Source: Runella sp. SP2 (GTDB taxonomy: Bacteria; Bacteroidota; Bacteroidia; Cytophagales; Spirosomataceae). Taken from it: a stretch of 64,000 bases of DNA. The notes under the pieces are model-generated. The model was not told the origin of the DNA and made no database searches. It was given only the letters and a program-made list of their open reading frames with translations. Below are positions 1-64,000 of the stretch, in pieces. The first letter of the stretch is position 1. Each line of letters opens with the position of its first letter. The DNA lies in the NCBI RefSeq assembly GCF_003711225.1, contig NZ_CP031030.1, forward strand, positions 6,809,501 through 6,873,500, written 5' to 3'. Made by a program: the position numbers and the translations under genes.

Positions 1-457
1 CACTGTCGTTCACCGAGGGGAGGATTTCCGTCCAACTGTGAAGTATTGGCTTATTCCTGACGTCAAAAATCGGGTCAAAGAAGGGAAAATAAAAACCCGT
101 TTCAATAGCCTTACCAAAGCTATTGAGCCGAAGCGTGTATTGATAGAAAATACCCAAACGGGAGAGGAAGAATGGCTTGAGGCAGACTTTGTATTAATGC
201 TCATTGGGTATATACCAGACGGAGCATTGCTTCAGCGGTGTGGTGTGGAGTTGCGCCAACCAAGCATGGTGCCAGTATATGACCCAGAAACCTTTGAAAC
301 CAACGTCTCTGGTTTATACTTGTGTGGCACCGTGGTGGCAGGTATTCATACTGAAAAAGTCTTCATCGAAAACGGACGCGACCATGCAGCCGCTATCATT
401 GACCATATTGCGGGTCGTAAGGTACGTAAGGTAAAAGAATTGATTGATCGGATTTAG
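1..457 (+). CDS. ypdA: YpdA-family flavoprotein disulfide reductase, 3' end (partial)
   Basis: The reading frame is open from base 2 and ends with TAG at 455-457, so only about the last 151 residues are in the window. The visible part carries the C-terminal NAD/FAD-domain signature of thioredoxin-reductase-like proteins: an LMLIGY strand, then the FAD-closing segment GTVVAGIHTEKVFIENGRDH, typical of the YpdA group (putative bacillithiol-disulfide reductase, cytoplasmic). The FAD Rossmann motif lies outside the window. Identification as YpdA rests on the GxVxAG...ENGR pattern. A generic thioredoxin-reductase-like oxidoreductase is the alternative. It converges on the AraC gene that follows, with only 4 nt between the stop codons. 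Confidence 0.75.
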   Translation, partial: TVVHRGEDFRPTVKYWLIPDVKNRVKEGKIKTRFNSLTKAIEPKRVLIENTQTGEEEWLEADFVLMLIGYIPDGALLQRCGVELRQPSMVPVYDPETFETNVSGLYLCGTVVAGIHTEKVFIENGRDHAAAIIDHIAGRKVRKVKELIDRI

Positions 458-461
458 CGGC

Positions 462-1040
462 CTACCGTCGGTTTATTTTACCATAAAACTGAAGTTGGTA
501 CTTTTTGGGAGTAACGTGAAAATGCTTCTGAAACATTTTGTTGAACTTAATCGCCGAAGAGGCACTGTAGCCAATCATCACTGCTACTTCGTTAGCCTTA
601 TAACCTTTTTTCAAAAGCGAAGCAGCTTGTTCTAAGCGCTTTGTTGTGTAAAGTTGATAAAATGGCTGTCCATATACTTTTTTAAACAAAGTTTTAAACA
701 AAGCAGGTTTAATGCCATGAATCTTAGTGATTTCTTTTTCTGAAGGGGGAACATTACTGAAATCACCTTGAAGGTATTCATCATGGATTTTTTTTACAAT
801 TACAAGGTAATTGTCGTTAGAAACCGAAGCTAAGTCTCTATTAGTGACCGTTTTTGGAGAAGAATATCCATTGTATTTCACTTCAAAAGCAATCTGCTGG
901 CGAACTAATTCCAAACAACATTCTTGAAAGTCTTTTACATTTAAGACAATCATGATTTTTGTGCTTTCAGTTTGAGGTAGCACCGATTTTTCGAGCATAC
1001 TTCCTTCTTTGGAAGTGCTTGGTTGTAGGGCGATGTTCAT
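462..1040 (-). CDS. AraC-family transcriptional regulator (short)
   Basis: A protein of about 192 residues whose C-terminal 95 residues form an AraC-type double helix-turn-helix: PALFKTLFKKVYGQPFYQLY for the first helix pair and AASLLKKGYKANEVAVMIGY followed by FNKMFQKHFHVTPKKY for the second. The N-terminal half has no recognisable ligand domain. The start at 1040 (MNIALQPS) is chosen because the frame upstream lacks a conserved look; MLEK at residue 15 is a possible later start and an ATG at 1103 an earlier one. The gene is monocistronic, separated from mnmH by a 250-nt AT-rich gap containing the 12-bp palindrome TTGCCTAGGCAA at 1222-1233. The target genes are not evident. Confidence 0.8.
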   Translation of the reverse strand: MNIALQPSTSKEGSMLEKSVLPQTESTKIMIVLNVKDFQECCLELVRQQIAFEVKYNGYSSPKTVTNRDLASVSNDNYLVIVKKIHDEYLQGDFSNVPPSEKEITKIHGIKPALFKTLFKKVYGQPFYQLYTTKRLEQAASLLKKGYKANEVAVMIGYSASSAIKFNKMFQKHFHVTPKKYQLQFYGKINRR

Positions 1041-1292
1041 AATGATACTTTGGGTAAAATGAGTAACCAAATAATATGCGAAAACAGTCAAAAATTGCCC
1101 CAATGTTCAGTAAAATCAATCTTTTTATGGCCAACTGGCCACTAAATGCAATCAACTATTCAAAAATTGCTATATCGTGGTAAAAGTAGTGTCTTTTATT
1201 ACCATGGAATTAATAGTTTAATTGCCTAGGCAAAATGTAAAATTTTGATTTACTGACAGTTATTAGTAAAATTATTTAAAATACGCTTAGCA

Positions 1293-2312
1293 TTAATATG
1301 CTTTGAATTGTAGGATAGCTTGCGCCGTAGCCGTGGGGTTGTCGTCGGTAAGGTGGAGGTGATGAGAAATCGCGCGTTGAGAAAGCTCGTAGAGGTAGGC
1401 TTTATCGTAGTAGTTGAGCGAAATATCGGCTACCGTAGCGTAGTCGTGGCGTTGGAGGGCCTCAATGGCGGCTTTGTAGTGCTGGCCGCCAAGGCGTTTT
1501 TTGATGCGCTCGGTGGCAGCTTGTAGTAAGGTGTGGTCGTAGCAAGCGTATTCGCGGACGAGGCGTTGAATACGGAGGGCTTTGGGGAGATCAACAAAAA
1601 CAAACTCCGTCGGTTGCTGCATTTGTTGCCAAAAAGCCAGCGGAATAAAACAACCTCCAATGTGCCGACTTTCGCTTTCGAGCCAAACCCGTTGTTGTGG
1701 GTTAAGCAAACGCCATTGTTGATGCAACAGGTTTTCAAATTGCTCAGATGAAGGCTGCGGCGCTTGGCCAATCGCACCGTAGGCTGAGCCTTTATGGTGG
1801 GCGATGGCCTCCAAATCAATGACTTGTTCGCCCATTTCGGCCAGTGCACGTAGAATATCGGTTTTGCCGCTCCCTGTTGGGCCACCCAAAATGGCCATGT
1901 TTTGCGGGTGCTGAAACGACTCCAAAACGTGATTACGGTAGGCTTTGTAGCCCCCTTCGAGGGTTGATACGCGGAAGCCCGCAGTTCGCAATAACCACGC
2001 AAAGCTTCCACTGCGCATTCCTCCGCGCCAGCAGTGAACCAGCGCTTCCCGCTGAGGAGCGACTAAATCGGCTTTTTTGACGAATAAAGCGAGCTTAGGT
2101 CCGACCATTTCTAACCCAAGTCGAACAGCAGCATCGCGCCCTTGTTGTTTGTAGCAAGTGCCTACTTTGACCCGTTCATCGTTGCTAAAAAGAGGGATGT
2201 TGATAGCGCCAGGAATGTGAGCGTGGCTATATTCGCCTGGCGACCGCACGTCGATGATAGGCAAGCGCTGGGAGGCTTGCAAAAAATCAGCGGGAGAGAG
2301 TGCCGTCGCCAT
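1293..2312 (-). CDS. mnmH: tRNA 2-selenouridine synthase
   Basis: MnmH (SelU/YbbB) converts 5-substituted 2-thiouridine at the wobble position of certain tRNAs into 2-selenouridine using selenophosphate, through a geranylated intermediate. The 339-residue protein has the expected architecture: an N-terminal rhodanese domain with active-site Cys94 in HCWRGGMRSGS, then a P-loop domain with GPTGSGKT at residues 144-151. Length matches the family. It lies 12 nt downstream of the MTHFR-like gene on the same strand and probably shares its transcript. No selD (selenophosphate synthase) is visible in the window, so whether selenation actually occurs cannot be judged here. Confidence 0.93.
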   Translation of the reverse strand: MATALSPADFLQASQRLPIIDVRSPGEYSHAHIPGAINIPLFSNDERVKVGTCYKQQGRDAAVRLGLEMVGPKLALFVKKADLVAPQREALVHCWRGGMRSGSFAWLLRTAGFRVSTLEGGYKAYRNHVLESFQHPQNMAILGGPTGSGKTDILRALAEMGEQVIDLEAIAHHKGSAYGAIGQAPQPSSEQFENLLHQQWRLLNPQQRVWLESESRHIGGCFIPLAFWQQMQQPTEFVFVDLPKALRIQRLVREYACYDHTLLQAATERIKKRLGGQHYKAAIEALQRHDYATVADISLNYYDKAYLYELSQRAISHHLHLTDDNPTATAQAILQFKAY

Positions 2313-2324
2313 GAAATGTTTAGG

Positions 2325-3260
2325 TTAGTTTTTTCTTAGTCCTTTTGCTACAAGCCGCTCACGTAGTTGGTTTACCATGTAGATTGATGCTTCGATTTCA
2401 TCTTTACGGATGGCCACACTTTCGATGTTAAAGCCAAAGGGAATGGCGTGTTCGGTACAAAACTCAATAAGTTCATCCGCAATTTGTAAGCAAAGATTCA
2501 CCGACGTTTCGAGGATGTTTTCAGACTCCAGCAAGGTTTCTTTTACCGAATCAGGCACGTGAATACCCAACCATTCCATGAAGTGGAGTGTTTTTTTTGA
2601 CCCACAGGCGGAAATGGTAAATACAAACGTCGGAAGGGGCAATTGTTGCGCTTGACAGGTGTTGACGACGGCCGTAAGCATTTGTTTGGCATAGGCTACG
2701 TTGAACACACACTGGGACACAAAATAACTGACCCCGCTGGCTACTTTGTCAAGGACGCGTTGGTCTTCGTCGTTGAGAACAGCATGCCGCTCGGGAATGG
2801 TTACGGCACCAATGATAGAATCTTGGTCAAATTCCCGCCAAACGGCGTAAGCTTCGGGCAGGCTGGTGACAGGCGTAAAATCAGGCGAGGGGACGCCCAC
2901 AAACACAGGGTAAAAGCCTTGTTGGGTCAAATCGCTCACCCACTGACGAAGTTCGTCTTGGGTAAACTTTCCTGCGGGGCGATAAATAATTTTGGGAATT
3001 TCCAAAGGCGCCAAATGCTGACGGGCAAAATCAAAGGGGTCGAGGGCGGTGATAAATGGAAAAGGCCGTTCTTCCGAAGTGCGACTCGATTCATCTTGGA
3101 CGTCATACACAATGAGGGCGTCAATGTCCAGCCCTTGCAAACGGGCCAGTGTTTTTTCGGCAATCTCACTTACTTTTTCAGGAGCGGTTTGTGATTTGGG
3201 AGGAGTGATTCCGTAGAGCAATAAACCCGACTCTTTTGATTTGATTTTCGTTAAAAACAT
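2325..3260 (-). CDS. methylenetetrahydrofolate reductase-like protein
   Basis: A protein of 311 residues resembling the TIM-barrel methylenetetrahydrofolate reductase family, which reduces 5,10-methylene-THF to 5-methyl-THF. Supporting features are the N-terminal GITPPK strand, the LDIDALIVYDVQDE strand, and the barrel segments FFVG/VFVGVPSP, AVTIPERH and SGVSYFVSQCVFN, which match the usual order of family barrel strands. The start at 3260 (MFLTKIKS) is preferred over an upstream start at 3350 that would run through the inverted repeat at 3321-3350. It is cotranscribed with mnmH by proximity (12 nt). It is shorter and less canonical than MetF, so the substrate may differ. Confidence 0.7.
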   Translation of the reverse strand: MFLTKIKSKESGLLLYGITPPKSQTAPEKVSEIAEKTLARLQGLDIDALIVYDVQDESSRTSEERPFPFITALDPFDFARQHLAPLEIPKIIYRPAGKFTQDELRQWVSDLTQQGFYPVFVGVPSPDFTPVTSLPEAYAVWREFDQDSIIGAVTIPERHAVLNDEDQRVLDKVASGVSYFVSQCVFNVAYAKQMLTAVVNTCQAQQLPLPTFVFTISACGSKKTLHFMEWLGIHVPDSVKETLLESENILETSVNLCLQIADELIEFCTEHAIPFGFNIESVAIRKDEIEASIYMVNQLRERLVAKGLRKN

Positions 3261-3320
3261 GCTGCAATTCGTAAATGGAGTTGCAAATGTAGGAAATAGG
3301 GGGAAAATACCGAATACATT

Positions 3321-3350
3321 GTGTGTCGGGCTGCTCACAGCCCGACACAC
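3321..3350 (-). repeat. TGAG-loop extragenic hairpin (13-bp stem)
   Basis: A perfect inverted repeat: 13-bp arms (3321-3333 and 3338-3350) around the tetraloop CTCA, which reads TGAG on the minus strand. It lies 6 nt beyond the stop of the S41 protease gene and 60 nt before the MTHFR-like start, both on the minus strand. It can act as a transcription terminator or mRNA stabiliser, although no T tract follows. It shares its loop with the hairpins at 23.9, 24.4, 38.4 and 39.2-39.4 kb, but its stem sequence is entirely different. Confidence 0.85.
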
Positions 3351-3356
3351 GAAGAC

Positions 3357-5009
3357 TTATTTCTGTCCTTTCAAGATTTTTTCGTAGCGAGGCATGTCTT
3401 TAAATAAATCAAGTGCTGCTTTTACTTCGGCATCCGTGCGGAATACGTATTCGCGCTCCCCTTTTTGGAGGTAATAGTGCGACACAATCTCCCGCTCTAG
3501 TAAGTGCTTAATGTCCTTTTTGAACATGGCCAAATCGCTTTCTTTGCTGTGACCAAGCTTGGTTTTAAGGGCTTTGAGCTGTTCTTGGATAACATCAAAA
3601 TACTTTTCTTTTTTTGCCGATGCCTCAAGCGTACCGAGGTCTTTCTCTACCTGCGTTACGTAGTCGTATTCTTTGTCTTTTAGCCAAGTAGAAAATGCTT
3701 GATAATCGGCATCAGTTAGCTCAAATTCCTTGGCAGTTTTGATGGTCGGGTGTGCCGCGCGGTAATGCAAGGCATAATCAAACAACAATCCTTTGGCGTT
3801 AAGGCTGGTCACAATTGTTGGCAATGCTGGCAGTTCGGTAGCTACATCAGGTTCAACCCCTCCACCGTCATATACCACACGGCCGTTGCGGGTTTTGAAG
3901 GCCACTTTGAGCGAGTCAGGTACTTTTGCTACGCTTCCGTCGGGGTTGCGGTGGCTATAATCAATGGCCTGAATACAGCGCCCGCTCGGGATGTAGTACT
4001 TGGCAACGGTTACTTTCAATTTGGTATTGTACGACAAATCGCGGGTTGTTTGCACAAGCCCTTTGCCGTAGGTTCTTTGCCCCACCAACACACCACGGTC
4101 GTAATCTTGCATTACTCCCGATACAATTTCAGAAGCTGAGGCACTGCGGCCATTGACCAGCACCACCAACGGAATGTCGGTGTCCACAGGCGCCATTGGA
4201 GCCGTATAAGTTTTGTTCCACTCCGTTACTTTTCCACGGTTCGATACCACTTCGGCATCCTTGGGAATGAATAAATTACAAATCAATACTGCTTGGTCAA
4301 GCAATCCACCTGGGTTTTCGCGAAGGTCGAGCACCAATTTTTTCATGCCTTTTCCTTTGAGTTCCACTAGTGCATTTTTTACTTCGCGGGCAGCCGTTTG
4401 GTTAAAGTCTTTGAGGTCGATGTAGCCTACTTCGTTGTCGAGCATTCCGTAATAAGGAACATTGCCTGTCTTGACAAACTCACGCGTTACATTGACTTCA
4501 ATCAAGTCTTTGGAACCCACGCGGCGCACGGCGAGCTTCACCGACGAATTGGCCTGTCCTTTCATGAGTTTGTCGGGGTTGGCATCTTTGCGGGTTGTGA
4601 TGTCTATTCCGTCGATTTTGACAATTTCATCACCTACGTGAAGGTTGGCTTTGGCGGCGGGAGAATCTTCCAGAATAGAATAAATGATTTGTCGGCCTTT
4701 GTTGGGGGTGATTACTGCCCCGATGCCCGTGTATTGGCCCGTGGTCATGGTGCGATAATCCTCAATTTCGTCTTCGGCGTAGAAGTTGGTGTAAGGGTCG
4801 AGGTTTTTAAGCATAGATTCTATGCTCATTTTTGTCAACCGATTGGGGTTGATTTCGTCCACATAATAGCGATTAAGTTCCTTAAACAGCGTGGCATAAA
4901 TGTCTAAGTTACGGGCGATTTCAAAAAAGCGTTCGTCATTGCGGAAGGCAAAAAAACCTACGGACACAACGCACACAGCGGCAAGAATGAGTTTACGGAA
5001 ATGTTTCAT
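3357..5009 (-). CDS. S41 C-terminal processing peptidase (CtpA-like)
   Basis: A 550-residue membrane-anchored periplasmic protease. Residues 5-22 form a signal anchor. A PDZ domain follows at about 90-180 (TGIGAVI, DSPAAKANLHVGDEIVKIDG), then the tail-specific protease core with LDLRENPGG at 227-235, the serine nucleophile in NGRSASASEI (about 287-295) and the lysine base in TYGKGLVQ (Lys316). The C-terminal 180 residues form a helical extension common in Bacteroidota homologues. The start at 5009 (MKHFRK) puts the hydrophobic anchor at the N-terminus; the frame extends further upstream without support. Such proteases trim or degrade periplasmic proteins from their C-termini. It follows the OmpA-like gene, but a strong terminator separates them. 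Confidence 0.92.
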   Translation of the reverse strand: MKHFRKLILAAVCVVSVGFFAFRNDERFFEIARNLDIYATLFKELNRYYVDEINPNRLTKMSIESMLKNLDPYTNFYAEDEIEDYRTMTTGQYTGIGAVITPNKGRQIIYSILEDSPAAKANLHVGDEIVKIDGIDITTRKDANPDKLMKGQANSSVKLAVRRVGSKDLIEVNVTREFVKTGNVPYYGMLDNEVGYIDLKDFNQTAAREVKNALVELKGKGMKKLVLDLRENPGGLLDQAVLICNLFIPKDAEVVSNRGKVTEWNKTYTAPMAPVDTDIPLVVLVNGRSASASEIVSGVMQDYDRGVLVGQRTYGKGLVQTTRDLSYNTKLKVTVAKYYIPSGRCIQAIDYSHRNPDGSVAKVPDSLKVAFKTRNGRVVYDGGGVEPDVATELPALPTIVTSLNAKGLLFDYALHYRAAHPTIKTAKEFELTDADYQAFSTWLKDKEYDYVTQVEKDLGTLEASAKKEKYFDVIQEQLKALKTKLGHSKESDLAMFKKDIKHLLEREIVSHYYLQKGEREYVFRTDAEVKAALDLFKDMPRYEKILKGQK

Positions 5010-5061
5010 GGTGGTCCTTTTTATCAAAAACGCGTAAAGTGTCACGAAGTTATGAGATTTC

Positions 5062-5099
5062 CCCAAAAAAACGAGCGATGCCTCGAAAGACATCGCTCG
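5062..5099 (-). terminator. Rho-independent terminator of the OmpA-like gene
   Basis: On the minus strand a perfect 9-bp stem (CGAGCGATG/CATCGCTCG, plus-strand 5072-5080 and 5091-5099) with a 10-nt loop is followed directly by a run of seven T residues. It begins 26 nt after the OmpA-like stop codon. Confidence 0.85.
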
Positions 5100-5125
5100 C
5101 CATGGTTGGAAAAGGTTTTTAGACC

Positions 5126-6019
5126 TTATTTTCCTCCTTCAAACATTTGGAAGAATTGGTCAAGTTTTGGAAGAATAACGATTTCAGTACGACGGTTTAC
5201 GCTGCGGTTTTTGCTGCTATCGTTCGCTACTTTTGGTACATATTCTCCACGGCCACCTGCGGTCATACGCTCAGGTGCTACGCTGTATTTTTTCTGAAGT
5301 GTACGTACTACTGACGTTGCACGCTTGGCACTCAAATCCCAGTTGTCTTCCAACACCGATGCGCTGTTGTACGGTACGCTGTCGGTGTGGCCTTCTACCA
5401 AGATGTCGAAATCTTTGCGGTCGTTTACTACTTTAGCAATTTTGCTCAACACTGTTTCAGCTTGTGGCGTAATTTCGTAGCTGCCGTATTTGAACAACAT
5501 TTTGTCTGAAAGCGAGATATACACCACGCCTTTTTTCACTTCGATGTTTACGTCTTCGTCGTTCACATTATCAAGTGAGCGCTTGAGGCTCATCACCAAC
5601 GCCAAGTTGAGTGAATCCTTGCGACGCAAGTTTGAGTTCAAATCTTGGATGTAAGAGCTCTGACGGTTCAACGCATCCAACGATTTTTTGATGCTTTCCG
5701 CTCCATCTTTACTTACAATTGACAAGTCAGACAAACGGTCAAGAAGGTTGGTATTTGTACGCTTCAAGTACGCCAATTCATCTTCTAATGCTTTGAGCTT
5801 AGCACGTTCGTTGGTAACATCACCATCTTTCAACTTGATTTGGTTTTTCAAATCGCTGATGTCATTGTTAAGTTTTGAAGTCAACGCGTCGCAATCAGCC
5901 TTGTTTTTGTCCAACAATGCTTGGAGTTCAGCTTTTTCTTTGTTGAGTTGGGCCAGTTGTTTCTTGTTGCAAGATGCAAAGAGGAGAACAGACAATGAAA
6001 ATAAAATAATTTTTCTCAT
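5126..6019 (-). CDS. OmpA-family lipoprotein with coiled coil
   Basis: A 297-residue cell-envelope lipoprotein. The signal peptide ends in the lipobox LFASC with Cys17 as the lipidation site. Residues 20-150 are a Lys/Glu/Leu-rich heptad region predicted to form a long coiled coil. The C-terminal domain (about 165-285) is OmpA-like: ILVEGHTDSVPY, then NWDLSAKRATSVV and NRRTEIVILP, which is the peptidoglycan-binding pattern with the conserved Asp and Arg. It probably ties the outer membrane or a periplasmic coiled coil to peptidoglycan. The intergenic region upstream is divergent with pdhB. Confidence 0.9.
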   Translation of the reverse strand: MRKIILFSLSVLLFASCNKKQLAQLNKEKAELQALLDKNKADCDALTSKLNNDISDLKNQIKLKDGDVTNERAKLKALEDELAYLKRTNTNLLDRLSDLSIVSKDGAESIKKSLDALNRQSSYIQDLNSNLRRKDSLNLALVMSLKRSLDNVNDEDVNIEVKKGVVYISLSDKMLFKYGSYEITPQAETVLSKIAKVVNDRKDFDILVEGHTDSVPYNSASVLEDNWDLSAKRATSVVRTLQKKYSVAPERMTAGGRGEYVPKVANDSSKNRSVNRRTEIVILPKLDQFFQMFEGGK

Positions 6020-6327
6020 TTCTTATGAGGTTAAAGTGGATTGTATAGTTAGGTATTTGCTACAAACTTAAAGCGTTTGCTTCAACTTTTCGCTATATAA
6101 ACTCAATTCTTTGCAATTTTTACCACTCCTAAGGCAATTTTTTTTCAAAAAACGCGATTTGGAATCCTTTTAAACCGTTTTACAGTAATAATAGCTAAAT
6201 ACCCAACGACAGAAATGAAAAACAGAACCTGAAGCAGGGGAAGTAGCGGTTAAATGACTGGATTTACGAAAAAATTCCTATTTTTACGGCCGTTTTCAAC
6301 CCCCAAATCCAGAATTTTACACATACA
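6020..6327. promoter_or_regulatory. Divergent intergenic promoter region (ompA-like / pdhB)
   Basis: A 308-nt AT-rich gap between divergent genes; no ORF is supported. On the minus strand, TAAGTTTG (plus-strand 6063-6070) matches the Bacteroidota -7 element TAnnTTTG exactly, about 45 nt before the OmpA-like start. I do not see a convincing -33 TTTG at the usual 19-21 nt distance. No clear promoter for pdhB was recognised; TATTTTTA at about 6273-6280 differs from the consensus. Confidence 0.35.
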
Positions 6328-7311
6328 ATGAGACAAATACTTTTCCGTGAAGCTTTACGTGAAGCCTTGAGCGAAGAAATGCGTCGTGACTCACGCGTGT
6401 TTTTGATGGGTGAAGAAGTAGCCGAATACAATGGAGCTTATAAAGTAAGTCAAGGGATGCTTGACGAATTTGGGCCAGAACGCGTTATTGACACACCTAT
6501 TGCAGAATTGGGTTTTGCTGGTATCGGGGTAGGTGCTGGAATGAACGGTTTGCGACCTATCATCGAGTTTATGACATTCAACTTCTCGTTGGTAGCCATC
6601 GACCAAGTGATCAACTCTGCTGCTAAAATCCTTTCGATGTCAGGTGGACAATACAGCTGTCCTATCGTATTCCGTGGGCCTACTGGGAACGCGGGTCAGT
6701 TGGGCGCGCAGCACTCTCAAAACTTTGAAAACTGGTACGCCAATACACCAGGTTTGAAAGTAGTTGTTCCGTCAAACCCTTATGATGCAAAAGGATTGTT
6801 GAAGGCATCTATTCGTGATAATGACCCCGTTATTTTCATGGAGTCAGAATTGATGTATGGTGATAAAGGCGAAGTTCCTGAAGAAGAATACATCATTCCA
6901 ATTGGAAAAGCGGAAGTGAAAAAGACAGGTACTGACGTAACCATTGTTTCTTTTGGTAAAATGATTACACGCGTTGTTAATCCTGCCATCGAAGAATTGG
7001 CCAAAATGGGTATCAACGCAGAATTAGTTGACTTACGTACGGTACGTCCTATCGATTATGCAACGGTGATTGAATCTGTTAAGAAAACCAACCGCTGCGT
7101 GGTGGTAGAAGAAGCATGGCCATTGTCATCGATTGCGACGGAGCTTGCTTACATGATCCAGCGCAAAGCGTTTGATTATTTGGATGCTCCTGTAGTGCGC
7201 GTGAACAGCATGGATGTGTCGCTTCCGTATGCGCCAACCTTGATTGAAGCCGCCTTGCCAAACGTAAAACGTACGATTGATGCCGTGAAAACGGTGATGT
7301 ATCGCAACTAA
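6328..7311 (+). CDS. pdhB: pyruvate dehydrogenase E1 component, beta subunit
   Basis: The 327-residue protein is a full-length E1-beta subunit of the 2-oxoacid dehydrogenase complex. It forms the alpha2beta2 thiamine-diphosphate enzyme that decarboxylates pyruvate and acetylates the lipoyl domain of E2. Diagnostic segments are the N-terminal REALREALSEEM, MGEEVAEYNGAYKVSQGM with the ThDP-interacting Glu, RVIDTPIAELGFAGIGVGAG and VVPSNPYDAKGLLKASI, with the transketolase C-terminal domain from about residue 200. The alpha subunit gene is not adjacent, so the complex is encoded at separate loci. A strong terminator follows, so it is monocistronic. A branched-chain or acetoin E1-beta is a less likely reading. 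Confidence 0.93.
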   Translation: MRQILFREALREALSEEMRRDSRVFLMGEEVAEYNGAYKVSQGMLDEFGPERVIDTPIAELGFAGIGVGAGMNGLRPIIEFMTFNFSLVAIDQVINSAAKILSMSGGQYSCPIVFRGPTGNAGQLGAQHSQNFENWYANTPGLKVVVPSNPYDAKGLLKASIRDNDPVIFMESELMYGDKGEVPEEEYIIPIGKAEVKKTGTDVTIVSFGKMITRVVNPAIEELAKMGINAELVDLRTVRPIDYATVIESVKKTNRCVVVEEAWPLSSIATELAYMIQRKAFDYLDAPVVRVNSMDVSLPYAPTLIEAALPNVKRTIDAVKTVMYRN

Positions 7312-7335
7312 TAAATAGTGCATACCGTAGATAAA

Positions 7336-7368
7336 AACAAAAAAGCCCCCGACGGGGCTTTTTTGTTT
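7336..7368 (+). terminator. Rho-independent terminator of pdhB
   Basis: Perfect 14-bp inverted repeat (7336-7349 and 7354-7367) with the tetraloop CGAC. The GGGGC core is followed by six T residues and preceded by an A tract, so it could work in both directions. Confidence 0.92.
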
Positions 7369-7443
7369 GGCACGATTTTTTAGTGGTATCCTATCATAAA
7401 ACCATTATTTTTGGAGTTATTCATCCAAAAGTCTTTTTAAACG

Positions 7444-8181
7444 ATGAAACAGCTACTTGTAACCTTCTTTTTAGCCGCTGTGGTGAGCACAGGGCTTTAC
7501 GCACAGACTTCAGACGCCAAGGCAGATTCGGTCTTTTTAAAGTATTATACGGCCACGGGTGGCAAAGCATTGTGGGATTCGGTTCAAACTTACACCCTCA
7601 AACAAGCCTACCGCGCAGGAACGGCCAACGACTTTGATTTGGACATCAAAGCCTCAGTGCCCTCACAAGCAATGGTAAAGGTGCGTACCATTTTAAAACG
7701 TGATTTTATTTATGGTATCAAAGCAACCGATGGTTGGCTGAAAATCCCTATTGGAAGCCGTGACAAGGTAACGCAATACCAAACCAGCAACTTGAGCGAT
7801 AAAGAACGCGAGAACATGCGTCGCGAACTGACAGATATACTTATCCCTTTTGATGATTATACCACCAAAGGCTACATCGCTACCGTCGTAGGAACTGAGC
7901 AAATCAACGGTGCCACTGCCACGCAAGTAGAGTTGGAAGGAAAAGGAGTAAAATACAACCTTTATTTTGATGCAAAAACGGGCTTGTTACTCCGCGAAAA
8001 GTTGACCCTAGCAACGGGTGAAATTCAAACCCGTGACCATACCAAATACGAAAAATCAAAGTACGGCCTTTCGTATCCTTCAGAAACGACTTATGTAAGT
8101 AGCATTGATAAAAAACCGATGAAGGTAACAACGGTGACGGACTTCAACGTGAAGTTTGCCGAAGATCCGTTTGTGAAATAG
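7444..8181 (+). CDS. LolA-like outer-membrane lipoprotein-sorting family protein
   Basis: A 245-residue exported protein with a signal peptide (residues 1-21, ending LYAQ). The mature part begins ADSVFLKYYTATGGKALWDSV and continues with long antiparallel strands (VKVRTILKRDFIYGIKATDGW, KGYIATVVGTEQINGATATQVEL, KYNLYFDAKTGLLLREKL), the fold pattern of LolA/LolB-like periplasmic lipid or lipoprotein carriers. It sits 23 nt upstream of tamB and almost certainly starts the operon, pointing to a role in moving lipoproteins or lipids to the outer membrane. It is not orthologous enough to call LolA itself. Confidence 0.75.
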   Translation: MKQLLVTFFLAAVVSTGLYAQTSDAKADSVFLKYYTATGGKALWDSVQTYTLKQAYRAGTANDFDLDIKASVPSQAMVKVRTILKRDFIYGIKATDGWLKIPIGSRDKVTQYQTSNLSDKERENMRRELTDILIPFDDYTTKGYIATVVGTEQINGATATQVELEGKGVKYNLYFDAKTGLLLREKLTLATGEIQTRDHTKYEKSKYGLSYPSETTYVSSIDKKPMKVTTVTDFNVKFAEDPFVK

Positions 8182-8204
8182 AAATTTAATTAAGCGGGTA
8201 TTGA

Positions 8205-11200
8205 GTGAAAAAAGTAGGTAGAGGCATATTGTTTGTTGTATTGGGGCTACTGCTAGTGGTCGGTTCGGGGGTGGTTTGGCTACAAACTACTTCGGGCCAA
8301 GACTGGCTGACCCAACAAGCAGTGTCGTACCTTCGTAAAAAGCTTCATACAAAAGTGGACATAGCCCAAGCCCGCTTTTCATTGCCCGACTGGATTGAAC
8401 TACGTGGGGTGTATGTGGAGGATTTGCGGCGTGATACGCTACTTGCAGGGGGGCGCCTATACGTGGATTTAGACGTGTGGGGTTTGCTGCAAAGTCGGGT
8501 GGGTATCAATGAAATCCAACTGGAAGATATTCGCCTCAAAGCTTACCGTACACTCCCTGATACTACGTTCAATTTTGCCTTTGTTGCCAAAGCCTTTGCG
8601 TCCGAAGATACCGCGCCCGATACCACAACCGCACCGTTGGATATGCGATTGGATGCGATTCAGCTTCGGAATGTGCGTTTGTCGTACCAAGATGCCGTCA
8701 TTGGCACTGATGCCGATCTGTCGCTGCCCGACGCACGCTTTCGGTTCTCGGCTTTTAACCCTTCACTGAACCGCTATCATTTGTCAAAAACCGACATTCG
8801 TTCGGGAGGAGTAACGGTGAAAATATACCAACCCCTTCGTCAAGATACGACGAAGACGGTGGCTTCGGCTCCTGCTTCTGACTCGCTTGATTTGAAGCTG
8901 GGAACACTGCTCTTGGCAGATTATCGGGTGGTGTATGAAGATGAAAAACAACAAATAAAAACTGCCGTTACCGTTGGGAAAATAGAGGTCGAAGCTGAAA
9001 AATTGTTTTTGACCAAACCGCTGGTTGCCCTCAAAAAATTAGGCATTGAAAATACCGACATAACTTTTCGCTCGGGTGATTTTGCCCTCGAACTCCAGCG
9101 TTTTCAAACCCAACTGGACAGCTTTCTGTTTGCTCCCGAGCGCATTTCGGGGCAGTTGAAGTCGGGGAGTTGGGTAGAAAAACGACGCGGAGCGGTGCGC
9201 CAACTTCGTGCTGATTTTGTCTATACGCCCCGCGAAGTGTCACTACAAAACTTACTGCTGCAAACCAACGAGACGCTTCTTCAAGATCGGGTTGTGCTGC
9301 GCTATGCGTCGCTGGATGATTTTTCAAAAAACATAGGAAAAGTGGGCGTGGAGGTGCGTTTGACCAAAAGCCAGCTTGGTTTTAAAGACATCCTTGCTTG
9401 GGTGCCTTCGCTGCGCAAAACCCCACCATTTGCCAAAAATCCTGCGGCTATTGTCAAATTTAATGGCCTTGTACAAGGCCGAATCGACGATTTGAGCCTA
9501 AAAGGAGTTGACATAAGTACGTTAGAAACAACCCACTTACGGGCCGATGGGCGGATTAAGGGGTTGCCCGACCCGCAACGAATGGCGTTGGACTTAAACA
9601 TTGCTGACTTATCGTCTTCGCGGCGAGATTTGCAGCGTATTTTGCCCGATAGCGCCCTGCCTGCTACCATCGAATTGCCCGACAACCTGCGTTTATCGGG
9701 CAAAGTGAAAGGGAGCTTAGATAATCTGTATTTGGATACCCAATTGGCCTCCGACCGAGGTAATGCGATGTTTGAGGGAAATCTCAAAAATTTTGTAAAA
9801 GGCCGCCAGCAAAGCTACGACGGAACGCTGGCATTGCTGGAGTTTGATGCAGGAAAATGGCTCAAACAACCGCCTTCGGAGCTGGGAAAACTTTCGCTTA
9901 AAGCAACGGTTGTTGGCCAAGGCATTGACCCCAAAACGCTCCAAGCAGATTTGACTGGTGTTGTTGAAAAGGCCGATGTGAAAGGCTATGTTTATCAAAA
10001 TTTGGCATTAAAAGGGAGTGTGCGGGAGCAAGTCGGTGACCTAACAGCCGCCATTGCGGATTCCAATGCGACTTTGACATTGGTTGCCAAAGCAGATTTG
10101 CGAACGGACTATCCCACGTTTTCATCCCAGTTAGACATTCTAACGCTGCGCCTAAAACCGCTTCATTTGTACGAAGAAGATTTGGAAATCAAAGGGGGAA
10201 TAAATGCCAACTTTACTTCTACTGACCCCGAAGACCCACGCGGAACGTTCCAAATTACCAATGGAATTTTGGTACAAAAAGGAAAACCCATTCCCCTGCA
10301 AAATATTCAAGTCGTGCTTGATAACCAGCAGGGAGAGCGCTTGGCGCGGATAGATGCCCCTTTCTTGAAAGCCAAAGCGACGGGTACGTTTCGCTATGTG
10401 CAGTTGGCTGACGTGGTGCTGACTGAAATCAATCGTTATTTTGCGCTTCCCGATGTCTCTTACAAACCCGTGACCAGTCCTTATCGCTTGTCGATGGACG
10501 GAAAAATAGCCAATCACCCTGCGATTCAGGTATTTGTTCCTGAACTGACGCGAATGGATACGGTTCGTTTTTCGGTGTATTTGGACAGCCAGCGCGACAC
10601 TACTTTGTTGGCGCGTATTTCGGCACCGCACGTTGAGTACGATAGCATGGTGGTTAAAAATGCCGATTTTGGGGTGTTAGGAGTCGAAAATCAGGCCAAT
10701 TACGTGGGGCATGTGGACAACTTTTTGTACGATACCTACCAAATCAAACGGGCTGCCGTAGAAGGCCAAGTAGCTAATAGCTTGGTGGGTTTTAAGGGGT
10801 CGTTTAAAGATTCATTATACCAAAAACAACACGAATTGGCAGGCTCACTGGCAAGCGTGGGCAATGCGTATCGTTTGCAACTCGCCCCCAATGGCCTTTT
10901 GCTTGACTACAAACCTTGGCAAGCAGCGCCTGCTGGCTACGTTCAGTTTGGCAAAGAAGGACTGTTGGTCAAACAATTTGGTTTGCAACAAGACCGCCAA
11001 CGACTGCTCATCAACACCACAACCGATACGCCCAACGGCCCCTTGCGGGTTGAAATGGATAGCCTTGATTTGGGCACACTGACCTCTTTGGTGATGGATT
11101 CGTTGCAGGTAAGCGGTAAGTTGGGAGGAAATGTGTTGCTACAAAATTATACCGAGTCTGCCGTTTTTACAGGCGACTTAGGCATTGAAGGGTTTAAATA

Positions 11201-12962
11201 TACCAACATCCCAATCGGAGATTTGAAAATCAAAGCGGCCAACGAATCGGCGTCTAAGATTGTGGCGGAAGCGACCTTAAAAAGTCCCCAAAATGATGTG
11301 CGTTTGACGGGAAACTACCTGCTGAAAAGTAAAACACCGCTCGATTTGCAGGTGGACATTCGTAAGCTTGGAGCGCAGACAATTGAGGCATTTAGTGCAG
11401 GACAGCTTCGTCGTGCCACGGGGGCATTGTCAGGAAAAGCTACCATTAGAGGTGCTACCGATAAGCCGCAGGTAGAAGGTGAGGCGCTGTTTGACAGTGT
11501 GGCCTTTAACATAACCAAGCTCGGTGCTACGTACCGCATCCCTAATAGCCGTTTGCAGTTTGCCAATTCGGATATTTTCCTCAAAAAATTTGTGGTTAGA
11601 GATACCCTCAACCAACCCTTACAGGTGGATGGAAAAATCAATTGGGCTAATCTACCGAATGTGGCCTATAACCTCACGATTGAAGGAAAAGACTTTACGG
11701 TGTTGAACGCCTCACGCAAAGAAAATGACTTCTTCTACGGCAAAGGTATCGTGGATGCCAACTTGCACATCGAAGGCGTAGGAACGAATCCGACGATTGA
11801 TGGGTCGGTCAAACTCAAACAAGGAAGCGACATTACGGTCATTATGCCTGACGATGATTTGGGCAAGGCAAGTACGGAAGGGATTGTCGAATTTGTGAAT
11901 AAATCGGACACCACTGCTACCCCAAATGCAGGCGCAGAAACGGCCGCGCCGTTGGCTTTTGGGGCAGGTATTTCGCTCAATTTAGAAGCTGACGACCGCT
12001 CACAGTTGACCATTGTGGTGGATGAACTGAACGGAGACAACCTGAAAGTAAAAGGCAATGCGCAGCTCAATGCGGGCATCACACCCGAAGGACAACCGTA
12101 TATTTTGGGATTGTATGAACTTACCCAAGGGTCGTATAATCTTACGTTTGAAATTTTAAAACGAGATTTTACCATCCAAAAAGGAAGCCGACTGCTCTGG
12201 ACGGGCGATCCCATGAAGGCCGACGTGGACATTACGGCGGTGTATCCCGTTGTTGCCGATTTGACTCCCCTCCAAGGCAAAGCCGCGCAGTATGGCAAAG
12301 TGCCACTTGAGGTATTGCTCAAAATGCAAGGAAGCCTTAGCAATCCACAAATTAGCTTTGAAGTGCGCCCCGACCCTACCAAGGTGTCGGCCAACGTGCG
12401 TAGCCGCATCGAAGAAGATGGGGTTTTTAACAACATCAAAGACCCCGTTCAGATGAATAAACAGGTGTTTTCTTTGCTGGTTTTGAATAAATTTATGGGT
12501 GAACAATCGTCCGATTTTTTCTCGTCGGTCAATCCCGAAGTAATCGCCCGCCAAAGCGTGAGTAAGCTTTTGACCGATCAACTCAACTTGCTGGCTTCGG
12601 ATTTGATCAAGGGAGTGAAACTCAATTTTGATGTAAACTCGACTGCCGTAGCAACGGGAAGCGGCAGTGCAGGCCAAACCGACTTGAACGTGGGGTTGAG
12701 CAAAGCATTTATGAATGAGCGTTTGACGGTGAATGTGGGTCGAAATTTTGAGATTGAAAGCGGAAATCGCACCCAAAAATCCACGGAATTGGTCGATAAC
12801 GTCAACATCAACTATAACCTAACCCGCGATGGCCGCTATGCGGTTCGCGCTTATCGAAAAAATCAGTACCAAACCGTATTAGAAGGATTTATTGTAGAAA
12901 CAGGCGTGAGTTTTGCCGTTGTTTTGGATTATGAAACCTTCAAAGAAATGTTTAAGAAATAG
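8205..12962 (+). CDS. tamB: TamB-family translocation/assembly protein (DUF490)
   Basis: A 1585-residue inner-membrane-anchored periplasmic protein. Residues 6-27 are a single transmembrane anchor. The next 1100 residues are AsmA/TamB-like beta strands of low complexity typical of the hydrophobic-groove beta-taco. The C-terminal 430 residues carry the DUF490 domain, ending with the strand LNVGLSKAFMNERLTVNVGR. TamB works with an outer-membrane Omp85 partner (here the next gene) in barrel-protein assembly and in phospholipid traffic between membranes. Translation appears to start at GTG 8205 (VKKVGRG), since no in-frame ATG precedes the anchor. Gaps of 23 and 19 nt to its neighbours indicate one operon. 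Confidence 0.92.
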   Translation: MKKVGRGILFVVLGLLLVVGSGVVWLQTTSGQDWLTQQAVSYLRKKLHTKVDIAQARFSLPDWIELRGVYVEDLRRDTLLAGGRLYVDLDVWGLLQSRVGINEIQLEDIRLKAYRTLPDTTFNFAFVAKAFASEDTAPDTTTAPLDMRLDAIQLRNVRLSYQDAVIGTDADLSLPDARFRFSAFNPSLNRYHLSKTDIRSGGVTVKIYQPLRQDTTKTVASAPASDSLDLKLGTLLLADYRVVYEDEKQQIKTAVTVGKIEVEAEKLFLTKPLVALKKLGIENTDITFRSGDFALELQRFQTQLDSFLFAPERISGQLKSGSWVEKRRGAVRQLRADFVYTPREVSLQNLLLQTNETLLQDRVVLRYASLDDFSKNIGKVGVEVRLTKSQLGFKDILAWVPSLRKTPPFAKNPAAIVKFNGLVQGRIDDLSLKGVDISTLETTHLRADGRIKGLPDPQRMALDLNIADLSSSRRDLQRILPDSALPATIELPDNLRLSGKVKGSLDNLYLDTQLASDRGNAMFEGNLKNFVKGRQQSYDGTLALLEFDAGKWLKQPPSELGKLSLKATVVGQGIDPKTLQADLTGVVEKADVKGYVYQNLALKGSVREQVGDLTAAIADSNATLTLVAKADLRTDYPTFSSQLDILTLRLKPLHLYEEDLEIKGGINANFTSTDPEDPRGTFQITNGILVQKGKPIPLQNIQVVLDNQQGERLARIDAPFLKAKATGTFRYVQLADVVLTEINRYFALPDVSYKPVTSPYRLSMDGKIANHPAIQVFVPELTRMDTVRFSVYLDSQRDTTLLARISAPHVEYDSMVVKNADFGVLGVENQANYVGHVDNFLYDTYQIKRAAVEGQVANSLVGFKGSFKDSLYQKQHELAGSLASVGNAYRLQLAPNGLLLDYKPWQAAPAGYVQFGKEGLLVKQFGLQQDRQRLLINTTTDTPNGPLRVEMDSLDLGTLTSLVMDSLQVSGKLGGNVLLQNYTESAVFTGDLGIEGFKYTNIPIGDLKIKAANESASKIVAEATLKSPQNDVRLTGNYLLKSKTPLDLQVDIRKLGAQTIEAFSAGQLRRATGALSGKATIRGATDKPQVEGEALFDSVAFNITKLGATYRIPNSRLQFANSDIFLKKFVVRDTLNQPLQVDGKINWANLPNVAYNLTIEGKDFTVLNASRKENDFFYGKGIVDANLHIEGVGTNPTIDGSVKLKQGSDITVIMPDDDLGKASTEGIVEFVNKSDTTATPNAGAETAAPLAFGAGISLNLEADDRSQLTIVVDELNGDNLKVKGNAQLNAGITPEGQPYILGLYELTQGSYNLTFEILKRDFTIQKGSRLLWTGDPMKADVDITAVYPVVADLTPLQGKAAQYGKVPLEVLLKMQGSLSNPQISFEVRPDPTKVSANVRSRIEEDGVFNNIKDPVQMNKQVFSLLVLNKFMGEQSSDFFSSVNPEVIARQSVSKLLTDQLNLLASDLIKGVKLNFDVNSTAVATGSGSAGQTDLNVGLSKAFMNERLTVNVGRNFEIESGNRTQKSTELVDNVNINYNLTRDGRYAVRAYRKNQYQTVLEGFIVETGVSFAVVLDYETFKEMFKK

Positions 12963-12981
12963 GTTCTCAAATTAAAGATAC

Positions 12982-15312
12982 ATGTCAAGAATCACGGCTG
13001 TCTGGCTTTTTATGGTTGGAATCGTGCTGAGTAGCTGCTCGGTATCGAAGCACTTGCCTGCGGGAGAGAGCTTGTACATGGGGGCGGAAGTGAAAGTGGT
13101 GGCCGACTCGGCAGTATCGGCCAAAGACGCCAAGGCTGTGAAGGAAATGGTAGAGCCCTTGATTCGGCCTGTGCCAAATAGCAGTTTGTTGGGCTTCCCG
13201 TACAAAGTTTGGTTCTATTATTTTATGGGTGAGCCTACCAAAGAAAAGAGTTTTCGTGGGTGGTTTCGGAAGCGCTTTGGCGAGCCGCCCGTGTTGGCAA
13301 GCCGTCGGGCTGTAACTGCAAACGGCGAAATAGTGACAAATTATCTTCAAAATGAAGGGTATTTCCGTACCGAAGCCTCGGGTGAGTTGGTTGAAAAAGG
13401 ACGCACCGCCAAAGCCCATTATACGGTCGCACTAAAACCACGGTATTTGATTGAAAACGTCGAATTTGTGGATCCCAGTACGGGCCGAGGTTTTACCCAA
13501 GAATTTCTTAAAAACCGCCAATCGTCCCTGCTAAAATCTGGGCAGCCTTACCAACTTTCGGTCATTGAGGCCGAGCGCCAACGGATTGAACGGGATTTGA
13601 AACGCGTTGGGTTTTATTACTTTCGCCCCGACTACCTCATTATCAAGGCCGATACCAACCTCAACCGTAATCGGGTGAATTTGTACGTGGAGCTAAAACC
13701 CAACACGACGCAGTTGGCCTTAAAAAGGTATTTTATTAAAAATGTCTATGTGATTTCGGACAATGGCCTGCTGCGTTCTGATACCTTAGCGGGGGCGGTG
13801 TATCGACGTGGTTTTCAAATTGTGGATCCTGCACGGGCGTATCGTGTTCGGACATTTGCCGATGCCATTGGTTTTCGCCCTAAAGCAATGTATAGCAGCG
13901 ATATACAAGATGTGTCGTTGTCGCGGCTAATCAACCTCAAGAACTTCAAATTTGTTAAAAATCGCTTTGAACTGCTTCCTCGTTCCGATTCGGCTTTGTT
14001 GGATGTGTATTATTATTTGACACCCCTGAAAAAGAAATCGCTGCGGGCAGAATTAAGTGCCGTTACGAAGTCAAACAACCTGACAGGGTCGCAGCTAAAC
14101 CTGACTTGGATGAACCGAAACCTGTTTCGAGGGGCGGAAATGCTACGCCTAACGGCCAATGCAGGGATAGACGTACAGCTGGGAAGTCAGCGAAATATAA
14201 AAGTGCGGGATTATTACCGAACCAGCGTAGAAGGCGAGTTGTCGTTCCCTCGTTTTGTCTTGCCTTTTTACCGAATGAATCCCGCCAAAAACCAAACATT
14301 ACCCAAAACAACGCTGACGGTAGGGTACGAAGAATTATCTCAAAAAGATTTTTATACCCAAACCTCGGTGAAACTTAACTGGGGCTACATGTGGCGACGA
14401 AGCACGCGGATAGAACATTCGTTTACGCCGATTTCGCTCAACATTGTCAAACCCCGAAACATCAGCGAGGCGTTGGTGGATAGCATTACTTCGCCTACTA
14501 TTCCTTTGCAAGATTTACTTCGGTATTTTAGTATCCTCGAAAACCGTCTCATTTTGGGAGCGCAGTACAACTTCAGCTTCACCCCTCAGCCTGCTTTTGG
14601 TAGTAGGGGAAAGTTTGTGTTGAACGCAGGGGCTGATATTGCGGGCAATGTAGCGGGGCTGATTTCCAAAGGCCGCCAAGAAGTGGGTTTGGTGTTTGGG
14701 ATTCCGTACGAACAATACGCGCGTTTCGACGTTGATATGCGCTACTACTACGATTTTACCCCTTCCATCCGTTGGGCTAATCGCCTCCTTGGAGGGGTGG
14801 GAATCCCCTACGGAAACTCGTTTGCCCTGCCTCAGTTTAAACAATATTTTGCGGGTGGAAGCAACGGCATTAGGGCGTTTCGTGGGCGAGCCGTTGGGCC
14901 AGGAAGCTACCAGCCCGACTCGCTGAGCTTGTTTGGCTTTACGTCGTTTGGGGACATTCGACTGGAAGCCAATACCGAACTTCGTTTTAAAGTAAATCAG
15001 TACATCGAAACGGCTCTTTTTGCCGATGCGGGGAATATCTGGATGTATCGAAATTTCGATAATTCGTTTTATTTTCCCGAAGACAATGCCGTTTTTACCA
15101 ATAAGTTCTACAAACAAGTAGCCGTAGGAGCGGGGCTTGGTCTGCGCCTGACCTTGCCTTTTTTGTTGCTTCGCTTCGATTTAGCGACACCCCTTCGCAA
15201 GCCTTGGCTTCCCGAAACCGACCGCTGGGTGATTCGTCAAATGGATTTTGGAAGCCGTAGCTGGCGAAAAGAAAACTTGGTACTCAACATTGCCGTTGGG
15301 TATTCGTTTTAG
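12982..15312 (+). CDS. tamL: lipidated BamA/TamA-family outer-membrane protein (TamL)
   Basis: A 776-residue Omp85-family protein with a lipoprotein signal (IVLSSC, lipid Cys19) in place of the ordinary signal peptide of TamA; lipidated TamL with TamB is the known arrangement in Bacteroidota. POTRA-like segments lie at about 30-330 (VKEMVEPLIRPVPNS, RYLIENVEFVDPSTGRGF, LKRYFIKNVYVISDNGLL). The 16-strand barrel fills the rest. The Omp85 loop-6 motif is visible in AGGSNGIRAFRGRAVGPGSY, and the final strand ends in an aromatic residue (VGYSF), the barrel-insertion signal. It ends one nucleotide before the convergent AraC gene. Confidence 0.92.
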   Translation: MSRITAVWLFMVGIVLSSCSVSKHLPAGESLYMGAEVKVVADSAVSAKDAKAVKEMVEPLIRPVPNSSLLGFPYKVWFYYFMGEPTKEKSFRGWFRKRFGEPPVLASRRAVTANGEIVTNYLQNEGYFRTEASGELVEKGRTAKAHYTVALKPRYLIENVEFVDPSTGRGFTQEFLKNRQSSLLKSGQPYQLSVIEAERQRIERDLKRVGFYYFRPDYLIIKADTNLNRNRVNLYVELKPNTTQLALKRYFIKNVYVISDNGLLRSDTLAGAVYRRGFQIVDPARAYRVRTFADAIGFRPKAMYSSDIQDVSLSRLINLKNFKFVKNRFELLPRSDSALLDVYYYLTPLKKKSLRAELSAVTKSNNLTGSQLNLTWMNRNLFRGAEMLRLTANAGIDVQLGSQRNIKVRDYYRTSVEGELSFPRFVLPFYRMNPAKNQTLPKTTLTVGYEELSQKDFYTQTSVKLNWGYMWRRSTRIEHSFTPISLNIVKPRNISEALVDSITSPTIPLQDLLRYFSILENRLILGAQYNFSFTPQPAFGSRGKFVLNAGADIAGNVAGLISKGRQEVGLVFGIPYEQYARFDVDMRYYYDFTPSIRWANRLLGGVGIPYGNSFALPQFKQYFAGGSNGIRAFRGRAVGPGSYQPDSLSLFGFTSFGDIRLEANTELRFKVNQYIETALFADAGNIWMYRNFDNSFYFPEDNAVFTNKFYKQVAVGAGLGLRLTLPFLLLRFDLATPLRKPWLPETDRWVIRQMDFGSRSWRKENLVLNIAVGYSF

Positions 15313-15313
15313 A

Positions 15314-16147
15314 CTACACTTCTGCCACGCCAAAGGCGCGTTCGGGGGCTTTTCCTTCGGCAATCAGAAAACCGTTGGGCGTCAGGTGCGTAAACTCTTT
15401 AAAGTCGCGTACCAAATGTTGATAGTCGTAATAGCCCAATTCGAGCGCAATTGTGAGCCAATCTTTGTGAGGTTGGGCATTTTTGAATTTGACGGCTTTT
15501 TCAAAACGCGTAATTCGGTCGAAGGTTTTGGGACTCACGCCGACTCGTTCGGTAAAGACGCGGTGAAACTGGCGTACACTCAAGCAGGCGTCGTTGGCCA
15601 AAGAATCCATGACGGGGGCTCTGTTTTGATATAAAAGCACTTGTGCCACTTTATCAATTCCGAGCAGCGGGCGTTTTGATTTTTTGATACACTCTTCCAG
15701 AAAACGCTCCGCCAGCAGAATAGCTCCAAAAGGGTCGTCTAAATTGGAAATTTCTTCGTGAACCGAACGAATATTACTTCCCCAAATCGCTTCTGCGTCA
15801 ATAAACGTGTTGGTCAATTCGGAAGAAGGAAGCCCCGTGAGTCGAAATAAAGCCGTTGGTTGCAACACAATCTGCAACGCCCAAAAATCGCGTCCAATGT
15901 ATCGGTTTGTCAGCAGCGTATGTTGGCCGTTGAGGGTACATTTTGGGTGCTTTTGCAGTGGTACATCGTTGGAATAACCTACGTTTTGTAAATCTCTTAA
16001 ATAAAAAACCAAACACTGTTCGGGGCGGGGCACGTAGGCTTTGAAAGGCAATACCTCATTTGTCCCAAACTTAAATCGGATGATTTGATGTTTGCGGACG
16101 TATTCTTGCAAATGCAAACTGGGTAAAACGTCTTTCAGGATAACCAT
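15314..16147 (-). CDS. AraC-family transcriptional regulator
   Basis: A 277-residue regulator. Residues 1-150 form an N-terminal beta-rich sensor (LQEYVRKHQIIRFKFG, CTLNGQHTLLTNRYIGRDFWALQIVLQP) of the type often found in Bacteroidota AraC proteins. The C-terminal AraC domain has helices at LANDACLSVRQFHRVFTERVG and LGYYDYQHLVRDFKEFTHLTP. Its start lies one nucleotide after the stop of the cupin gene, so the two are cotranscribed, and the regulator may control the cupin or respond to the same signal. It is convergent with tamL with virtually no gap. Confidence 0.88.
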   Translation of the reverse strand: MVILKDVLPSLHLQEYVRKHQIIRFKFGTNEVLPFKAYVPRPEQCLVFYLRDLQNVGYSNDVPLQKHPKCTLNGQHTLLTNRYIGRDFWALQIVLQPTALFRLTGLPSSELTNTFIDAEAIWGSNIRSVHEEISNLDDPFGAILLAERFLEECIKKSKRPLLGIDKVAQVLLYQNRAPVMDSLANDACLSVRQFHRVFTERVGVSPKTFDRITRFEKAVKFKNAQPHKDWLTIALELGYYDYQHLVRDFKEFTHLTPNGFLIAEGKAPERAFGVAEV

Positions 16148-16148
16148 T

Positions 16149-16694
16149 TTATTTGAGGCTTAAAGGTGGTCCTACATTTTTCATGCCGTGCGCCATGGTG
16201 ATTTGTTGAAATTCTTCTTCGGTGGGGGGCGCTTTCAATTCATTCATTTTTAAGAAAAATTCTTCCATTTTTCCCGCTGGTTGTACCATATAAATCAACT
16301 TGCCCTTGTCGCTAAGTTGAATCCAAGTGTGCGGTATTTTTCGGGGCAAAAATATCGTATCTCCTTGATTTAAAATTTCTTCCTTTTCGCCCACACGAAA
16401 CCGATAGCTTCCTTCTACCACCGTAAAGATTTCGTCTTGGTCGTTGTGTACGTGCAGTACGGGGCCTTCTTTTACATGGCCAATATACTCAAAAACAGCC
16501 AATTGTCCATTGGTATCTTTTCCCGAAATTTTAACATCGTTGGGGTTGATACCTTTGTAAGGCGTATGAACCCCAAAACGAGCTTCGCCATTTTTGACGA
16601 GGAAAGGTTTAGGGTTACTTTGGGCAAACGATTTGGGGGCAAAACTGCCAGCCGTAGCTACGACCGCCGCAGAAAGAAAGAATCTACGTTGCAT
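16149..16694 (-). CDS. exported cupin-domain protein
   Basis: A 181-residue single-domain cupin with an N-terminal export signal (RRFFLSAAVVATAGSFAPKSFAQ, with a twin-arginine-like RR start). The cupin core has the metal-ligand pattern VLHVHNDQDEIFTVVEGSYRF followed by GDTIFLPRKIPHTW, so the two histidines, Glu and final His of a mononuclear metal site are retained. Substrate is unknown. The start at 16694 (MQRRFF) is chosen because it places the signal peptide at the N-terminus. It heads a two-gene operon with the AraC regulator. Confidence 0.82.
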   Translation of the reverse strand: MQRRFFLSAAVVATAGSFAPKSFAQSNPKPFLVKNGEARFGVHTPYKGINPNDVKISGKDTNGQLAVFEYIGHVKEGPVLHVHNDQDEIFTVVEGSYRFRVGEKEEILNQGDTIFLPRKIPHTWIQLSDKGKLIYMVQPAGKMEEFFLKMNELKAPPTEEEFQQITMAHGMKNVGPPLSLK

Positions 16695-16843
16695 ACGAAT
16701 GAAGTAAATTTTGTGCGTGAATGATGACACAAAAGTGGAAAGACGACGGGGAAGGTTGGTGGTAAAAATCGGACGTTTTGGGGCAAGGAGAGTAATTTTT
16801 AGGGTTTATTTTCTTTTCTGAGCATTCGCCTTAAACCTTAATC

Positions 16844-18067
16844 ATGTCGCAAAAATCCACCTTACAGCACCTTGTCCAAATTCCCGTTATCGTTGCCGCA
16901 CTGGGATATTTAGTAGATATGTACGACCTCTTTTTGTTCAGTGTCGTGCGCGTCAATAGCTTCAAAGCTTTGGGCGTTTCGGCCGAGCAGCTTCTTCCAG
17001 AAGGGGTTTTCTTACTCAATACGCAGTTGGCAGGTTTGCTGGTTGGTGGTGTGTTTTGGGGTATATTGGGTGATAAAAAAGGCCGTCTTTCTATTCTTTT
17101 TGGTTCAATTTTAATGTATTCGCTGGCCAATATTGCCAATGGCTTTGTCCAAACCGTTGAGCAATACGCTTTCCTGCGTTTCATCGCGGGTATTGGCCTT
17201 GCGGGCGAGCTAGGTGCAGGAATAACGCTTGTGTCAGAAGTATTGCCCAAAGAAATCAGGGGCTACGGCACCACTGTTGTTGCTACAATGGGGCTGGTAG
17301 GTGCCATCATGGCCAATTTTGTGGCTGATTGGTTCGACTGGCGGGTATCGTATTTTGTCGGCGGAGGGATGGGGCTAGTGCTGTTGGTTTTACGCTTAAA
17401 TGTGTTTGAATCGGGCCTGTTTGAAAAAGTAAAATCGCAAAAAGTCCAAAAAGGCAATATTTTGATGTTGTTCAATAACCGTCGTCGTTTTACGAAATAC
17501 CTACTGTCGATTCTGATTGGGATTCCCCTGTGGTTTGTGACGGGTGTGCTGATGACTTTCTCGCCTGAATTTGGCAAAGCCGTCGGACTGACCGAGCCGA
17601 TTGTAGCGGGAAAATGCGTCATGTTTGCCTTTTCGGGACAAATTGTTGGGGATATCGTCAGTGGGTTGGTGAGTCAGTACCTCAAAAGCCGCAAAAAGGT
17701 TATGGGACTATTCATCCTGCTTTCGTTCGTATTTATGCTTACGTACCTGTTATTCCCCGTCAAAAGCGTCGATTCGTTTTACATAATTTGTGTGTTATTG
17801 GGCTTTTGTAACGGTTACTGGACGATTTTTATCACGATTGCGGCCGAGCTTTTTGGCACAAATCTCCGCGCGACGGTCGCTACCTCCGTGCCTAACGTGG
17901 TGCGTGGAACTGCCATCATTCTTACGTCGGCCTTTGTTGCTTTAAAACCCAGTTTAGGAATCATCAACAGCGCCGTAGTGATTGGAACAGTCACGGTAAT
18001 CATCGCATTGGCATCGCTGTATTTCTTGGAAGAAACTTTCACCAAAGACCTCAATTACGAAGAATGA
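16844..18067 (+). CDS. MFS transporter (metabolite:H+ symporter type)
   Basis: A 407-residue inner-membrane permease with 12 predicted transmembrane helices. The loop 2-3 signature is seen in GILGDKKGRLSILFG, and the conserved acidic start VDMYDLFLFSVVR lies in helix 1. IRGYGTTVVATMGLVGA and NLRATVATSVPNVVRGTA match the sugar/metabolite symporter subgroup (SP/MHS-like). The substrate cannot be inferred from the neighbours, which are an AraC/cupin pair on the other strand and a secreted PKD protein. A terminator follows. Confidence 0.85.
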   Translation: MSQKSTLQHLVQIPVIVAALGYLVDMYDLFLFSVVRVNSFKALGVSAEQLLPEGVFLLNTQLAGLLVGGVFWGILGDKKGRLSILFGSILMYSLANIANGFVQTVEQYAFLRFIAGIGLAGELGAGITLVSEVLPKEIRGYGTTVVATMGLVGAIMANFVADWFDWRVSYFVGGGMGLVLLVLRLNVFESGLFEKVKSQKVQKGNILMLFNNRRRFTKYLLSILIGIPLWFVTGVLMTFSPEFGKAVGLTEPIVAGKCVMFAFSGQIVGDIVSGLVSQYLKSRKKVMGLFILLSFVFMLTYLLFPVKSVDSFYIICVLLGFCNGYWTIFITIAAELFGTNLRATVATSVPNVVRGTAIILTSAFVALKPSLGIINSAVVIGTVTVIIALASLYFLEETFTKDLNYEE

Positions 18068-18101
18068 GTTGAACTCCTATCGAGGGATTGTATATTTTAT
18101 T

Positions 18102-18150
18102 ACCTTACCGTTAAATGCGACAAAATTTTCGGTAAGGTTTTTTCGTTTTT
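18102..18150 (+). terminator. Rho-independent terminator of the MFS gene
   Basis: Perfect 9-bp stem ACCTTACCG/CGGTAAGGT (18102-18110 and 18130-18138) with a 19-nt loop, followed by TTTTTCGTTTTT. Confidence 0.85.
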
Positions 18151-18288
18151 AGTAAGACTTACCCCCTTTGAGATTAGATTTTGCTTAGAAACGCAGCGTA
18201 AACAGCGAAATTTGCGTAAACAAGATAACAACATAATACGTTGAAATTAGGCACAAGATTTGAGGAAGAGGAGAAAGAGACTAAACCA

Positions 18289-21200
18289 ATGAGAAAGCAA
18301 CCCTACATATTTCTTGTTATTATCGGCTTATGGGCGTTGGCGATGGCGTTGCCTACCCAAGTACACGCGCAATTTGACGTAAAAGGTAAACTGTGTATTC
18401 CCGATGTAGAATGTAAGAGTGATTCTGTGACGTTCTCGGATACCCTCAGAACCTCTACGGCTTGGCTTTGGGATTTTGGCGACCCGGGCAGTGGCACCCA
18501 AAATACCTCTACCAAAGTCAGCGCCAAGCACTTGTATCAAACGCCTGGGCCTTATACCGTGACGTTGACGCGGACGGTAAATGGTGTGCAGGAAACGGTA
18601 ACAAAAACTATTAATATCGGGGTGCCTCCGCCGCAGTTTCCAGGATGGCGGCGTGATACGATGATTTGTAAGGAAGATTTGGGAAAATTAATCCTGAACC
18701 CTTACCCTTCTAACGCGCCTTCGGGAGCAAAATACCTGTGGTTTCCCAACGGAGATTCTACCCAAACTATGCGCGTGGACAGCTCGGGCTGTTATTCGGT
18801 AGAAGTAACCAATGCCGAAGGCTGTACTTACGAAGATCGCATCAATGTGAAGGTTTGTTTGGAACAAAGTAGTCAAGAAGGCGCAAAGTGGTATTTTGGA
18901 AACAATGCGGGTTTGGATTTTTCGGGTGGTAGCCCAACCCCCCTCACCAATGGTCAGCTGAATACGCCAGAAGGTACGTCGTCAATTGCCAATTCCAAAG
19001 GACAACTTTTGTTTTATACCGATGGGATAAGCATTTATGACAAAGGTGGCGCATTGATGCCATCCAAAGATGGAACGACTACGCCATTGGGGGGAAGTCC
19101 GAACTCTACGCAATCGGCTTTGATTGTGCCCAAACCTACCTGCCGAGGATGTGAATACTTGTATTATGTGTTTACAACTTCTGATATCAATGGTACAAAA
19201 CAACTCAGTTACAGCCTCGTTGATATGCGCCGTAACGGAGGAAAAGGAGAAATTGTAGAAAAAAATCAAGTACTAACCGACAATACAACCGAACGTATTA
19301 CGTCCGTTCGGAACGACCAAGATTCTACCTATTGGGTTGTAACGCACGATTATAACAGTAATACGTTCAAGGTGTATCACGTGACAAAAGCGGGCATTGA
19401 AGGGCCTACGGCTTATCCGTTGGGAACACTGCAAAATACCCCTAGTCAAGCAGAGGGATACATGAAGTTCTCGGCCCAAGATAGTACGGGTTCGAGACGA
19501 TTGGCGATGGTAGTGCCTGGGCCACCCAAAAACTTGGTACAGATTTATACTTTTAGCGATTCGTCGGGGAGACTTTCCGATCCTTTGACCATTGACATAG
19601 GCCCTGCGCCGCCCAAAGCATACGGGGTCGAGTTTTCGCCCGATGGGACTAAAATGTACGTTACACTGCAAAAAGATGACAGTGATACAACCCTATCTCG
19701 TCTTTATCAGTACGATATTAGCTTGGGAGACTCTGCCCGTATTGCCGATTCCAAAATACTCATCGACAGCTCGGCGACGCAAGTGTATGGCGCTTTGCAA
19801 GTAGGCTCAGATGGGCGTATTTACATGGCTATCAAAGGCAGTGAGTATTTAGGGGTCATTAATTATCCCGACGAAGACTCCCAAGATGAAGTAGTTTTTG
19901 TTGAAAGGGGGATTAATTTGGGAGGAAAAACGAGCCAAATAGGCTTGCCCAACTTTGTTTTCAACTTTACCCAAGAGTCCTCTGGGCCAGGTTTTACGTA
20001 TTCGGATACCTGCTCCAACCAAGCCACCAATTTCCAAGCATCCCCGCTATGTGATCCCATCAAAGATTCTTACACGTGGAATTTTGGAGATGGCTCTGCG
20101 CCAATCGTTGGCCAAAACCAACAGGTACAACATACTTACCGAAATCCAGGTACTTATACAGTGAGTTTACGTTTGGTCAACCGCTGTAAAGACACAACCA
20201 TTACCCAACGAATTACGATTGTAGCTACCCCTGACCCGATTAACCTGAGGTCGCCTATTGATACCTGCGTCAATCGACTGGTGCTGGATGCGGGCGTGCA
20301 GGCCGAGCAATATATATGGTTGAGGAATGGCGCGGTGATTGGTCGAACAAAAACGATTACGTTGCAACCCAATGGGGGTTCTGGAACGTACCGAGTGATT
20401 GCTGCCAATGGAATAGAAGGACAGTGTCGGGTACAAGGAGTTACGCAAATAACCATGCGAAGACCGCCTGCGTATGTATTGAGCGATACCAGTTTGTGTG
20501 TGGGAGGTGGAACAGTCGTATTAGATGGGAAACCTTCTCTTACAAACTGGAATAAATTTCAGTGGAGTACAGGTGAAACTTCACAGACCATCACGGTCAG
20601 CAGACCAGGGCCATATTCAGTTCAAGTGACCATCAATGCGGGCACTCCCCAAGCCTGCGTAAACGAAGATACCATTCAAGTTCGAGCCTTACCCAAGGCA
20701 CGAATGCAAGCGACGCTTACTCCACCTACGGGCTGCACCACGCGCGACGGTAGGATTGTGATTGGGAGTATTACGCCTGCGGGAAATTATGCGTTTAGCT
20801 GGTTTGGCCAACCCAATGACACCCCGCTAACGGGCACAGGAAGTACCTTGGCGAATTTAGGAGAAGGAACGTACAAGGTTCGACTGACGGGTAACCCAAC
20901 GGTTTGTGCCACCGATTCGTCGTTTACCTTGCGGGTGGTTAAAAACCTACGACTGCAACCGACGGTGGTCGATGCGCGTTGTAAAGAGCCTAATGTAGGG
21001 GCGATCAACCTTTCTACCATTGCAGGAACGCCTACGCGCTATGTTTGGACCAATGCCACGGGCGGAACCGTGGGCACAAATGCGCCGATAATCAGCAACT
21101 TGCTACCAGGAAAATACAACGTGCTGGTAACCGATGCGGGTGGGTGCGATACGACCCTGCGCGACATAACGGTGGGGGTCATTCCAGAAAAATTCTTGAG

Positions 21201-21924
21201 CCTTGGCCCCGACCGTGAAAAGTGCGTTGGAGATACGGCTTTGTTGGTGCCAACCCTTCCCAATATTGCAGGAAATCAATACCAATGGAGTACGGGAGAA
21301 ACGACCAACCGAATCACGGTGAGTCGAGCAGGAACGTATTCATTGACAGTGACCAACTCCGTGACGGGTTGTACTGATACCGACAATTTTGTGTATTCAT
21401 TGGCACCGCGGCCCGTCTATGATTTAAACCGTGATGTAGGTTTGTGTGATTTGGACGTAGGTGCTACGGCGACATTAATTATTCGTCCTACGACGCCAAA
21501 TTTACGTTATCGTTGGTTTCCACCTCTTGACGCAACAACAATGCGGGTCACCGTCAATCAGGTTGGAACGTACCGAGTAAGCATTACTAGCCCAGCGAGT
21601 TGTGAAGTCACCGACTCAGTACAAGTGGTGGTGCGGTGTGAGCCTCGATTGTTTATCCCTGACGCGTTTTCTCCAAACGGGGATGGCCAAAACGACTTAT
21701 TGGATGTGTATGGCGACCACTTGAGCGATTTTGAATTGAAGATTTTTAACCGTTGGGGAGAAGTTATTTTTTATACCAACGATATGAACGAGAAGTGGGA
21801 TGGAAAATACCGAGGTACGTTGTATCCTCCGATGACTTATCCTTACGTGGTTTCGTTTAAGTCTGAATTTTTCCCAGACCGCCCTCGTATTTCTCAACGA
21901 GGGGCGGTGACGCTACTCCGATAA
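18289..21924 (+). CDS. PKD-domain protein with type B (gliding-motility) type IX secretion signal
   Basis: A 1211-residue secreted surface protein. A signal peptide (about 1-28, ending VHAQ) precedes a PKD domain (LWDFGDPGSGTQ, LYQTPGPYTVTLT), a long WD/NHL-like propeller region (GVEFSPDGTKMYVTLQ, QVGSDGRIYMAIKG; about 220-590), a second PKD domain (WNFGDGSAP, YRNPGTYTVSL) and several cysteine-containing Ig-like modules with WSTGET motifs. The C-terminus (IPDAFSPNGDGQNDLLDVYG, then IFNRWGEVIFYT) is the gliding-motility-associated type B sorting domain recognised by the type IX system. The start at 18289 is favoured over TTG 18241 because it places the signal peptide at the N-terminus. Likely role: cell-surface adhesion or binding. 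Confidence 0.9.
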   Translation: MRKQPYIFLVIIGLWALAMALPTQVHAQFDVKGKLCIPDVECKSDSVTFSDTLRTSTAWLWDFGDPGSGTQNTSTKVSAKHLYQTPGPYTVTLTRTVNGVQETVTKTINIGVPPPQFPGWRRDTMICKEDLGKLILNPYPSNAPSGAKYLWFPNGDSTQTMRVDSSGCYSVEVTNAEGCTYEDRINVKVCLEQSSQEGAKWYFGNNAGLDFSGGSPTPLTNGQLNTPEGTSSIANSKGQLLFYTDGISIYDKGGALMPSKDGTTTPLGGSPNSTQSALIVPKPTCRGCEYLYYVFTTSDINGTKQLSYSLVDMRRNGGKGEIVEKNQVLTDNTTERITSVRNDQDSTYWVVTHDYNSNTFKVYHVTKAGIEGPTAYPLGTLQNTPSQAEGYMKFSAQDSTGSRRLAMVVPGPPKNLVQIYTFSDSSGRLSDPLTIDIGPAPPKAYGVEFSPDGTKMYVTLQKDDSDTTLSRLYQYDISLGDSARIADSKILIDSSATQVYGALQVGSDGRIYMAIKGSEYLGVINYPDEDSQDEVVFVERGINLGGKTSQIGLPNFVFNFTQESSGPGFTYSDTCSNQATNFQASPLCDPIKDSYTWNFGDGSAPIVGQNQQVQHTYRNPGTYTVSLRLVNRCKDTTITQRITIVATPDPINLRSPIDTCVNRLVLDAGVQAEQYIWLRNGAVIGRTKTITLQPNGGSGTYRVIAANGIEGQCRVQGVTQITMRRPPAYVLSDTSLCVGGGTVVLDGKPSLTNWNKFQWSTGETSQTITVSRPGPYSVQVTINAGTPQACVNEDTIQVRALPKARMQATLTPPTGCTTRDGRIVIGSITPAGNYAFSWFGQPNDTPLTGTGSTLANLGEGTYKVRLTGNPTVCATDSSFTLRVVKNLRLQPTVVDARCKEPNVGAINLSTIAGTPTRYVWTNATGGTVGTNAPIISNLLPGKYNVLVTDAGGCDTTLRDITVGVIPEKFLSLGPDREKCVGDTALLVPTLPNIAGNQYQWSTGETTNRITVSRAGTYSLTVTNSVTGCTDTDNFVYSLAPRPVYDLNRDVGLCDLDVGATATLIIRPTTPNLRYRWFPPLDATTMRVTVNQVGTYRVSITSPASCEVTDSVQVVVRCEPRLFIPDAFSPNGDGQNDLLDVYGDHLSDFELKIFNRWGEVIFYTNDMNEKWDGKYRGTLYPPMTYPYVVSFKSEFFPDRPRISQRGAVTLLR

Positions 21925-21931
21925 CCAAAAA

Positions 21932-23155
21932 TTACCGTGGGAAAGCCTCTAACACACGCTTGACAATCCCATCAAGCGACGAGTTTTCAATCCAGCGAAC
22001 GACCATCACGAGTTCATGGTCGGGGTCAACATAAACAATGTTTGTCCCGTTACCAACGTGGTAATAAACGTTCGCTGGAGCACTTGGAAGTGGTTTGCGG
22101 TCGGTATTCAAAAACCAGTTCATATACCCATAGGTCGGTTGGGCGGTGGTAGGTGTTGTGGCTTGTTTCACCCACTGCTCTGATAGCAATTGTTTGCCGT
22201 TCCAGCGTCCACGATGCAAGGTCAATAATCCAAAGCGTGCCATGTCGTAGGCATTGATAAACATTCCTCCTCCCCAATGCCCGCCGCCACTTACCGACTG
22301 CACAGGCTGCCCGTCGAGTACAATCCACGCATTGCGATAGCCCGTCCAGCGCCACGTATTTGACGCCCCAATTTCATCCATGATTCGTTCTTTTAGTACT
22401 TGAGGCAGAGGCTTTCGCCAAACGCTCATGGCAGCCAACGCCAGGGCATTTACGCGAACATCGTTGTACTCATATACTGCTCCAGGCGCATTTCGAGGAC
22501 GCGTCAGCCACTTCGATGCATCGGCATCGGGGCGGTCAGCCCAGTCTGGTTTTCCCCAAAGCGTCCCTTCCCAATCCGAGGTTTGGCGCAACATGTGATC
22601 CCACGTAATGCGGCGATTATGCGGCGTATCAAATAAGTTCAAAAGTTCAGGTTTACCAAACTCTTCGGCTGGACGCTGCACGGGTTGTCCGTACAATTCG
22701 ATGGGGGGAACATAGCCCGCTACCGTGTCGTTCACGCTACGAATCAGACCTTTGTCCACCGCCAGTCCCACCACTGTGGATAAAAAACTCTTGGTGACAC
22801 TGTGCGTAATATCGCAGCGGTTGGGTTCGCCCCACTGCGCCACAATATACCCTTTGTAAACAATGATGCCTGTTTGGTCGCCACGATCGTTGAAGGGGCC
22901 AATGGCAAAACCGTAAGGTTCTTTACCAAAAGTCTGGTAGTGCGACTGCTCCATGCTTCGCGGATTTTTGGACTCCGATGCTTTCGCAAAAGCAATCGCT
23001 TCGGCCAATTTGGTAGGGTTTAAACCCAATTCGCTGGGTGTTTTTTGTGCCCACGTATGAGCAGGAGGAAAGTAGGGAGTTGGGGGGGGATTTTTTTGAC
23101 CAAATGAAGAAATCGCCAATGCCCAAAAAATCAAACCAGTAGCAACAATACGCAT
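21932..23155 (-). CDS. serine beta-lactamase-like hydrolase (class C / esterase family)
   Basis: A 407-residue exported protein with a signal peptide (residues 1-19, SSFGQ). The SxxK motif of penicillin-recognising enzymes is Ser119-Val-Thr-Lys122. The tyrosine motif is at VYEYNDVRVN (Tyr228/Tyr230), and the third motif is HVG (366-368) instead of KTG, as in esterase and aminohexanoate-dimer-hydrolase relatives. It is therefore more likely an esterase, amidase or peptidase than an antibiotic-resistance enzyme. The start at 23155 (MRIVATG) is chosen for its signal peptide; the open frame continues 156 codons upstream over the divergent Lon-N gene and is not real. It is convergent with the PKD protein gene (7-nt gap). 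Confidence 0.85.
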   Translation of the reverse strand: MRIVATGLIFWALAISSFGQKNPPPTPYFPPAHTWAQKTPSELGLNPTKLAEAIAFAKASESKNPRSMEQSHYQTFGKEPYGFAIGPFNDRGDQTGIIVYKGYIVAQWGEPNRCDITHSVTKSFLSTVVGLAVDKGLIRSVNDTVAGYVPPIELYGQPVQRPAEEFGKPELLNLFDTPHNRRITWDHMLRQTSDWEGTLWGKPDWADRPDADASKWLTRPRNAPGAVYEYNDVRVNALALAAMSVWRKPLPQVLKERIMDEIGASNTWRWTGYRNAWIVLDGQPVQSVSGGGHWGGGMFINAYDMARFGLLTLHRGRWNGKQLLSEQWVKQATTPTTAQPTYGYMNWFLNTDRKPLPSAPANVYYHVGNGTNIVYVDPDHELVMVVRWIENSSLDGIVKRVLEAFPR

Positions 23156-23257
23156 AAACAGTGAGTTAAAATGTAAATTTAAAAGTAGGAAATTTTCAAA
23201 AAGCAGAAGTACATTTGTTACCACTGTTTTATGTATTCTTGGCAGTATCGTAATCGT

Positions 23258-23887
23258 ATGGAACGTTTTCTCCCTCTTTTTCCTCTGGCCTTGGTAGCTT
23301 ATCCTACCGAAAATCTCAATCTCCATATTTTTGAGCCGCGTTATCGTCAGCTTATCAACGAATGTATTAACGAACAAAAAACGTTTGGGATTCCAACGTT
23401 CATTGGCAACAAACTCCCAGGTTACGGAACCGAGATGGAAGTGGTACGTCTTGCCAAACTTCACGAAGATGGTCGGATGGACATCAAGACGCGGGGAATT
23501 CGGGTTTTTAGAATACTTACTTTTCAAAATCCAGTGGCAGGGAAGCTGTATTCGGGAGGGGAGGTGACGTTTTTTGAAGATACGGATGAACCTCAAGCTG
23601 CCATGGCTGAATTGCTTTTCCAACTCGACCGCCTCTATACTTTACTTCAAACGAAGGTAGATTTTAATCCTGATGTAGTGCCTTTTTCTTACCAAATTGC
23701 CCACAAGATTGGGCTTTCACAAGAAGAAGAGTATCATTTGTTAACGATTCGCTCGGAGAAAGAACGTCAACGGTATATTTTAAAACATTTGAATAAAGTA
23801 CTTCCAGTAATGTCAGAAATGGAGCGTACCAAAGAACGTATCCGCATGAATGGTCACTTTAAGAACCTCGACCCGTTGAATTTTTAA
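23258..23887 (+). CDS. Lon N-terminal (LON substrate-binding) domain protein
   Basis: A 209-residue cytoplasmic protein consisting only of the LON substrate-binding domain found at the N-terminus of Lon protease: LPLFPLALVAYPTENLNLHIFEPRYRQLI at residues 4-32, then TEMEVVRLAKLHEDGRMDI and GIRVFRI. No AAA or protease domain follows. Stand-alone LON-domain proteins are common in bacteria and of poorly known function. The start at ATG 23258 fits the family; the ATG at 23231 lies 9 codons upstream. Its stop codon directly abuts the first copy of a 39-bp direct repeat. Confidence 0.88.
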   Translation: MERFLPLFPLALVAYPTENLNLHIFEPRYRQLINECINEQKTFGIPTFIGNKLPGYGTEMEVVRLAKLHEDGRMDIKTRGIRVFRILTFQNPVAGKLYSGGEVTFFEDTDEPQAAMAELLFQLDRLYTLLQTKVDFNPDVVPFSYQIAHKIGLSQEEEYHLLTIRSEKERQRYILKHLNKVLPVMSEMERTKERIRMNGHFKNLDPLNF

Positions 23888-23926
23888 CGGTTTTCTTCTG
23901 GTTGTGAGCAACCAGAAGCACGTGTA
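23888..23926 (+). repeat. 39-bp direct repeat, copy 1 (contains TGAG-loop hairpin)
   Basis: This 39-bp sequence is identical to 24430-24468 and in the same orientation. Inside it, 23895-23904 and 23909-23918 form a perfect 10-bp stem around a TGAG loop, followed by CACGTGTA. It begins at the base after the stop codon of the LON-domain gene. The two copies bracket a truncated Rpn nuclease gene. Confidence 0.95.
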
Positions 23927-23930
23927 CAGC

Positions 23931-24386
23931 TTATTTGCCCTGACTTCTAAGCTTTTGCACAGTTTCAATAGATACATCAGCCAACGATGCAATTTTGGCA
24001 TCATCAAAGCTTGTTTCAGCTAGGAGGGTATTTACAAAATGCAGCTTTTGTGCTTCTACACCCTTTTTCTCTCCTTTGGCTAGCCCTCGCTTTTCTCCCA
24101 AGCGACGTTCACGCTCCAACACAAATTCAACAATCCCCATCGTTTCTTTCGGTTTGTTTAACAATAACTCTATCGCTTCGTCAAATTTAACATCATTTTC
24201 CCGTTTTCCAAAACGTACGTAAAGCTTCAAAAAACCCATCAATGCCTCTATCTTCCCCCGACTAAAACCCTTACTAACCAACCGCTTGAGCAATTCTACT
24301 TTTTGTTTTAAAAGCTCCTCTTCCGTTACTTTCCCCTTCTGCAATGCGACCAAAACTGTCAAGATAATCATCGCAAAAGGATACAC
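23931..24386 (-). pseudogene. Rpn-family (PD-(D/E)XK) recombination-promoting nuclease, 5'-truncated
   Basis: About 150 codons of the C-terminal half of an Rpn/PDDEXK-transposase-family protein. The family's post-catalytic segment is present (YPFAMIILTVLVALQKGKV, LLKRLVSKGFSRGKIEALMG, FLKLYVRFG, ETMGIVEFVLERERRLGEKRG). The whole N-terminal nuclease domain with the D and ExQ catalytic motifs is missing: upstream of codon YPFA the sequence becomes a hairpin repeat and then the next gene. The last 30 residues (IASLADVSIETVQKL) resemble the tail of the intact Rpn gene at 44.3 kb. An ATG at 24371 could start a 146-residue remnant, but a functional nuclease is unlikely. A 39-bp direct repeat flanks it on both sides. 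Confidence 0.8.
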
Positions 24387-24392
24387 TGTGCA

Positions 24393-24412
24393 GCGGGTTG
24401 CTTCCAACCCGC
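24393..24412. repeat. hairpin variant with GAAG/CTTC loop
   Basis: Perfect 8-bp stem GCGGGTTG/CAACCCGC around CTTC (GAAG on the minus strand). It lies at the exact breakpoint of the truncated Rpn gene. Its stem core resembles the GGGTTG/CAACCC units of the array at 39.3 kb, but the tetraloop differs from TGAG. Confidence 0.7.
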
Positions 24413-24429
24413 CCTTGCGGCTGAACTGG

Positions 24430-24485
24430 CGGTTTTCTTCTGGTTGTGAGCAACCAGAAGCACGTGTATGAGCAACCAGAAGCAC
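24430..24485 (+). repeat. 39-bp direct repeat, copy 2, plus a half copy
   Basis: 24430-24468 repeats 23888-23926 base for base, including the hairpin at 24437-24460. It is followed at 24470-24485 by a third partial copy of the right arm only (GAGCAACCAGAAGCAC). The block sits between the Rpn remnant and the stop of the FAD oxidoreductase gene. Confidence 0.95.
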
Positions 24486-24494
24486 TATGATTCC

Positions 24495-25691
24495 TTATTC
24501 CCGCATTCGGAAGAGATTTTCTAGGGGGCGTTTTCCTGAAATAATATCGGCAGCAAGTTCGCCCAAGGCGGGGCCGTGCTTATAACCGTGTCCAGAACCT
24601 CCTCCTAAAAACCAGCAGTTTTCGGCCTCAGGATGCGTATCCAGAATGAAATTGCCATCGGGTGAGTTTTCGTAAGGGCACACACGATTTTCGACCAAAG
24701 GAGCATTTTTTAGCGGGGGAAAACGGTGCGCCATAAAAGCCCGTGCTTTGGTCAAGACCTCCGCATTTGCCACACGTTCTCCGTCCGTTGGGTCAAAAAT
24801 ATCCCCTCGTTTGTCAACTCCAACTTTAAACCCTCGGTACGTGTTCCCTGGAATTCCGTAATAAAAATCTTCGCCGTCGAGGTCAATCCAAGCAGGCATG
24901 TGGTCAAAATACGCCGTATGCGAGGCAGGTACCCCCAAATAATAAGCTTCTTGTTTGGTACACGTAATGATAGTTCCAAGTACATCAGGAAACAGCCGCC
25001 TTAACCAAGAACCACAGGCAAACACGTACGCATCGGCCGACAACCTCGTACCGTTGGACAAAGACAAAGTTGTCATCTTGCCGTTTTCAATCGCGGTGGG
25101 TTGAACCAACGCATTCACATACGTTCCTCCTTCTCGTACAAAAGCTTCGAGTACCGTTTGGCAGCTTTCACGGGCTTTTAGATAACCGCCATGAGGGTCG
25201 AGAACGAGGTGGTGTAGGTCGTTGGTATAAATATGGGGATAGCGTTGTGCCGCTTCGGTTTTGGAAATATACTGGTATTCTAAACCGTGTTTTTTCATAA
25301 ATGGCAGCGTCGCTTCAATCATTTCGGGGGCTTCATCGTAACAAAACCACAGTACACCTGAGTTGAAAAACATTTTTTTGTTCCACTTTTGCTGGTGTTC
25401 GCGCCACAACTCAATGGCCCGTACGTTGAGGTCAAAGTAGGTTTCGTTGGCACCATAAGTCGAGCGAATGACCCGCGTTTCGTCACCCGAGCTTGCCCGC
25501 GAGTTACCAGGTCCCCAAGCGTCAACCAACGTCACCCGAAACCCTAAACGGCGTAGCCACAAGGCCGTCCAGCCGCCAAAAACCCCTGCGCCCACCACCG
25601 CAATGTGCGCGTGAGCGTCAAGCAATGCCCCTTGGCGTGGGGCTTCAAAGATTTGGTTATTTCGGGGAGCAAAGGTAGGTTGAGCAGACAT
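24495..25691 (-). CDS. FAD-dependent amino-acid oxidase (MTOX / sarcosine oxidase-like)
   Basis: A 398-residue flavoprotein of the DAO superfamily. The dinucleotide-binding motif VVGAGVFGGWTALWL is at residues 32-46, followed by the acidic residue ending the second strand (VTLVDAWGPG) and the sarcosine/N-methyltryptophan-oxidase signature NSRASSGDETRVIRSTYG. The C-terminal flavin segment WFLGGGSGHGYKHGPALGE is the monomeric sarcosine-oxidase-type covalent-flavin region, although the usual cysteine (KMY/CMYT region) cannot be pointed to with certainty. It probably oxidises a secondary N-methyl amino acid. The start at 25691 (MSAQPTF) is the first ATG that does not overlap the divergent glycosyltransferase promoter. 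Confidence 0.85.
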   Translation of the reverse strand: MSAQPTFAPRNNQIFEAPRQGALLDAHAHIAVVGAGVFGGWTALWLRRLGFRVTLVDAWGPGNSRASSGDETRVIRSTYGANETYFDLNVRAIELWREHQQKWNKKMFFNSGVLWFCYDEAPEMIEATLPFMKKHGLEYQYISKTEAAQRYPHIYTNDLHHLVLDPHGGYLKARESCQTVLEAFVREGGTYVNALVQPTAIENGKMTTLSLSNGTRLSADAYVFACGSWLRRLFPDVLGTIITCTKQEAYYLGVPASHTAYFDHMPAWIDLDGEDFYYGIPGNTYRGFKVGVDKRGDIFDPTDGERVANAEVLTKARAFMAHRFPPLKNAPLVENRVCPYENSPDGNFILDTHPEAENCWFLGGGSGHGYKHGPALGELAADIISGKRPLENLFRMRE

Positions 25692-25733
25692 AGGTTTAAG
25701 ATTTAGGACTTTACTGTATCTTCGCACCAACTT

Positions 25734-26966
25734 ATGAGAATTTTACTAATTCACCAATATTTTCTGGAAGACAACGACGGCGGAGGTTCGCGTTGGAACG
25801 AAATGAGTCGATTTTGGCAAGAATCGGGGCACCAAGTCACTGTGCTTGCGGGCATGGTGCATTACATGGGGCATCGTCCTGCCAAATACAATGGGAAATA
25901 TTTTGACCGTAGCACCAACCAAGACGGAGTGGACGTCATCCGTTGCCACGTTTCGGAGTCATATAATAAAAGCTTTGTCGGGCGGCTGTGGGCGTATTTT
26001 TCGTTTACATTTTCGAGCATTTGGGGCGGACTTCGCTACGCCCGTGGTAGTTACGATGTCATTGTGGTAACTTCGCCACCTCTTTTTGTAGGAATTACGG
26101 CTTACGTACTTTCCTTGTTCAAACGTACTCCCTTTGTTTTTGAAATCCGCGACTTGTGGCCCGAATCCGCCATCGACACGGGTGTCTTGACCAACGGCGT
26201 ACTTATCAAATTTGCCTATTGGTTTGAGAAGTTGATGTACCGCAAAGCCCGTCTTATCAATGTACTGACGCCCGCTTTTCGCGATAAATTAATTAGTAAT
26301 AAAGGAGTTCCTCCGTCAAAAATCATTTTTATCCCCAACGCCGCTGACTTTTCATTGTCGGAAGAATTGCTCCAAACGTTCGATGTTGCCGCTTTTCGTC
26401 GTGAACAGCAGTTGGAACAGCATTTTGTGGTAACCTACGTAGGCGCGCATGGTGTTGCCAACCACTTAGTGCAGGTGCTAGATACGGCTGAATTATTGCG
26501 TGATACCAACGTTTTGTTTTTGCTGATTGGGGATGGAATGCTCAAGGCCGAACTAAAAGCCGATGCCCAGCAACGTGGCCTGACGAATGTCCGTTTTATT
26601 GATTCCGTTCCCAAACGAGATGTGTTTAAATACATTTTGGCTTCCGACGCAGGGGCGTCAGTTCTGAAAAAAGTAGATACATTTAAGACCATTTATTCTA
26701 ACAAAACCTTCGATTATATGTCTTGCCAAAAGCCTATTTTAATGGCCATTGACGGTGTTTCGAGGCAGTTGTTGGAAGACGCCAATGCAGGTTTGTACGT
26801 TGAACCCGAAAATCCAGCCGATTTTGCCGATAAAATTCGTGTATATTTACATAATCCATCGTTGGCAAAACAGCACGGACAAAACGGCTACCGCTACGCC
26901 CAAGCCCATTTTGACCGCGAAGTTTTAGCCAGCAAGTACCTAGCAGCATTGCAACAAGTAAAGTAA
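25734..26966 (+). CDS. glycosyltransferase family 4 (WbuB-like)
   Basis: A 410-residue GT-B glycosyltransferase. The N-terminal segment MRILLIHQYFLEDNDGGGSRW with the glycine-rich loop, FVFEIRDLWPES in the middle, and the C-terminal donor-binding half (VTYVGAHGVANHL, LLIGDGMLKAEL, FKTIYSNKTFDYMSCQKPILM) match WbuB/WcaI-type transferases of polysaccharide synthesis. The usual E(x7)E motif appears as KTFDYMSCQKP. Donor and acceptor cannot be read from sequence. It starts a three-gene plus-strand group with a thioesterase and a processive GT2. Confidence 0.88.
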   Translation: MRILLIHQYFLEDNDGGGSRWNEMSRFWQESGHQVTVLAGMVHYMGHRPAKYNGKYFDRSTNQDGVDVIRCHVSESYNKSFVGRLWAYFSFTFSSIWGGLRYARGSYDVIVVTSPPLFVGITAYVLSLFKRTPFVFEIRDLWPESAIDTGVLTNGVLIKFAYWFEKLMYRKARLINVLTPAFRDKLISNKGVPPSKIIFIPNAADFSLSEELLQTFDVAAFRREQQLEQHFVVTYVGAHGVANHLVQVLDTAELLRDTNVLFLLIGDGMLKAELKADAQQRGLTNVRFIDSVPKRDVFKYILASDAGASVLKKVDTFKTIYSNKTFDYMSCQKPILMAIDGVSRQLLEDANAGLYVEPENPADFADKIRVYLHNPSLAKQHGQNGYRYAQAHFDREVLASKYLAALQQVK

Positions 26967-26991
26967 ATTACTCTCCACTCACAACTACTTC

Positions 26992-27441
26992 ATGACTAAC
27001 GAAACCAATCCACGTTTAGAATTTTTTCGTTCTCAAATCGGCCAACAAATGACCAAAAGCCCATCGGGGCTTGGGCGCTGGCTTAATGGTAAACTTGTTG
27101 ATATTCAATCCAATGCAATGGTCGTCGAGTTTGTCGTACGCGAAGACATGACCAATCCTATGATGACTCTCCACGGCGGGGCAGCGGCTTCCATTATGGA
27201 CGATATTGTGGGTATGTTGGTGTTTACCCTAGGCCGTGAATACGCCTATACTTCGGTCAACCTCAACTGTGATTTTCTCAACGCTGCTCGCGTCGGCGAT
27301 GTACTCACCGCTAGAGCGGAAGTTATTCGCGCGGGTAAAAATGTGATTCATTGCGAAGCACGGATTACCAATGCTGACCAAAAGATTATCGCAAAGTGTA
27401 GCACTAACCTGATTCAGACCTCGATGAAGTTGGCGTTTTAA
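26992..27441 (+). CDS. PaaI-family hotdog thioesterase
   Basis: A 149-residue hotdog-fold protein. The family's active-site loop is seen in MMTLHGGAAASIMDDIVGML (residues 55-74), followed by TSVNLNCDFLNAARVGDVLTARAEVIRAG. Members hydrolyse acyl- or aryl-CoA thioesters. It lies 25 nt after the GT4 gene and 25 nt before the GT2 gene, so it is probably cotranscribed with them, but a functional link to glycan synthesis is not established. Confidence 0.88.
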   Translation: MTNETNPRLEFFRSQIGQQMTKSPSGLGRWLNGKLVDIQSNAMVVEFVVREDMTNPMMTLHGGAAASIMDDIVGMLVFTLGREYAYTSVNLNCDFLNAARVGDVLTARAEVIRAGKNVIHCEARITNADQKIIAKCSTNLIQTSMKLAF

Positions 27442-27466
27442 GCAAACTCATGATGTAGCGTTGCGT

Positions 27467-28912
27467 ATGAAATTTTTGGTGATATTGTTGTACCTACTTC
27501 CCACCTGTGTGCTGTTTTTGTACAGTTGCGCACAGCTGAGTTTGGTTTGGAATTATTGGCGTCGTCAAGCACCGACGGATGGCCTGAGTCTGCTAACTAG
27601 CTTGCCAAAAGTTTGTGTACAACTTCCTATTTACAACGAACGTTACGTGATTGAACGCCTCATTGATGCCGTTTGTGCTTTTGAGTACCCCAAAGAATTG
27701 CTTGAAATTCAAGTATTGGATGATTCGACGGACGAGACCATTGCGCTTATCGCCCAAAAAGTAGCGCATTATCAATCAGTAGGGTTTGTCATTTCGCACA
27801 TTCGTCGGCCTCAGCGTGAAGGCTTCAAAGCAGGGGCGTTGGCCTACGGACTGATGCTCACTCAAGCTGAATTTATCGCAATTTTTGACGCTGATTTTAT
27901 CCCTGCGTCCGATTTTTTACAAAAAACACTGCCTCACTTTTCCTCGCCTTCGGTGGGGGTAGTACAAACCCGTTGGGGGCATCTCAATGAGTCTTACTCG
28001 TTGCTTACTCAGCTCCAAGCTTTCGGGTTAGATGGGCATTTTGTGGTAGAACAGGGCGGCCGAAATGCCAACGGGCATTTTATCAACTTTAACGGAACGG
28101 CAGGCGTTTGGCGAGCGAGTTGTATTACCGATGCAGGCGGCTGGTCGTCGGATACCCTCACCGAAGACCTCGACTTGAGCTACCGCGCGCAGCTTCGGGG
28201 CTGGCAGTTTGTGTATCTCGAAAAAGTAGAAAGTCCCGCCGAATTACCTGCAACCATGCCCGCGTTTAAGTCGCAACAATACCGCTGGATGAAAGGTGCT
28301 GCCGAATGTGCGCGCAAAAACTTATGGAAAGTGTTTAAAAATGAGTCGCTTAGGCTTTCGACGAAAGTCCATGCGGCTTTTCACTTGCTCAACAGTGGCG
28401 TGTTTATCGCGGTATTTGCAATGGCGTTACTGAGTATTCCCGCCTTACTTATCACGCACGACTCGCCGCGATTTAATTCGGTATTGGGGATTTTTCAGTT
28501 TTTTCAATTAAGTGTTGTTATTCTAGTTGGATTCTACGGCACGACGCACTACGGCCGAAAATCACTATCTGAACTAGCATGGCAATTGCCCTTATTTTTG
28601 ACCGTCATCATGGGGCTTTCGCTGCATAATTCAATAGCGGTAATTGAAGGATATTTGGGAAAGAAAACGCCTTTTGTCCGTACTCCCAAATGGGGAATTG
28701 TTCAACACCAAGGAAATTGGCAGCAAAAAAAGTACCTCGTTCGGAGTCTCAACCCGCTCACTTGGCTGGAGGTAGGCTTGGTTTTGTACTTTGGGTTTGG
28801 TCTTGCACTGGGTTTATATTGGCAGACCTACTCGTTGGTTGGGCTGCACAGCATGTTGGTGTTGGGGTACGGGTTTGTGGGTTATTATTCTGTCAAACAC
28901 TCGTTATCTTGA
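27467..28912 (+). CDS. membrane glycosyltransferase family 2 (processive, cellulose-synthase-like)
   Basis: A 481-residue inner-membrane GT2 with one N-terminal transmembrane helix, a cytoplasmic GT-A domain (about 40-270) and four C-terminal helices. The D,D,D,QxxRW signature is complete: VLDDSTDET, FDADFIP, TEDLDLSYRA and QQYRWMKGA. This arrangement fits beta-glucan or glucomannan synthases that polymerise and export an NDP-sugar chain. ATG 27467 is preferred over TTG 27461. No BcsB-like or c-di-GMP PilZ domain is visible. A hairpin follows 27 nt after the stop. Confidence 0.88.
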   Translation: MKFLVILLYLLPTCVLFLYSCAQLSLVWNYWRRQAPTDGLSLLTSLPKVCVQLPIYNERYVIERLIDAVCAFEYPKELLEIQVLDDSTDETIALIAQKVAHYQSVGFVISHIRRPQREGFKAGALAYGLMLTQAEFIAIFDADFIPASDFLQKTLPHFSSPSVGVVQTRWGHLNESYSLLTQLQAFGLDGHFVVEQGGRNANGHFINFNGTAGVWRASCITDAGGWSSDTLTEDLDLSYRAQLRGWQFVYLEKVESPAELPATMPAFKSQQYRWMKGAAECARKNLWKVFKNESLRLSTKVHAAFHLLNSGVFIAVFAMALLSIPALLITHDSPRFNSVLGIFQFFQLSVVILVGFYGTTHYGRKSLSELAWQLPLFLTVIMGLSLHNSIAVIEGYLGKKTPFVRTPKWGIVQHQGNWQQKKYLVRSLNPLTWLEVGLVLYFGFGLALGLYWQTYSLVGLHSMLVLGYGFVGYYSVKHSLS

Positions 28913-28939
28913 CTTTTTGGGTTGGAAAGGGCAACAAAA

Positions 28940-28959
28940 AACCCCGCCGTCGCGGGGTT
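28940..28959 (-). terminator. Rho-independent terminator of rpmB
   Basis: Perfect 8-bp GC-rich stem AACCCCGC/GCGGGGTT with a 4-nt loop. On the minus strand it is followed by a T run, so it mainly serves rpmB. A second palindrome of 16 bp (ATCTTTTGCAAAAGAT, 28962-28977) lies between it and the rpmB stop. In the plus direction it could also catch readthrough from the GT2 gene. Confidence 0.85.
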
Positions 28960-28989
28960 AAATCTTTTGCAAAAGATGGTTGTGTATGA

Positions 28990-29214
28990 CTACAACGCGC
29001 CTACTTCTTTCAAAACTGCTTCAATACCTTTTTTATTGATAGTACGAAGAGCTGAAGTAGCCAATTTAATTTCTACCCACTCATTCAAAGAAGGAATAAA
29101 AAACTTCTTTGTTTGCAAGTTTGGATAAAACTTACGCTTGGTTTTATTGTTAGCGTGCGATACGTTATTACCAACTCGTGTTCTTTTGCCCGTAATTTCA
29201 CAAACTCTGGCCAT
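28990..29214 (-). CDS. rpmB: 50S ribosomal protein L28
   Basis: A 74-residue basic protein of the large ribosomal subunit. The N-terminus [20 protein letters not shown] and the following [13 protein letters not shown] are the classical L28 signature, and the length fits. The CxxC-type zinc ribbon of some L28 versions is absent, so this is the zinc-independent form. The usual partner rpmG is not adjacent. A candidate promoter lies just upstream, and the ruvB terminator separates it from ruvB. Confidence 0.97.
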
Positions 29215-29242
29215 GACAATTGTTGTTTTCAGAATGAGGGTG

Positions 29243-29274
29243 CAAAAGTCGTGATTTTTTCAAAAAATAACAAG
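29243..29274 (-). promoter_or_regulatory. candidate Bacteroidota-type promoter of rpmB
   Basis: On the minus strand CTTG (-33 region) is separated by 20 nt from GACTTTTG (plus-strand 29243-29250), one mismatch from the consensus TAnnTTTG. This places the likely start about 20-25 nt before the rpmB ATG. Confidence 0.4.
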
Positions 29275-29293
29275 TCTTTTCTGAAAAAAGACT
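29262..29293 (-). terminator. hairpin at the end of ruvB
   Basis: A 7-bp stem AGTCTTT/AAAGACT (29273-29279 and 29287-29293) followed on the minus strand by TGTTATTTTTT. It overlaps the ruvB stop codon and sits next to the rpmB promoter. Confidence 0.5.
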
Positions 29294-30320
29294 AGCCAAA
29301 TAGGTCGCCCGTCCTAAATTTAGGGACAATTCCTAGGTGTCGATAAGCTTTTTCGGTGGCTTCTCGTCCCCGCGAGGTACGTTTTATAAATCCTTCTTGA
29401 ATCAAAAAAGGCTCATAAACTTCTTCAATCGTTTCGGCTTCGTCGCCGCAAGCCGTTGCGATTGTGGTGATGCCGACAGGCCCTCCTTTAAATTTATCAA
29501 TAATAGTACTTAAAATACGGATATCCATTTCGTCGAGGCCGTGTTGGTCCACATCAAGCGCTTTGAGGGCAATCTCGGCTATCTCTACCGTAATCCGTCC
29601 TTTTCCTTTGACTTGGGCAAAATCCCTAGTACGGCGCAATAAATTATTGGCGATACGCGGCGTACCGCGGCTACGGCGGGCAATCTCAAAGGCACCATCG
29701 TCTTCAATCGGTGTGCCCAAAATGGCAGAAGACCTTTTTACAATGGATGATAACAGTTGGGCATCGTAATACTCTAGGCGGCAATTGATTCCAAAACGTG
29801 CCCGTAAAGGTGACGTAAGCAAGCCCGCGCGGGTGGTCGCACCAATGAGGGTAAAGGGATTCAAGCTGATTTGAATGCTCCGCGCATTCGGTCCAGAATC
29901 GAGCATGATGTCGATTTTATAGTCTTCCATGGCCGAATACAAATACTCCTCCACAATTGGGTTGAGGCGGTGAATCTCGTCGATAAACAACACGTCGTTA
30001 GGCTGTAGATTTGTCAACAACCCAGCCAAATCGCTTGGTTTGTCCAGTACAGGCCCCGACGATGTTTTCATGGTAGAGCCTAATTCATTGGCAATGATGT
30101 TAGAAAGGGTTGTCTTTCCCAAACCTGGAGGCCCGTGAAGAAGCACGTGGTCGAGGGGTTCGCCCCGTTGTTTGGCTGCCGTTACAAAGATTCGAATGTT
30201 TTCAAGAATCTTGTCTTGCCCCGCAAAATCACTGAATGACAATGGCCGTAATGCCTTGTCAATTTCTTTTTCGATGGGCGAAAGTGGCTCTTTATTTCCT
30301 GATAGATAATCTTGACGCAT
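29292..30320 (-). CDS. ruvB: Holliday junction branch migration DNA helicase RuvB
   Basis: The 342-residue AAA+ motor drives branch migration of Holliday junctions with RuvA and RuvC in recombination and repair. Walker [10 protein letters not shown] is at 63-71 and Walker B DEIHRLN at 114-120. The RuvB-specific segments [37 protein letters not shown] and the C-terminal winged helix ([24 protein letters not shown]) are present, and the length is typical. ruvA and ruvC are not adjacent, which is usual in Bacteroidota. Confidence 0.98.
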
Positions 30321-30391
30321 ACATCAAAGATACGTTAAAGTGGTGAATAGCGGAAGTCTTTGTGGACAAAGCGGTGTTTTACCACAAAAAA

Positions 30392-31129
30392 CTAATCTCC
30401 TGCAAAGAATAGCCCCTTGATGTAACTTTCCCAGGGTTCGTTTTTATTGAGACGTAGCCAACCGATAAGCCCAAAGTCAGTACGAACCAGAAAATGTTCT
30501 TCTAGTTCAAAATCGGGGCGGCCAAATTCAGCCATCACTACTTCAACTTTATAGCCTTTGGGGAGGGTTGCTACTACTTCTTTGGAGGTTTTGTCTTTGT
30601 ACAACGTAAGCTCTTTCAACGCCACTGATTGTAAACCCACGTAGTAAAAAGGTTGGGTGATTTCGGCGATGGTGTCGTTTTTGATTTGAAACTTCCGACG
30701 TTTATCAAACAAGTTGTTGGTATGCCCGCTGACGTAAAAAGTGGTGCTATTAGTCAAAAATAGCTGCAATCCATTGACCGTTCCGAGGTTTTTGCCCGAT
30801 TTGGTCGCAATCATAAAATTGGGGTCTTCGCTGGGGCCGTGCGAAAACAACACATACAGCGAATCACTGATTTGTGGATGTTTAAAACTGGCCAATCGCT
30901 CATAGACAGGGGCGTCAGGGTCGGGGCAATACCAAGGGCTATTTTTGGGAAATTGCGTACATTTTTTTCGACTGAGCTTGATGTTAGTTTTGTCGTAGCC
31001 AAATATTACAGGGTTCATCCCGCCATCAATGCGAATTTTGGTCAGTTGTGGAAAATAGTTGGGCGCTTGTCCATAAGCCATGTGTGCCAACAAACCACAG
31101 AAAGTCAGGGCTAAAAACAGTTTTTTCAT
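30392..31129 (-). CDS. exported protein with C-terminal SH3-like domain
   Basis: A 245-residue protein of unknown function with a signal peptide (LFLALTFCGLLAHMAYGQ). Residues 20-175 show no recognised domain; two cysteine-containing loops (KKCTQF, WYCPDP) are present. The last 70 residues (LTLYKDKTSKEVVATLPKGY, then FLVRTDFGLIGWLRL) resemble a bacterial SH3 domain with the typical alternating strands and final GW(L/V) turn. It starts at 31129 (MKKLFLAL), ten nucleotides after the stop of the Ldh-family gene, so cotranscription is likely. A peptidoglycan- or peptide-binding role is only a guess. Confidence 0.65.
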   Translation of the reverse strand: MKKLFLALTFCGLLAHMAYGQAPNYFPQLTKIRIDGGMNPVIFGYDKTNIKLSRKKCTQFPKNSPWYCPDPDAPVYERLASFKHPQISDSLYVLFSHGPSEDPNFMIATKSGKNLGTVNGLQLFLTNSTTFYVSGHTNNLFDKRRKFQIKNDTIAEITQPFYYVGLQSVALKELTLYKDKTSKEVVATLPKGYKVEVVMAEFGRPDFELEEHFLVRTDFGLIGWLRLNKNEPWESYIKGLFFAGD

Positions 31130-31139
31130 AAAATGTTGA

Positions 31140-32207
31140 TTATAAAGAGACACCAAATCTTTTGCCAAGTTCTTCCAATGATTGTACGACGGGGTCGAGT
31201 AAATCGAGACCGTTTTCAAGGCGGTCGGCTTCTATGGCGCGTTCGGGGTCGCCAGGAATCAAGACTTGCTTACCTTCGACGGCCTCGGCCGAGCGAAAAC
31301 GGCGAATCCACGTATCCATGTGGGCTTTAAATTCGTCGGCAGGACGAAAACCGTCTATCCGCATCGCGCCAAAAAAGTGCCCAGTCCCTTTTCCTACCCC
31401 TTCGTTGGCACTCATAAAGCCTGCGGTTGCAAAAGGCGGCACCCAAGGCCCGTAATTAGCCCCCGACAATACGCCCGAAAAAATATCTACAATCGCCCCC
31501 AGTCCGTAGCCCTTATGGCTACCGTGCTCGCGGTCAGAGCCAAGCGGAAGCAATGCCCCGCCGTTTTTGATGGGGTTGGAGTCGGTCGTGATGTTGCCTG
31601 CCGAATCTTGCGCCCAGCCAAGGGGAGCGGGGAGGTTTTTGCGTTGTAAAATCTCAAACTTACCGTAAGCCGCCGCTGTACTGGCAAAATCGGCGACAAA
31701 GGCAGGTTCTTCTTGAGCAGGAACGGCCACGGCAATGGGGTTGGTACCGAGCATTTTTTCCAACGAAAACGTGGGGGCAACCAACGGTGCGGCGTTGGTC
31801 ATGGCCATGCCTATCATGTCGTGGGGGAGGGCAAGCATGGCGTGGTAGCCCGCAATACCAAAGTGGTTAGAGTTTTGCACCGAAATCCAGCCCGAGCCCA
31901 CGTTTTTGGCTTTTTCAATGACAATTTCCATGGTTTTTGGCCCCACAACCAACCCGACGCCAGCGTCACCATCGACGACGGCGGTGCTGGGGGTTTGGTG
32001 TACAATCTTAATCGTTGGGGTAGGGTTGAGGCGTCCGTGGTCAAACAACCGTACGTAACCTGCTAAGCGAGCGATGCCGTGCGAGTCAACGCCACGCAAG
32101 TCGGCGGCAATAAGGACAGTGGCGGCTAGCGTAGCATCTTCTTCCGAAAAACCGATGCTTTGGAATATATTTTTGGTAAAAGTTCGTAGTTGTTCAGCAG
32201 AAAACAT
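31140..32207 (-). CDS. Ldh family oxidoreductase (malate/L-lactate/sulfolactate dehydrogenase fold)
   Basis: A 355-residue NAD(P)-dependent dehydrogenase of the MDH/LDH type-2 family, unrelated to Rossmann LDHs. Matching segments are ATVLIAADLRGVDSHGIARL (with the catalytic His-containing DSHG), VQNSNHFGIAGYHAM, GMAMTNAAPLVAP and GTNPIAVAVPA in the order usual for the family, and HKGYGLGAIVDI near the C-terminus. The substrate may be malate, lactate, ureidoglycolate or a related 2-hydroxyacid; the neighbourhood does not decide it. Confidence 0.9.
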   Translation of the reverse strand: MFSAEQLRTFTKNIFQSIGFSEEDATLAATVLIAADLRGVDSHGIARLAGYVRLFDHGRLNPTPTIKIVHQTPSTAVVDGDAGVGLVVGPKTMEIVIEKAKNVGSGWISVQNSNHFGIAGYHAMLALPHDMIGMAMTNAAPLVAPTFSLEKMLGTNPIAVAVPAQEEPAFVADFASTAAAYGKFEILQRKNLPAPLGWAQDSAGNITTDSNPIKNGGALLPLGSDREHGSHKGYGLGAIVDIFSGVLSGANYGPWVPPFATAGFMSANEGVGKGTGHFFGAMRIDGFRPADEFKAHMDTWIRRFRSAEAVEGKQVLIPGDPERAIEADRLENGLDLLDPVVQSLEELGKRFGVSL

Positions 32208-32315
32208 AGTAAAAGTATCTTGAAATTGTTTGAGCGCAAATGTCGCAAGAAATGCACGAAAGTAAAATAGTCTGCTTCTTGGCTTTGGACAGGAACAGTC
32301 AAACTAATTTTAACG

Positions 32316-33041
32316 ATGTATAAGCTAGTAATTTCGCTCGCCTTGTTGATGGGAACTTTGGCCTTTCAAACCCAAGCCCAAAACGTTCTTTCCACCCAAG
32401 AAAAAAAGCAAGGTTGGGAATTATTATTTAATGGTAAAGATGTGTCGGGTTGGCATACGTACGGTGGCAAAGGCGTAGGGACGGCGTGGAAAGTAGAAGG
32501 TGATGCCCTCAAGCTCGACGTGCCTGTCAGAGCAGGAAACAAAGCCCCCAATGGCGGAGACATCGTTTCAAACGTGCTTGTTTCGGGGGATTTTGAGTTC
32601 AAAGCTGACTGGAAAGTAAGTCCATTGGCCAATAGCGGTATTTTCTTTTTTGTGAAAGAAGCGGATCAGTATAAAAACATGCACAACACGGGGCTTGAGC
32701 TTCAGGTGTTGGATGATAAAATTTATGAAGGTGCCGCCGAAAACAAACACCGTGCGGGCGATTTCTTTGGAGTCGCCAATGCACGTCTTCGTGAAATCAA
32801 TCCTGTCGGCGAATGGAATCAGGTGCACGCGGTGTTTCGGAAAAACAAATTAACGATTACACTCAACGGCTTTGTGGTTCAAGAACACGATTTGTCGAGT
32901 GCTGATTGGAAGCAACGAATTACCAATAGTCCGCTGAAAAATGCCCCCATTGCCCAAAATCAATTAACTGGCGTGATTGGCTTACAAGATTGGGGAAGTA
33001 CAGTTTGGTACCGAAACATCAAACTTCGGAAGTTGAAGTAA
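32316..33041 (+). CDS. DUF1080 (3-keto-disaccharide hydrolase family) exported protein
   Basis: A 241-residue protein with a signal peptide (LLMGTLAFQTQAQ). The DUF1080 concanavalin-like fold is marked by GWELLFNGKDVSGWHTYGGKG, FEFKADWKVSPLANSGIFFF, NTGLELQVLDD and GVIGLQDWGSTVWYRNIKLR. Members hydrolyse 3-keto-glycosides after oxidation by Gfo/Idh/MocA or FAD dehydrogenases, or act on other glycosides. A Gfo/Idh/MocA protein is encoded 16 kb away at 48.6 kb, not adjacent. The gene is monocistronic, with a strong hairpin after it. Confidence 0.88.
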   Translation: MYKLVISLALLMGTLAFQTQAQNVLSTQEKKQGWELLFNGKDVSGWHTYGGKGVGTAWKVEGDALKLDVPVRAGNKAPNGGDIVSNVLVSGDFEFKADWKVSPLANSGIFFFVKEADQYKNMHNTGLELQVLDDKIYEGAAENKHRAGDFFGVANARLREINPVGEWNQVHAVFRKNKLTITLNGFVVQEHDLSSADWKQRITNSPLKNAPIAQNQLTGVIGLQDWGSTVWYRNIKLRKLK

Positions 33042-33063
33042 TGGGGCATTGCCTGAAATTTTT

Positions 33064-33123
33064 CCCGCAGATTTTCGCTGAATAATTGCTTTATGAAGTT
33101 CTTGTTCGGCGAAAATCTGCGGG
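33064..33123. terminator. bidirectional terminator-like hairpin between convergent genes
   Basis: Perfect 15-bp arms (33064-33078 and 33109-33123) separated by 30 nt, with A/T tracts outside the arms. It sits between the stops of the convergent DUF1080 and OPT genes. Confidence 0.75.
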
Positions 33124-33148
33124 TGAAAAATATTTTTGTACAAAAATC

Positions 33149-35188
33149 TTATCGCTTCATTGCTACGCGATACAACACTACGGCCATGGCGGCAAATAAG
33201 CCTGAGCCAAGGAGTTGGTATCCGCCTTCACCGAAGACTGAAGCAAGGGCGTGTTCGAGGTTGATGTTGGCAAGGGCATTAAAAATACTGTCGTTGACCG
33301 AGAGGAGAGCTACAACTACGCCCGCCAATGCACCACCTGCCACCAATCCCGTCGAAAACAAATTCCCTTTGCCCAAGTCAGCGTCTTCTTCTTCGATTCC
33401 TTGGCGTTTTGAGTTCCAATTGACAAACGCTTTGACGCACCCGCCCGCAAAAATGGGCAAAGTCGTTGAAAGAGGAAGGTACAAACCCACGGCAAACGAA
33501 AGCGCGTTGACTCCCATGATTTCGATGGTGAGGGCAATAAAGACCCCTACCAACACAAACTGCCAATCGAGGTTAAACGATAAAAGTCCTTTGATAAGCG
33601 TGGCCATCAAAGTGCCTTGGGGAGCAGGAAACTTGTCGGTGCCAATTGCGTGCTGAATGCCTTGAGCAGCCAAATCAGGCGTAGGTGTGTCGAGCAATTT
33701 GACGGTAGCACCGATTACCAACGACGACACAATGACCCCGATGAAAAGGGCAATCTGCTGATAACGTGGCGTAGCGCCCACCAAATACCCCGTTTTGAGG
33801 TCTTGTGAAGTGTTTCCTGCATTGGCGGCAGCGATGCAAATCATCCCCCCAATCACCAACACAGCAGGTTCGTACATTTTTCCTGTTAACCCAAACCCAA
33901 TGAAAACCAACGAAGTAGCCATGATGGTCGCAATGGTCATGCCCGAAACGGGCGACGAACTTGACCCAATAATACCGACAATGCGGCTGGCGACGGTGAC
34001 GAAGAAAAAGCCAAAAACCACGACCAACACCGCAATCAAAAACTTGGTTAAGAACCCATCACCAGGGATTTGGGGCAAAATCACCATCAAAATTACCAAG
34101 GCCAAACAACCAAAAAGCACCACTTTAAACGACAAATCTTGTTCGGTACGGAGGCGAGTGGCATCAGCGCCTGCTTTCATTGAAGCTAAACTTTGGCTGA
34201 AGGAAGAGACAATTGTAGGAATGCTTTTAATCAAAGCCATAAAACCACCCGCCGCCACGGCACCTGCGCCAATCTGACGAATATAAGCGCGATAAATGGC
34301 CGATGCAGTGTCAGTAAAGCTGTGAGAATCAGGGTTCCAGCCACCTGGGCCGCCTGCGGTAGCGAGGTCTTTGAGGTAGCCCAATTTGATAAGCTGCTCG
34401 GCGATGGTATCGGCAGGAACGAGGGTGGCCAAAAGGGGAATGAGCCCCAGCCACGCTAAAAGTCCGCCGCCCACCAACACCGCCGAAATACGAAAGCCAA
34501 TGATGTAGCCTACGCCCAAATATTCAGGTGTAATTTCACCGCTGACGACGGCTGAGGGGAAGATTTTGCTGGCTTGAGATGAGGCTAATTTGGGTACTTC
34601 GGCAATCACGTGTAAGATTTTTTGGAAAAAAGCGTACAACATGGCCACGCCAAGCCCTTGATAGGCTGTTTTGGCAAGGTCACCGCCTTTTTCGCCCGCA
34701 ATCAACACCGAACCGCAAGCCGTTCCTTCGGGGTAGGGGAGGGTGCCGTGCTCTTGCACAATCAGCGACCGCCGCAACGGAATCATCATAAATGTGCCTA
34801 AAAATCCGCCTAAAATCGCTAATGTGAGAATGGTCCAATAATTGAAAAAATCGGCCCCGATGCTTTTGCCTTCTTCAGTCATGGAAAGAAACAAAAAGCC
34901 TGGCAAGGTAAACACCACGCCCGAAGCGATGGACTCACCCGCCGAACCCGTGGTTTGAATGATGTTGTTTTCGAGGATGGTGGTGCCTAAAAATTTGCGA
35001 CCCAGCGAGATAGCCAAAACGGCAATGGGGATAGAAGCCGAGACCGAAAGCCCCGCTTTGAGCGATAAATACACCGTAGCAGCGCCGAATAATACGCCAA
35101 AAATAGCACCCATGACGACCGATTTGACAGTAAATTCGGCGACACTACTTTCGTTGGGAACGTAGGGTTTGAAGTCTTTTGATTCCAT
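33149..35188 (-). CDS. OPT-family oligopeptide transporter
   Basis: A 679-residue inner-membrane protein with about 15-16 predicted helices. It begins SVAEFTVKSVVMGAIFGVLFGAA, has LPYPEGTACGSVL (the conserved PEG motif of the family) at about 130, and NTSQDLKTGYLVGATPRYQQ, which is the OPT family NTxxDLKxG motif. Bacterial OPT proteins import small peptides or metal-chelate complexes with protons. It is the last gene of a probable three-gene minus-strand group after pirin (58 nt) and the intradiol dioxygenase. Confidence 0.92.
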   Translation of the reverse strand: MESKDFKPYVPNESSVAEFTVKSVVMGAIFGVLFGAATVYLSLKAGLSVSASIPIAVLAISLGRKFLGTTILENNIIQTTGSAGESIASGVVFTLPGFLFLSMTEEGKSIGADFFNYWTILTLAILGGFLGTFMMIPLRRSLIVQEHGTLPYPEGTACGSVLIAGEKGGDLAKTAYQGLGVAMLYAFFQKILHVIAEVPKLASSQASKIFPSAVVSGEITPEYLGVGYIIGFRISAVLVGGGLLAWLGLIPLLATLVPADTIAEQLIKLGYLKDLATAGGPGGWNPDSHSFTDTASAIYRAYIRQIGAGAVAAGGFMALIKSIPTIVSSFSQSLASMKAGADATRLRTEQDLSFKVVLFGCLALVILMVILPQIPGDGFLTKFLIAVLVVVFGFFFVTVASRIVGIIGSSSSPVSGMTIATIMATSLVFIGFGLTGKMYEPAVLVIGGMICIAAANAGNTSQDLKTGYLVGATPRYQQIALFIGVIVSSLVIGATVKLLDTPTPDLAAQGIQHAIGTDKFPAPQGTLMATLIKGLLSFNLDWQFVLVGVFIALTIEIMGVNALSFAVGLYLPLSTTLPIFAGGCVKAFVNWNSKRQGIEEEDADLGKGNLFSTGLVAGGALAGVVVALLSVNDSIFNALANINLEHALASVFGEGGYQLLGSGLFAAMAVVLYRVAMKR

Positions 35189-35246
35189 GAAGCTTTAAGG
35201 TTTAGGAGATAAACCTTAAAGATAGCATTGAAATAGAAAACCACAA

Positions 35247-35927
35247 TTAGGTTTCCAAAATCAGCAACATAGCATCATTGGACAAGGCTTCAAATTCCAC
35301 CTCCGTCACCGAGGAAAGCGATAAGCCATCGCGGGCGTGAAGCAGGCGGTTTTGGACTTCAAATGCACCTTCTATCACAAAAACATACACTCCTTTACCT
35401 GCTGATTGCACTTGATAAATATCCTCTACCCGCCCGTCATAACGCCCGATGAAACCTGGCACACACGCATTAAAAAGAGGAAGCAACCGATTCTTTTGCG
35501 AAAAATCGAACGTATTTATTTCGGTTTTTGGGGTAAAATCTTCTGGCGGACGCTTCAACCAAATCTGTAAAAAATTCACCAGATGGTCAGGATACGGGTT
35601 GGTGACTTTGTAGCTCATCCCTTCCTTTGCCGAAAACACCTGTACTTGCCCAGCTTCAACAAAACCCGTTTGGTTTAGGCTATTTTCATATTCCAAAGCC
35701 CCAACCAACGGAATCAAAACCACATCCGTCGCTTGGTCAACCGTCATTTCGAGGCTACGTTCGTAATCAAGGGTGTCGTCGTTCAGCACGCGCAAGGAGC
35801 CAAACGGCTCACGGTTTTCGGCTTGGTACGCTCCAAAATTGAAACTATGGTAGCTCCGAAACCAGTCGAGTTGTGACACTCCGCGCTGGTCGGCTAAGAA
35901 GATAATGGCGTTGGTTGAGGGCATCAT
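35247..35927 (-). CDS. pirin-family bicupin protein
   Basis: A 226-residue cytoplasmic protein with the pirin/YhhW layout of two cupin domains. The N-terminal part has FRSYHSFNFG, then FGSLRVLNDDTLDYERSLEM, where the canonical pirin metal motif would read HPHxGxET; the usual H-P-H is not visible, so the metal site is probably changed or lost. The middle NPYPDHLVNFLQIWLKRP matches pirins, and the second cupin ends the protein. Its role may be quercetinase-like or regulatory. It lies 23 nt after the dioxygenase gene. Confidence 0.7.
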   Translation of the reverse strand: MMPSTNAIIFLADQRGVSQLDWFRSYHSFNFGAYQAENREPFGSLRVLNDDTLDYERSLEMTVDQATDVVLIPLVGALEYENSLNQTGFVEAGQVQVFSAKEGMSYKVTNPYPDHLVNFLQIWLKRPPEDFTPKTEINTFDFSQKNRLLPLFNACVPGFIGRYDGRVEDIYQVQSAGKGVYVFVIEGAFEVQNRLLHARDGLSLSSVTEVEFEALSNDAMLLILET

Positions 35928-35950
35928 GGTCTATGAATCAATATAATGGG

Positions 35951-36694
35951 CTACGCGCTTACAACAATGGTGTGGGTTAAAGCATATCCATTGGCAACAC
36001 TTCCCGAAAGCGTCGCAAGCTCGTTGGCATACCCGTCTCCAAACACGTTGTCTTTTTCGTTGGTGGTATCCGCTTTGCCTTTTTTGTAATAGTTGGTGGC
36101 AGTAGTAAATACGGTGTCACATACATCGGCAGGAAAGGCGATTTGGGTGACCAACAATGACTTACCCGTAGCATCATAAATGTGAACGTGGATGTGTACC
36201 GCACGACCAGAATACCAGCCTGGGAAAATTGTTGTAAAACCAACGTTCCCTGATGCATCCGTTGTTTGGCGTCCCCGTAAAAAATGAACCGAAGTGTAAT
36301 TGGTACTTTGCATACCCGTTCCTCCGTATTCTGAGTAGTTGCCGTCGGCATCGCAGTGCCAAATATCAACCAATGCTCCCGAGAGATTTGTACAGTTGTT
36401 ATTTTTGTTTTTGATGTTAATAGCCACTGTCATCGGGAGACCTGTGCGGTCAGAACGGATGTCTTTCAACACCAAAGAGCTAGGAGTTTTGGTGGGAAAC
36501 GGCCCTTCGGTTTCCGAATTTGTCACTGTACAGTTAGTGCTCGAAGAGCCATTGGTAGAACCTTGCGATGTGGTAGAACCCGACGTTGACGTGGTGGGGT
36601 CAACGGTGTCTTTGCTACAGGCACTTACGAGGGGTGTTACTGCTGCAATTCCTAAAAGTGACAAGCTTCTTTTCAAAAATTCCTTGCGTTCCAT
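35951..36694 (-). CDS. intradiol ring-cleavage dioxygenase-family lipoprotein
   Basis: A 247-residue exported protein. The signal (RSLSLLGIAAVTPLVSAC) ends in a lipobox with Cys26, followed by a Ser/Thr-rich linker. The core is the beta-sandwich of intradiol dioxygenases: TEGPFPTK, VDIWHCDADGNYSEYGG and FPGWYSGRAVHIHVHI. These segments supply the two tyrosine and two histidine ligands of non-heme Fe(III). Exported versions of this family are common in Bacteroidota and the physiological substrate is mostly unknown. It is upstream of pirin and an OPT transporter. Confidence 0.88.
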   Translation of the reverse strand: MERKEFLKRSLSLLGIAAVTPLVSACSKDTVDPTTSTSGSTTSQGSTNGSSSTNCTVTNSETEGPFPTKTPSSLVLKDIRSDRTGLPMTVAINIKNKNNNCTNLSGALVDIWHCDADGNYSEYGGTGMQSTNYTSVHFLRGRQTTDASGNVGFTTIFPGWYSGRAVHIHVHIYDATGKSLLVTQIAFPADVCDTVFTTATNYYKKGKADTTNEKDNVFGDGYANELATLSGSVANGYALTHTIVVSA

Positions 36695-36798
36695 ATTCGT
36701 TTGATTCGTTTGAATGAGTGATTTTAATTACCCATACGTACAAGACATGCACAACGTTGTGCAAAAAGCCTGTTTTGAGGTAAAGGGCTTAAATGTTG

Positions 36799-36840
36799 CG
36801 GTAAACACAGGTCAGACGATAGTCAGACCTGTGTTTACCG
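36799..36840. repeat. GTCAGAC-GATA hairpin, copy 1
   Basis: Perfect 15-bp arms (36799-36813 and 36826-36840) enclose a 12-nt loop. The central 20 bases GGTCAGACGATAGTCAGACC consist of two direct GTCAGAC words separated by GATA. It is in the 213-nt gap between the dioxygenase start and the S41 protease stop. Confidence 0.9.
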
Positions 36841-36852
36841 CTGTACTCTTCG

Positions 36853-36873
36853 TGGTCTGACTATCGCCGACCA
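36853..36873. repeat. GTCAGAC-GATA hairpin, copy 2 (degenerate)
   Basis: TGGTC/GACCA arms around TGACTATCGCC; the minus-strand core is GGTCGGCGATAGTCAGACC, differing from copy 1 in one GTCAGAC word. It is inverted relative to copy 1. Confidence 0.8.
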
Positions 36874-36897
36874 GTGTTTGAGGACTCTTCTATTCTT

Positions 36898-36923
36898 CGT
36901 GGTCTGACTATCGTCTGACCACG
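36898..36923. repeat. GTCAGAC-GATA hairpin, copy 3, overlapping a stop codon
   Basis: Perfect arms CGTGGTC/GACCACG (36898-36904 and 36917-36923) enclose the same 12-nt loop as copy 1, inverted. The repeat covers the last codons and the stop of the S41 lipoprotein gene. Confidence 0.9.
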
Positions 36924-38236
36924 GTGTTTTTGACTATTTTTTTGTCAAGCGTTTGGTTCATGGTTACTTGTTCGACCGAAAGACGGGCGTTGCTTGTTAC
37001 AGTAAAACTACCCGTTTGAATATAGTTGAGTGTTGCGGCCAAACAGTTTTCCTGCGTATCGCCCCAGTTTTTACTGAGTCCATCCGATACCGCCGCATCA
37101 ACGGCTAAGCCCGTGTAATAATCCCCTACATTGTTTGCATTTACCGTTTTAAAGGCAATCGGGGCAATGACGTAATCCATCACCTCAAAACCGTACATGC
37201 CTACGGGCTTGCCGTGCGTCGTGCTACCAATTGTTTTGACGTCCAGATACGGTTTTAGGTTATTGATAAGTAATTCGGAGGCGGAAGCAGAGGCCGACGA
37301 CGTGATGAAGAAAATTCGAGAAAGATTCAAAGAACCCGTTTTAGAAAAGCGAATCGTCTCGTTCCACTGCGAAAGTTTGGTGTTGTGAAGATAGCTAAAC
37401 ATCACCGACGACTTGGTGACACTCGTAGGAGCAAGCGCGTTGGCCAGCATAATTTGCGTTTCGACGTCGCCCCCGCCATTATAGCGCAAGTCCACGATGA
37501 GTTCGTTGACTCCTGCACTTTCAAAATTGCTCAATACCGCTTTTAGCTCATTCTGCGAAGGCGTTCCTGTAAAGCTATTGAAGACAAAATACCCAACTTT
37601 CCGCCCCGCTACGTCGTAGGTTTTGTTAAAAAGTACCGTATTCATCGTGTAAGTCGCGGCTGTTAGCGCAACGGTGGATGTAGTTCCATCCGATTTTTCA
37701 AACCCAAACGTCGTAGAAGTCGCATCATAGAAGGCATTAACAATGGCATCATCCGTCATTGACTTTACCGATTGTCCGTTCAGCGTCGTCAGTTTCCAGC
37801 CCCGTTCTACCCCTGCTTTTCCCGCAGGCGATTGGTCATATACATAACGCACGCGCAGGTCGTTGTTGGCATCGTATTTTATCCAAAAACCAAAATCTTG
37901 CGTTTCGCCGTCCGAAAAATAGCTATTGAAAGTACTCGCCTTTTCCACAAACGACCAGCGGTCTAATGTTTGATAGGTACGCAACGCATCCATCTCACTT
38001 TCAGGGTCGGCATACGATCGAGGATTAAACGTAGTAGGAAGTTTATCATACCACAAATAAACATCTTGCATGTACAGCCAAAGCGAATCGCGAATGTCTG
38101 CCGTATTTGAGGAGGTATTTGAAGAACTAGAGCCGCTAGAAGTGGTTTGCGGGTCGAGGTTGTTTTGTTTGCAACTAAAAAGGGCAATACAAAACGCTAC
38201 AGTCATTCCAATAGTAAGTTTTGCCATGTTGCTCAT
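36908..38236 (-). CDS. S41-family peptidase, lipoprotein
   Basis: A 442-residue periplasmic or surface lipoprotein protease. The signal peptide ends FSC (Cys22), followed by a Ser/Thr/Asn linker. A PDZ-like domain (YDQSPAGKAGVERGWKLTTLNG) precedes the protease core: VDLRYNGGG, the nucleophile serine in TSSASASASELL and the lysine in TTHGKPVGMYGF. The last residues (KNTVVRR) are encoded within an extragenic hairpin repeat. It differs from the CtpA-like protein at 3.4 kb by its lipid anchor and lack of the C-terminal helical extension. An ATG at 38227 is an equally possible start. Confidence 0.88.
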   Translation of the reverse strand: MSNMAKLTIGMTVAFCIALFSCKQNNLDPQTTSSGSSSSNTSSNTADIRDSLWLYMQDVYLWYDKLPTTFNPRSYADPESEMDALRTYQTLDRWSFVEKASTFNSYFSDGETQDFGFWIKYDANNDLRVRYVYDQSPAGKAGVERGWKLTTLNGQSVKSMTDDAIVNAFYDATSTTFGFEKSDGTTSTVALTAATYTMNTVLFNKTYDVAGRKVGYFVFNSFTGTPSQNELKAVLSNFESAGVNELIVDLRYNGGGDVETQIMLANALAPTSVTKSSVMFSYLHNTKLSQWNETIRFSKTGSLNLSRIFFITSSASASASELLINNLKPYLDVKTIGSTTHGKPVGMYGFEVMDYVIAPIAFKTVNANNVGDYYTGLAVDAAVSDGLSKNWGDTQENCLAATLNYIQTGSFTVTSNARLSVEQVTMNQTLDKKIVKNTVVRR

Positions 38237-38370
38237 GATACTGTTTTTAAGTTAGGTGAAGAAAAAAAACAGGGAGAGGTATGACAAATTCGGTCGATGC
38301 TCAAAAAGTGGATGATTGCGTTAACAATTGCTGTTACGCATATCCTTCTGGGAGCGTTGCAGAAAACCGT

Positions 38371-38507
38371 ACCCGTGGTTTTACGCTGTGCCCGTGGTTT
38401 TGTGCCGTGCCTGTGGTTTCTTCGCCGTGCCCGTGGTTTCTCAAAACCACGGACTCGACAGACGCGGTTTTGAGAAACCGCTGACACAGTTGAGAAACCG
38501 CTGACAC
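38371..38507 (-). repeat. degenerate TGAG-hairpin array after the LytTR gene
   Basis: Four arms reading C-CCGTGGTTT or a one-base variant start at 38372, 38391, 38410 and 38430 (periods 19, 19, 20). Only the last completes a hairpin, CCGTGGTTT-CTCA-AAACCACGG (38431-38452; TGAG loop on the minus strand). A second complete hairpin GCGGTTT-TGAG-AAACCGC is at 38464-38481, and its right half is repeated at 38491-38507 (17 bases, period 20). The array fills the space between the S41 lipoprotein start and the LytTR regulator stop. Confidence 0.85.
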
Positions 38508-38510
38508 TTA

Positions 38511-39206
38511 CTAGGAGGAAAAACGTTTGAAAAACTCAGTTTCGTAGCTACTTCCAATCGGAATTTCATTTCCACTAAGCGTAATTGTCTTATTCCGAAC
38601 GTTTTCAATGCGTCGCATGGGTACAATAAACGACCGATGCACTCGTATAAAATCCCGTGCTGGCAGTTTTTCAACCATGCTTTTCATGGTCATACGCGCC
38701 ACGATAGGTTTCGCATTTTCGAGCTGAATTTTGAGGTAATCGTCTAACCCCTCGATAAACAAAATGTCGGCGATGGCAATTTTATAGGTGCTGTAATCGG
38801 CTTTGATGTATAAATATTCAACAGCAAGCTCAGGTTCTGCTTTTTTGATGAACTGAGAATAATCCAGCGCTTTTTGAACTCCCTGCTGAAAACGCTCGAA
38901 GGTAAATGGTTTCAAAAGATAGTCAACTGCGCTGAGGTTAAAGCCTTCTACGGCATATTCAGCGTAGGCCGTCGTAAAAATCACCATCGCCGCTTTTGGA
39001 ATCGCTTTATAGAAATCAATCCCCGACATGGCAGGCATATTTATATCCAAAAAGAGCAAATCCACCTCATTTTCGTTCAAATAAGCCAGCGCCTCGTCGG
39101 TACGCGAAAAGGTTTTTTGTAAGTCAATGAAAGGTACTTGACTGCAAAAATGAGAAATCACCCGCAGTGCAGGGGGCTCGTCGTCGATAGCTATTGCTTT
39201 GAGCAT
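38511..39206 (-). CDS. LytTR-family response regulator
   Basis: A 231-residue two-component regulator. The receiver domain has the acidic pair at DDE (8-10), the phosphoacceptor Asp54 in LFLDINMP, and the conserved Thr and Lys in FTTAYAEYAVEGF and DYLLKPF. The LytTR DNA-binding domain (about 130-231) shows EYLYIKADYSTYKI, FIEGLDDYLKI and FIRVHRSFIVPMRRI. The start at 39206 (MLKAIAID) is the family start; the frame upstream is only the hairpin array read through. It is the second gene of an operon with the LytS-like kinase, separated from it by a 31-bp-period hairpin array. Confidence 0.94.
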   Translation of the reverse strand: MLKAIAIDDEPPALRVISHFCSQVPFIDLQKTFSRTDEALAYLNENEVDLLFLDINMPAMSGIDFYKAIPKAAMVIFTTAYAEYAVEGFNLSAVDYLLKPFTFERFQQGVQKALDYSQFIKKAEPELAVEYLYIKADYSTYKIAIADILFIEGLDDYLKIQLENAKPIVARMTMKSMVEKLPARDFIRVHRSFIVPMRRIENVRNKTITLSGNEIPIGSSYETEFFKRFSS

Positions 39207-39238
39207 AGTGGGGTTACGTTTTTTGATTAATATAAAAT

Positions 39239-39360
39239 AACAGGGTTTTGAGAAACCCTTTGCACGTAGGGTCGGGTTGTGAGCAACCCTCTGCACGTGA
39301 GGTCGGGTTTTGAGAAACCCTTTGCACGTGAGGTCGGGTTTTGAGCAACCCTCTGCACGG
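39239..39360 (+). repeat. tandem array of four TGAG-loop hairpins, 31-bp period
   Basis: Four units at 39239, 39270, 39301 and 39332. Each is GGGTTN-TGAG-N'AACCC (stems GGGTTT/AAACCC, GGGTTG/CAACCC, GGGTTT/AAACCC, GGGTTT/CAACCC), followed by a 4-5 nt gap and GCACG. Units 2 and 3 match over most of 31 bases, but the loop-closing pair changes on both sides together. The array lies inside the kinase-regulator operon and could tune the relative expression of the two genes. Confidence 0.95.
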
Positions 39361-39372
39361 TGCACGGTGGAT

Positions 39373-40545
39373 TTACGCCATCCGCAATTGTAAATCTACC
39401 GTAAAACTATCGACGCTATCCCCGATTTTCAATTCATAATTATCAGGGTAGAGCAATTCCAAACGGTTTTTTGTGTTTTCCATTCCTATACCGCTTGACG
39501 TTTCTTCATCATAGAATACTCTCACTTTTTTGTTGAAAGTATGCAGTTGTAATACACCCTTTTCTACTGACAACTGTATCCGAATCAGCGATTTTTCCTG
39601 AGGATTTACGCCGTATTTAAACACATTTTCGATAAAAGAAATCAAAATCAACGGCGCTATTTTGTATCCATTAGGTTTGCCCTCTATCCCAAAGTTCACT
39701 TCCACGGTATCGTCAAGGCGAAGCTTTTGCAATGCCACATAATTTGAGATATATTCAAACTCTTGTGCCAAATTTACCCAATCAGTATCTGCCTCACGCA
39801 TGACATACCGCATCAACGACGACAGCTTCACCACGGCATCGGCCGTATGCGGCGACTGCTCAATCGCCAACGAATAGATGCTATTGAGCGTATTAAATAA
39901 AAAATGGGGGTTGATTTGTGCTTTCAAAAACGAAAGTTCGGTGTTCAGTTTTTCGCGCTCAGTTTGCCGTAAACGATGGTTAATACTCAAAGCTAATGAC
40001 ACAAAAACACCGACCAAAAACAGAAACAGCGCATGACTTAGCTCAAAACCCACAGGAGGCTTATTTCCCGTTGTCATTTCATGAGGAGGTGGAGGGAAAT
40101 CATGAAGTCTGGTTTCATCATTAGATGGTGGTGGGGGATGGCCATGTTCCTCAAAGCGGCCTTGGTGTATTTTAGGGCCAATCGACGTTCGGTCAATGGA
40201 AGTAAGAAGCAGGAAAATAACCCCAAAACCTGCGCCAACACCCAAGGCGTACCGAATGTACTTTTTGGTAAAATAAAAAGCAGGAATTAGGTAATAATAA
40301 TTTAAGTAAAAGAAGCCCAGCATAAACAAGTACGACCCAAAATTCGTAAGCTCATGCGGGTTTGAGGTCAGGTGAAGGAGTTGTGAAAGCCCATTGGGCG
40401 CAAAAATGTAGGGAAGTGCCAAAAAAGCCAATCCCCCAAATACGTGTACCGAGAATTGCCACGCGGGGCTTTTCATAAAAGGGTATTTTTTGGGAAAATT
40501 AGAAGCCTCTTTTATTCCTCCCAAATTCTTGCGGTCATCAGGCAT
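39373..40545 (-). CDS. LytS-like sensor histidine kinase (His_kinase family)
   Basis: A 390-residue membrane kinase paired with the LytTR regulator. Four transmembrane helices are predicted (about 29-50, 67-90, 97-115 and 170-188). The loop between helices 3 and 4 (about 119-165) is rich in His, Pro, Glu and Asp, with HGHPPPP and HDFPPPPHE. The catalytic part has the phosphoacceptor His214 in QINPHFLFNTLNS and the ATP-binding region SFIENVFKYGV and GIGMENTKNRL. The start at 40545 is the first ATG; MKSPAW at residue 24 is an alternative. Confidence 0.92.
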   Translation of the reverse strand: MPDDRKNLGGIKEASNFPKKYPFMKSPAWQFSVHVFGGLAFLALPYIFAPNGLSQLLHLTSNPHELTNFGSYLFMLGFFYLNYYYLIPAFYFTKKYIRYALGVGAGFGVIFLLLTSIDRTSIGPKIHQGRFEEHGHPPPPSNDETRLHDFPPPPHEMTTGNKPPVGFELSHALFLFLVGVFVSLALSINHRLRQTEREKLNTELSFLKAQINPHFLFNTLNSIYSLAIEQSPHTADAVVKLSSLMRYVMREADTDWVNLAQEFEYISNYVALQKLRLDDTVEVNFGIEGKPNGYKIAPLILISFIENVFKYGVNPQEKSLIRIQLSVEKGVLQLHTFNKKVRVFYDEETSSGIGMENTKNRLELLYPDNYELKIGDSVDSFTVDLQLRMA

Positions 40546-40643
40546 AATTTGTCGGTAGATAAGTATTTATAGCATAGGTTTTGGTTTTTGGTATAGATAC
40601 TCCTACTTTGTCTCCAAATCCTATAATTGTTTGTTCTGTAGTT

Positions 40644-41216
40644 ATGGCCAACGAAGTACTTCTGCAAATTAGCAGTAAACTGAAAGATTACCGCAAGTCG
40701 AAAGGAATAACCATTCAACAATTGGCAGATCGTGCCCAAGTAAGCAAGGGACTTATCTCGCAAATTGAAAACAATCGGACGATTCCTTCACTGTTGGTAC
40801 TCATCAACCTTATTCGCTCGCTAGGGGTGGATTTGAACGATTTTTTTGCCGATGTAGAACAAGCTTCCGAAGCCAAAGTGCTGGTCAAACGCAGTAGCGA
40901 GTATCAGTCGTTTGAAAAAGAACAATCCAAAGGCTTTTTGTACAAACGCATCATGACGCGCAATATCCAAAGCCTTCCTACTGACATTGTGATTCTGGAA
41001 CTAGCTCCCAAAGCTACCCGCGCTTTCATGGTCAAAACCAATGCCTATGAGTACAAATACATCATTAGCGGAGAAGTGGAATACACCGTGGGTGACCAAA
41101 AATATACCTTGAGTGCAGGTGACTCCATTTTCTTTGACGCCAATCTCCCACACAAACCCGTCAACGTTGGAGATACGACCGCGTCTATGCTCGTTATGTA
41201 TTTCTTCAAAGAGTAA
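40644..41216 (+). CDS. XRE-family regulator with C-terminal cupin
   Basis: A 190-residue transcriptional regulator. The N-terminal helix-turn-helix spans about 8-62 (LKDYRKSKGITIQQLADRAQ, VSKGLISQIENNRTIPSLLVL). The cupin sensor spans about 105-188 (EYKYIISGEVEYTVGDQKYTL, GDSIFFDANLPHKPVN). Such SutR/PuuR-type proteins repress transport or catabolic genes in response to a small ligand. The start at 40644 (MANEVLL) agrees with the family. It is divergent from the histidine kinase and precedes a small stress protein by 35 nt. Confidence 0.92.
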   Translation: MANEVLLQISSKLKDYRKSKGITIQQLADRAQVSKGLISQIENNRTIPSLLVLINLIRSLGVDLNDFFADVEQASEAKVLVKRSSEYQSFEKEQSKGFLYKRIMTRNIQSLPTDIVILELAPKATRAFMVKTNAYEYKYIISGEVEYTVGDQKYTLSAGDSIFFDANLPHKPVNVGDTTASMLVMYFFKE

Positions 41217-41251
41217 TTTTGTTTTATCATAAACCCTAAACCTTTACTACC

Positions 41252-41497
41252 ATGAGTCATTTAATTTATGTATTGATCGTTGGTGCTATTTCAGGATGGT
41301 TGGCTGGTCAAATAAGACGAGGATTTGGATTTGGTCTTTTTGGCAATATCGTTGTCGGAATCGTAGGTGCTTTCGTCGGAAACTGGGTCTTTGGTCAGCT
41401 TGGCGTCTCGTTGGGTGCAGGTTTATTGAGTACAATTCTCACCTCCGTTATCGGGGCATTGTTGGTGTTGTTCGTCATTGGCCTGATTAAAAAGTAG
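41252..41497 (+). CDS. GlsB/YeaQ/YmgE-family stress membrane protein
   Basis: An 81-residue inner-membrane protein with three hydrophobic segments and the transglycosylase-associated-protein signature: GAISGWLAGQIRRG, FGLFGNIVVGIVGAFVGNWVF and a C-terminal SVIGALLVLFVIGLIKK. Members are small membrane proteins of unknown mechanism induced by general stress. A terminator follows, so it probably ends the transcript that may start at the XRE-cupin gene. Confidence 0.92.
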   Translation: MSHLIYVLIVGAISGWLAGQIRRGFGFGLFGNIVVGIVGAFVGNWVFGQLGVSLGAGLLSTILTSVIGALLVLFVIGLIKK

Positions 41498-41525
41498 CGC
41501 GTTTATCAACATTTTATACCCAAAT

Positions 41526-41555
41526 AGCCCGTATTTTGCGGGCTGTTTTTATTTT
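41526..41555 (+). terminator. Rho-independent terminator of the GlsB-like gene
   Basis: 6-bp stem AGCCCG/CGGGCT (41526-41531 and 41539-41544) with a 7-nt loop followed by GTTTTTATTTT. Confidence 0.8.
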
Positions 41556-41583
41556 AATCACTCCATTTTCTGTTCTTAGTAGT

Positions 41584-42525
41584 ATGAAACCTTTTATTGC
41601 TCTCGCTTTTTTCCTCGTGTCTCTATTCGTACACGGTCAATCCGTACGTCCAACCACGGAATCCGTCGCCAAACACATTCAGTTTTTGGCTTCCGATAAA
41701 ATGAAAGGACGGGGTACGGGAAGCAAAGAGAATAAAAAAGCAGCGGCGTATATCGTCAAACAATTCAAGAAAAATGGACTCACTCCCCTTGGTACCGACG
41801 GTTTCTTGCAACCTTTTACGGCCAAAGTACGCCGTGTAGTTGTCCCCGACAGTATTCGTCCTGCTTCAAACGTGATTGGTTTTCTGGACAATGGCGCGCC
41901 CTACACCATCGTCATCGGTGCGCACTACGACCACTTGGGCGAAGGCCGTCAAGGAAGCTTGCGTGACGCCAACGCTGTAGGGCAAATTCACAACGGCGCC
42001 GACGACAACGCGTCGGGCGTGGCAGGGTTACTAGAATTGGCGCGGTATTTTGCCAAAAACGACGTCAAAGAGTCCTATAATTTCCTCTTTATCGCTTTCG
42101 GAGCCGAAGAATTGGGTTTGGTAGGCTCGCGTTACTTTGTGAATAACCCTACTCTGCCGTTGGAAAAAATAAATTTTATGGCCAACATGGACATGATTGG
42201 CCGCTATGCTCCCGACCGTGGTGTGGGCATCGGGGGGTACGGTACTAGCGATGCCTGGCCTGCCATTTTTAAGGAAGTGAATGGCGCAAGCGTTAAATTT
42301 TTTACGGACAATTCGGGCAGCGGCGGTGCCGACCACGCTTCGTTTTATGCCAAGAAAATCCCCGTTTTGTTTTTCCACACGGGCGGCCACGACGACTACC
42401 ACAAACCTACCGACGACATCGAAAAAATCGACCTAGCGTCAGAAGTGGGTATCTTAAACATTGAAATTCAGTTGATTGAGAATGCCATGAAGTTGCCTAA
42501 GCTGAATTTCACCGAGGTAAGGTAG
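41584..42525 (+). CDS. M28-family metallopeptidase (aminopeptidase type)
   Basis: A 313-residue exported di-zinc peptidase with a signal peptide (residues 1-19, LFVHGQ). The cocatalytic zinc ligands are all visible: His114 in GAHYDH, Asp140 in NGADDN, Glu175/176 in FGAEELGL (catalytic base plus ligand), Asp203 in NMDMIG and His273 in DDYHKPTDD. M28 exopeptidases release N-terminal amino acids from peptides in the periplasm or outside. The start at 41584 places the signal peptide at the N-terminus; the upstream codons belong to the terminator. Confidence 0.93.
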   Translation: MKPFIALAFFLVSLFVHGQSVRPTTESVAKHIQFLASDKMKGRGTGSKENKKAAAYIVKQFKKNGLTPLGTDGFLQPFTAKVRRVVVPDSIRPASNVIGFLDNGAPYTIVIGAHYDHLGEGRQGSLRDANAVGQIHNGADDNASGVAGLLELARYFAKNDVKESYNFLFIAFGAEELGLVGSRYFVNNPTLPLEKINFMANMDMIGRYAPDRGVGIGGYGTSDAWPAIFKEVNGASVKFFTDNSGSGGADHASFYAKKIPVLFFHTGGHDDYHKPTDDIEKIDLASEVGILNIEIQLIENAMKLPKLNFTEVR

Positions 42526-42544
42526 TTCCGTGGCGGTTATATTC

Positions 42545-42585
42545 AGGAAGTTTGGTGCTTTATTTACCGTAAACACCAAATTCCT
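42545..42585 (+). terminator. imperfect hairpin after the M28 gene
   Basis: Arms AGGAAGTTTGGTG (42545-42557) and CACCAAATTCCT (42574-42585) pair with one bulged G. The T tract is weak, so termination is uncertain. Confidence 0.4.
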
Positions 42586-42597
42586 TTCGGTAACCTC

Positions 42598-43878
42598 ATG
42601 AGTATTTATCTACGCACCCTTTCGGTGGCGGCAGCCTTGACCGCTGCCACCACACTGGCTTCTTACAAAAGTAGTCCTTCTCCACGCCCCGCTAAAAAGT
42701 CAACCGTTGCTGCTGCCGACATCAAAGTGCCTGCGGGTTTTAACGTCACTATTTTGGCCGAAGACTTAGAAACACCTCGGCATCTGGCCGTTTCTAAAGG
42801 CGGCGATATTTACGTCAAAATCAACAAACTTAAAGACGGCAAAGCCATTTACCGCCTCCGCGACACCAACGGTGACGGTGTTATCGACGAAAAAATCGGC
42901 TTTGGCGATTACAAAGGCTCGGGTATGTACATCCGTGGCGGTTATTTGTACGCGTCGTCTTCTACTAGCGTTTACCGCTATAAACTCAATGACAAAGAAG
43001 AAGTTATCGACTATGACCACCCCGAACTCATCGTCAAAGGGCTGGTAGCTCGCGGCCGCGACGAAGCCAAAAACTTGACCGTCGATAACAATGGCTATGT
43101 GTATGTAAACGTAGGTTCGTACGACGAAACTTGCAAACAACCTGGTACCAAGCAGGGCATCATGCCTTGCCCGTTGTTGGATTCTATCGGGGGGATTTGG
43201 CGCTTCAAAACCGACCGTTTGAACCAATATTACAGCGACGGAATCCGCTACGCCACGGGCTTGAAAAACGTGGTAGGCTTGGATTGGAACTCCACCAATA
43301 ATTCGCTTTTTGCCCTCATGCACGGTCGCGGGAAGTTCCACGAAGATTTCCCTCAGTATTATACCCCGCAAGACAGCGAAAAATTGCCTGCCGAAACCCT
43401 CTACGAACTTCGCCAAGGCGACGATGCGGGCTGGCCTTACGTCTATTATGACCCTTTCCAAAAGAAGAAAATCCTTTGTCCTGAATACGGCGGTGATGGA
43501 AAGAAAACGGGCGGCGAAAAGGCGGTGAACCCCGTAGCCGATTTTCCTGCCCACCTTGGCCCTAATGCGTTGTTGTTTTACACGGGCAAAATGTTTCCTG
43601 CCAAGTACAAAAACGGTGCGTTTATTGCCTTCCACGGGCAGTCGCCTGTGTTGAAAAAGGGTTACATGGTGGCCTTTGTACCGTTCAAAAACGGCAAGCC
43701 TTCTGGCCCTTGGGAGATTTTTGCAGATAATTTTGCAGGTACTGATTTAGCCAAGCCCACAGGCCCCGTTCAACACCGCCCCACGGGCCTCGCCCAAGGC
43801 CCCGACGGTGCCATTTACGTCACCGACGATTTGAACGGAACGTTGTACAAGATTACGTATAAGGCTCCTAAGAAATAG
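42598..43878 (+). CDS. sorbosone dehydrogenase-like beta-propeller (PQQ sugar dehydrogenase family)
   Basis: A 426-residue exported protein (N-terminal hydrophobic segment about 7-24). The propeller of the glucose/sorbosone dehydrogenase superfamily is shown by PAGFNVTILAEDLETPRHLAVS, IYRLRDTNGDGVIDEKIGFG, GGYLYASSSTSVYRYKL, GIRYATGLKNVVGLDWN, GDDAGWPYVYYDP and RPTGLAQGPDGAIYVTDD. The family oxidises aldoses or sorbosone with PQQ, though many members are of unknown substrate. TNGDGVIDE looks like a calcium loop. A strong terminator follows. Confidence 0.85.
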   Translation: MSIYLRTLSVAAALTAATTLASYKSSPSPRPAKKSTVAAADIKVPAGFNVTILAEDLETPRHLAVSKGGDIYVKINKLKDGKAIYRLRDTNGDGVIDEKIGFGDYKGSGMYIRGGYLYASSSTSVYRYKLNDKEEVIDYDHPELIVKGLVARGRDEAKNLTVDNNGYVYVNVGSYDETCKQPGTKQGIMPCPLLDSIGGIWRFKTDRLNQYYSDGIRYATGLKNVVGLDWNSTNNSLFALMHGRGKFHEDFPQYYTPQDSEKLPAETLYELRQGDDAGWPYVYYDPFQKKKILCPEYGGDGKKTGGEKAVNPVADFPAHLGPNALLFYTGKMFPAKYKNGAFIAFHGQSPVLKKGYMVAFVPFKNGKPSGPWEIFADNFAGTDLAKPTGPVQHRPTGLAQGPDGAIYVTDDLNGTLYKITYKAPKK

Positions 43879-43894
43879 GTTTTCCTAATTGCAT

Positions 43895-43931
43895 AAAAAA
43901 TCCCGCGTCGGTAATTGGCGCGGGATTTTTT
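43895..43931 (+). terminator. Rho-independent terminator of the sorbosone dehydrogenase-like gene
   Basis: Perfect 13-bp arms (43895-43907 and 43919-43931), AAAAAATCCCGCG and its complement, with an 11-nt loop and a six-T tail. A-tracts on both sides make it potentially bidirectional. Confidence 0.92.
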
Positions 43932-44260
43932 GTGTGTGCCTTGGCGGGTGTTCTCATCCACAAATAAGGATAGTCACTTGTGAAATCAGGGAATCGGGAG
44001 AGGGTTGGTGATGTTCTTCAATCGCCTCAAATGTTGTGTCACCAACGGACGGGTATTTGTGAAGTAAAAGCAGAAAATCGGAGCGCCGATGCGACCCCAT
44101 TTAGGGCTAATGTTGGAAATAATACGAGGCTGAATTACTTACGTTCACCACTTTTTCATAATCGCATCAGCGAACCGATACAATGTTGGTGGCTACCGTC
44201 GCACGTGCGACCCCGTTTTTTCGCCAGTCAAGTGTCGATGCGCAAAAAGTCCACAGGTGT
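43932..44260. other. intergenic region without a recognised gene
   Basis: A 329-nt stretch before the Rpn gene stop. Open frames here have no recognisable product. It contains two short palindromes: ATCGG-AGCG-CCGAT at 44078-44091 and GTCGCACGTGCGAC (perfect 14 bp) at about 44199-44212. Nothing else was seen. Confidence 0.5.
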
Positions 44261-45091
44261 CTATTGGCCAGTAAGTTGTTGGTGTACAGCTTTGACAAAG
44301 TCCACTGCTACGCCTGCAATGTCTGCGATTTGTTCAAAGGTTTTGTTACCTTCATTTAAAAGATATTTAACAAAAGACTCTTTTCCTTTGTCAAGACCTC
44401 TCAAAAATAGAACGTCTCTTTCTTCTTTGATATATTCTGCGATGCTGTCCATAGCGTTTTTTAAATTTAGTTCCAAGTTACGAAGCTGAGCTAAAACACG
44501 CAACTGATTAAAGTATCTATTTAACGAAAAATCTCCTTTGGTAGTTTCTTTAATACGTACAAGTATCTGTTTTAAAGCACTTTCGGGATTTTCACCCTTG
44601 AAATTTGCCAAAATACCCAATATGATTTCTTCAGGCTTGTTCGAGTTAAGGAAAATATGGTAGTCAAGTTCCGAAAACGAAATAAGTGGAAAGCTAAATA
44701 TTAATCGTTTTCTGTCAAGTTCGGTTGACATTTTAGGCTTGTCCGTACCGAGAAAAATGACAAACTGTTCGATAGGTAGGTCATATTTTCGTTCAAGCAT
44801 AATGTAATAGTCTGCCATTCGATAAACCATTTCGGGTTCGTCTTTCACTTGAAACTCAATTTGAAGCACAAAAGTCTCTCCTTTTGTATCGGTTACTTTT
44901 TTGAGTACATCAGGTTTGCGTTCTTTAGTGTGCTGAATATCATCAGGTAATTCTTCCATAGAAACAGCCGTAATATCAAGCACATTTTGCATGATGCTTG
45001 ATATTACGGCTTCGATATTTTCTTTGAAAATCTTGTCGTATTGTGCGGGTTGTCGTCCACTTGATTGGCTTTTTTTCTTTTTAGCTTCCAT
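44261..45091 (-). CDS. Rpn-family recombination-promoting nuclease / PD-(D/E)XK transposase-like protein
   Basis: A 276-residue intact member. The PD-(D/E)XK motif is Asp61 in ERKPDVLKK followed by ETFVLQIEFQVKD (Glu79 and Gln81), the D-ExQ form of the Rpn family, preceded by the usual YDKIFKENIEAVI start. The middle part has ADYYIMLERKYDLPIEQFVIFLG. The C-terminus FEQIADIAGVAVDFVKAV parallels the end of the truncated copy at 23.9 kb. Rpn proteins are endonucleases that raise RecA-independent recombination, and some act in phage defence. Codon use is clearly AT-richer than in surrounding housekeeping genes, as expected for a transferred gene. Confidence 0.88.
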   Translation of the reverse strand: MEAKKKKSQSSGRQPAQYDKIFKENIEAVISSIMQNVLDITAVSMEELPDDIQHTKERKPDVLKKVTDTKGETFVLQIEFQVKDEPEMVYRMADYYIMLERKYDLPIEQFVIFLGTDKPKMSTELDRKRLIFSFPLISFSELDYHIFLNSNKPEEIILGILANFKGENPESALKQILVRIKETTKGDFSLNRYFNQLRVLAQLRNLELNLKNAMDSIAEYIKEERDVLFLRGLDKGKESFVKYLLNEGNKTFEQIADIAGVAVDFVKAVHQQLTGQ

Positions 45092-45135
45092 GAAGCAAAG
45101 TTACTGAAAATAGTAAGTGTATTAATTAGGTTTAG

Positions 45136-45176
45136 TACCCCCGATGGCACGAGCGGGATACGCGCGCTTTCGGGGT
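45136..45176. repeat. imperfect hairpin upstream of the Rpn gene
   Basis: TACCCCCGA (45136-45144) pairs with TCGGGGTA (45170-45177) apart from one bulged C, with a GC-rich interior GGCACGAGCGGGATACGCGC that can fold further. It lies 45-85 nt upstream of the Rpn start, in a 254-nt gap that otherwise holds no gene. Confidence 0.4.
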
Positions 45177-45345
45177 AAACTCCATAACAAAAAGAGGGTT
45201 TGTTCACCATTGCCCGTTAGGCTAGCCGCCCGCCCGAGTTTCGTTTAATCCCGAACGCTTTCAGGATTTCATGGCTTGGCTTTCCGCCACCACGAATGCT
45301 TAGTTATTGGTGCCTGTATTGGCCATTGTAGTAGGTCGTTGTCAT

Positions 45346-46278
45346 TCATTTGTCCGAAATAATTCTGTCATACCTGCTAAGAAATATTTCAAATTTACCT
45401 TTGTCAACATTATATGACAATGCCCATTTGCTAATGCCTAATGCTAAAGTGTCCAGCAATTCTTTAAAATTAAAAGTTTTCCCCTCGTCTGTTTCTCTGA
45501 CATATTTTGTTGTTGGGTGAGAAACATAAAACATTAGTCTCTTTACTTTTCCTGATTGCACTTTTCGAGAGTCTAAATTTGTCATATGCAAAACAGAATT
45601 TCTAAATTCCCAAAGTTCGTCTGATGTAATACCTAAAGTATTCAAGTCGACATAAGTATCTAGCCATTTGGGAAAGTTTTTATTAGTGTCACCAAATTCT
45701 AGATATGAAACTGTGTCAACGCAAATCATTAGCAACTTCATTGAGGAAACATATTGCTTTGCATTGAATAATATTCTTATCGCTTCAATAAAATCGTCGT
45801 TGATAAGATTGTCGAAATGAAAACCGCTTTCATCAATATAGTTAACGTACCATTCTTTCTGTTTATCAATATGAACAAATTTGGGTGGACTTGTCATAGC
45901 TATTTTTGTCTTTTCATATCCTTCAATAAAGATTTCTCCATTTTTTACTGGTGTCACTACAACTAATGGATTTGAAGATGCACCAAAATGTTGAAAGGCT
46001 GTTTCAAAAACTAAAAGCCCGTGTCCCTCGTTACACAAGTTTCTGTATGAAGTGTAGTCTATTCCTTGCCTGATAACATCATTAATTTTTATTTTGAAAT
46101 TTGCAGGTAGAGGAAATCTTTGAGCATTTTTAAAGTCACTAGAAACATTTTGTTGAAGAAAGAGAACTTTTTCATCATCACTTCCTCCATGGGTATAAGT
46201 CACAACTCCTACTTCAGTTATTAAGTCTAAAATAGAATAAACAAATAAATTAAAAATAGTCTCCAAATGTGAGGTCAT
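45346..46278 (-). CDS. orphan AT-rich protein with HEPN-like Rx4H motif
   Basis: A 310-residue protein that I do not recognise as a named family. The first 155 residues are mixed alpha/beta (VFETAFQHFGASSNPLVVVT, EIFIEGYEKTKIAM). The C-terminal 150 residues are helical: IRILFNAKQYVSSMKLLMIC, then VDTVSYLEFGD and ELWEFRNSVLHMTNL, where Arg226-N-S-V-L-His231 fits the Rx4-6H motif of HEPN ribonucleases, and the overall pattern recalls Apea/MAE-type HEPN domains. There is no signal peptide. The gene is much AT-richer than its neighbours, adjoins the Rpn gene, and has a 26-bp perfect palindrome 11 nt before its start. A defence or toxin role is inference. Confidence 0.6.
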   Translation of the reverse strand: MTSHLETIFNLFVYSILDLITEVGVVTYTHGGSDDEKVLFLQQNVSSDFKNAQRFPLPANFKIKINDVIRQGIDYTSYRNLCNEGHGLLVFETAFQHFGASSNPLVVVTPVKNGEIFIEGYEKTKIAMTSPPKFVHIDKQKEWYVNYIDESGFHFDNLINDDFIEAIRILFNAKQYVSSMKLLMICVDTVSYLEFGDTNKNFPKWLDTYVDLNTLGITSDELWEFRNSVLHMTNLDSRKVQSGKVKRLMFYVSHPTTKYVRETDEGKTFNFKELLDTLALGISKWALSYNVDKGKFEIFLSRYDRIISDK

Positions 46279-46288
46279 AATATAGCAA

Positions 46289-46314
46289 ATAACTCTCGGA
46301 TATCCGAGAGTTAT
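46289..46314. promoter_or_regulatory. 26-bp perfect palindrome upstream of the HEPN-like gene
   Basis: ATAACTCTCGGAT followed directly by its exact reverse complement, with no spacer. It lies 10 nt before the start codon of the minus-strand gene. It may be an operator for a dimeric repressor or a 5'-UTR hairpin masking the ribosome site. The remaining gap up to 46607 is strongly AT-rich (poly-T tracts at about 46320-46400) and holds no other recognisable gene. Confidence 0.7.
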
Positions 46315-46607
46315 GTCGTAATTTTCATATTTTTTTTGAGTTTTTTTAATATTTTATTACACTATTACTACTGTGCTTTTTGCATTTTTTGCAATACATA
46401 CAACAATCAAATCACTCTACCTTAAAAGGGTTTACAAAGTTACTTGTGTTACATTAAACTCTGTCCAATTGATTGCATAATTATACAGATTTCCGCGCGA
46501 TTTAGCAGTAAATTAATAAAAAAGTTATGAGGCAGAAGGCCTCCTGCCTAAGTAGCCCAAATATTCTTTTCAGCAGTATTCTTCTTAATAACATACCGTT
46601 GAAAGAA

Positions 46608-48491
46608 ATGATAAATAAAGCTTATTTGTGCGGAGTAATGCTGTTTTTTGGAAGTAAAACAAGCTTCGCCCAAACGGGCAGCGTTCACGAACCTGTGCGC
46701 TACGTAGGTGGCATCAGCGCCGACCCGCAAGTCCACGAAGGGCGACTGCGCTATGCCATTGGTGTGGAAAGTCGGCAGACGCTGCGGGTCAACCGTACGC
46801 ATCCTGAATTGGCCGATGGTTTTGGCTGGACGTACAACCACGCCTCCACCCTTTGTTATTGGAACAACACCTTTTACCAACAATACCTCAGCAACCCCGT
46901 CGATGAGCACATCGCCCCAGGCCAAACCTTGGTGGTTACTTCCAAAGACGGCCGAAGTTGGAGCAAGCCCACTGTGGTCTTTCCGCCGTACGTCGCTCCC
47001 AAGGGTGTTAAAATCCCCAAAGGCTCAGATGGTTATATGATGCACCAGCGCATGGGCTTCTACACCGCGCCCAACGGCCGTTTGTTGGTGCTGGCTTTTT
47101 ATGCCCACGCCGAAGAACCGTTTCGGGAAGGGGGAATCGGGCGAGTGGTGCGAGAAGCCTATAAAGACGGCACGTACGGCCCCATTTATTTTATTCGGTA
47201 CAGCAGCCATAAAACCGTGGATGGGGTTCAGTGGACCGAGAAAAATACCAGTTATCCCTTTTACCAAAAATCAACCGACCAAGGGTTTGTGGAGGCTTGC
47301 AACGCGCTTTTGGGCGATAAACTCATGACGCTCCAGTGGCGAGAAGAAGACAACGGCTTAGACGGTTTTTACAAAAACAACCTCGATAAATCGCTTGATA
47401 TTCAGGCGCTCTCGTATTATCACCGCAAAGATGGCAAGGTTGTCGCTCTCTGGAAACGTTCAAAAGCTGCGCTGTCGGACGACGAAGGAACGACTTTTTC
47501 TACGCCTGTCAAAGTACCTACGTTGACCATGGCTGGGGGCAAACAATGGGGACAACGCACCGACGACGGGCGCTATGCCATTTGTTACAATCCCATTGAA
47601 ATGGACGAACATCGCTTTCCGCTGGTCATCATCACGGGCGACGACGGGGCTATTTTCGACAACATGATTTTGGTACAAGGCGAAGTCCCGCCGCGTCGAT
47701 TTTTTGGCCGTTGGAAAGATTTTGGGCCTTGTTACATGCGCGGTATGGAGGAAGGAAACGGCAATCCGCCTGGCAACGATATGTGGCTGTCGTACAGCAT
47801 GAACAAAGAAGATATTTGGATTAGCCGCATTCCTACGCCTGTGCGATACGAAGTCAAAGGCAATATCGCCGATGACTTTAATGCGCTTCAAAACAACGGC
47901 TCAGTACCCGACTGGAACATTTATGCTCCGCAATGGGCGCCCGTCACGGTTGTGGCAACGCCCCAAAAGCAAGGAAAATGTCTCGAATTGGCCGACAAAG
48001 ACCCTTACGATTACGCACGCGCCATTCGGGTGTTTGAAGAAGGCTCCCAAATCGAATGTTCGCTGACGGTATCGCCCGCCCAAAACAAGACGGGTTCGTT
48101 GGAAATTGACCTCACCGACCGCTACGGCAACCGCCCTGTTCGGCTACGTTTCGACGACAAAGGCAACATCGTCGTGACCGATGGCGGGACTGAAAAAATC
48201 GTCCAAACGTACGATGCTTCGCAATGGTACACATTGACGCTTTCGGTCAATGCTCAACTCACGGGTGGCTCTTTCGACTTGGTTATCAACGGCAAGAAAG
48301 TGGTCGAAAAAGCGGCTTTGGCCGAAGCGGTAAAATCAGTAGAGCGGTTGTCGCTACGCACAGGCCCGTACCGCGATTTACCCAACCGCAAAACGCCGAA
48401 CGAAGACCCTCATCCGCCACTTGTGGGAGCTGATGAACCCGTTGCGCCAGCAGTTTTCTACGTGGATGATGTTATGGTGAAGAAACGATAA
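46608..48491 (+). CDS. exported sialidase/BNR-like glycosidase-family protein
   Basis: A 627-residue exported protein with a signal peptide (LCGVMLFFGSKTSFAQ). The N-terminal 420 residues form a sialidase-type propeller, with repeated BNR/Asp-box-like turns (VTSKDGRSWSKPTVVFP, AALSDDEGTTFSTPVKVP, VDGVQWTEKN). The C-terminal 200 residues (IADDFNALQNNGSVPDW, WYTLTLSVNAQLTGGSFDLVING) are a concanavalin-like domain. Start at ATG 46608 (MINKAY) is preferred over 46527, which would put 27 extra residues before the signal. It is probably cotranscribed with the Gfo/Idh/MocA gene 92 nt downstream and may act in glycoside breakdown. True sialidase arginine triads were not confirmed. Confidence 0.7.
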   Translation: MINKAYLCGVMLFFGSKTSFAQTGSVHEPVRYVGGISADPQVHEGRLRYAIGVESRQTLRVNRTHPELADGFGWTYNHASTLCYWNNTFYQQYLSNPVDEHIAPGQTLVVTSKDGRSWSKPTVVFPPYVAPKGVKIPKGSDGYMMHQRMGFYTAPNGRLLVLAFYAHAEEPFREGGIGRVVREAYKDGTYGPIYFIRYSSHKTVDGVQWTEKNTSYPFYQKSTDQGFVEACNALLGDKLMTLQWREEDNGLDGFYKNNLDKSLDIQALSYYHRKDGKVVALWKRSKAALSDDEGTTFSTPVKVPTLTMAGGKQWGQRTDDGRYAICYNPIEMDEHRFPLVIITGDDGAIFDNMILVQGEVPPRRFFGRWKDFGPCYMRGMEEGNGNPPGNDMWLSYSMNKEDIWISRIPTPVRYEVKGNIADDFNALQNNGSVPDWNIYAPQWAPVTVVATPQKQGKCLELADKDPYDYARAIRVFEEGSQIECSLTVSPAQNKTGSLEIDLTDRYGNRPVRLRFDDKGNIVVTDGGTEKIVQTYDASQWYTLTLSVNAQLTGGSFDLVINGKKVVEKAALAEAVKSVERLSLRTGPYRDLPNRKTPNEDPHPPLVGADEPVAPAVFYVDDVMVKKR

Positions 48492-48583
48492 ATCCGTGAG
48501 AGAAACCTGAGAGAAGGAGGGTACTATTGCATTAAAAGTCAGTAGTATAGAAAATTCTTAAACCCCCAAAAACCAGTAATCTC

Positions 48584-50032
48584 ATGGAAGAAAAAAAAAT
48601 CACTCCACACGCCAACAGTCGTCGCGATTTTTTGAAAGCTTCGTCGGTGGCAGCCACTTCTTTTTTCATTGTTCCTCGTCACGTATTGGGCAAAGGTTTC
48701 GTCGCGCCGAGCGATAAACTCAACATCGCGGGAATCGGTGTCGGCGGGAAAGGAAAAAGCGATTTAGCGTCGTTTGCCAATAGCCCAAACGTAAACATTG
48801 TTGCCCTTTGCGACGTGGACGACCGCCAGGCCGTTGAATCTCGCACCAAATTCCCCAAAGCCACTTATTACAAAGACTTCAGGGAAATGCTGGCAAAAGA
48901 AAACAAAAACATCGACGCTTGTTCTATCTCCACGCCCGACAACACCCACGCCGTGGCGACGCTGGCTGCCATGCAATTGGGCAAACACGTTTATACCCAA
49001 AAACCACTGACGCACGACATTTACGAAGCGCGGATTTTGGGCATGGCGGCGAAAAAATACAAGGTAGTTACCCAAATGGGAAATCAGGGTGGCTCGGGCA
49101 ACGGCGTTCGTCGCATGAAAGAAATCTATGACTCGGGCATTATTGGTGATGTGCATAAAGTATTGACGTGGACCAACCGCCCCGTTTGGCCGCAAGCCAT
49201 CCCAACCGATAAAACCTACGAAATTCCCAAAGAACTGGACTTTGATTTGTGGCTCGGCCCCGCCAAAAAAGTGCCTTACAACGAAGCGTACTTGCCTTGG
49301 AATTGGCGCGGTTGGTGGCCTTACGGTACGGGAGCACTCGGCGACATGGCTTGCCACATCATGGACCCCGTGTATCGTATTTTGCCCATCGACTATCCCA
49401 CTTCGGTGGAATGTAGCGTAGCAGGGACGTGGACGTTTACCCTCCGTCCACAAGACGATAATCCTGATTGGACGCCTTTTTCGACCTCTATCCACTTGGA
49501 TTATCCGCGTAAAGACGGCAAAGGCAACATCAAAGTAAGCTGGTACGACGGCGGTATTTTGCCCGAATTACCCGAAGAGTTATTGCCAGGTGAAAGCTTC
49601 GGAAACTCCGACGGAGGCGTATTATTCATCGGAACCAAAGGCAAACTCATGGCCGATTGCTACGGTGCTAAGCCTCGTTTGTTGCCTTTGAAAGCCAACG
49701 AAACCCTCAACATTCCCGAAACCATACCGCGCGTTCCCAACGAAGACCACTATTTGCAGTGGGTGAATGCGTGCATCGCAGGCTACGGCAAGGGCGTAAC
49801 CAGTTCGCCGTTTGAATATGCCGCACCGTTTACCGAAAGTATTTTGATTGGTAACTTGGCCATCCGTAGCTGGATGTTGCGAGATAACCCAACTGCCAAG
49901 CGTTCGGTTGACCGATATAATGGCCGTAAGAAATTATACTACGACGCTCCTAACATGAAAATTACGAATTATGACTTGGCTAATCAATTTGTAAAACGTG
50001 ACTACCGCGAAGGCTGGAGCTTAAATTTGTAA
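48584..50032 (+). CDS. Tat-exported Gfo/Idh/MocA-family oxidoreductase
   Basis: A 482-residue NAD(P)-dependent oxidoreductase. A twin-arginine signal SRRDFLK (12-18) precedes the hydrophobic segment, so it is exported folded with its cofactor. The Rossmann motif is LNIAGIGVGGKGKSDL, followed by VALCDVDDRQA and the family's ISTPDNTHAVATLAAMQLGKHVYTQKPL, with the catalytic Lys in QKP. ALGDMACHIMDPVYRIL is the substrate domain. Members of this exported group often oxidise glycosides to 3-ketoglycosides. Preceded by the sialidase-like protein, it fits a glycan-catabolic pair. Confidence 0.92.
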   Translation: MEEKKITPHANSRRDFLKASSVAATSFFIVPRHVLGKGFVAPSDKLNIAGIGVGGKGKSDLASFANSPNVNIVALCDVDDRQAVESRTKFPKATYYKDFREMLAKENKNIDACSISTPDNTHAVATLAAMQLGKHVYTQKPLTHDIYEARILGMAAKKYKVVTQMGNQGGSGNGVRRMKEIYDSGIIGDVHKVLTWTNRPVWPQAIPTDKTYEIPKELDFDLWLGPAKKVPYNEAYLPWNWRGWWPYGTGALGDMACHIMDPVYRILPIDYPTSVECSVAGTWTFTLRPQDDNPDWTPFSTSIHLDYPRKDGKGNIKVSWYDGGILPELPEELLPGESFGNSDGGVLFIGTKGKLMADCYGAKPRLLPLKANETLNIPETIPRVPNEDHYLQWVNACIAGYGKGVTSSPFEYAAPFTESILIGNLAIRSWMLRDNPTAKRSVDRYNGRKKLYYDAPNMKITNYDLANQFVKRDYREGWSLNL

Positions 50033-50055
50033 TTTTTTAGTATGTAATTACTCAT

Positions 50056-50088
50056 AGACCTTCCAAGTTTCCAAAACTTGGAAGGTCT
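50056..50088 (+). terminator. hairpin after the Gfo/Idh/MocA gene
   Basis: Perfect 15-bp arms (50056-50070 and 50074-50088) with a 3-nt loop. The T-rich tail is short, so it may be a processed mRNA end. Confidence 0.8.
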
Positions 50089-50179
50089 TGCTGTTTTATA
50101 AACATAAGTTCAGTAATTATAAACAAAAACCACCACCTTTGTGATTTCACTTTCATTTGTAAAAAAGGAATTGCAAACA

Positions 50180-51244
50180 ATGAATTCGGGAAATATAATA
50201 GTGTTTAAGGCATCGGGGCAGGAAATGGAATTGCTGAACAAAAAAATACCTGAGTTACGCCCAGGTGAAATCTTGGTTCAGAACAGCTATACCACCATTT
50301 GTGGCAGCGATTTACACACATTTTGCGGGCTACGAAAAGAAAAAACGCCGACGGTCTTGGGTCACGAGATTGTCGGGAAAGTAGTCAAAATAAGCGATGC
50401 GCATTCGGGGAAAGATTACTCAGGCGCACCGCTTCTTCAGGGCGACGTCGTTACGTGGAGTATTTTTTCGGCCAATGACCAATCCGACATGGCGCAACGC
50501 GGAATGCCCCAAAAATCCGAAAATGTCTTCAAATACGGCCACGCCCTCGTCACCGACGACGACTGTTTTCACGGTGGCTTGGCCGAATATACCATTCTGA
50601 AACCCAACACGGCGGTGCTCAAACTTCCTGAGGAAGTGCCCCTTCCCGTGGCGGCAACCATCAACTGCGCCGTGGCTACCGTCGCAGGAGCTTTGCGCCT
50701 CGCGGGCGAACTCACCCACAAAACGGTACTTATCACTGGTATGGGTTTGCTGGGTGTTGTTTGTGCAGCGATGTGCCGAGTGGCGGGTGCAGCCAAAATC
50801 ATCGCCGCCGACATCGACGAACTTCGTTTGCAGCAGTCAATGCCTTTTGGGGTGAGCCAAACGTATTTGCTTCAACATCAGTCTATTGGGGGTTCTATCG
50901 ATGTCGTTTTTGACATGAGTGGTGCGCCTACTGCCATGGAAGCGGGTATCGAAGCCCTCGGCGTGGGAGGCGTAGCGGTGTGGGTTGGGGCGGTCTTTAA
51001 AAACCGTAAAATCGAAATTGACGCCGAGCAAATCATTCGCCGCTTGATTACGATTCGCGGATTGCACAACTACAATTACGACGACTTTGCCAATGCCGTG
51101 GCCTTTATTTCTCAGCACCATCGGTCGTTTCCTTTTGAACAGATTGTCGCCAAAGAGTTTTCGCTTTCTGAGGCCGAACAAGCCTTCCAATACGCCCTCA
51201 AACACAAACCCCTCCGCGTAGGAATTCGCATAAACCACCTTTAA
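50180..51244 (+). CDS. zinc-type alcohol dehydrogenase, phosphonate-associated type (HpnZ-like)
   Basis: A 354-residue medium-chain dehydrogenase. The catalytic zinc ligands Cys41 (ICGSDLHT) and His62-Glu63 (LGHEIVG) are present, as is the NAD site VLITGMGLLGVVCAAM. The structural zinc loop is unusual: residues 97-121 keep the spacing and the ...GMPQK...KYGH frame of the HpnZ-like group, but all four cysteines are replaced (N, D, A/S, S). It starts at ATG 50180 and heads a three-gene operon with an OPA-type MFS protein (5 nt) and a TSUP permease (6 nt). Phosphonate linkage is inference from family resemblance. Confidence 0.8.
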   Translation: MNSGNIIVFKASGQEMELLNKKIPELRPGEILVQNSYTTICGSDLHTFCGLRKEKTPTVLGHEIVGKVVKISDAHSGKDYSGAPLLQGDVVTWSIFSANDQSDMAQRGMPQKSENVFKYGHALVTDDDCFHGGLAEYTILKPNTAVLKLPEEVPLPVAATINCAVATVAGALRLAGELTHKTVLITGMGLLGVVCAAMCRVAGAAKIIAADIDELRLQQSMPFGVSQTYLLQHQSIGGSIDVVFDMSGAPTAMEAGIEALGVGGVAVWVGAVFKNRKIEIDAEQIIRRLITIRGLHNYNYDDFANAVAFISQHHRSFPFEQIVAKEFSLSEAEQAFQYALKHKPLRVGIRINHL

Positions 51245-51249
51245 TTTAC

Positions 51250-52500
51250 ATGAATTCATCTTTCCGTAGTCAGCAGTGGAAAATGTTGTTGGTCACAATG
51301 CTGTGTTATCTGTTTTTTTACACAGGTCGGCACAACTTCGGCTGGGCTGCCAAAGGCATGGCCTCTGCCCTCAACGTTCCTTATTCGTTCATTGGTTGGA
51401 TTAGCTTTGCCATGTTGTTGGGCTATGCCATTGGGCAATTTATCAACGGCAACCTTGCCGACCGCGTCAGTGCGCGGTTTATGATTGTCACGGGAGCGTA
51501 TCTGTCGGTACTTACGAATATTGCCATTAGTTACAGCAACTCCATCACCCTCATCCTGATTTTGTGGGCTTTCAATGGATATTTTCAGTCAATGGCTTGG
51601 GCGCCTGGCAGCAAACTTATTAGTAATTGGTGGAGCAAAGCCGAACTTGGGAAAGCCTTCGGGTTTTATACCATGGCCGCGGGGTTTTCGTCGGCCGTTA
51701 CTTACCTACTTTCCATTATTTTGCTCCAGCAAGGCATGGAATGGCGGATGCTTTTCCGACTTCCAGTGCTGTTGTTACTGGTAGCCGCCACCATTTTTTT
51801 AATTTTTGCCAAAGACACCCCTTCGCAAGCGGGTTTTACGCTAGACAAAGAACAAGCCTCCGAAAACGTAGTATCAGAAGGTTGGTGGAGTCGCTACCGC
51901 ACTGTGTTGTCTCATCGCCATTTTTTGTTTACAGCTTTGGCACTCGGTTTTGAAAGCATGGCTCGTTATGGGCTTATTTTTTGGGTTCCCGTTCATTATT
52001 TAGGTAAAACGTGGAAAGAAAACCCCAGCAACCTTTGGGTAACGTTTTTGCTACCCGTTGGCATGGCCTTCGGCGCGCTTTCTTTTGGGCTATTGTCCGA
52101 TACTTTTTTCAAAGGAAATCGCATCCACGCCATTCGTTTTGGAATGGCCGTCAGTGCGGTTATTTCATTGCTCGTTTTTATAACCCCAACGGATAGTTTG
52201 GTGCTAGGTGGTTTTTTGATGCTATCAGTGGGCTTTTTTGTTTATGGCCCTCAATCCTGTTTTTGGGCACTCAGTCCCGAGATGTTGGGGCAAACTTACA
52301 CGGGCACGGGCGTGGGTTTGATGAACATGTGTGCCTACGTTTTTGCCGCCCTTGGCGAACCGTTGTTTGGATATATTATTGACAAAACGGGTAATACCTC
52401 CACCATTTTTGTCTTTATTGCAGGAATTTGCTGCTTGTCGGTCGTGATGATTTCATTGGCAAAAAGGGCGTGGGCAAATTCGATTCAACGTGTAGCTTGA
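51250..52500 (+). CDS. MFS transporter, organophosphate:phosphate antiporter-like
   Basis: A 416-residue inner-membrane protein with 12 predicted helices. The N-terminal YLFFYTGRHNFGWAAKGM and the GYAIGQFINGNLADRVSARFM loop match the GlpT/UhpC-type (OPA) subfamily, which exchanges organophosphates with phosphate or acts as a sensor. Near helix 4, NGYFQSMAWAPGSKLISNWW fits the same group (N-G-x-x-Q-x-x-G/A-W). Substrate may be a phosphonate or sugar phosphate. It is tightly coupled to the ADH and TSUP genes. Confidence 0.85.
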   Translation: MNSSFRSQQWKMLLVTMLCYLFFYTGRHNFGWAAKGMASALNVPYSFIGWISFAMLLGYAIGQFINGNLADRVSARFMIVTGAYLSVLTNIAISYSNSITLILILWAFNGYFQSMAWAPGSKLISNWWSKAELGKAFGFYTMAAGFSSAVTYLLSIILLQQGMEWRMLFRLPVLLLLVAATIFLIFAKDTPSQAGFTLDKEQASENVVSEGWWSRYRTVLSHRHFLFTALALGFESMARYGLIFWVPVHYLGKTWKENPSNLWVTFLLPVGMAFGALSFGLLSDTFFKGNRIHAIRFGMAVSAVISLLVFITPTDSLVLGGFLMLSVGFFVYGPQSCFWALSPEMLGQTYTGTGVGLMNMCAYVFAALGEPLFGYIIDKTGNTSTIFVFIAGICCLSVVMISLAKRAWANSIQRVA

Positions 52501-52506
52501 TAAACA

Positions 52507-53256
52507 ATGGACATTTCTTCGACTTTTACATGGCAACTTTGGGCGTTGGTATTTCTAGGAGCCTTCATCATTGGCTTAGCCAAAGCAGGGCTCAAAGGCG
52601 TCGAAATGCTCAACGTGACCATCATGGCCTTGGTATTTGGGGGAAAAGCTTCTACGGGCGTGGTCTTGCCAATGCTTTGCGTTGCGGATATTTTGGCCGT
52701 TTTGTACTATAACCGTCACGCCCAATGGAAATATTTTTGGCAGCTGCTACCTTGGATAATTTTTGGAGTGTTGTCGGGCGTATATATTGGAAATTTACTA
52801 GAAGAGGCTGTTTTTAAAAAAATTATGGCCTTTATCATCTTACTCATTGTGGGAGTGATGAGTTGGCTCGAATACCGTAAATCGGCTCCTATTCCCACCA
52901 GCAAGTGGTTTGCCGCTATGATGGGAATTGTGACGGGGTTTACGACCATGCTGGGCAATTTGGCGGGGCCACTTTCTACCATTTATTTTCTCGCCCTTCG
53001 TCTTTCAAAAAACGATTTGATTGGCACCGCCGCTTGGTTGTTTTTAGTGATTAATTTGTTCAAACTTCCGTTTCAGGTGTTGGTATGGCACAACGTGACG
53101 GTTGATACTCTTCAGCTCAATTTGATGTTACTTCCTTCGCTGGTATTGGGCTTTTTTGTGGGCATCCGAATCGTTTCTATCATCCAAGACAACAACTACC
53201 GTCGGGTGATTTTAGGATTGACGTTGTTAGGAGCGTTGGTGATTTTTATGCGTTAA
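52507..53256 (+). CDS. TSUP-family permease (TauE/SafE)
   Basis: A 249-residue permease with about 8 transmembrane helices. Glycine-rich GLAKAGLKGVEMLNVTIM in the first helix pair and MGIVTGFTTMLGNLAGPLSTIYFLAL in the second half are the duplicated TauE/SafE motifs. The family moves organosulfur compounds, sulfite or oxoanions across the inner membrane. Its stop codon lies inside the following hairpin. It ends the ADH-OPA-TSUP operon. Confidence 0.9.
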   Translation: MDISSTFTWQLWALVFLGAFIIGLAKAGLKGVEMLNVTIMALVFGGKASTGVVLPMLCVADILAVLYYNRHAQWKYFWQLLPWIIFGVLSGVYIGNLLEEAVFKKIMAFIILLIVGVMSWLEYRKSAPIPTSKWFAAMMGIVTGFTTMLGNLAGPLSTIYFLALRLSKNDLIGTAAWLFLVINLFKLPFQVLVWHNVTVDTLQLNLMLLPSLVLGFFVGIRIVSIIQDNNYRRVILGLTLLGALVIFMR

Positions 53257-53288
53257 AGTACAGGTGTTCACCCGTACTTTAACGCATA
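53247..53288 (+). terminator. hairpin overlapping the TSUP stop codon
   Basis: 15-bp arms (53247-53261 and 53274-53288) plus an inner 4-bp helix GGTG/CACC after an A-C mismatch, with a 2-nt loop. The left arm includes the last codons and the TAA of the TSUP gene. No T tract follows, and the amidohydrolase stop is 31 nt away on the other strand. Confidence 0.75.
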
Positions 53289-53319
53289 AATAGGTACTTG
53301 ACAATTTTTGCATAATTAC

Positions 53320-56298
53320 TCAAGGCCGTTTCAATAGCTCCTCCAACGCATACACTTTCCCATTGACCAACACGTACTTGACGCGTTGGGTATCGTGAAT
53401 GTCTTGAAGGGGATTGCCTTCAACGATGCTAATATTGGCAATTTTACCTACTTCCAAGGTTCCCAAATCTTTGTCAACCGCCAAGGCTTTGGCAGCGTTG
53501 ATGGTGGCCGTTTGGAGGGCCTGAAAAGGAGTAAATCCACTTTCCACGTAGTTCCAAATTTCGACGTGCAAACTCGCTCCATAAGGCATGATTGGCGAGT
53601 CGGTGCCGCTGGTAATATGTGCTCCTGCATCCAAGAGTTTTTTGGTAGAAGCTCTGGCATTCACATAATTGGCAATCATGGGCGTGGGTTGTTTTCCCAT
53701 TTGTTGGGCGGTTTCTATCATGGCCGCTCGGTAGTAAGCAGGGTATATTTGCCGAAACTGAGGCGTATTAAACAGGCTTGTATCTTTTGTAATTAAATTC
53801 CAAAAACCACCCGACAAAGCCAATGTAGGTGTGATAACCATTTTGGATTGTGCAATGATTTGTACCACATCTTCGTAATTGTGCGCCTTTGACGAAAGTT
53901 TTGGCGAGTATCCGCGTCGGCTGGTGGCCGAAATATGCTCTACGGCATCGACGCCGTAACGGGCGGCAGGAAAAATCTCGTGCGACGAAACAGTCATTCC
54001 GTGTTGGTGGGCGTATTCGGTGATTTTTTTCTGCCATTCATCGGGCATCCGTACGTACGTTTTGATGAGGTCGTAGCCTAATCGCTTTGCTCGATTTAGC
54101 TCCAGTGCCAGTTGGGCTTCCGACCCAATCGCCGTAGCCATGTTGTAATACACCCGACCGCCGTCGGTGAGGGCACCCGTCAGAAAATGAAACGGCCCTG
54201 GGCGTTTGCCACTGTGCCACGCTTCGCGTTGTTCTACGGCATCATACGGGTCAGAACCTGGCTCGCGCACCGCCGTGATTCCGTACGATAGCCAAATGCG
54301 CCCTGTTTTTTCTCCGTATTGCGCATCCAAATGGGAGTGGGTTTCAAATAAGCCAGGCATCACGGTCAGTTGCGACGCATCTACTTTTTTGTAAGAACTG
54401 GGGTAACTAGCACGGTGGGGTTGAATGGCTTTGATACGACTACCTTCGACAATAATATCTACGTTAGTTTTTAATTCGGACGATTTTCCATCAAATAACC
54501 TTCCCGCATGAATCACCACCGTTCCTTGAGGTTTGGTATTGGTCCACGTCAAGTCTAAGGGAATGGTTTGTTTGCTAGTGTCGGCCAACGTTACCTTTCG
54601 CAAATGGTCGGTAGCGACATAAATAATTGATTTAGAGTCGCCTGTCCACGTGGGAGCTTCGGCTAGCTCGGAAGTAATGGCGCGAGGTTGTCCCGTAAAT
54701 TGTCCGTCGGCATTCACGTCAATCACCCACAGAAGCGCATCTTTGACATAAGCTAATTTAGTGCCATCGGGTGACCAAATAGGACCATTTCGGTAGCGCA
54801 TCGCCATGGTTTGGTTGGGAAAGGGGGTATTCATTCCTACGGCTTGACCGCTTTCGGAATTGACCAACAAAAACTTACTGACCCCTTCGCGGTATTTGGA
54901 CGAATACGCATCCAAAGCTGCCAGTAACACATATTTTCCATTGGGCGACCACGACGGCTGTCCTGGTTGAAACATCGGCTTGTGGACGGCCTTTACTGCA
55001 CCCGTTGCTAAATCCATGATTTGTAGGACGGTTCCTGTTGCTAAGGTATTCCGTAGTCCTTGTTTCAAAAAAGCTATTTTTTTGCCGTCTGCCAGCCATG
55101 AGCCTTGGTACTCATCGTCGGGTGTTTGGGTAAGGGTAGTTATTTTTCGACTCCCAAGCTCCAGCGCATACAGGTCCATATTTCCCGTTCGGTCGGCTGA
55201 GAACAACAGTTGTTTACCATCGGGCGACCAAGCAAGGTCAGTTTCGTAGTAGCCGTCATCCGTCAATTTGATAGGTTTGGGTAATCCGATGGTTAATAAC
55301 CAAATATCCCCCAAAGCGATAAATGCCACTTGCTTGCCATCGGGTGAAACGACTGGACAACGAATTCCTTTGACGGTTTTTACCGAGGAGCCGTCAAAAT
55401 CATAGGTTTTGCGTTGAAATACAGGCGTACTTACCGTTAATGTCACTTGAAACGGCACTTGTTCCGTACCGCCATCTTCGAGCCCATGTCGTTTGATTTT
55501 CCCATCGGACGTGTAAAATAAAGAGCCATTGGCGCCCCACGCCGCCCGAAACGGAAAAACGTCTTCGTCGGCTTTACTTAGAGGGACGATTTTTCCCGTG
55601 GCTACCTCTACTGACATCAACGTTGTTTGCGTTCCTGCCAATAATTGATAACTAATCCAGCGTCCATCTTTGCTCCAAGCGGGAGTGGAAGGAGTTCCTT
55701 TTCCCGTAGGAGCCAAGAGTTTTTCTACACCATCTGATACAAGATAAATCCCCGCGCCTTCGGTTCGACTCGAAGCGAAGGCAACGATACGGCCGTCGGG
55801 AGAGACCGAAGGGGTGTAATCGTGGTCAAGATTGGACGTAATTGCCGTAGCAGCTCCTGAGGCAAGGTCTATTTTCCAAATGTCATAATTTCCATTTCGA
55901 TCCGACGAACAAAGAATGCTTTTTCCATCGGGTGCCCAAAACGGCTCACGGTGGTCAAACGGGCCCGAACTGTGCTGTGTAAGGTCTTTGCCGTTTTTGT
56001 CCACACTCCAAATATGAAACGTGCCTCCCCGATACGACTGAAACGCAATTCGCTGTCCATCAGGACTCCAGCAAGGTTGGCGGTCGTCGCCCATGCCATC
56101 GGTGAGCGGTTTAGCCATACCTCCTTTGGCGGGAAGCAGGTAGATAGTTCCCTGTAAATCAATGGCCAGCGTCTCCCCGTCGGGGGAGAGCGCCAAAGCC
56201 ATGTTTGTTCCTTCACCTACCGTAATTTGCTTCGAGTCCAGCGTTTGGGCTGCCACTCTAAATGCAAAAAATAACATCAAAAGGTGGGATATTCTCAT
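53320..56298 (-). CDS. PD40 beta-propeller / amidohydrolase fusion (exported)
   Basis: A 992-residue exported enzyme with a signal peptide (residues 1-18). Residues 30-590 carry repeated TolB/PD40 blades (SPDGETLAI, WSPDGQRIAFQSYR, WAPDGKSILCSSDR, VSPDGRIVAFASSR, WSPDGKQLLFSADR, WSPDGTKLAYV). Residues 600-990 are an amidohydrolase-superfamily domain: metal motif HSHLD, the probable lysine in DLIKTYVR, histidines in SSHEIF and VEHISA, and the aspartate in SGTDSP. This fusion is typical of prolidase or cyclic-imide/peptide hydrolases. It follows the SusD-like gene by 22 nt, linking the SusC/D uptake pair to this enzyme. Confidence 0.9.
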   Translation of the reverse strand: MRISHLLMLFFAFRVAAQTLDSKQITVGEGTNMALALSPDGETLAIDLQGTIYLLPAKGGMAKPLTDGMGDDRQPCWSPDGQRIAFQSYRGGTFHIWSVDKNGKDLTQHSSGPFDHREPFWAPDGKSILCSSDRNGNYDIWKIDLASGAATAITSNLDHDYTPSVSPDGRIVAFASSRTEGAGIYLVSDGVEKLLAPTGKGTPSTPAWSKDGRWISYQLLAGTQTTLMSVEVATGKIVPLSKADEDVFPFRAAWGANGSLFYTSDGKIKRHGLEDGGTEQVPFQVTLTVSTPVFQRKTYDFDGSSVKTVKGIRCPVVSPDGKQVAFIALGDIWLLTIGLPKPIKLTDDGYYETDLAWSPDGKQLLFSADRTGNMDLYALELGSRKITTLTQTPDDEYQGSWLADGKKIAFLKQGLRNTLATGTVLQIMDLATGAVKAVHKPMFQPGQPSWSPNGKYVLLAALDAYSSKYREGVSKFLLVNSESGQAVGMNTPFPNQTMAMRYRNGPIWSPDGTKLAYVKDALLWVIDVNADGQFTGQPRAITSELAEAPTWTGDSKSIIYVATDHLRKVTLADTSKQTIPLDLTWTNTKPQGTVVIHAGRLFDGKSSELKTNVDIIVEGSRIKAIQPHRASYPSSYKKVDASQLTVMPGLFETHSHLDAQYGEKTGRIWLSYGITAVREPGSDPYDAVEQREAWHSGKRPGPFHFLTGALTDGGRVYYNMATAIGSEAQLALELNRAKRLGYDLIKTYVRMPDEWQKKITEYAHQHGMTVSSHEIFPAARYGVDAVEHISATSRRGYSPKLSSKAHNYEDVVQIIAQSKMVITPTLALSGGFWNLITKDTSLFNTPQFRQIYPAYYRAAMIETAQQMGKQPTPMIANYVNARASTKKLLDAGAHITSGTDSPIMPYGASLHVEIWNYVESGFTPFQALQTATINAAKALAVDKDLGTLEVGKIANISIVEGNPLQDIHDTQRVKYVLVNGKVYALEELLKRP

Positions 56299-56320
56299 TG
56301 GGTTTTAGGGTTAGTTGAAC

Positions 56321-57784
56321 CTACTTATAAATTGCCATCGCGTCAAACACACCAGGTACAGGTTTAGGAGCCAAAGGGTTACCGTTGATTTCGTTTTGTG
56401 AATAAATGAACCGAGACGGAAGCCTTGTGCCCGCGTTAGGCGTGAGTTTAATGCCGACAGCACTGGCGCGATTACGGCGTTCGTCGTTCCAACCGATGGT
56501 TTGACAGTAAAACGTTACATAACGTTCTTCCAAAATTTCACGGAGTAACGCGTCATTTTTAGCTATTTTATCGGCATTTTCTATTCCACCAGCCTCAAAA
56601 TCGTTTTCTTCGTAAGGTAAATATTTGTACGTGAAATTAGCCGCAGTTACGCTATTAATGTATCCGCCACCCGTGTTTAAAAAAGCACGGTGTTCGTTTA
56701 GAAAAGTAAGCGCATTGGCAAAGTTTCCTGCTCGGATGGCCATTTCAGCCTGCGTCAACTTATTTTCCTGAAAAGTAACCAAAGGGAAAGCGGCATCTAC
56801 ACTCATAAATCCGACTTGAGTGGCTCGTTTTTGGGTATTAGGCTCAATGCGGTTAGGAACGTTGACTCCTTGACGTAAAAAGTAAAAGTTAAAACGAGCC
56901 GTTTCATCCGTCTTGGCATTACCTCGATAAGTGGCAGTGAGGGTGGGGTCGGTCAATTTTACCAAATAACAAGGCTCTCCTGTCTTGGTAGCCGCCGCCG
57001 CATCACCAATACGGCTCACCGCCAAGAAACTGTAAATAAAATTTTGGTTCTGATTGAGAATCGTTCCGTGTGGCATATACATCGAATTAGCCGCCCTGCT
57101 TACCCCTTTTGCCGCAGCTGTAGCAGCTAGTGCGTACTCTTTGGTATCGGTGTAAAACCTAGCTTTGAGGGTATAAGCTACTTCAATCCATTTTTTTGGG
57201 TCACCGCCCAACAGTACATCTGTCCCTGCTCTTGGCACGCCTACGCCCGTTTCGAGGTCTTTGATGGCTTCGTCCAAAAGTGTCTGAACTCCTTTGTAAA
57301 CATCGACTTGTGAATCATATTTGGCGTTAGGGAATTCTTCCAATTGTGCCGCTTGCGAAAAAGGAATGTCTCCGTACAGCGCAGTCATTGTGCCCATATT
57401 GTGTGCCATTAATACTTTGGTCATTCCTGCCAATACTTTGATTCCTTGTGGTTCTATTTTGGCCAAAAGCAACCGTGCATTGCGGTGTATTCCGTAGTAA
57501 CTACTACTCCACATACCGTCGAAATACGACCCAGCAACGTTATATACGTGAAAGTCAGCCCACTGACGATCATACCCAAAATAATATCCCGACCAAATAC
57601 TCGATAGCAACGAGTTGTACCCTTCGTGCACCGAAGCTACGGCTAATTCGACACCAGTGAACATTAGTTCTGCAGGCGCGTCGGTGGGGTTATTGAGGTC
57701 ATCGTTCATGTTACTAACCAACGATTCACAAGAAGCCAACAACATTGTGGTGGCTAAGACAAAGGTTGTTATGTATTTTTTCAT
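56321..57784 (-). CDS. SusD/RagB-family nutrient-binding lipoprotein
   Basis: A 487-residue surface lipoprotein with lipobox LLASC (Cys19). It belongs to the SusD-like_2 group: DDLNNPTDAPAELMFTG near the N-terminus, TPR-type helices (YTLKARFYTDTKEYALAATAA) and the C-terminal LREILEERYVTFYCQTIGWNDERR followed by PSRFIYSQNEINGNP. It closes the SusC transporter like a lid and binds the substrate. It lies between SusC (93-nt gap containing a GTCAGAC-GATA hairpin) and the amidohydrolase gene (22 nt), which suggests a peptide-like or amide substrate. Confidence 0.93.
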   Translation of the reverse strand: MKKYITTFVLATTMLLASCESLVSNMNDDLNNPTDAPAELMFTGVELAVASVHEGYNSLLSSIWSGYYFGYDRQWADFHVYNVAGSYFDGMWSSSYYGIHRNARLLLAKIEPQGIKVLAGMTKVLMAHNMGTMTALYGDIPFSQAAQLEEFPNAKYDSQVDVYKGVQTLLDEAIKDLETGVGVPRAGTDVLLGGDPKKWIEVAYTLKARFYTDTKEYALAATAAAKGVSRAANSMYMPHGTILNQNQNFIYSFLAVSRIGDAAAATKTGEPCYLVKLTDPTLTATYRGNAKTDETARFNFYFLRQGVNVPNRIEPNTQKRATQVGFMSVDAAFPLVTFQENKLTQAEMAIRAGNFANALTFLNEHRAFLNTGGGYINSVTAANFTYKYLPYEENDFEAGGIENADKIAKNDALLREILEERYVTFYCQTIGWNDERRNRASAVGIKLTPNAGTRLPSRFIYSQNEINGNPLAPKPVPGVFDAMAIYK

Positions 57785-57828
57785 GAGTCTAAAAGTTAAA
57801 TCTCATTTTTATAATGAGGTTGGGATGT

Positions 57829-57867
57829 ATCGGTCTGACTACCAGGTCAGACGATAGTCAGACCGAT
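57829..57867. repeat. GTCAGAC-GATA hairpin, copy 4
   Basis: Perfect 13-bp arms (57829-57841 and 57855-57867) with a 13-nt loop. The 20-base core GGTCAGACGATAGTCAGACC at 57845-57864 is identical to that of copy 1 at 36.8 kb, but here the outer pairing is made by a different partner. It lies between the SusC stop and the SusD start and can lower or stabilise downstream expression. Confidence 0.92.
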
Positions 57868-57876
57868 GATTAAGAA

Positions 57877-60800
57877 TTAATAGTTGATACGAATGGAGAA
57901 AACAGCTGACTTTGAACCTGGATTGTTAAAATAATCTTGTCCGCGTCCATTTCCTGTGCCATTGAGTGACGTTTCAGGGTCAATGCCCACCACGTCGGTC
58001 CACAACAACAAATTCCGCCCCGTTGCCGAGAAACTTACCGAGCCTAATTTTAACTTCTCTTTCAACCAAGGACTGCGCCAGTTGTACGAAAGAGTAGCCT
58101 CACGGAGGCGTGTCCAACTACCATCTACCATAAATTGCTCTTGAAGCGCACTGAAACCTTGTCCCAGCGTAGTGTACCAAGCTTGGTCTAGCAACACTGG
58201 CCCCGCTCCAAAATCACGGATATTTCCCCGTACCACAGCACCCGCTTCAAACGTTTGTCCGTTGTAGTTTTTGAGCCCACCCGCAGGAATAGTCACTTCG
58301 TTTCCGACGTCAGCATGAGTGCCGAAGTTATACATAACTGACTGGGTATTAGGGGCAAATGTAGAGCCTTGGTAAGTTTCAAAAAGGACGTTCAATGAAA
58401 AGTTTTTATAGTTAATGTTCGTGCCGAAACCTGCACGATACTTAGGGTTAGGGTCACCAATAACACCATACGTGGGAGCAAGTTGAGGAAAACCATTGGT
58501 GTTTAAGTCCAACGACCCATCGGCTTTTCTCAAATAAGTGCCTCCGTACAAGGCAGATAAAGAATACCCTACCTTTGCTACTGAACTTGTCAGCGTACTA
58601 AAACCTCCCAATACAATTTGGTCGGTGCCTGCTAAATCTTCGACGCGATTGACGTTACGGCTAATGTTTCCTATCAACTGAATGTCTAAAGCACCACGAC
58701 GAAACACATCGGCTGAAATCTCACCTTCCCAACCTTTATTTGACATCGTACCTGCGTTGGTATAGCGGCTTGTGAATCCAGTACTAGGTGCGGCTGATAC
58801 TTCCAGTAATAAATCTTTGATGGTATTTCGATAATACGTGAAGCCTACCGAAAGGCGATCTTCCAAGAAACGTAAGTCACTTCCGATTTCCCACTCTGTT
58901 TTGCGTTCGGGACGTAAGAAGGCATCACCTTGTTGAGCTGATTGCACAAAAGCGCCGTTTCCGTAGGCTACACCGCTGGCTGTACCTCCCCAGCCGCCTG
59001 TAAATTCGGCCGTAACAAAATCGGTAGTGGTACGATAAGGCTGTGGCTGTACCCCCACAATGCCGTACGAACCTCGCAGCTTTCCAAAGCTCAACCAGCT
59101 TAAACCACTGAGTGCTCTTGTTTTAGTAAATTGCCAAGCGACGTCGGCCGAAGGGTAAAAAAACGTACGGTCGGTTTTCTCCCCAAAAGGAGAGCCCGAT
59201 TCTGCTGCTGCGCCTATATTCACGTACAGCTGATCATAAAACCCTAGGTTGGCTGTGCTGTACAGGCGCGTTGTACGGATGTGGCGTTCTTCATCAAATG
59301 GCGTGCGATTGGAGGCGGTGGCGTTACTAGCGTCCATGGGGCCATTCGGAATCAAAAAGTTCACCATTGAGTATCCCAAGTTGAGGAAATCGCGGTTGTT
59401 GATGTTCCAGCCTACGATGTATGTTCCAGAGATATTGGGAGTAATGTCTTTCACAGCCCGGGCGATAAAGTCGAAGTTAAGTTCTGTTTCTTTGAGCACT
59501 TCCTCGTTATAACTTCCTGTGAATGTACTCCCTGCCGAACCTACTGGATAGTATGTTTTTCGCTCATCGGTATATGAATCTACCCCTCCACGTGCTTTTA
59601 GCTCTAACCATTTTTTAGGTTTGAAATTTAGCTCTGTTGCGGTAAGAAAACGGTTGACAGAAGTGGGGTTTTGGAGTTCATTAATAACCCATAATGGAGA
59701 ATCGTAAATCGGGTTGTCGTTTCCTAAATAGCGGCGATACGAACGCTGGCGAAAAATAGGAGCTGCCGTAGGAGACGAATAGTAGTAACCTTTGTAGTCG
59801 CTGTCATCAAAATCAGGTGGAGTACGCACCATTCCCAAGTATAACCCATTTACGTTAGAACCCGTTTGGATACGATTTGATGTTGACTTGATGTAAGAGG
59901 TTTTGGTAGAAAGTGATAGCTTATCACCAAACTTGCGGTCGGCATTGAGGCGAAAAGTAGTACGTCGGTAATCGCTTTGCCCACGAATAATTCCTTTTTG
60001 GTTAAGGTCACCGACGCTCATGTAATACGTTCCTTGTTCACTTCCTCCGCTGATACTGATGTTGTTATCCACAAAATACCCCGTACGAAATACCTGATCA
60101 ACCCGTTCATTATTAAAAATTTGTTTAGAGTTTTTCTTCGTAATGGGGTAGTATTTAGTGCCATCTAGTGCCTCAAAATATTGCCCTGTAGTATTCACTT
60201 CATCGGCAGCCCCTGAACGATTTTCTATTTTGTCACCCCATGCTCCTGACGCGGTGGGACTGAAAGCACCATTGACACCTTGACCATATTTATCTTGAAC
60301 TGGGTGCAATACATTCACTTTGTCAATTGAGAGCGACGAGCTAAACGAAATATCCACTTTATTGCTATTTCGGCCTTTTTTGGTCGTGATGACCATTACG
60401 CCATTGGCCGCCCGTGACCCCCACAGCGAAGCAGCCGCAGCTCCTTTCAAAATTTGTACATCAGCAATATCATTAGGATTCAAATCATTTAATCGAGATT
60501 GTTGACGTACGCCACCTGCCGACTCCCCAATGCTACTATTACTCATGGGAATCCCATCAATAATGACTAGAGGCTGGTTATCACCTGTGATTGTACTTTG
60601 CCCCCGAACTTGAATGTACGAACCCGCGCCAGGGTCGCCCGACGAACGCGAAATTTGAACCCCAGCCGCTCGTCCAGCCAATCCATTTATAACGCCAGTT
60701 TCGCCCGTACGCGCAATCGCCACGCCTGTTACCTTGGCTGAAGTAGCGCCTTGAATATCTTTATTTTGCTCAAAACCTAACGCCGTTACTGTTACTTCCA

Positions 60801-61104
60801 TCAGCTGTTTGGTGTCGGTTTTGAGTTTAATTGCGAACTCACTTTGATTCCCAATAGAGAGTTCCTGAGAGATCATACCGATAAACGAAACCGTCAATGT
60901 CCCCCCTGAGGTCGGTACATTAAGCGAAAACTTTCCTTCGCCATCGGAGGTAGTACCCGTATTGGTTCCTTTTAAAAGAACATTGACGCCAGGCAACACA
61001 GCACCGTTGTCGGCGTCGGTAATTTTGCCCGTAATCTTGCGGGTTTGTCCGTAGGTAGTTATACTGAACCAGCCTACAAAAAAAATGAGTAGAGCAGCTT
61101 TCAT
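57877..61104 (-). CDS. SusC/RagA-family TonB-linked outer-membrane transporter
   Basis: A 1075-residue TonB-dependent transporter. After the signal peptide (residues 1-19) comes a carboxypeptidase-like domain (RKITGKITDADNGAVLPGVNVLLKGT to about 100), then the plug with TSAKVTGVAIARTGETGVINGLAG and the SusC signature RGQSTITGDNQPLVIIDGIPM, DIADVQILKGAAAASLWGSRAANGVMVITTKKG, and finally a 22-strand barrel ending with SKSAVFSIRINY (terminal Tyr). A STN domain is absent, so no direct sigma/anti-sigma signalling is expected. Substrate specificity is likely set by the adjacent SusD and the amidohydrolase. Confidence 0.95.
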   Translation of the reverse strand: MKAALLIFFVGWFSITTYGQTRKITGKITDADNGAVLPGVNVLLKGTNTGTTSDGEGKFSLNVPTSGGTLTVSFIGMISQELSIGNQSEFAIKLKTDTKQLMEVTVTALGFEQNKDIQGATSAKVTGVAIARTGETGVINGLAGRAAGVQISRSSGDPGAGSYIQVRGQSTITGDNQPLVIIDGIPMSNSSIGESAGGVRQQSRLNDLNPNDIADVQILKGAAAASLWGSRAANGVMVITTKKGRNSNKVDISFSSSLSIDKVNVLHPVQDKYGQGVNGAFSPTASGAWGDKIENRSGAADEVNTTGQYFEALDGTKYYPITKKNSKQIFNNERVDQVFRTGYFVDNNISISGGSEQGTYYMSVGDLNQKGIIRGQSDYRRTTFRLNADRKFGDKLSLSTKTSYIKSTSNRIQTGSNVNGLYLGMVRTPPDFDDSDYKGYYYSSPTAAPIFRQRSYRRYLGNDNPIYDSPLWVINELQNPTSVNRFLTATELNFKPKKWLELKARGGVDSYTDERKTYYPVGSAGSTFTGSYNEEVLKETELNFDFIARAVKDITPNISGTYIVGWNINNRDFLNLGYSMVNFLIPNGPMDASNATASNRTPFDEERHIRTTRLYSTANLGFYDQLYVNIGAAAESGSPFGEKTDRTFFYPSADVAWQFTKTRALSGLSWLSFGKLRGSYGIVGVQPQPYRTTTDFVTAEFTGGWGGTASGVAYGNGAFVQSAQQGDAFLRPERKTEWEIGSDLRFLEDRLSVGFTYYRNTIKDLLLEVSAAPSTGFTSRYTNAGTMSNKGWEGEISADVFRRGALDIQLIGNISRNVNRVEDLAGTDQIVLGGFSTLTSSVAKVGYSLSALYGGTYLRKADGSLDLNTNGFPQLAPTYGVIGDPNPKYRAGFGTNINYKNFSLNVLFETYQGSTFAPNTQSVMYNFGTHADVGNEVTIPAGGLKNYNGQTFEAGAVVRGNIRDFGAGPVLLDQAWYTTLGQGFSALQEQFMVDGSWTRLREATLSYNWRSPWLKEKLKLGSVSFSATGRNLLLWTDVVGIDPETSLNGTGNGRGQDYFNNPGSKSAVFSIRINY

Positions 61105-61434
61105 AATGGGTGTTTAGTTTGTTGTTTTGCTTAATTCGCAATAGAAATTAACACCTGATGCTCTATTCGTCAAATTTTAAATATACATTATTAGATAAAT
61201 TAAAAATATTGTTTGGATTGTTAAATGTGAAAAAAAAGTGAATTTGCAGTATCTATAAAAAATGATATTATGTCGATAAAAATCAATATTACATCGACAA
61301 AAAGCGCAGTTTTTGAGGGTTGTGGAATTGTACTTAATCACTTTTTTTGCTTGGCTATGAAACTTAGAATTACCTAAAAAAAAGAAAGAGCTGCCTAAGT
61401 AGCAGCTCCTTTGATAAACAGCGTTTTGCCAGAA
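61105..61434. promoter_or_regulatory. SusC upstream region with a spaced dyad
   Basis: A 330-nt AT-rich gap upstream of SusC (minus strand). TGTCGAT (61271-61277) and its reverse complement ATCGACA (61293-61299) form a dyad with a 15-nt spacer, about 170 bp before the SusC start, in a region where a response-regulator or sigma-dependent site could sit. No confident -33/-7 pair was found. The terminator at 61376-61408 takes up the other end of the gap. Confidence 0.4.
61376..61408 (-). terminator. Rho-independent terminator of the GH5 gene
   Basis: 7-bp stem GAGCTGC/GCAGCTC (61388-61394 and 61402-61408) with a 7-nt loop. On the minus strand it is followed by a T-rich tract. It begins 26 nt after the GH5 gene stop. 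Confidence 0.85.
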
Positions 61435-64000
61435 TTACTGATTCATTTTAAGCAATTTAACGGTCTGTATTTGTTTGTTTTCATAATAAATATGCAATAA
61501 ATACATTCCAGTAACTAACGTTTCTCCAAACTCAATCTCATCGTTCTGTTGCAGCGCGCCATGCTGATATTGCTCAACTCCAATCATATTGGTTAACTTC
61601 AACTGCACAATATTTTTATCAGCAACCATTTTAAACGTTGTGGGTGATGGATTGGGAAAAACATAGCTCGTTTCTTTTTCCAATCCCTCTGCGGCGGCTA
61701 TCCTTGCTGCGGCGCATACGTTCACCGTTTTGCAGTATTGCTTGTACCAAGGCGAAGCCGAATAATTTACCCCTACGCAAACTTGGCCACCCGAAAACCA
61801 TTGGCCAAAATTAATCGTCACCTTGTAAGGCTGACCCGAAGTCGGCGTAATACTTTGTACTGAACCCGTGCTCCACCACGAATAGTTAGTGGCATTGGCC
61901 CGATTGGTGACATTTAACTCAAACGCCTTTACTGAATTGACCGCTGCACAATCATCGCCAATAATATCAGCGGTTGTAGTAGGAGGTGCACTTACCGTCA
62001 CCGATACCGCCGAAGAAGTGCTCGTTGCTCCTTGATTATCAGTTGCTTTGGCTGTTAAGCTATAAGAACCTGACCCAACGTTTGTCCAGCTAAAAGTGTA
62101 AGGGGCTGTGACATCTTCGCCTAGCTTGGTACTACCGTTGTAAAACTCCACCTTAGCAATACTGCCATCCGAATCAGAGGCATTGGCCGCCAACGAGATG
62201 GAAGCAGGCGCCGTAAAAGAGGCATTGTTGGAGGGAGCCGTTAAACTCACCGAAGGGGCTTGATTGACAACTGGGGCATTTACCGTGACCGAAACCGCCG
62301 AAGAAGTGCTTGTCGCCCCTTGGTTATCAGTCGCTTTGGCCGTTAAGCTATAAGAACCTGCCCCAACGTTTGCCCAGCTAAATTCGTACGGCGATGTCAG
62401 GTCTTCGCCCAACTTCGTATTTCCATTGTAGAACTCTACTTTTGAAATGCTACCGTCGTTGTCGGCGGCAGTGGCAACCAGCGCAATCGTTGCAGGTGCC
62501 GTAAAGGAGGCATTGTTCGATGGAGCCGTTAGACTCACCGAAGGGGCTTGATTGATAGGAGGTTGTCCCGTGCAAAGTGTTACTGTTTTACAAAACTGCT
62601 TGTACCAAGGTGCAGCCGAATAATTGACGCCAACGCACACTTGTCCGCCCGAGAAGTTAGCCCCAAAATTGATATTGACTTTTGAAGGCTGGCCCGAAAC
62701 GGCCGTAATGCTTTGCGTAGAACCCGTACACCACCATGAAAAACTGTTGGCGTTGGGCAGATTGATGGAATTTAGCTCAAACAATTTTATTTCATTCACA
62801 CTCACGCAATCAGGCCCAATAATGTCTGAGGAAGGATTGCCAGGGCTATTTACATACACGGTCACACTTCCTGAAGTGGCCACTGAATTTTGGTTGTCGG
62901 TCACTTTAGCAGAAATGGTATAGGCTCCCGAGGCTACGTTCGTCCAGTCAAAACTATACGGCGCTGAGGTATCTTCTCCCAGTTTCGTCGAACCATTGTA
63001 AAATTCTACTTTCGCGACACTACCATCACTGTCAGCAGCGTTGGCCGCAATCGAAATGGTGGCTGGAGCCGTAAAAGTTGTTCCGTTGGTGGGGGCTGTA
63101 AGGGTAATTGTAGGAGGTTGGTTAGGGGCAGGAATCGCCGTCACTTGCACCAGCGACGACGTCAGCGGCCCGCCTGAGTTAAGCAACGCTTTTACGGTTA
63201 AATTATACGTTCCTGCTTGGATATTCGACAATGTCAATGAATACGGGGCGGTGGCATCTTCGCCCAGTTTAGTTGTACCATCGTAAAATTCTACCACGGT
63301 GGCGGTGGCATTTCCTACGTTGGCCGTAATGGTCAAATTTGCTCCAATCGTTACCGTTGAATTGTTGGCAGGGCTACTAATCGCCACAAAAGGCGTAGGA
63401 GGGCCAAAATTATCGGCAGGGTTTAAGATTTTATCTTTGACCCACGTTCCCGATGTGCTAGTATTGTTCCAACCATTATTGCCACAAGCCCCAGGCATCA
63501 ACGCCGCCGAAGATTCGTCTTTGTCGCAATAACTCCAGTTGCACCAGCTAATTTTCATTCCAGAAGAGTTATTACCCCCCATAAAACTCACCCAATTTTG
63601 GGCGTTGTTGTAATCATTCCCGCCGTTTCCTGAATAATTGCTCGTGCCCCATTCCGATACAAACAGAGGTACCGTTTTAATCACATCGTCGATGTAACTT
63701 TGGGTATAATGAGAACCCGCGTAAAAGTGGAAGGTGTACATGATGTTGTGGGCGTTGGACCCCGTCAACGGATTAGAACGGACGTCACCTGGCGAACCAC
63801 TCCACGAAGGAGTTCCTACCAAAATAATGGCGTCGGGGTCGTACTGACGGATGGCTGGGATGACTTGCTCAGCATAACTTTTGACCGACGACCAGTTGAC
63901 GCCGTTGGGTTCATTGCAGATTTCGTAAATAACGTGTTTTTTACCCGCGTGCTGCTGCGCCATCAACTGAAAAAATTCGATGGCATCGGCGGTGTGCAGG
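61435..64000 (-). CDS. GH5 cellulase with Ig/PKD-like repeats and type A type IX secretion signal (5' partial)
   Basis: An open frame of more than 850 residues running past the window end. The GH5 domain shows the catalytic acid in YEICNEPNG and the nucleophile in VSEWGTSN, and the aromatic WCNWSYCDKDESS. Then come four Ig-like domains (each with VEFYNGSTKLGEDTSAPY-type cores) and two about 85-residue PKD-like modules that repeat the order DC-VN, SWW-TG, GGQVCVGVNYSA, PWYKQ-CKTV. The end (VFPNPSPTTFKMV, GMYLLHIYYENKQIQTVKLL) is the type A sorting signal. It is an endoglucanase-like enzyme exported to the surface; the signal peptide and first part of the GH5 barrel lie outside. Confidence 0.92.
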   Translation of the reverse strand, partial: LHTADAIEFFQLMAQQHAGKKHVIYEICNEPNGVNWSSVKSYAEQVIPAIRQYDPDAIILVGTPSWSGSPGDVRSNPLTGSNAHNIMYTFHFYAGSHYTQSYIDDVIKTVPLFVSEWGTSNYSGNGGNDYNNAQNWVSFMGGNNSSGMKISWCNWSYCDKDESSAALMPGACGNNGWNNTSTSGTWVKDKILNPADNFGPPTPFVAISSPANNSTVTIGANLTITANVGNATATVVEFYDGTTKLGEDATAPYSLTLSNIQAGTYNLTVKALLNSGGPLTSSLVQVTAIPAPNQPPTITLTAPTNGTTFTAPATISIAANAADSDGSVAKVEFYNGSTKLGEDTSAPYSFDWTNVASGAYTISAKVTDNQNSVATSGSVTVYVNSPGNPSSDIIGPDCVSVNEIKLFELNSINLPNANSFSWWCTGSTQSITAVSGQPSKVNINFGANFSGGQVCVGVNYSAAPWYKQFCKTVTLCTGQPPINQAPSVSLTAPSNNASFTAPATIALVATAADNDGSISKVEFYNGNTKLGEDLTSPYEFSWANVGAGSYSLTAKATDNQGATSTSSAVSVTVNAPVVNQAPSVSLTAPSNNASFTAPASISLAANASDSDGSIAKVEFYNGSTKLGEDVTAPYTFSWTNVGSGSYSLTAKATDNQGATSTSSAVSVTVSAPPTTTADIIGDDCAAVNSVKAFELNVTNRANATNYSWWSTGSVQSITPTSGQPYKVTINFGQWFSGGQVCVGVNYSASPWYKQYCKTVNVCAAARIAAAEGLEKETSYVFPNPSPTTFKMVADKNIVQLKLTNMIGVEQYQHGALQQNDEIEFGETLVTGMYLLHIYYENKQIQTVKLLKMNQ
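61991..62555 (-). repeat. 288-bp tandem repeat within the GH5 gene
   Basis: Two adjacent DNA copies encode adjacent Ig-like domains (96 codons each), beginning at 61991 and 62279. Long stretches, for example the codons for TAKATDNQGATSTSSAVSVTV, are almost identical, which points to recent duplication. More diverged copies lie at about 62860-63120 and 63130-63400. Confidence 0.85.

Follow-up and report, generated by a model that had tools for sequence, protein, structure and literature searches.

REP elements of the GTAG and CGTC superfamilies are palindromes of 20-40 bp that carry a tag at one end, reach high copy numbers and form inverted dimers; they are extragenic, and roles in mRNA stability have been ascribed to them (PMC3733652). 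Inverted REPs also make up composite units, REPINs or BIMEs, that are linked to RAYTs (PMC3116915, PMC2817692). In the group 3 REPtrons of Stenotrophomonas and Marinomonas, REPs are perfect short palindromes in which loop bases, foot and pairing matter and the stem is partly free: in biochemical assays, certain loop bases and the foot were important, mismatches were harmful, and swaps of stem blocks were mostly mild (PMC8266576). A RAYT class found mostly in Bacteroidetes, group 5 or subclass 2.6, is flanked by atypical, non-GT[AG]G hairpins with genomic copies elsewhere, for which the relevant passages give no sequence, foot or geometry (PMC6006769); manual inspection was needed to find them. 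Subclass 2.5, which is related, shows a trade-off between the length of the stem and the distance of the foot (PMC6006769). Finally, in IS200/IS605 elements the gene of an HUH/Y1 enzyme is bounded by terminal hairpins, and a tetranucleotide on the 5' side serves as guide (PMC6006769, PMC8266576).

In this study, a window of 64,000 nucleotides of the Runella sp. SP2 chromosome (NZ_CP031030.1, positions 6,809,501 to 6,873,500) was analyzed, together with the rest of the genome and its relatives. We conclude that its TGAG-loop hairpins are very probably REP elements of a RAYT/REP system (“REPtron”), and that a single-strand transposase, domesticated and encoded within a hairpin cluster, most likely recognises them. 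Their class is probably that of the Bacteroidetes RAYTs (group 5, subclass 2.6), of which little has been described, and not an RNA family. By word search, “Runella” is absent from the main text of PMC6006769, and Runella, Spirosoma, Dyadobacter and Cytophaga are all absent from the main text of PMC3733652. Our literature search found no paper on Runella REPs; supplementary files, which lay outside it, may list these hairpins.

Table 1. REP hairpins and partial copies in the window (positions of the window).
Feature	Position	Strand	Foot and remarks
REP hairpin, 13-bp stem	3321..3350	-	Loop TGAG on - strand; ACAC foot position within extended stem
REP hairpin, 10-bp stem CTTCTGGTTG, loop TGAG	23895..23921	+	GCAC 23918-23921
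REP hairpin, mutated loop (GAAG on - strand), stem GCGGGTTG	24388..24412	-	GTGC, + strand, 24388-24391
REP hairpin, 10-bp stem	24437..24463	+	GCAC 24460-24463
Half element: TGAG loop, 3' arm, foot; no 5' arm	24469..24485	+	GCAC
Three truncated copies, foot and one arm (GT(A/G)C-C(C/T)GTGGTTT); no loop or other arm	38369..38419	-	
REP hairpin, 9-bp stem CCGTGGTTT	38427..38452	-	GTGC, + strand, 38427-38430; conserved in G103
REP hairpin, stem GCGGTTT	38464..38487	+	ACAC 38484-38487; conserved in G103
Half element: TGAG, 3' arm, foot	38491..38507	+	ACAC
REP hairpin, 7-bp stem, perfect at 39242-39259	39242..39265	+	GCAC 39262-39265
REP hairpin, 6-bp class, perfect stem at 39274-39289	39274..39296	+	GCAC 39293-39296
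REP hairpin, 6-bp class, perfect stem at 39305-39320	39305..39327	+	GCAC 39324-39327
REP hairpin (39336-39351), T/C mismatch beside loop	39336..39358	+	GCAC 39355-39358; core GGTTnTGAGnAACC at 39337

All the hairpins named in a preliminary description of this DNA are present (Table 1), and its main observation, a conserved loop on changing but paired stems, holds more strongly than first described: the loop is nearly invariant, and probably recognised. Several details had to be refined. The GCACG tail noted within 0-5 nt of some copies is really an NCAC foot whose position is set by the loop, 9 nt away, independently of stem length. The layout TGAG, 9 nt, NCAC is present in 98 of 132 hairpins; on the opposite strand it becomes GTGN-N9-CTCA-N9', with the foot 5' of the hairpin. 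CAC lies 10 nt past TGAG in these 98, versus 102 of 7573 TGAG sites with a stem of at most 2 bp, and the other 34 hairpins have no foot. Among 101 feet, GTGC was found 56 times, GTGT 26, GTGG 10 and GTGA 9, so that the foot here is GTGN and not the canonical REP foot GT[AG]G (GTAG or GTGG), nor the GTAG or CGTC tag of the superfamilies. The GAAG-loop variant shows this foot, equally spaced, and is best taken for a family member whose loop has mutated.

Stems had been called unrelated in sequence. This is only half true: in 110 unique hairpins, selected only for a TGAG loop and a paired stem of at least 6 bp, T-A occupies pair 2 in all 110 and pair 3 in 95, and G-C occupies pair 4 in 109 and pair 5 in 104, with pair 1 and pairs 6-9 variable. 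The variable outer pairs 6-9 covary, with 94, 60, 55 and 59 paired among 101 hairpins, versus maxima of 52, 36, 42 and 39 over 2000 shuffles. Pairing had also been described as always perfect, and at 39239-39360 it is so in three hairpins, not in the fourth. Half elements make up 5 of 107 unique anchored sites, with no excess of 5' or 3' halves above the control ratio. This pattern of conserved loop and foot with a paired but variable stem matches the group 3 biochemistry (PMC8266576). Group 3 REPtrons differ in having a GTAG foot, loops of 3-4 nt of other sequence, another RAYT group and proteobacterial hosts. To what is published on group 5, Runella adds the TGAG loop, the foot 9 nt away, the nearly sequence-free outer stem and double-hairpin ends; the fixed-distance GTGN foot, the free outer stem and the double-hairpin ends are apparently new features.

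Across the genome, the core GGTTNTGAGNAACC has 448 exact copies, and the same pattern read backwards has none. In 59 stretches of 20 kb (the RAYT stretch, L042, left out, and hairpins with pairable loop ends uncounted), TGAG loops made up 124 of 465 tetraloop hairpins with stems of at least 6 bp, and 66 of 101 at 8 bp or more, so that the excess over other tetraloops on which the family had been staked was found in these sampled parts. TGAG/CTCA is also the commonest tetraloop within the window (8 of 26 hairpins at 6 bp or more, 4 of 8 at 8 bp or more). Copies avoid genes, as had been proposed: 18 of 149 fall in coding sequence, versus 251 of 412 other tetraloop hairpins, according to crude gene models, which take in 75.6% of bases. 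These are short extragenic palindromes in high copy, as are RAYT-associated REPs.

The genome encodes a RAYT (REP-associated tyrosine transposase), of which one was found. It scores 96.3 against NCBIfam REP_Tyr_transpos (NF047646; cut-off 80 bits) and 26.7 against Pfam Y1_Tnp (cut-off 23), and carries both the HUH motif NHIH and the Y1 motif YMHNNP; the PDB yielded no more than a weak match, to E. coli TnpA-REP (4er8, E 0.7). The marks described for subclass 2.6 are NH[LIV]H, WQ, YIH[QN]NP, a serine pair and an HuH-Y spacing of about 82 (PMC6006769). On comparison of motif text only, the Runella protein has NHIH and FSS; after W it has D in place of Q, its YMHNNP carries M where I is described, and its start-to-start HuH-Y spacing is 77. 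The gene lies in a 3.2-kb locus with 26 TGAG hairpins, on both sides. It is embedded in the same repeats at the same genomic site in Runella sp. SP2, Runella defluvii and R. limosa, which makes 3 of 3 among the Runella species examined whose RAYT reaches at least 93% identity. Apart from its own locus and those of G103 and G086, nine further close RAYT loci (1.9-3.6 kb) contain 0 to 5 TGAG hairpins, and 18 distant ones contain none. Contrary to IS200/IS605, the Runella RAYT was found as one copy, at a site common to three species, its ends lying amid arrays of gene-less units.

Among 200 genomes of the family, at least 10 cores were found in 11 of the 12 with a close RAYT, versus 10 of the 188 others (Fisher 1e-11; related genomes are not independent, and both the definition of a close RAYT, E<1e-30, and the 10-core threshold were set after the lists were seen). 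The exception is G040, which lacks cores and whose close RAYT match is interrupted by a stop. Stops are also present in the RAYT matches of G172, G145, G095 and G129, which do have cores, so that the stop cannot explain G040. The structured RNA initially proposed is not supported; the genomic association is with a single-strand DNA HUH transposase, which provides the named class, REP, that had been thought missing.

We consider it improbable that the hairpins act mainly as RNA, that is, as 3' untranslated structures that protect or process mRNA ends and are selected through the transcript, the RAYT link being incidental or historic. Convergent gene pairs flank the elements disproportionately often (19 of 43 loci, versus 82 of 490 gaps), and the elements persist in ten genomes without a close RAYT, as such a role would have it. 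However, the spacing between the loop and the foot, which lies outside most stems, is constant, and the RAYT gene sits within the repeats in all three of the Runella species named above. Since known REPs are extragenic as well, with roles in mRNA stability, location cannot separate the REP from the RNA reading.

Less probable still are quasi-palindromes made and homogenised by replication template switching, one arm being copied from the other without protein recognition. Nothing in such a process would stop at the foot, or keep loop and foot, yet 106 of 110 footed hairpins have stems of at most 10 bp and therefore end about at the foot. The few longer stems, of which one, from another genus, reaches 26 bp, could be its products, as could the site at 3321, where the loop lies on opposite strands in two species (on the other strand in G086). 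Template switching may be the origin of new stems. Bidirectional intrinsic terminators, which would suit convergent gene gaps, are scarcely credible, as a T tract occurs on either side of only 10 of 101 hairpins (the preliminary description had likewise set simple terminators aside), the conserved loop and foot are foreign to terminators, and long tandem arrays of hairpins are present.

As to the preferred reading, REP elements of a RAYT, several observations count against it: the foot is GTGN, 34 of 132 hairpins lack a foot, ten genomes carry 10 or more cores and no close RAYT, G040 shows the converse, RAYT loci elsewhere have few TGAG hairpins, D follows W, and footed TGAG copies are scarce in most genomes of a second genus. 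Many copies are shared between species. Perfect hairpins stand at the orthologous place in G103 for 9 of 12 alignable clusters. In that genome, an outer stem pair of the 3321 site has changed on both arms (T to G, A to C) and a mismatch lies beside the loop, the hairpin at 24388..24412 has the loop CTCC (+ strand) at the same place, and a diverged form of the truncated copies is present. Two presence/absence differences were found, without clean ends; they could be losses.

We infer binding, cleavage, mobilisation and strand choice by the Runella RAYT from these patterns. The enzyme, an HUH/Y1 single-strand transposase, would recognise the GTGN-N9-CTCA-N9' strand folded as single-stranded DNA, presumably reading the foot, the loop and the GGTT/AACC pairs at its apex; the outer stem would serve chiefly as a base-paired ruler whose sequence is free. 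Its past activity would have spread hairpins singly and as symmetric foot-H9-H7 / H7-H9-foot units, one of which has the RAYT gene at its centre. Today the gene is stationary, at one site common to three species, and many copies are passed on in place, drifting with compensatory stem changes. If so, the repeats offer a precise substrate model for the Bacteroidetes RAYT class (GTGN foot, 9 nt, CTCA loop, paired outer stem of almost free sequence), and the natural variation among hundreds of copies amounts to a selection experiment on the enzyme's requirements.

The RAYT gene is centred in a symmetric unit of double hairpins, and this unit is also found without the gene: in R. limosa it is flanked by <H9 <H7 and H7> H9>, the order seen in gene-less units. 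In the latter, an unfooted inner hairpin adjoins a footed outer one 63 times, and the reverse occurs 3 times (tandem copies counted). Neighbouring loops within a half-unit are mostly 21-25 nt apart, and about 40 nt at the left side of RAYT-type units. Several arrays show the inverted order <f <o ... o> f>, as REPINs and BIMEs do, but here each half-unit is a pair of adjacent hairpins, an unfooted one inside and a footed one outside. Many other copies stand alone or run in one direction. That stems differ so as to prevent cross-pairing between neighbours was considered and dropped: random pairs of copies share their outer four bases in only ~2-5% of cases (by arithmetic from counts, fully paired class), which makes differing stems inside one unit uninformative. 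Because the unit exists with and without the gene, one can test directly how a domesticated transposase is linked to its repeats.

More tentatively, and leaning slightly against it, we propose a shape-reading RAYT/REP system, with tetraloop, apical pairs and GTGN foot specific and the outer stem a free paired ruler, in which four-hairpin units would be gene-less single-strand transposons whose double-hairpin ends descend from the RAYT element itself, in at least two genera of the family. In the second genus, RAYTs match at 49-57% identity, and most genomes have few hairpins of the footed TGAG form. Footed TGAG copies there have 4 distinct outer tetramers among 37, versus 31 among 39 in Runella G031. 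A uniform stem in that genus was nevertheless dropped as an idea, the contrast with Runella being only partial, as footed outer hairpins also occur with loops TAAG, TTAG and GAAG, and with more varied stems. In support of the main REP reading, a footed hairpin lies 23-25 nt downstream of 21 of 26 unfooted cores in this genus, versus 148 of 20000 random positions.

The TGAG-loop hairpins of Runella sp. SP2 form a genuine family of REP elements, and the genome also encodes a REP-associated tyrosine transposase (RAYT), their putative binding and cleaving enzyme. All hairpins named in the preliminary description are present where it placed them, and in an unbiased scan CTCA/TGAG was the top tetraloop of the window (8 of 26 hairpins with a stem of at least 6 bp). 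In 59 evenly spaced 20-kb stretches, TGAG closed 124 of 465 tetraloop hairpins with stems of at least 6 bp (runner-up loop, 18) and 66 of 101 with stems of at least 8 bp (runner-up, 3), the RAYT stretch L042 being excluded and hairpins with pairable loop ends uncounted; this loop is far commoner there than other tetraloops of equal stem length, as the preliminary description required of a real family. Four-base loops between GGTTn and nAACC were TGAG in 130 of 149 cases and TAAG in 6, figures halved since palindromes were originally scored on both strands. The core, the exact sequence pattern of the family (GGTTNTGAGNAACC), occurs 448 times genome-wide (227 forward, 221 reverse), versus no copy of the same pattern read backwards.

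We then examined the 132 TGAG hairpins with a stem of at least 6 bp that occur in the window and the 59 stretches (one of them trimmed), 1.23 Mb in all. CAC begins exactly 10 nt past the loop in 98 of them (in 8 at the next commonest offset); at 7573 control TGAG sites with a stem of at most 2 bp, that offset scored 102 and other offsets 63 to 108. The element is therefore N9'-TGAG-N9-NCAC, or GTGN-N9-CTCA-N9' on the opposite strand, GTGN being hereafter named the foot. The set comprises 110 unique hairpins: T-A occupies pair 2 in 110 of them and pair 3 in 95, and G-C is found at pair 4 in 109 and at pair 5 in 104. Outer pairs were analyzed at 107 unique sites from 1.52 Mb, anchored on the motif TGAG-n-A-n-CC-N5-CAC, which spans the loop, some of the 3' arm and the foot, with pairing not required; removal of 6 sites without four of the five inner pairs left 101. 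Positions 6 to 9 were paired in 94, 60, 55 and 59 of these, versus shuffle means of 34, 24, 30 and 26, and the observed pairing was reached in 0 of 2000 shuffles. All four positions were paired in 44 sites and position 6 alone in 27. Each position shows four Watson-Crick types, with 28 distinct outer tetramers among the 44 fully paired sites. Pairing counts of this kind are inflated by common ancestry of the copies, of which only identical ones were taken out.

The extragenic placement first proposed was confirmed: in crude, codon-scored gene models covering 1.52 Mb (56 of the stretches, without L042, L050, L073 and L093, and the 400 kb surrounding the window), 18 of 149 TGAG hairpins fell inside a modelled gene, whereas among hairpins with a different loop 251 of 412 did, coding bases amounting to 75.6%. 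Some of the 18 sit in gene starts that were modelled too long, e.g. the three at 39242-39320, which on our reading of the sequence are upstream of the probable start codon (ATG at 39206) of a LytTR regulator gene. Footed intergenic elements are over-represented in convergent gaps: 19 of 43 lie in one, compared with 82 convergent gaps among all 490.

Arrays have a regular layout: going inwards, a hairpin with a foot (usually 9-10 bp) comes first and one without a foot (usually 6-8 bp) second, and the mirror image completes the unit. Unfooted hairpins stood beside footed ones in this order 63 times and in the reverse order 3 times, counting all sets, RAYT loci, relatives and tandem copies included. 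Exactly these two hairpins stand on each side of the RAYT gene of R. limosa; the left inner one is decayed in Runella sp. SP2, and the left pair is reduced to one in R. defluvii. In a second genus of the family, whose RAYTs match at 49-57% identity, we inspected 31 core sites (from the first loci listed for each of six genomes, not a random draw): 5 had their own foot, and 21 of the remaining 26 were followed, 23-25 nt downstream, by a hairpin that has one and whose loop is for example TAAG, TTAG, GAAG or TGAG, versus 148 of 20000 random positions.

The genome yielded one Y1 transposase match and one copy of the RAYT protein, which scores above the cut-off of the NCBIfam model for this transposase class and carries the motifs NHIH and YMHNNP. 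Within 3.2 kb surrounding its gene lie 26 TGAG hairpins. Relatives in R. defluvii (95% identity) and R. limosa (93%) occupy the same genomic place and are surrounded by the same hairpins; the matches in genomes G103 and G086 show the same identities and, because these may be the same two species, bring no additional evidence. One perfect stem with a TGAG loop, adjoining the RAYT gene of G145 (about 1400-1450 of stretch L101), measures 26 bp and so far exceeds the usual 9-10 bp.

Across 200 Spirosomataceae genomes, a close RAYT relative (E<1e-30) was found in 12, of which 11 had at least 10 cores. The RAYT match of the exception, G040, contains a stop, as do those of four of the eleven core-rich genomes (G172, G145, G095, G129). 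At least 10 cores were also present in 10 of the 188 genomes without a close RAYT (G031, G050, G063, G163, G169, G175, G184, G190, G148, G039), where we infer that they are remnants following RAYT loss. The footed pattern occurs 319 times in Runella sp. SP2, 348 in G103, 293 in G086 and 61 in G145. Of the second genus, the four remaining genomes with a close RAYT have it 2 to 7 times, and seven genomes that lack such a RAYT 0 to 12 times; footed hairpins there mostly have loops other than TGAG. More distant RAYTs of the family (loci L108-L123) are flanked by different hairpins, many of which have a GCA/TGC triloop and GTT or ATT at the apex. These are probably further REP families, as expected if every enzyme has its own repeats.

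Hairpins were also compared in place, at 13 clusters in the 400 kb around the window, one of them probably a chance hairpin. G103 was alignable at 12 clusters, with perfect hairpins at 9; in G086, 7 clusters were alignable and 5 of these had hairpins. Reciprocally, 9 of 9 G103 clusters aligned, with Runella sp. SP2 hairpins at 9, and 5 of 13 G086 clusters, with hairpins at 4. Copy number at a given site varies. At 3321-3350, G103 has a paired outer-stem substitution and a mismatch beside the loop. In the G086 counterpart, a similar stem bears its loop on the other strand, giving the impression of a hairpin flipped in place. Runella sp. SP2 lacks a hairpin-bearing block present in G103 and one hairpin present in G086; both differences are without clean ends and compatible with gain or loss, so that it is from dispersal that we infer movement of the hairpins.

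Published work on three RAYTs (PMC8266576) reports that they recognise folded single-stranded DNA with a 5' foot, and that in the perfect-palindrome group certain loop bases are indispensable and mismatches harm cleavage, stem block swaps being mostly mild in effect. The Runella hairpins match the published description of subclass 2.6 in Bacteroidetes, atypical hairpins without GT[AG]G (PMC6006769), which makes the system a candidate member, and add geometry to it. They are not assigned to the GT[AG]G-foot and CGTC-tag superfamilies, because they have neither the canonical foot nor the tag.

Other features of the window, with positions in the window.
Feature	Position	Strand	Remark
184-aa ORF	23931-24485	-	no Pfam match found
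15-bp hairpin, loop CGAC	7335-7368		A/T runs in outer arms; ordinary bidirectional terminator layout
GAAG-loop copy	24393		foot retained
Truncated copies beside full copies	38369-38419, 24469-24485, 38491-38507		foot and one arm only, or loop, 3' arm and foot

The DNA of the 184-aa ORF recurs as several partial copies in Runella sp. SP2 and related genomes (e.g. G000:C1:6936826-6937283, 87%), and the ORF has the appearance of a multi-copy gene that was truncated. Its 5' part contains hairpins of the family.
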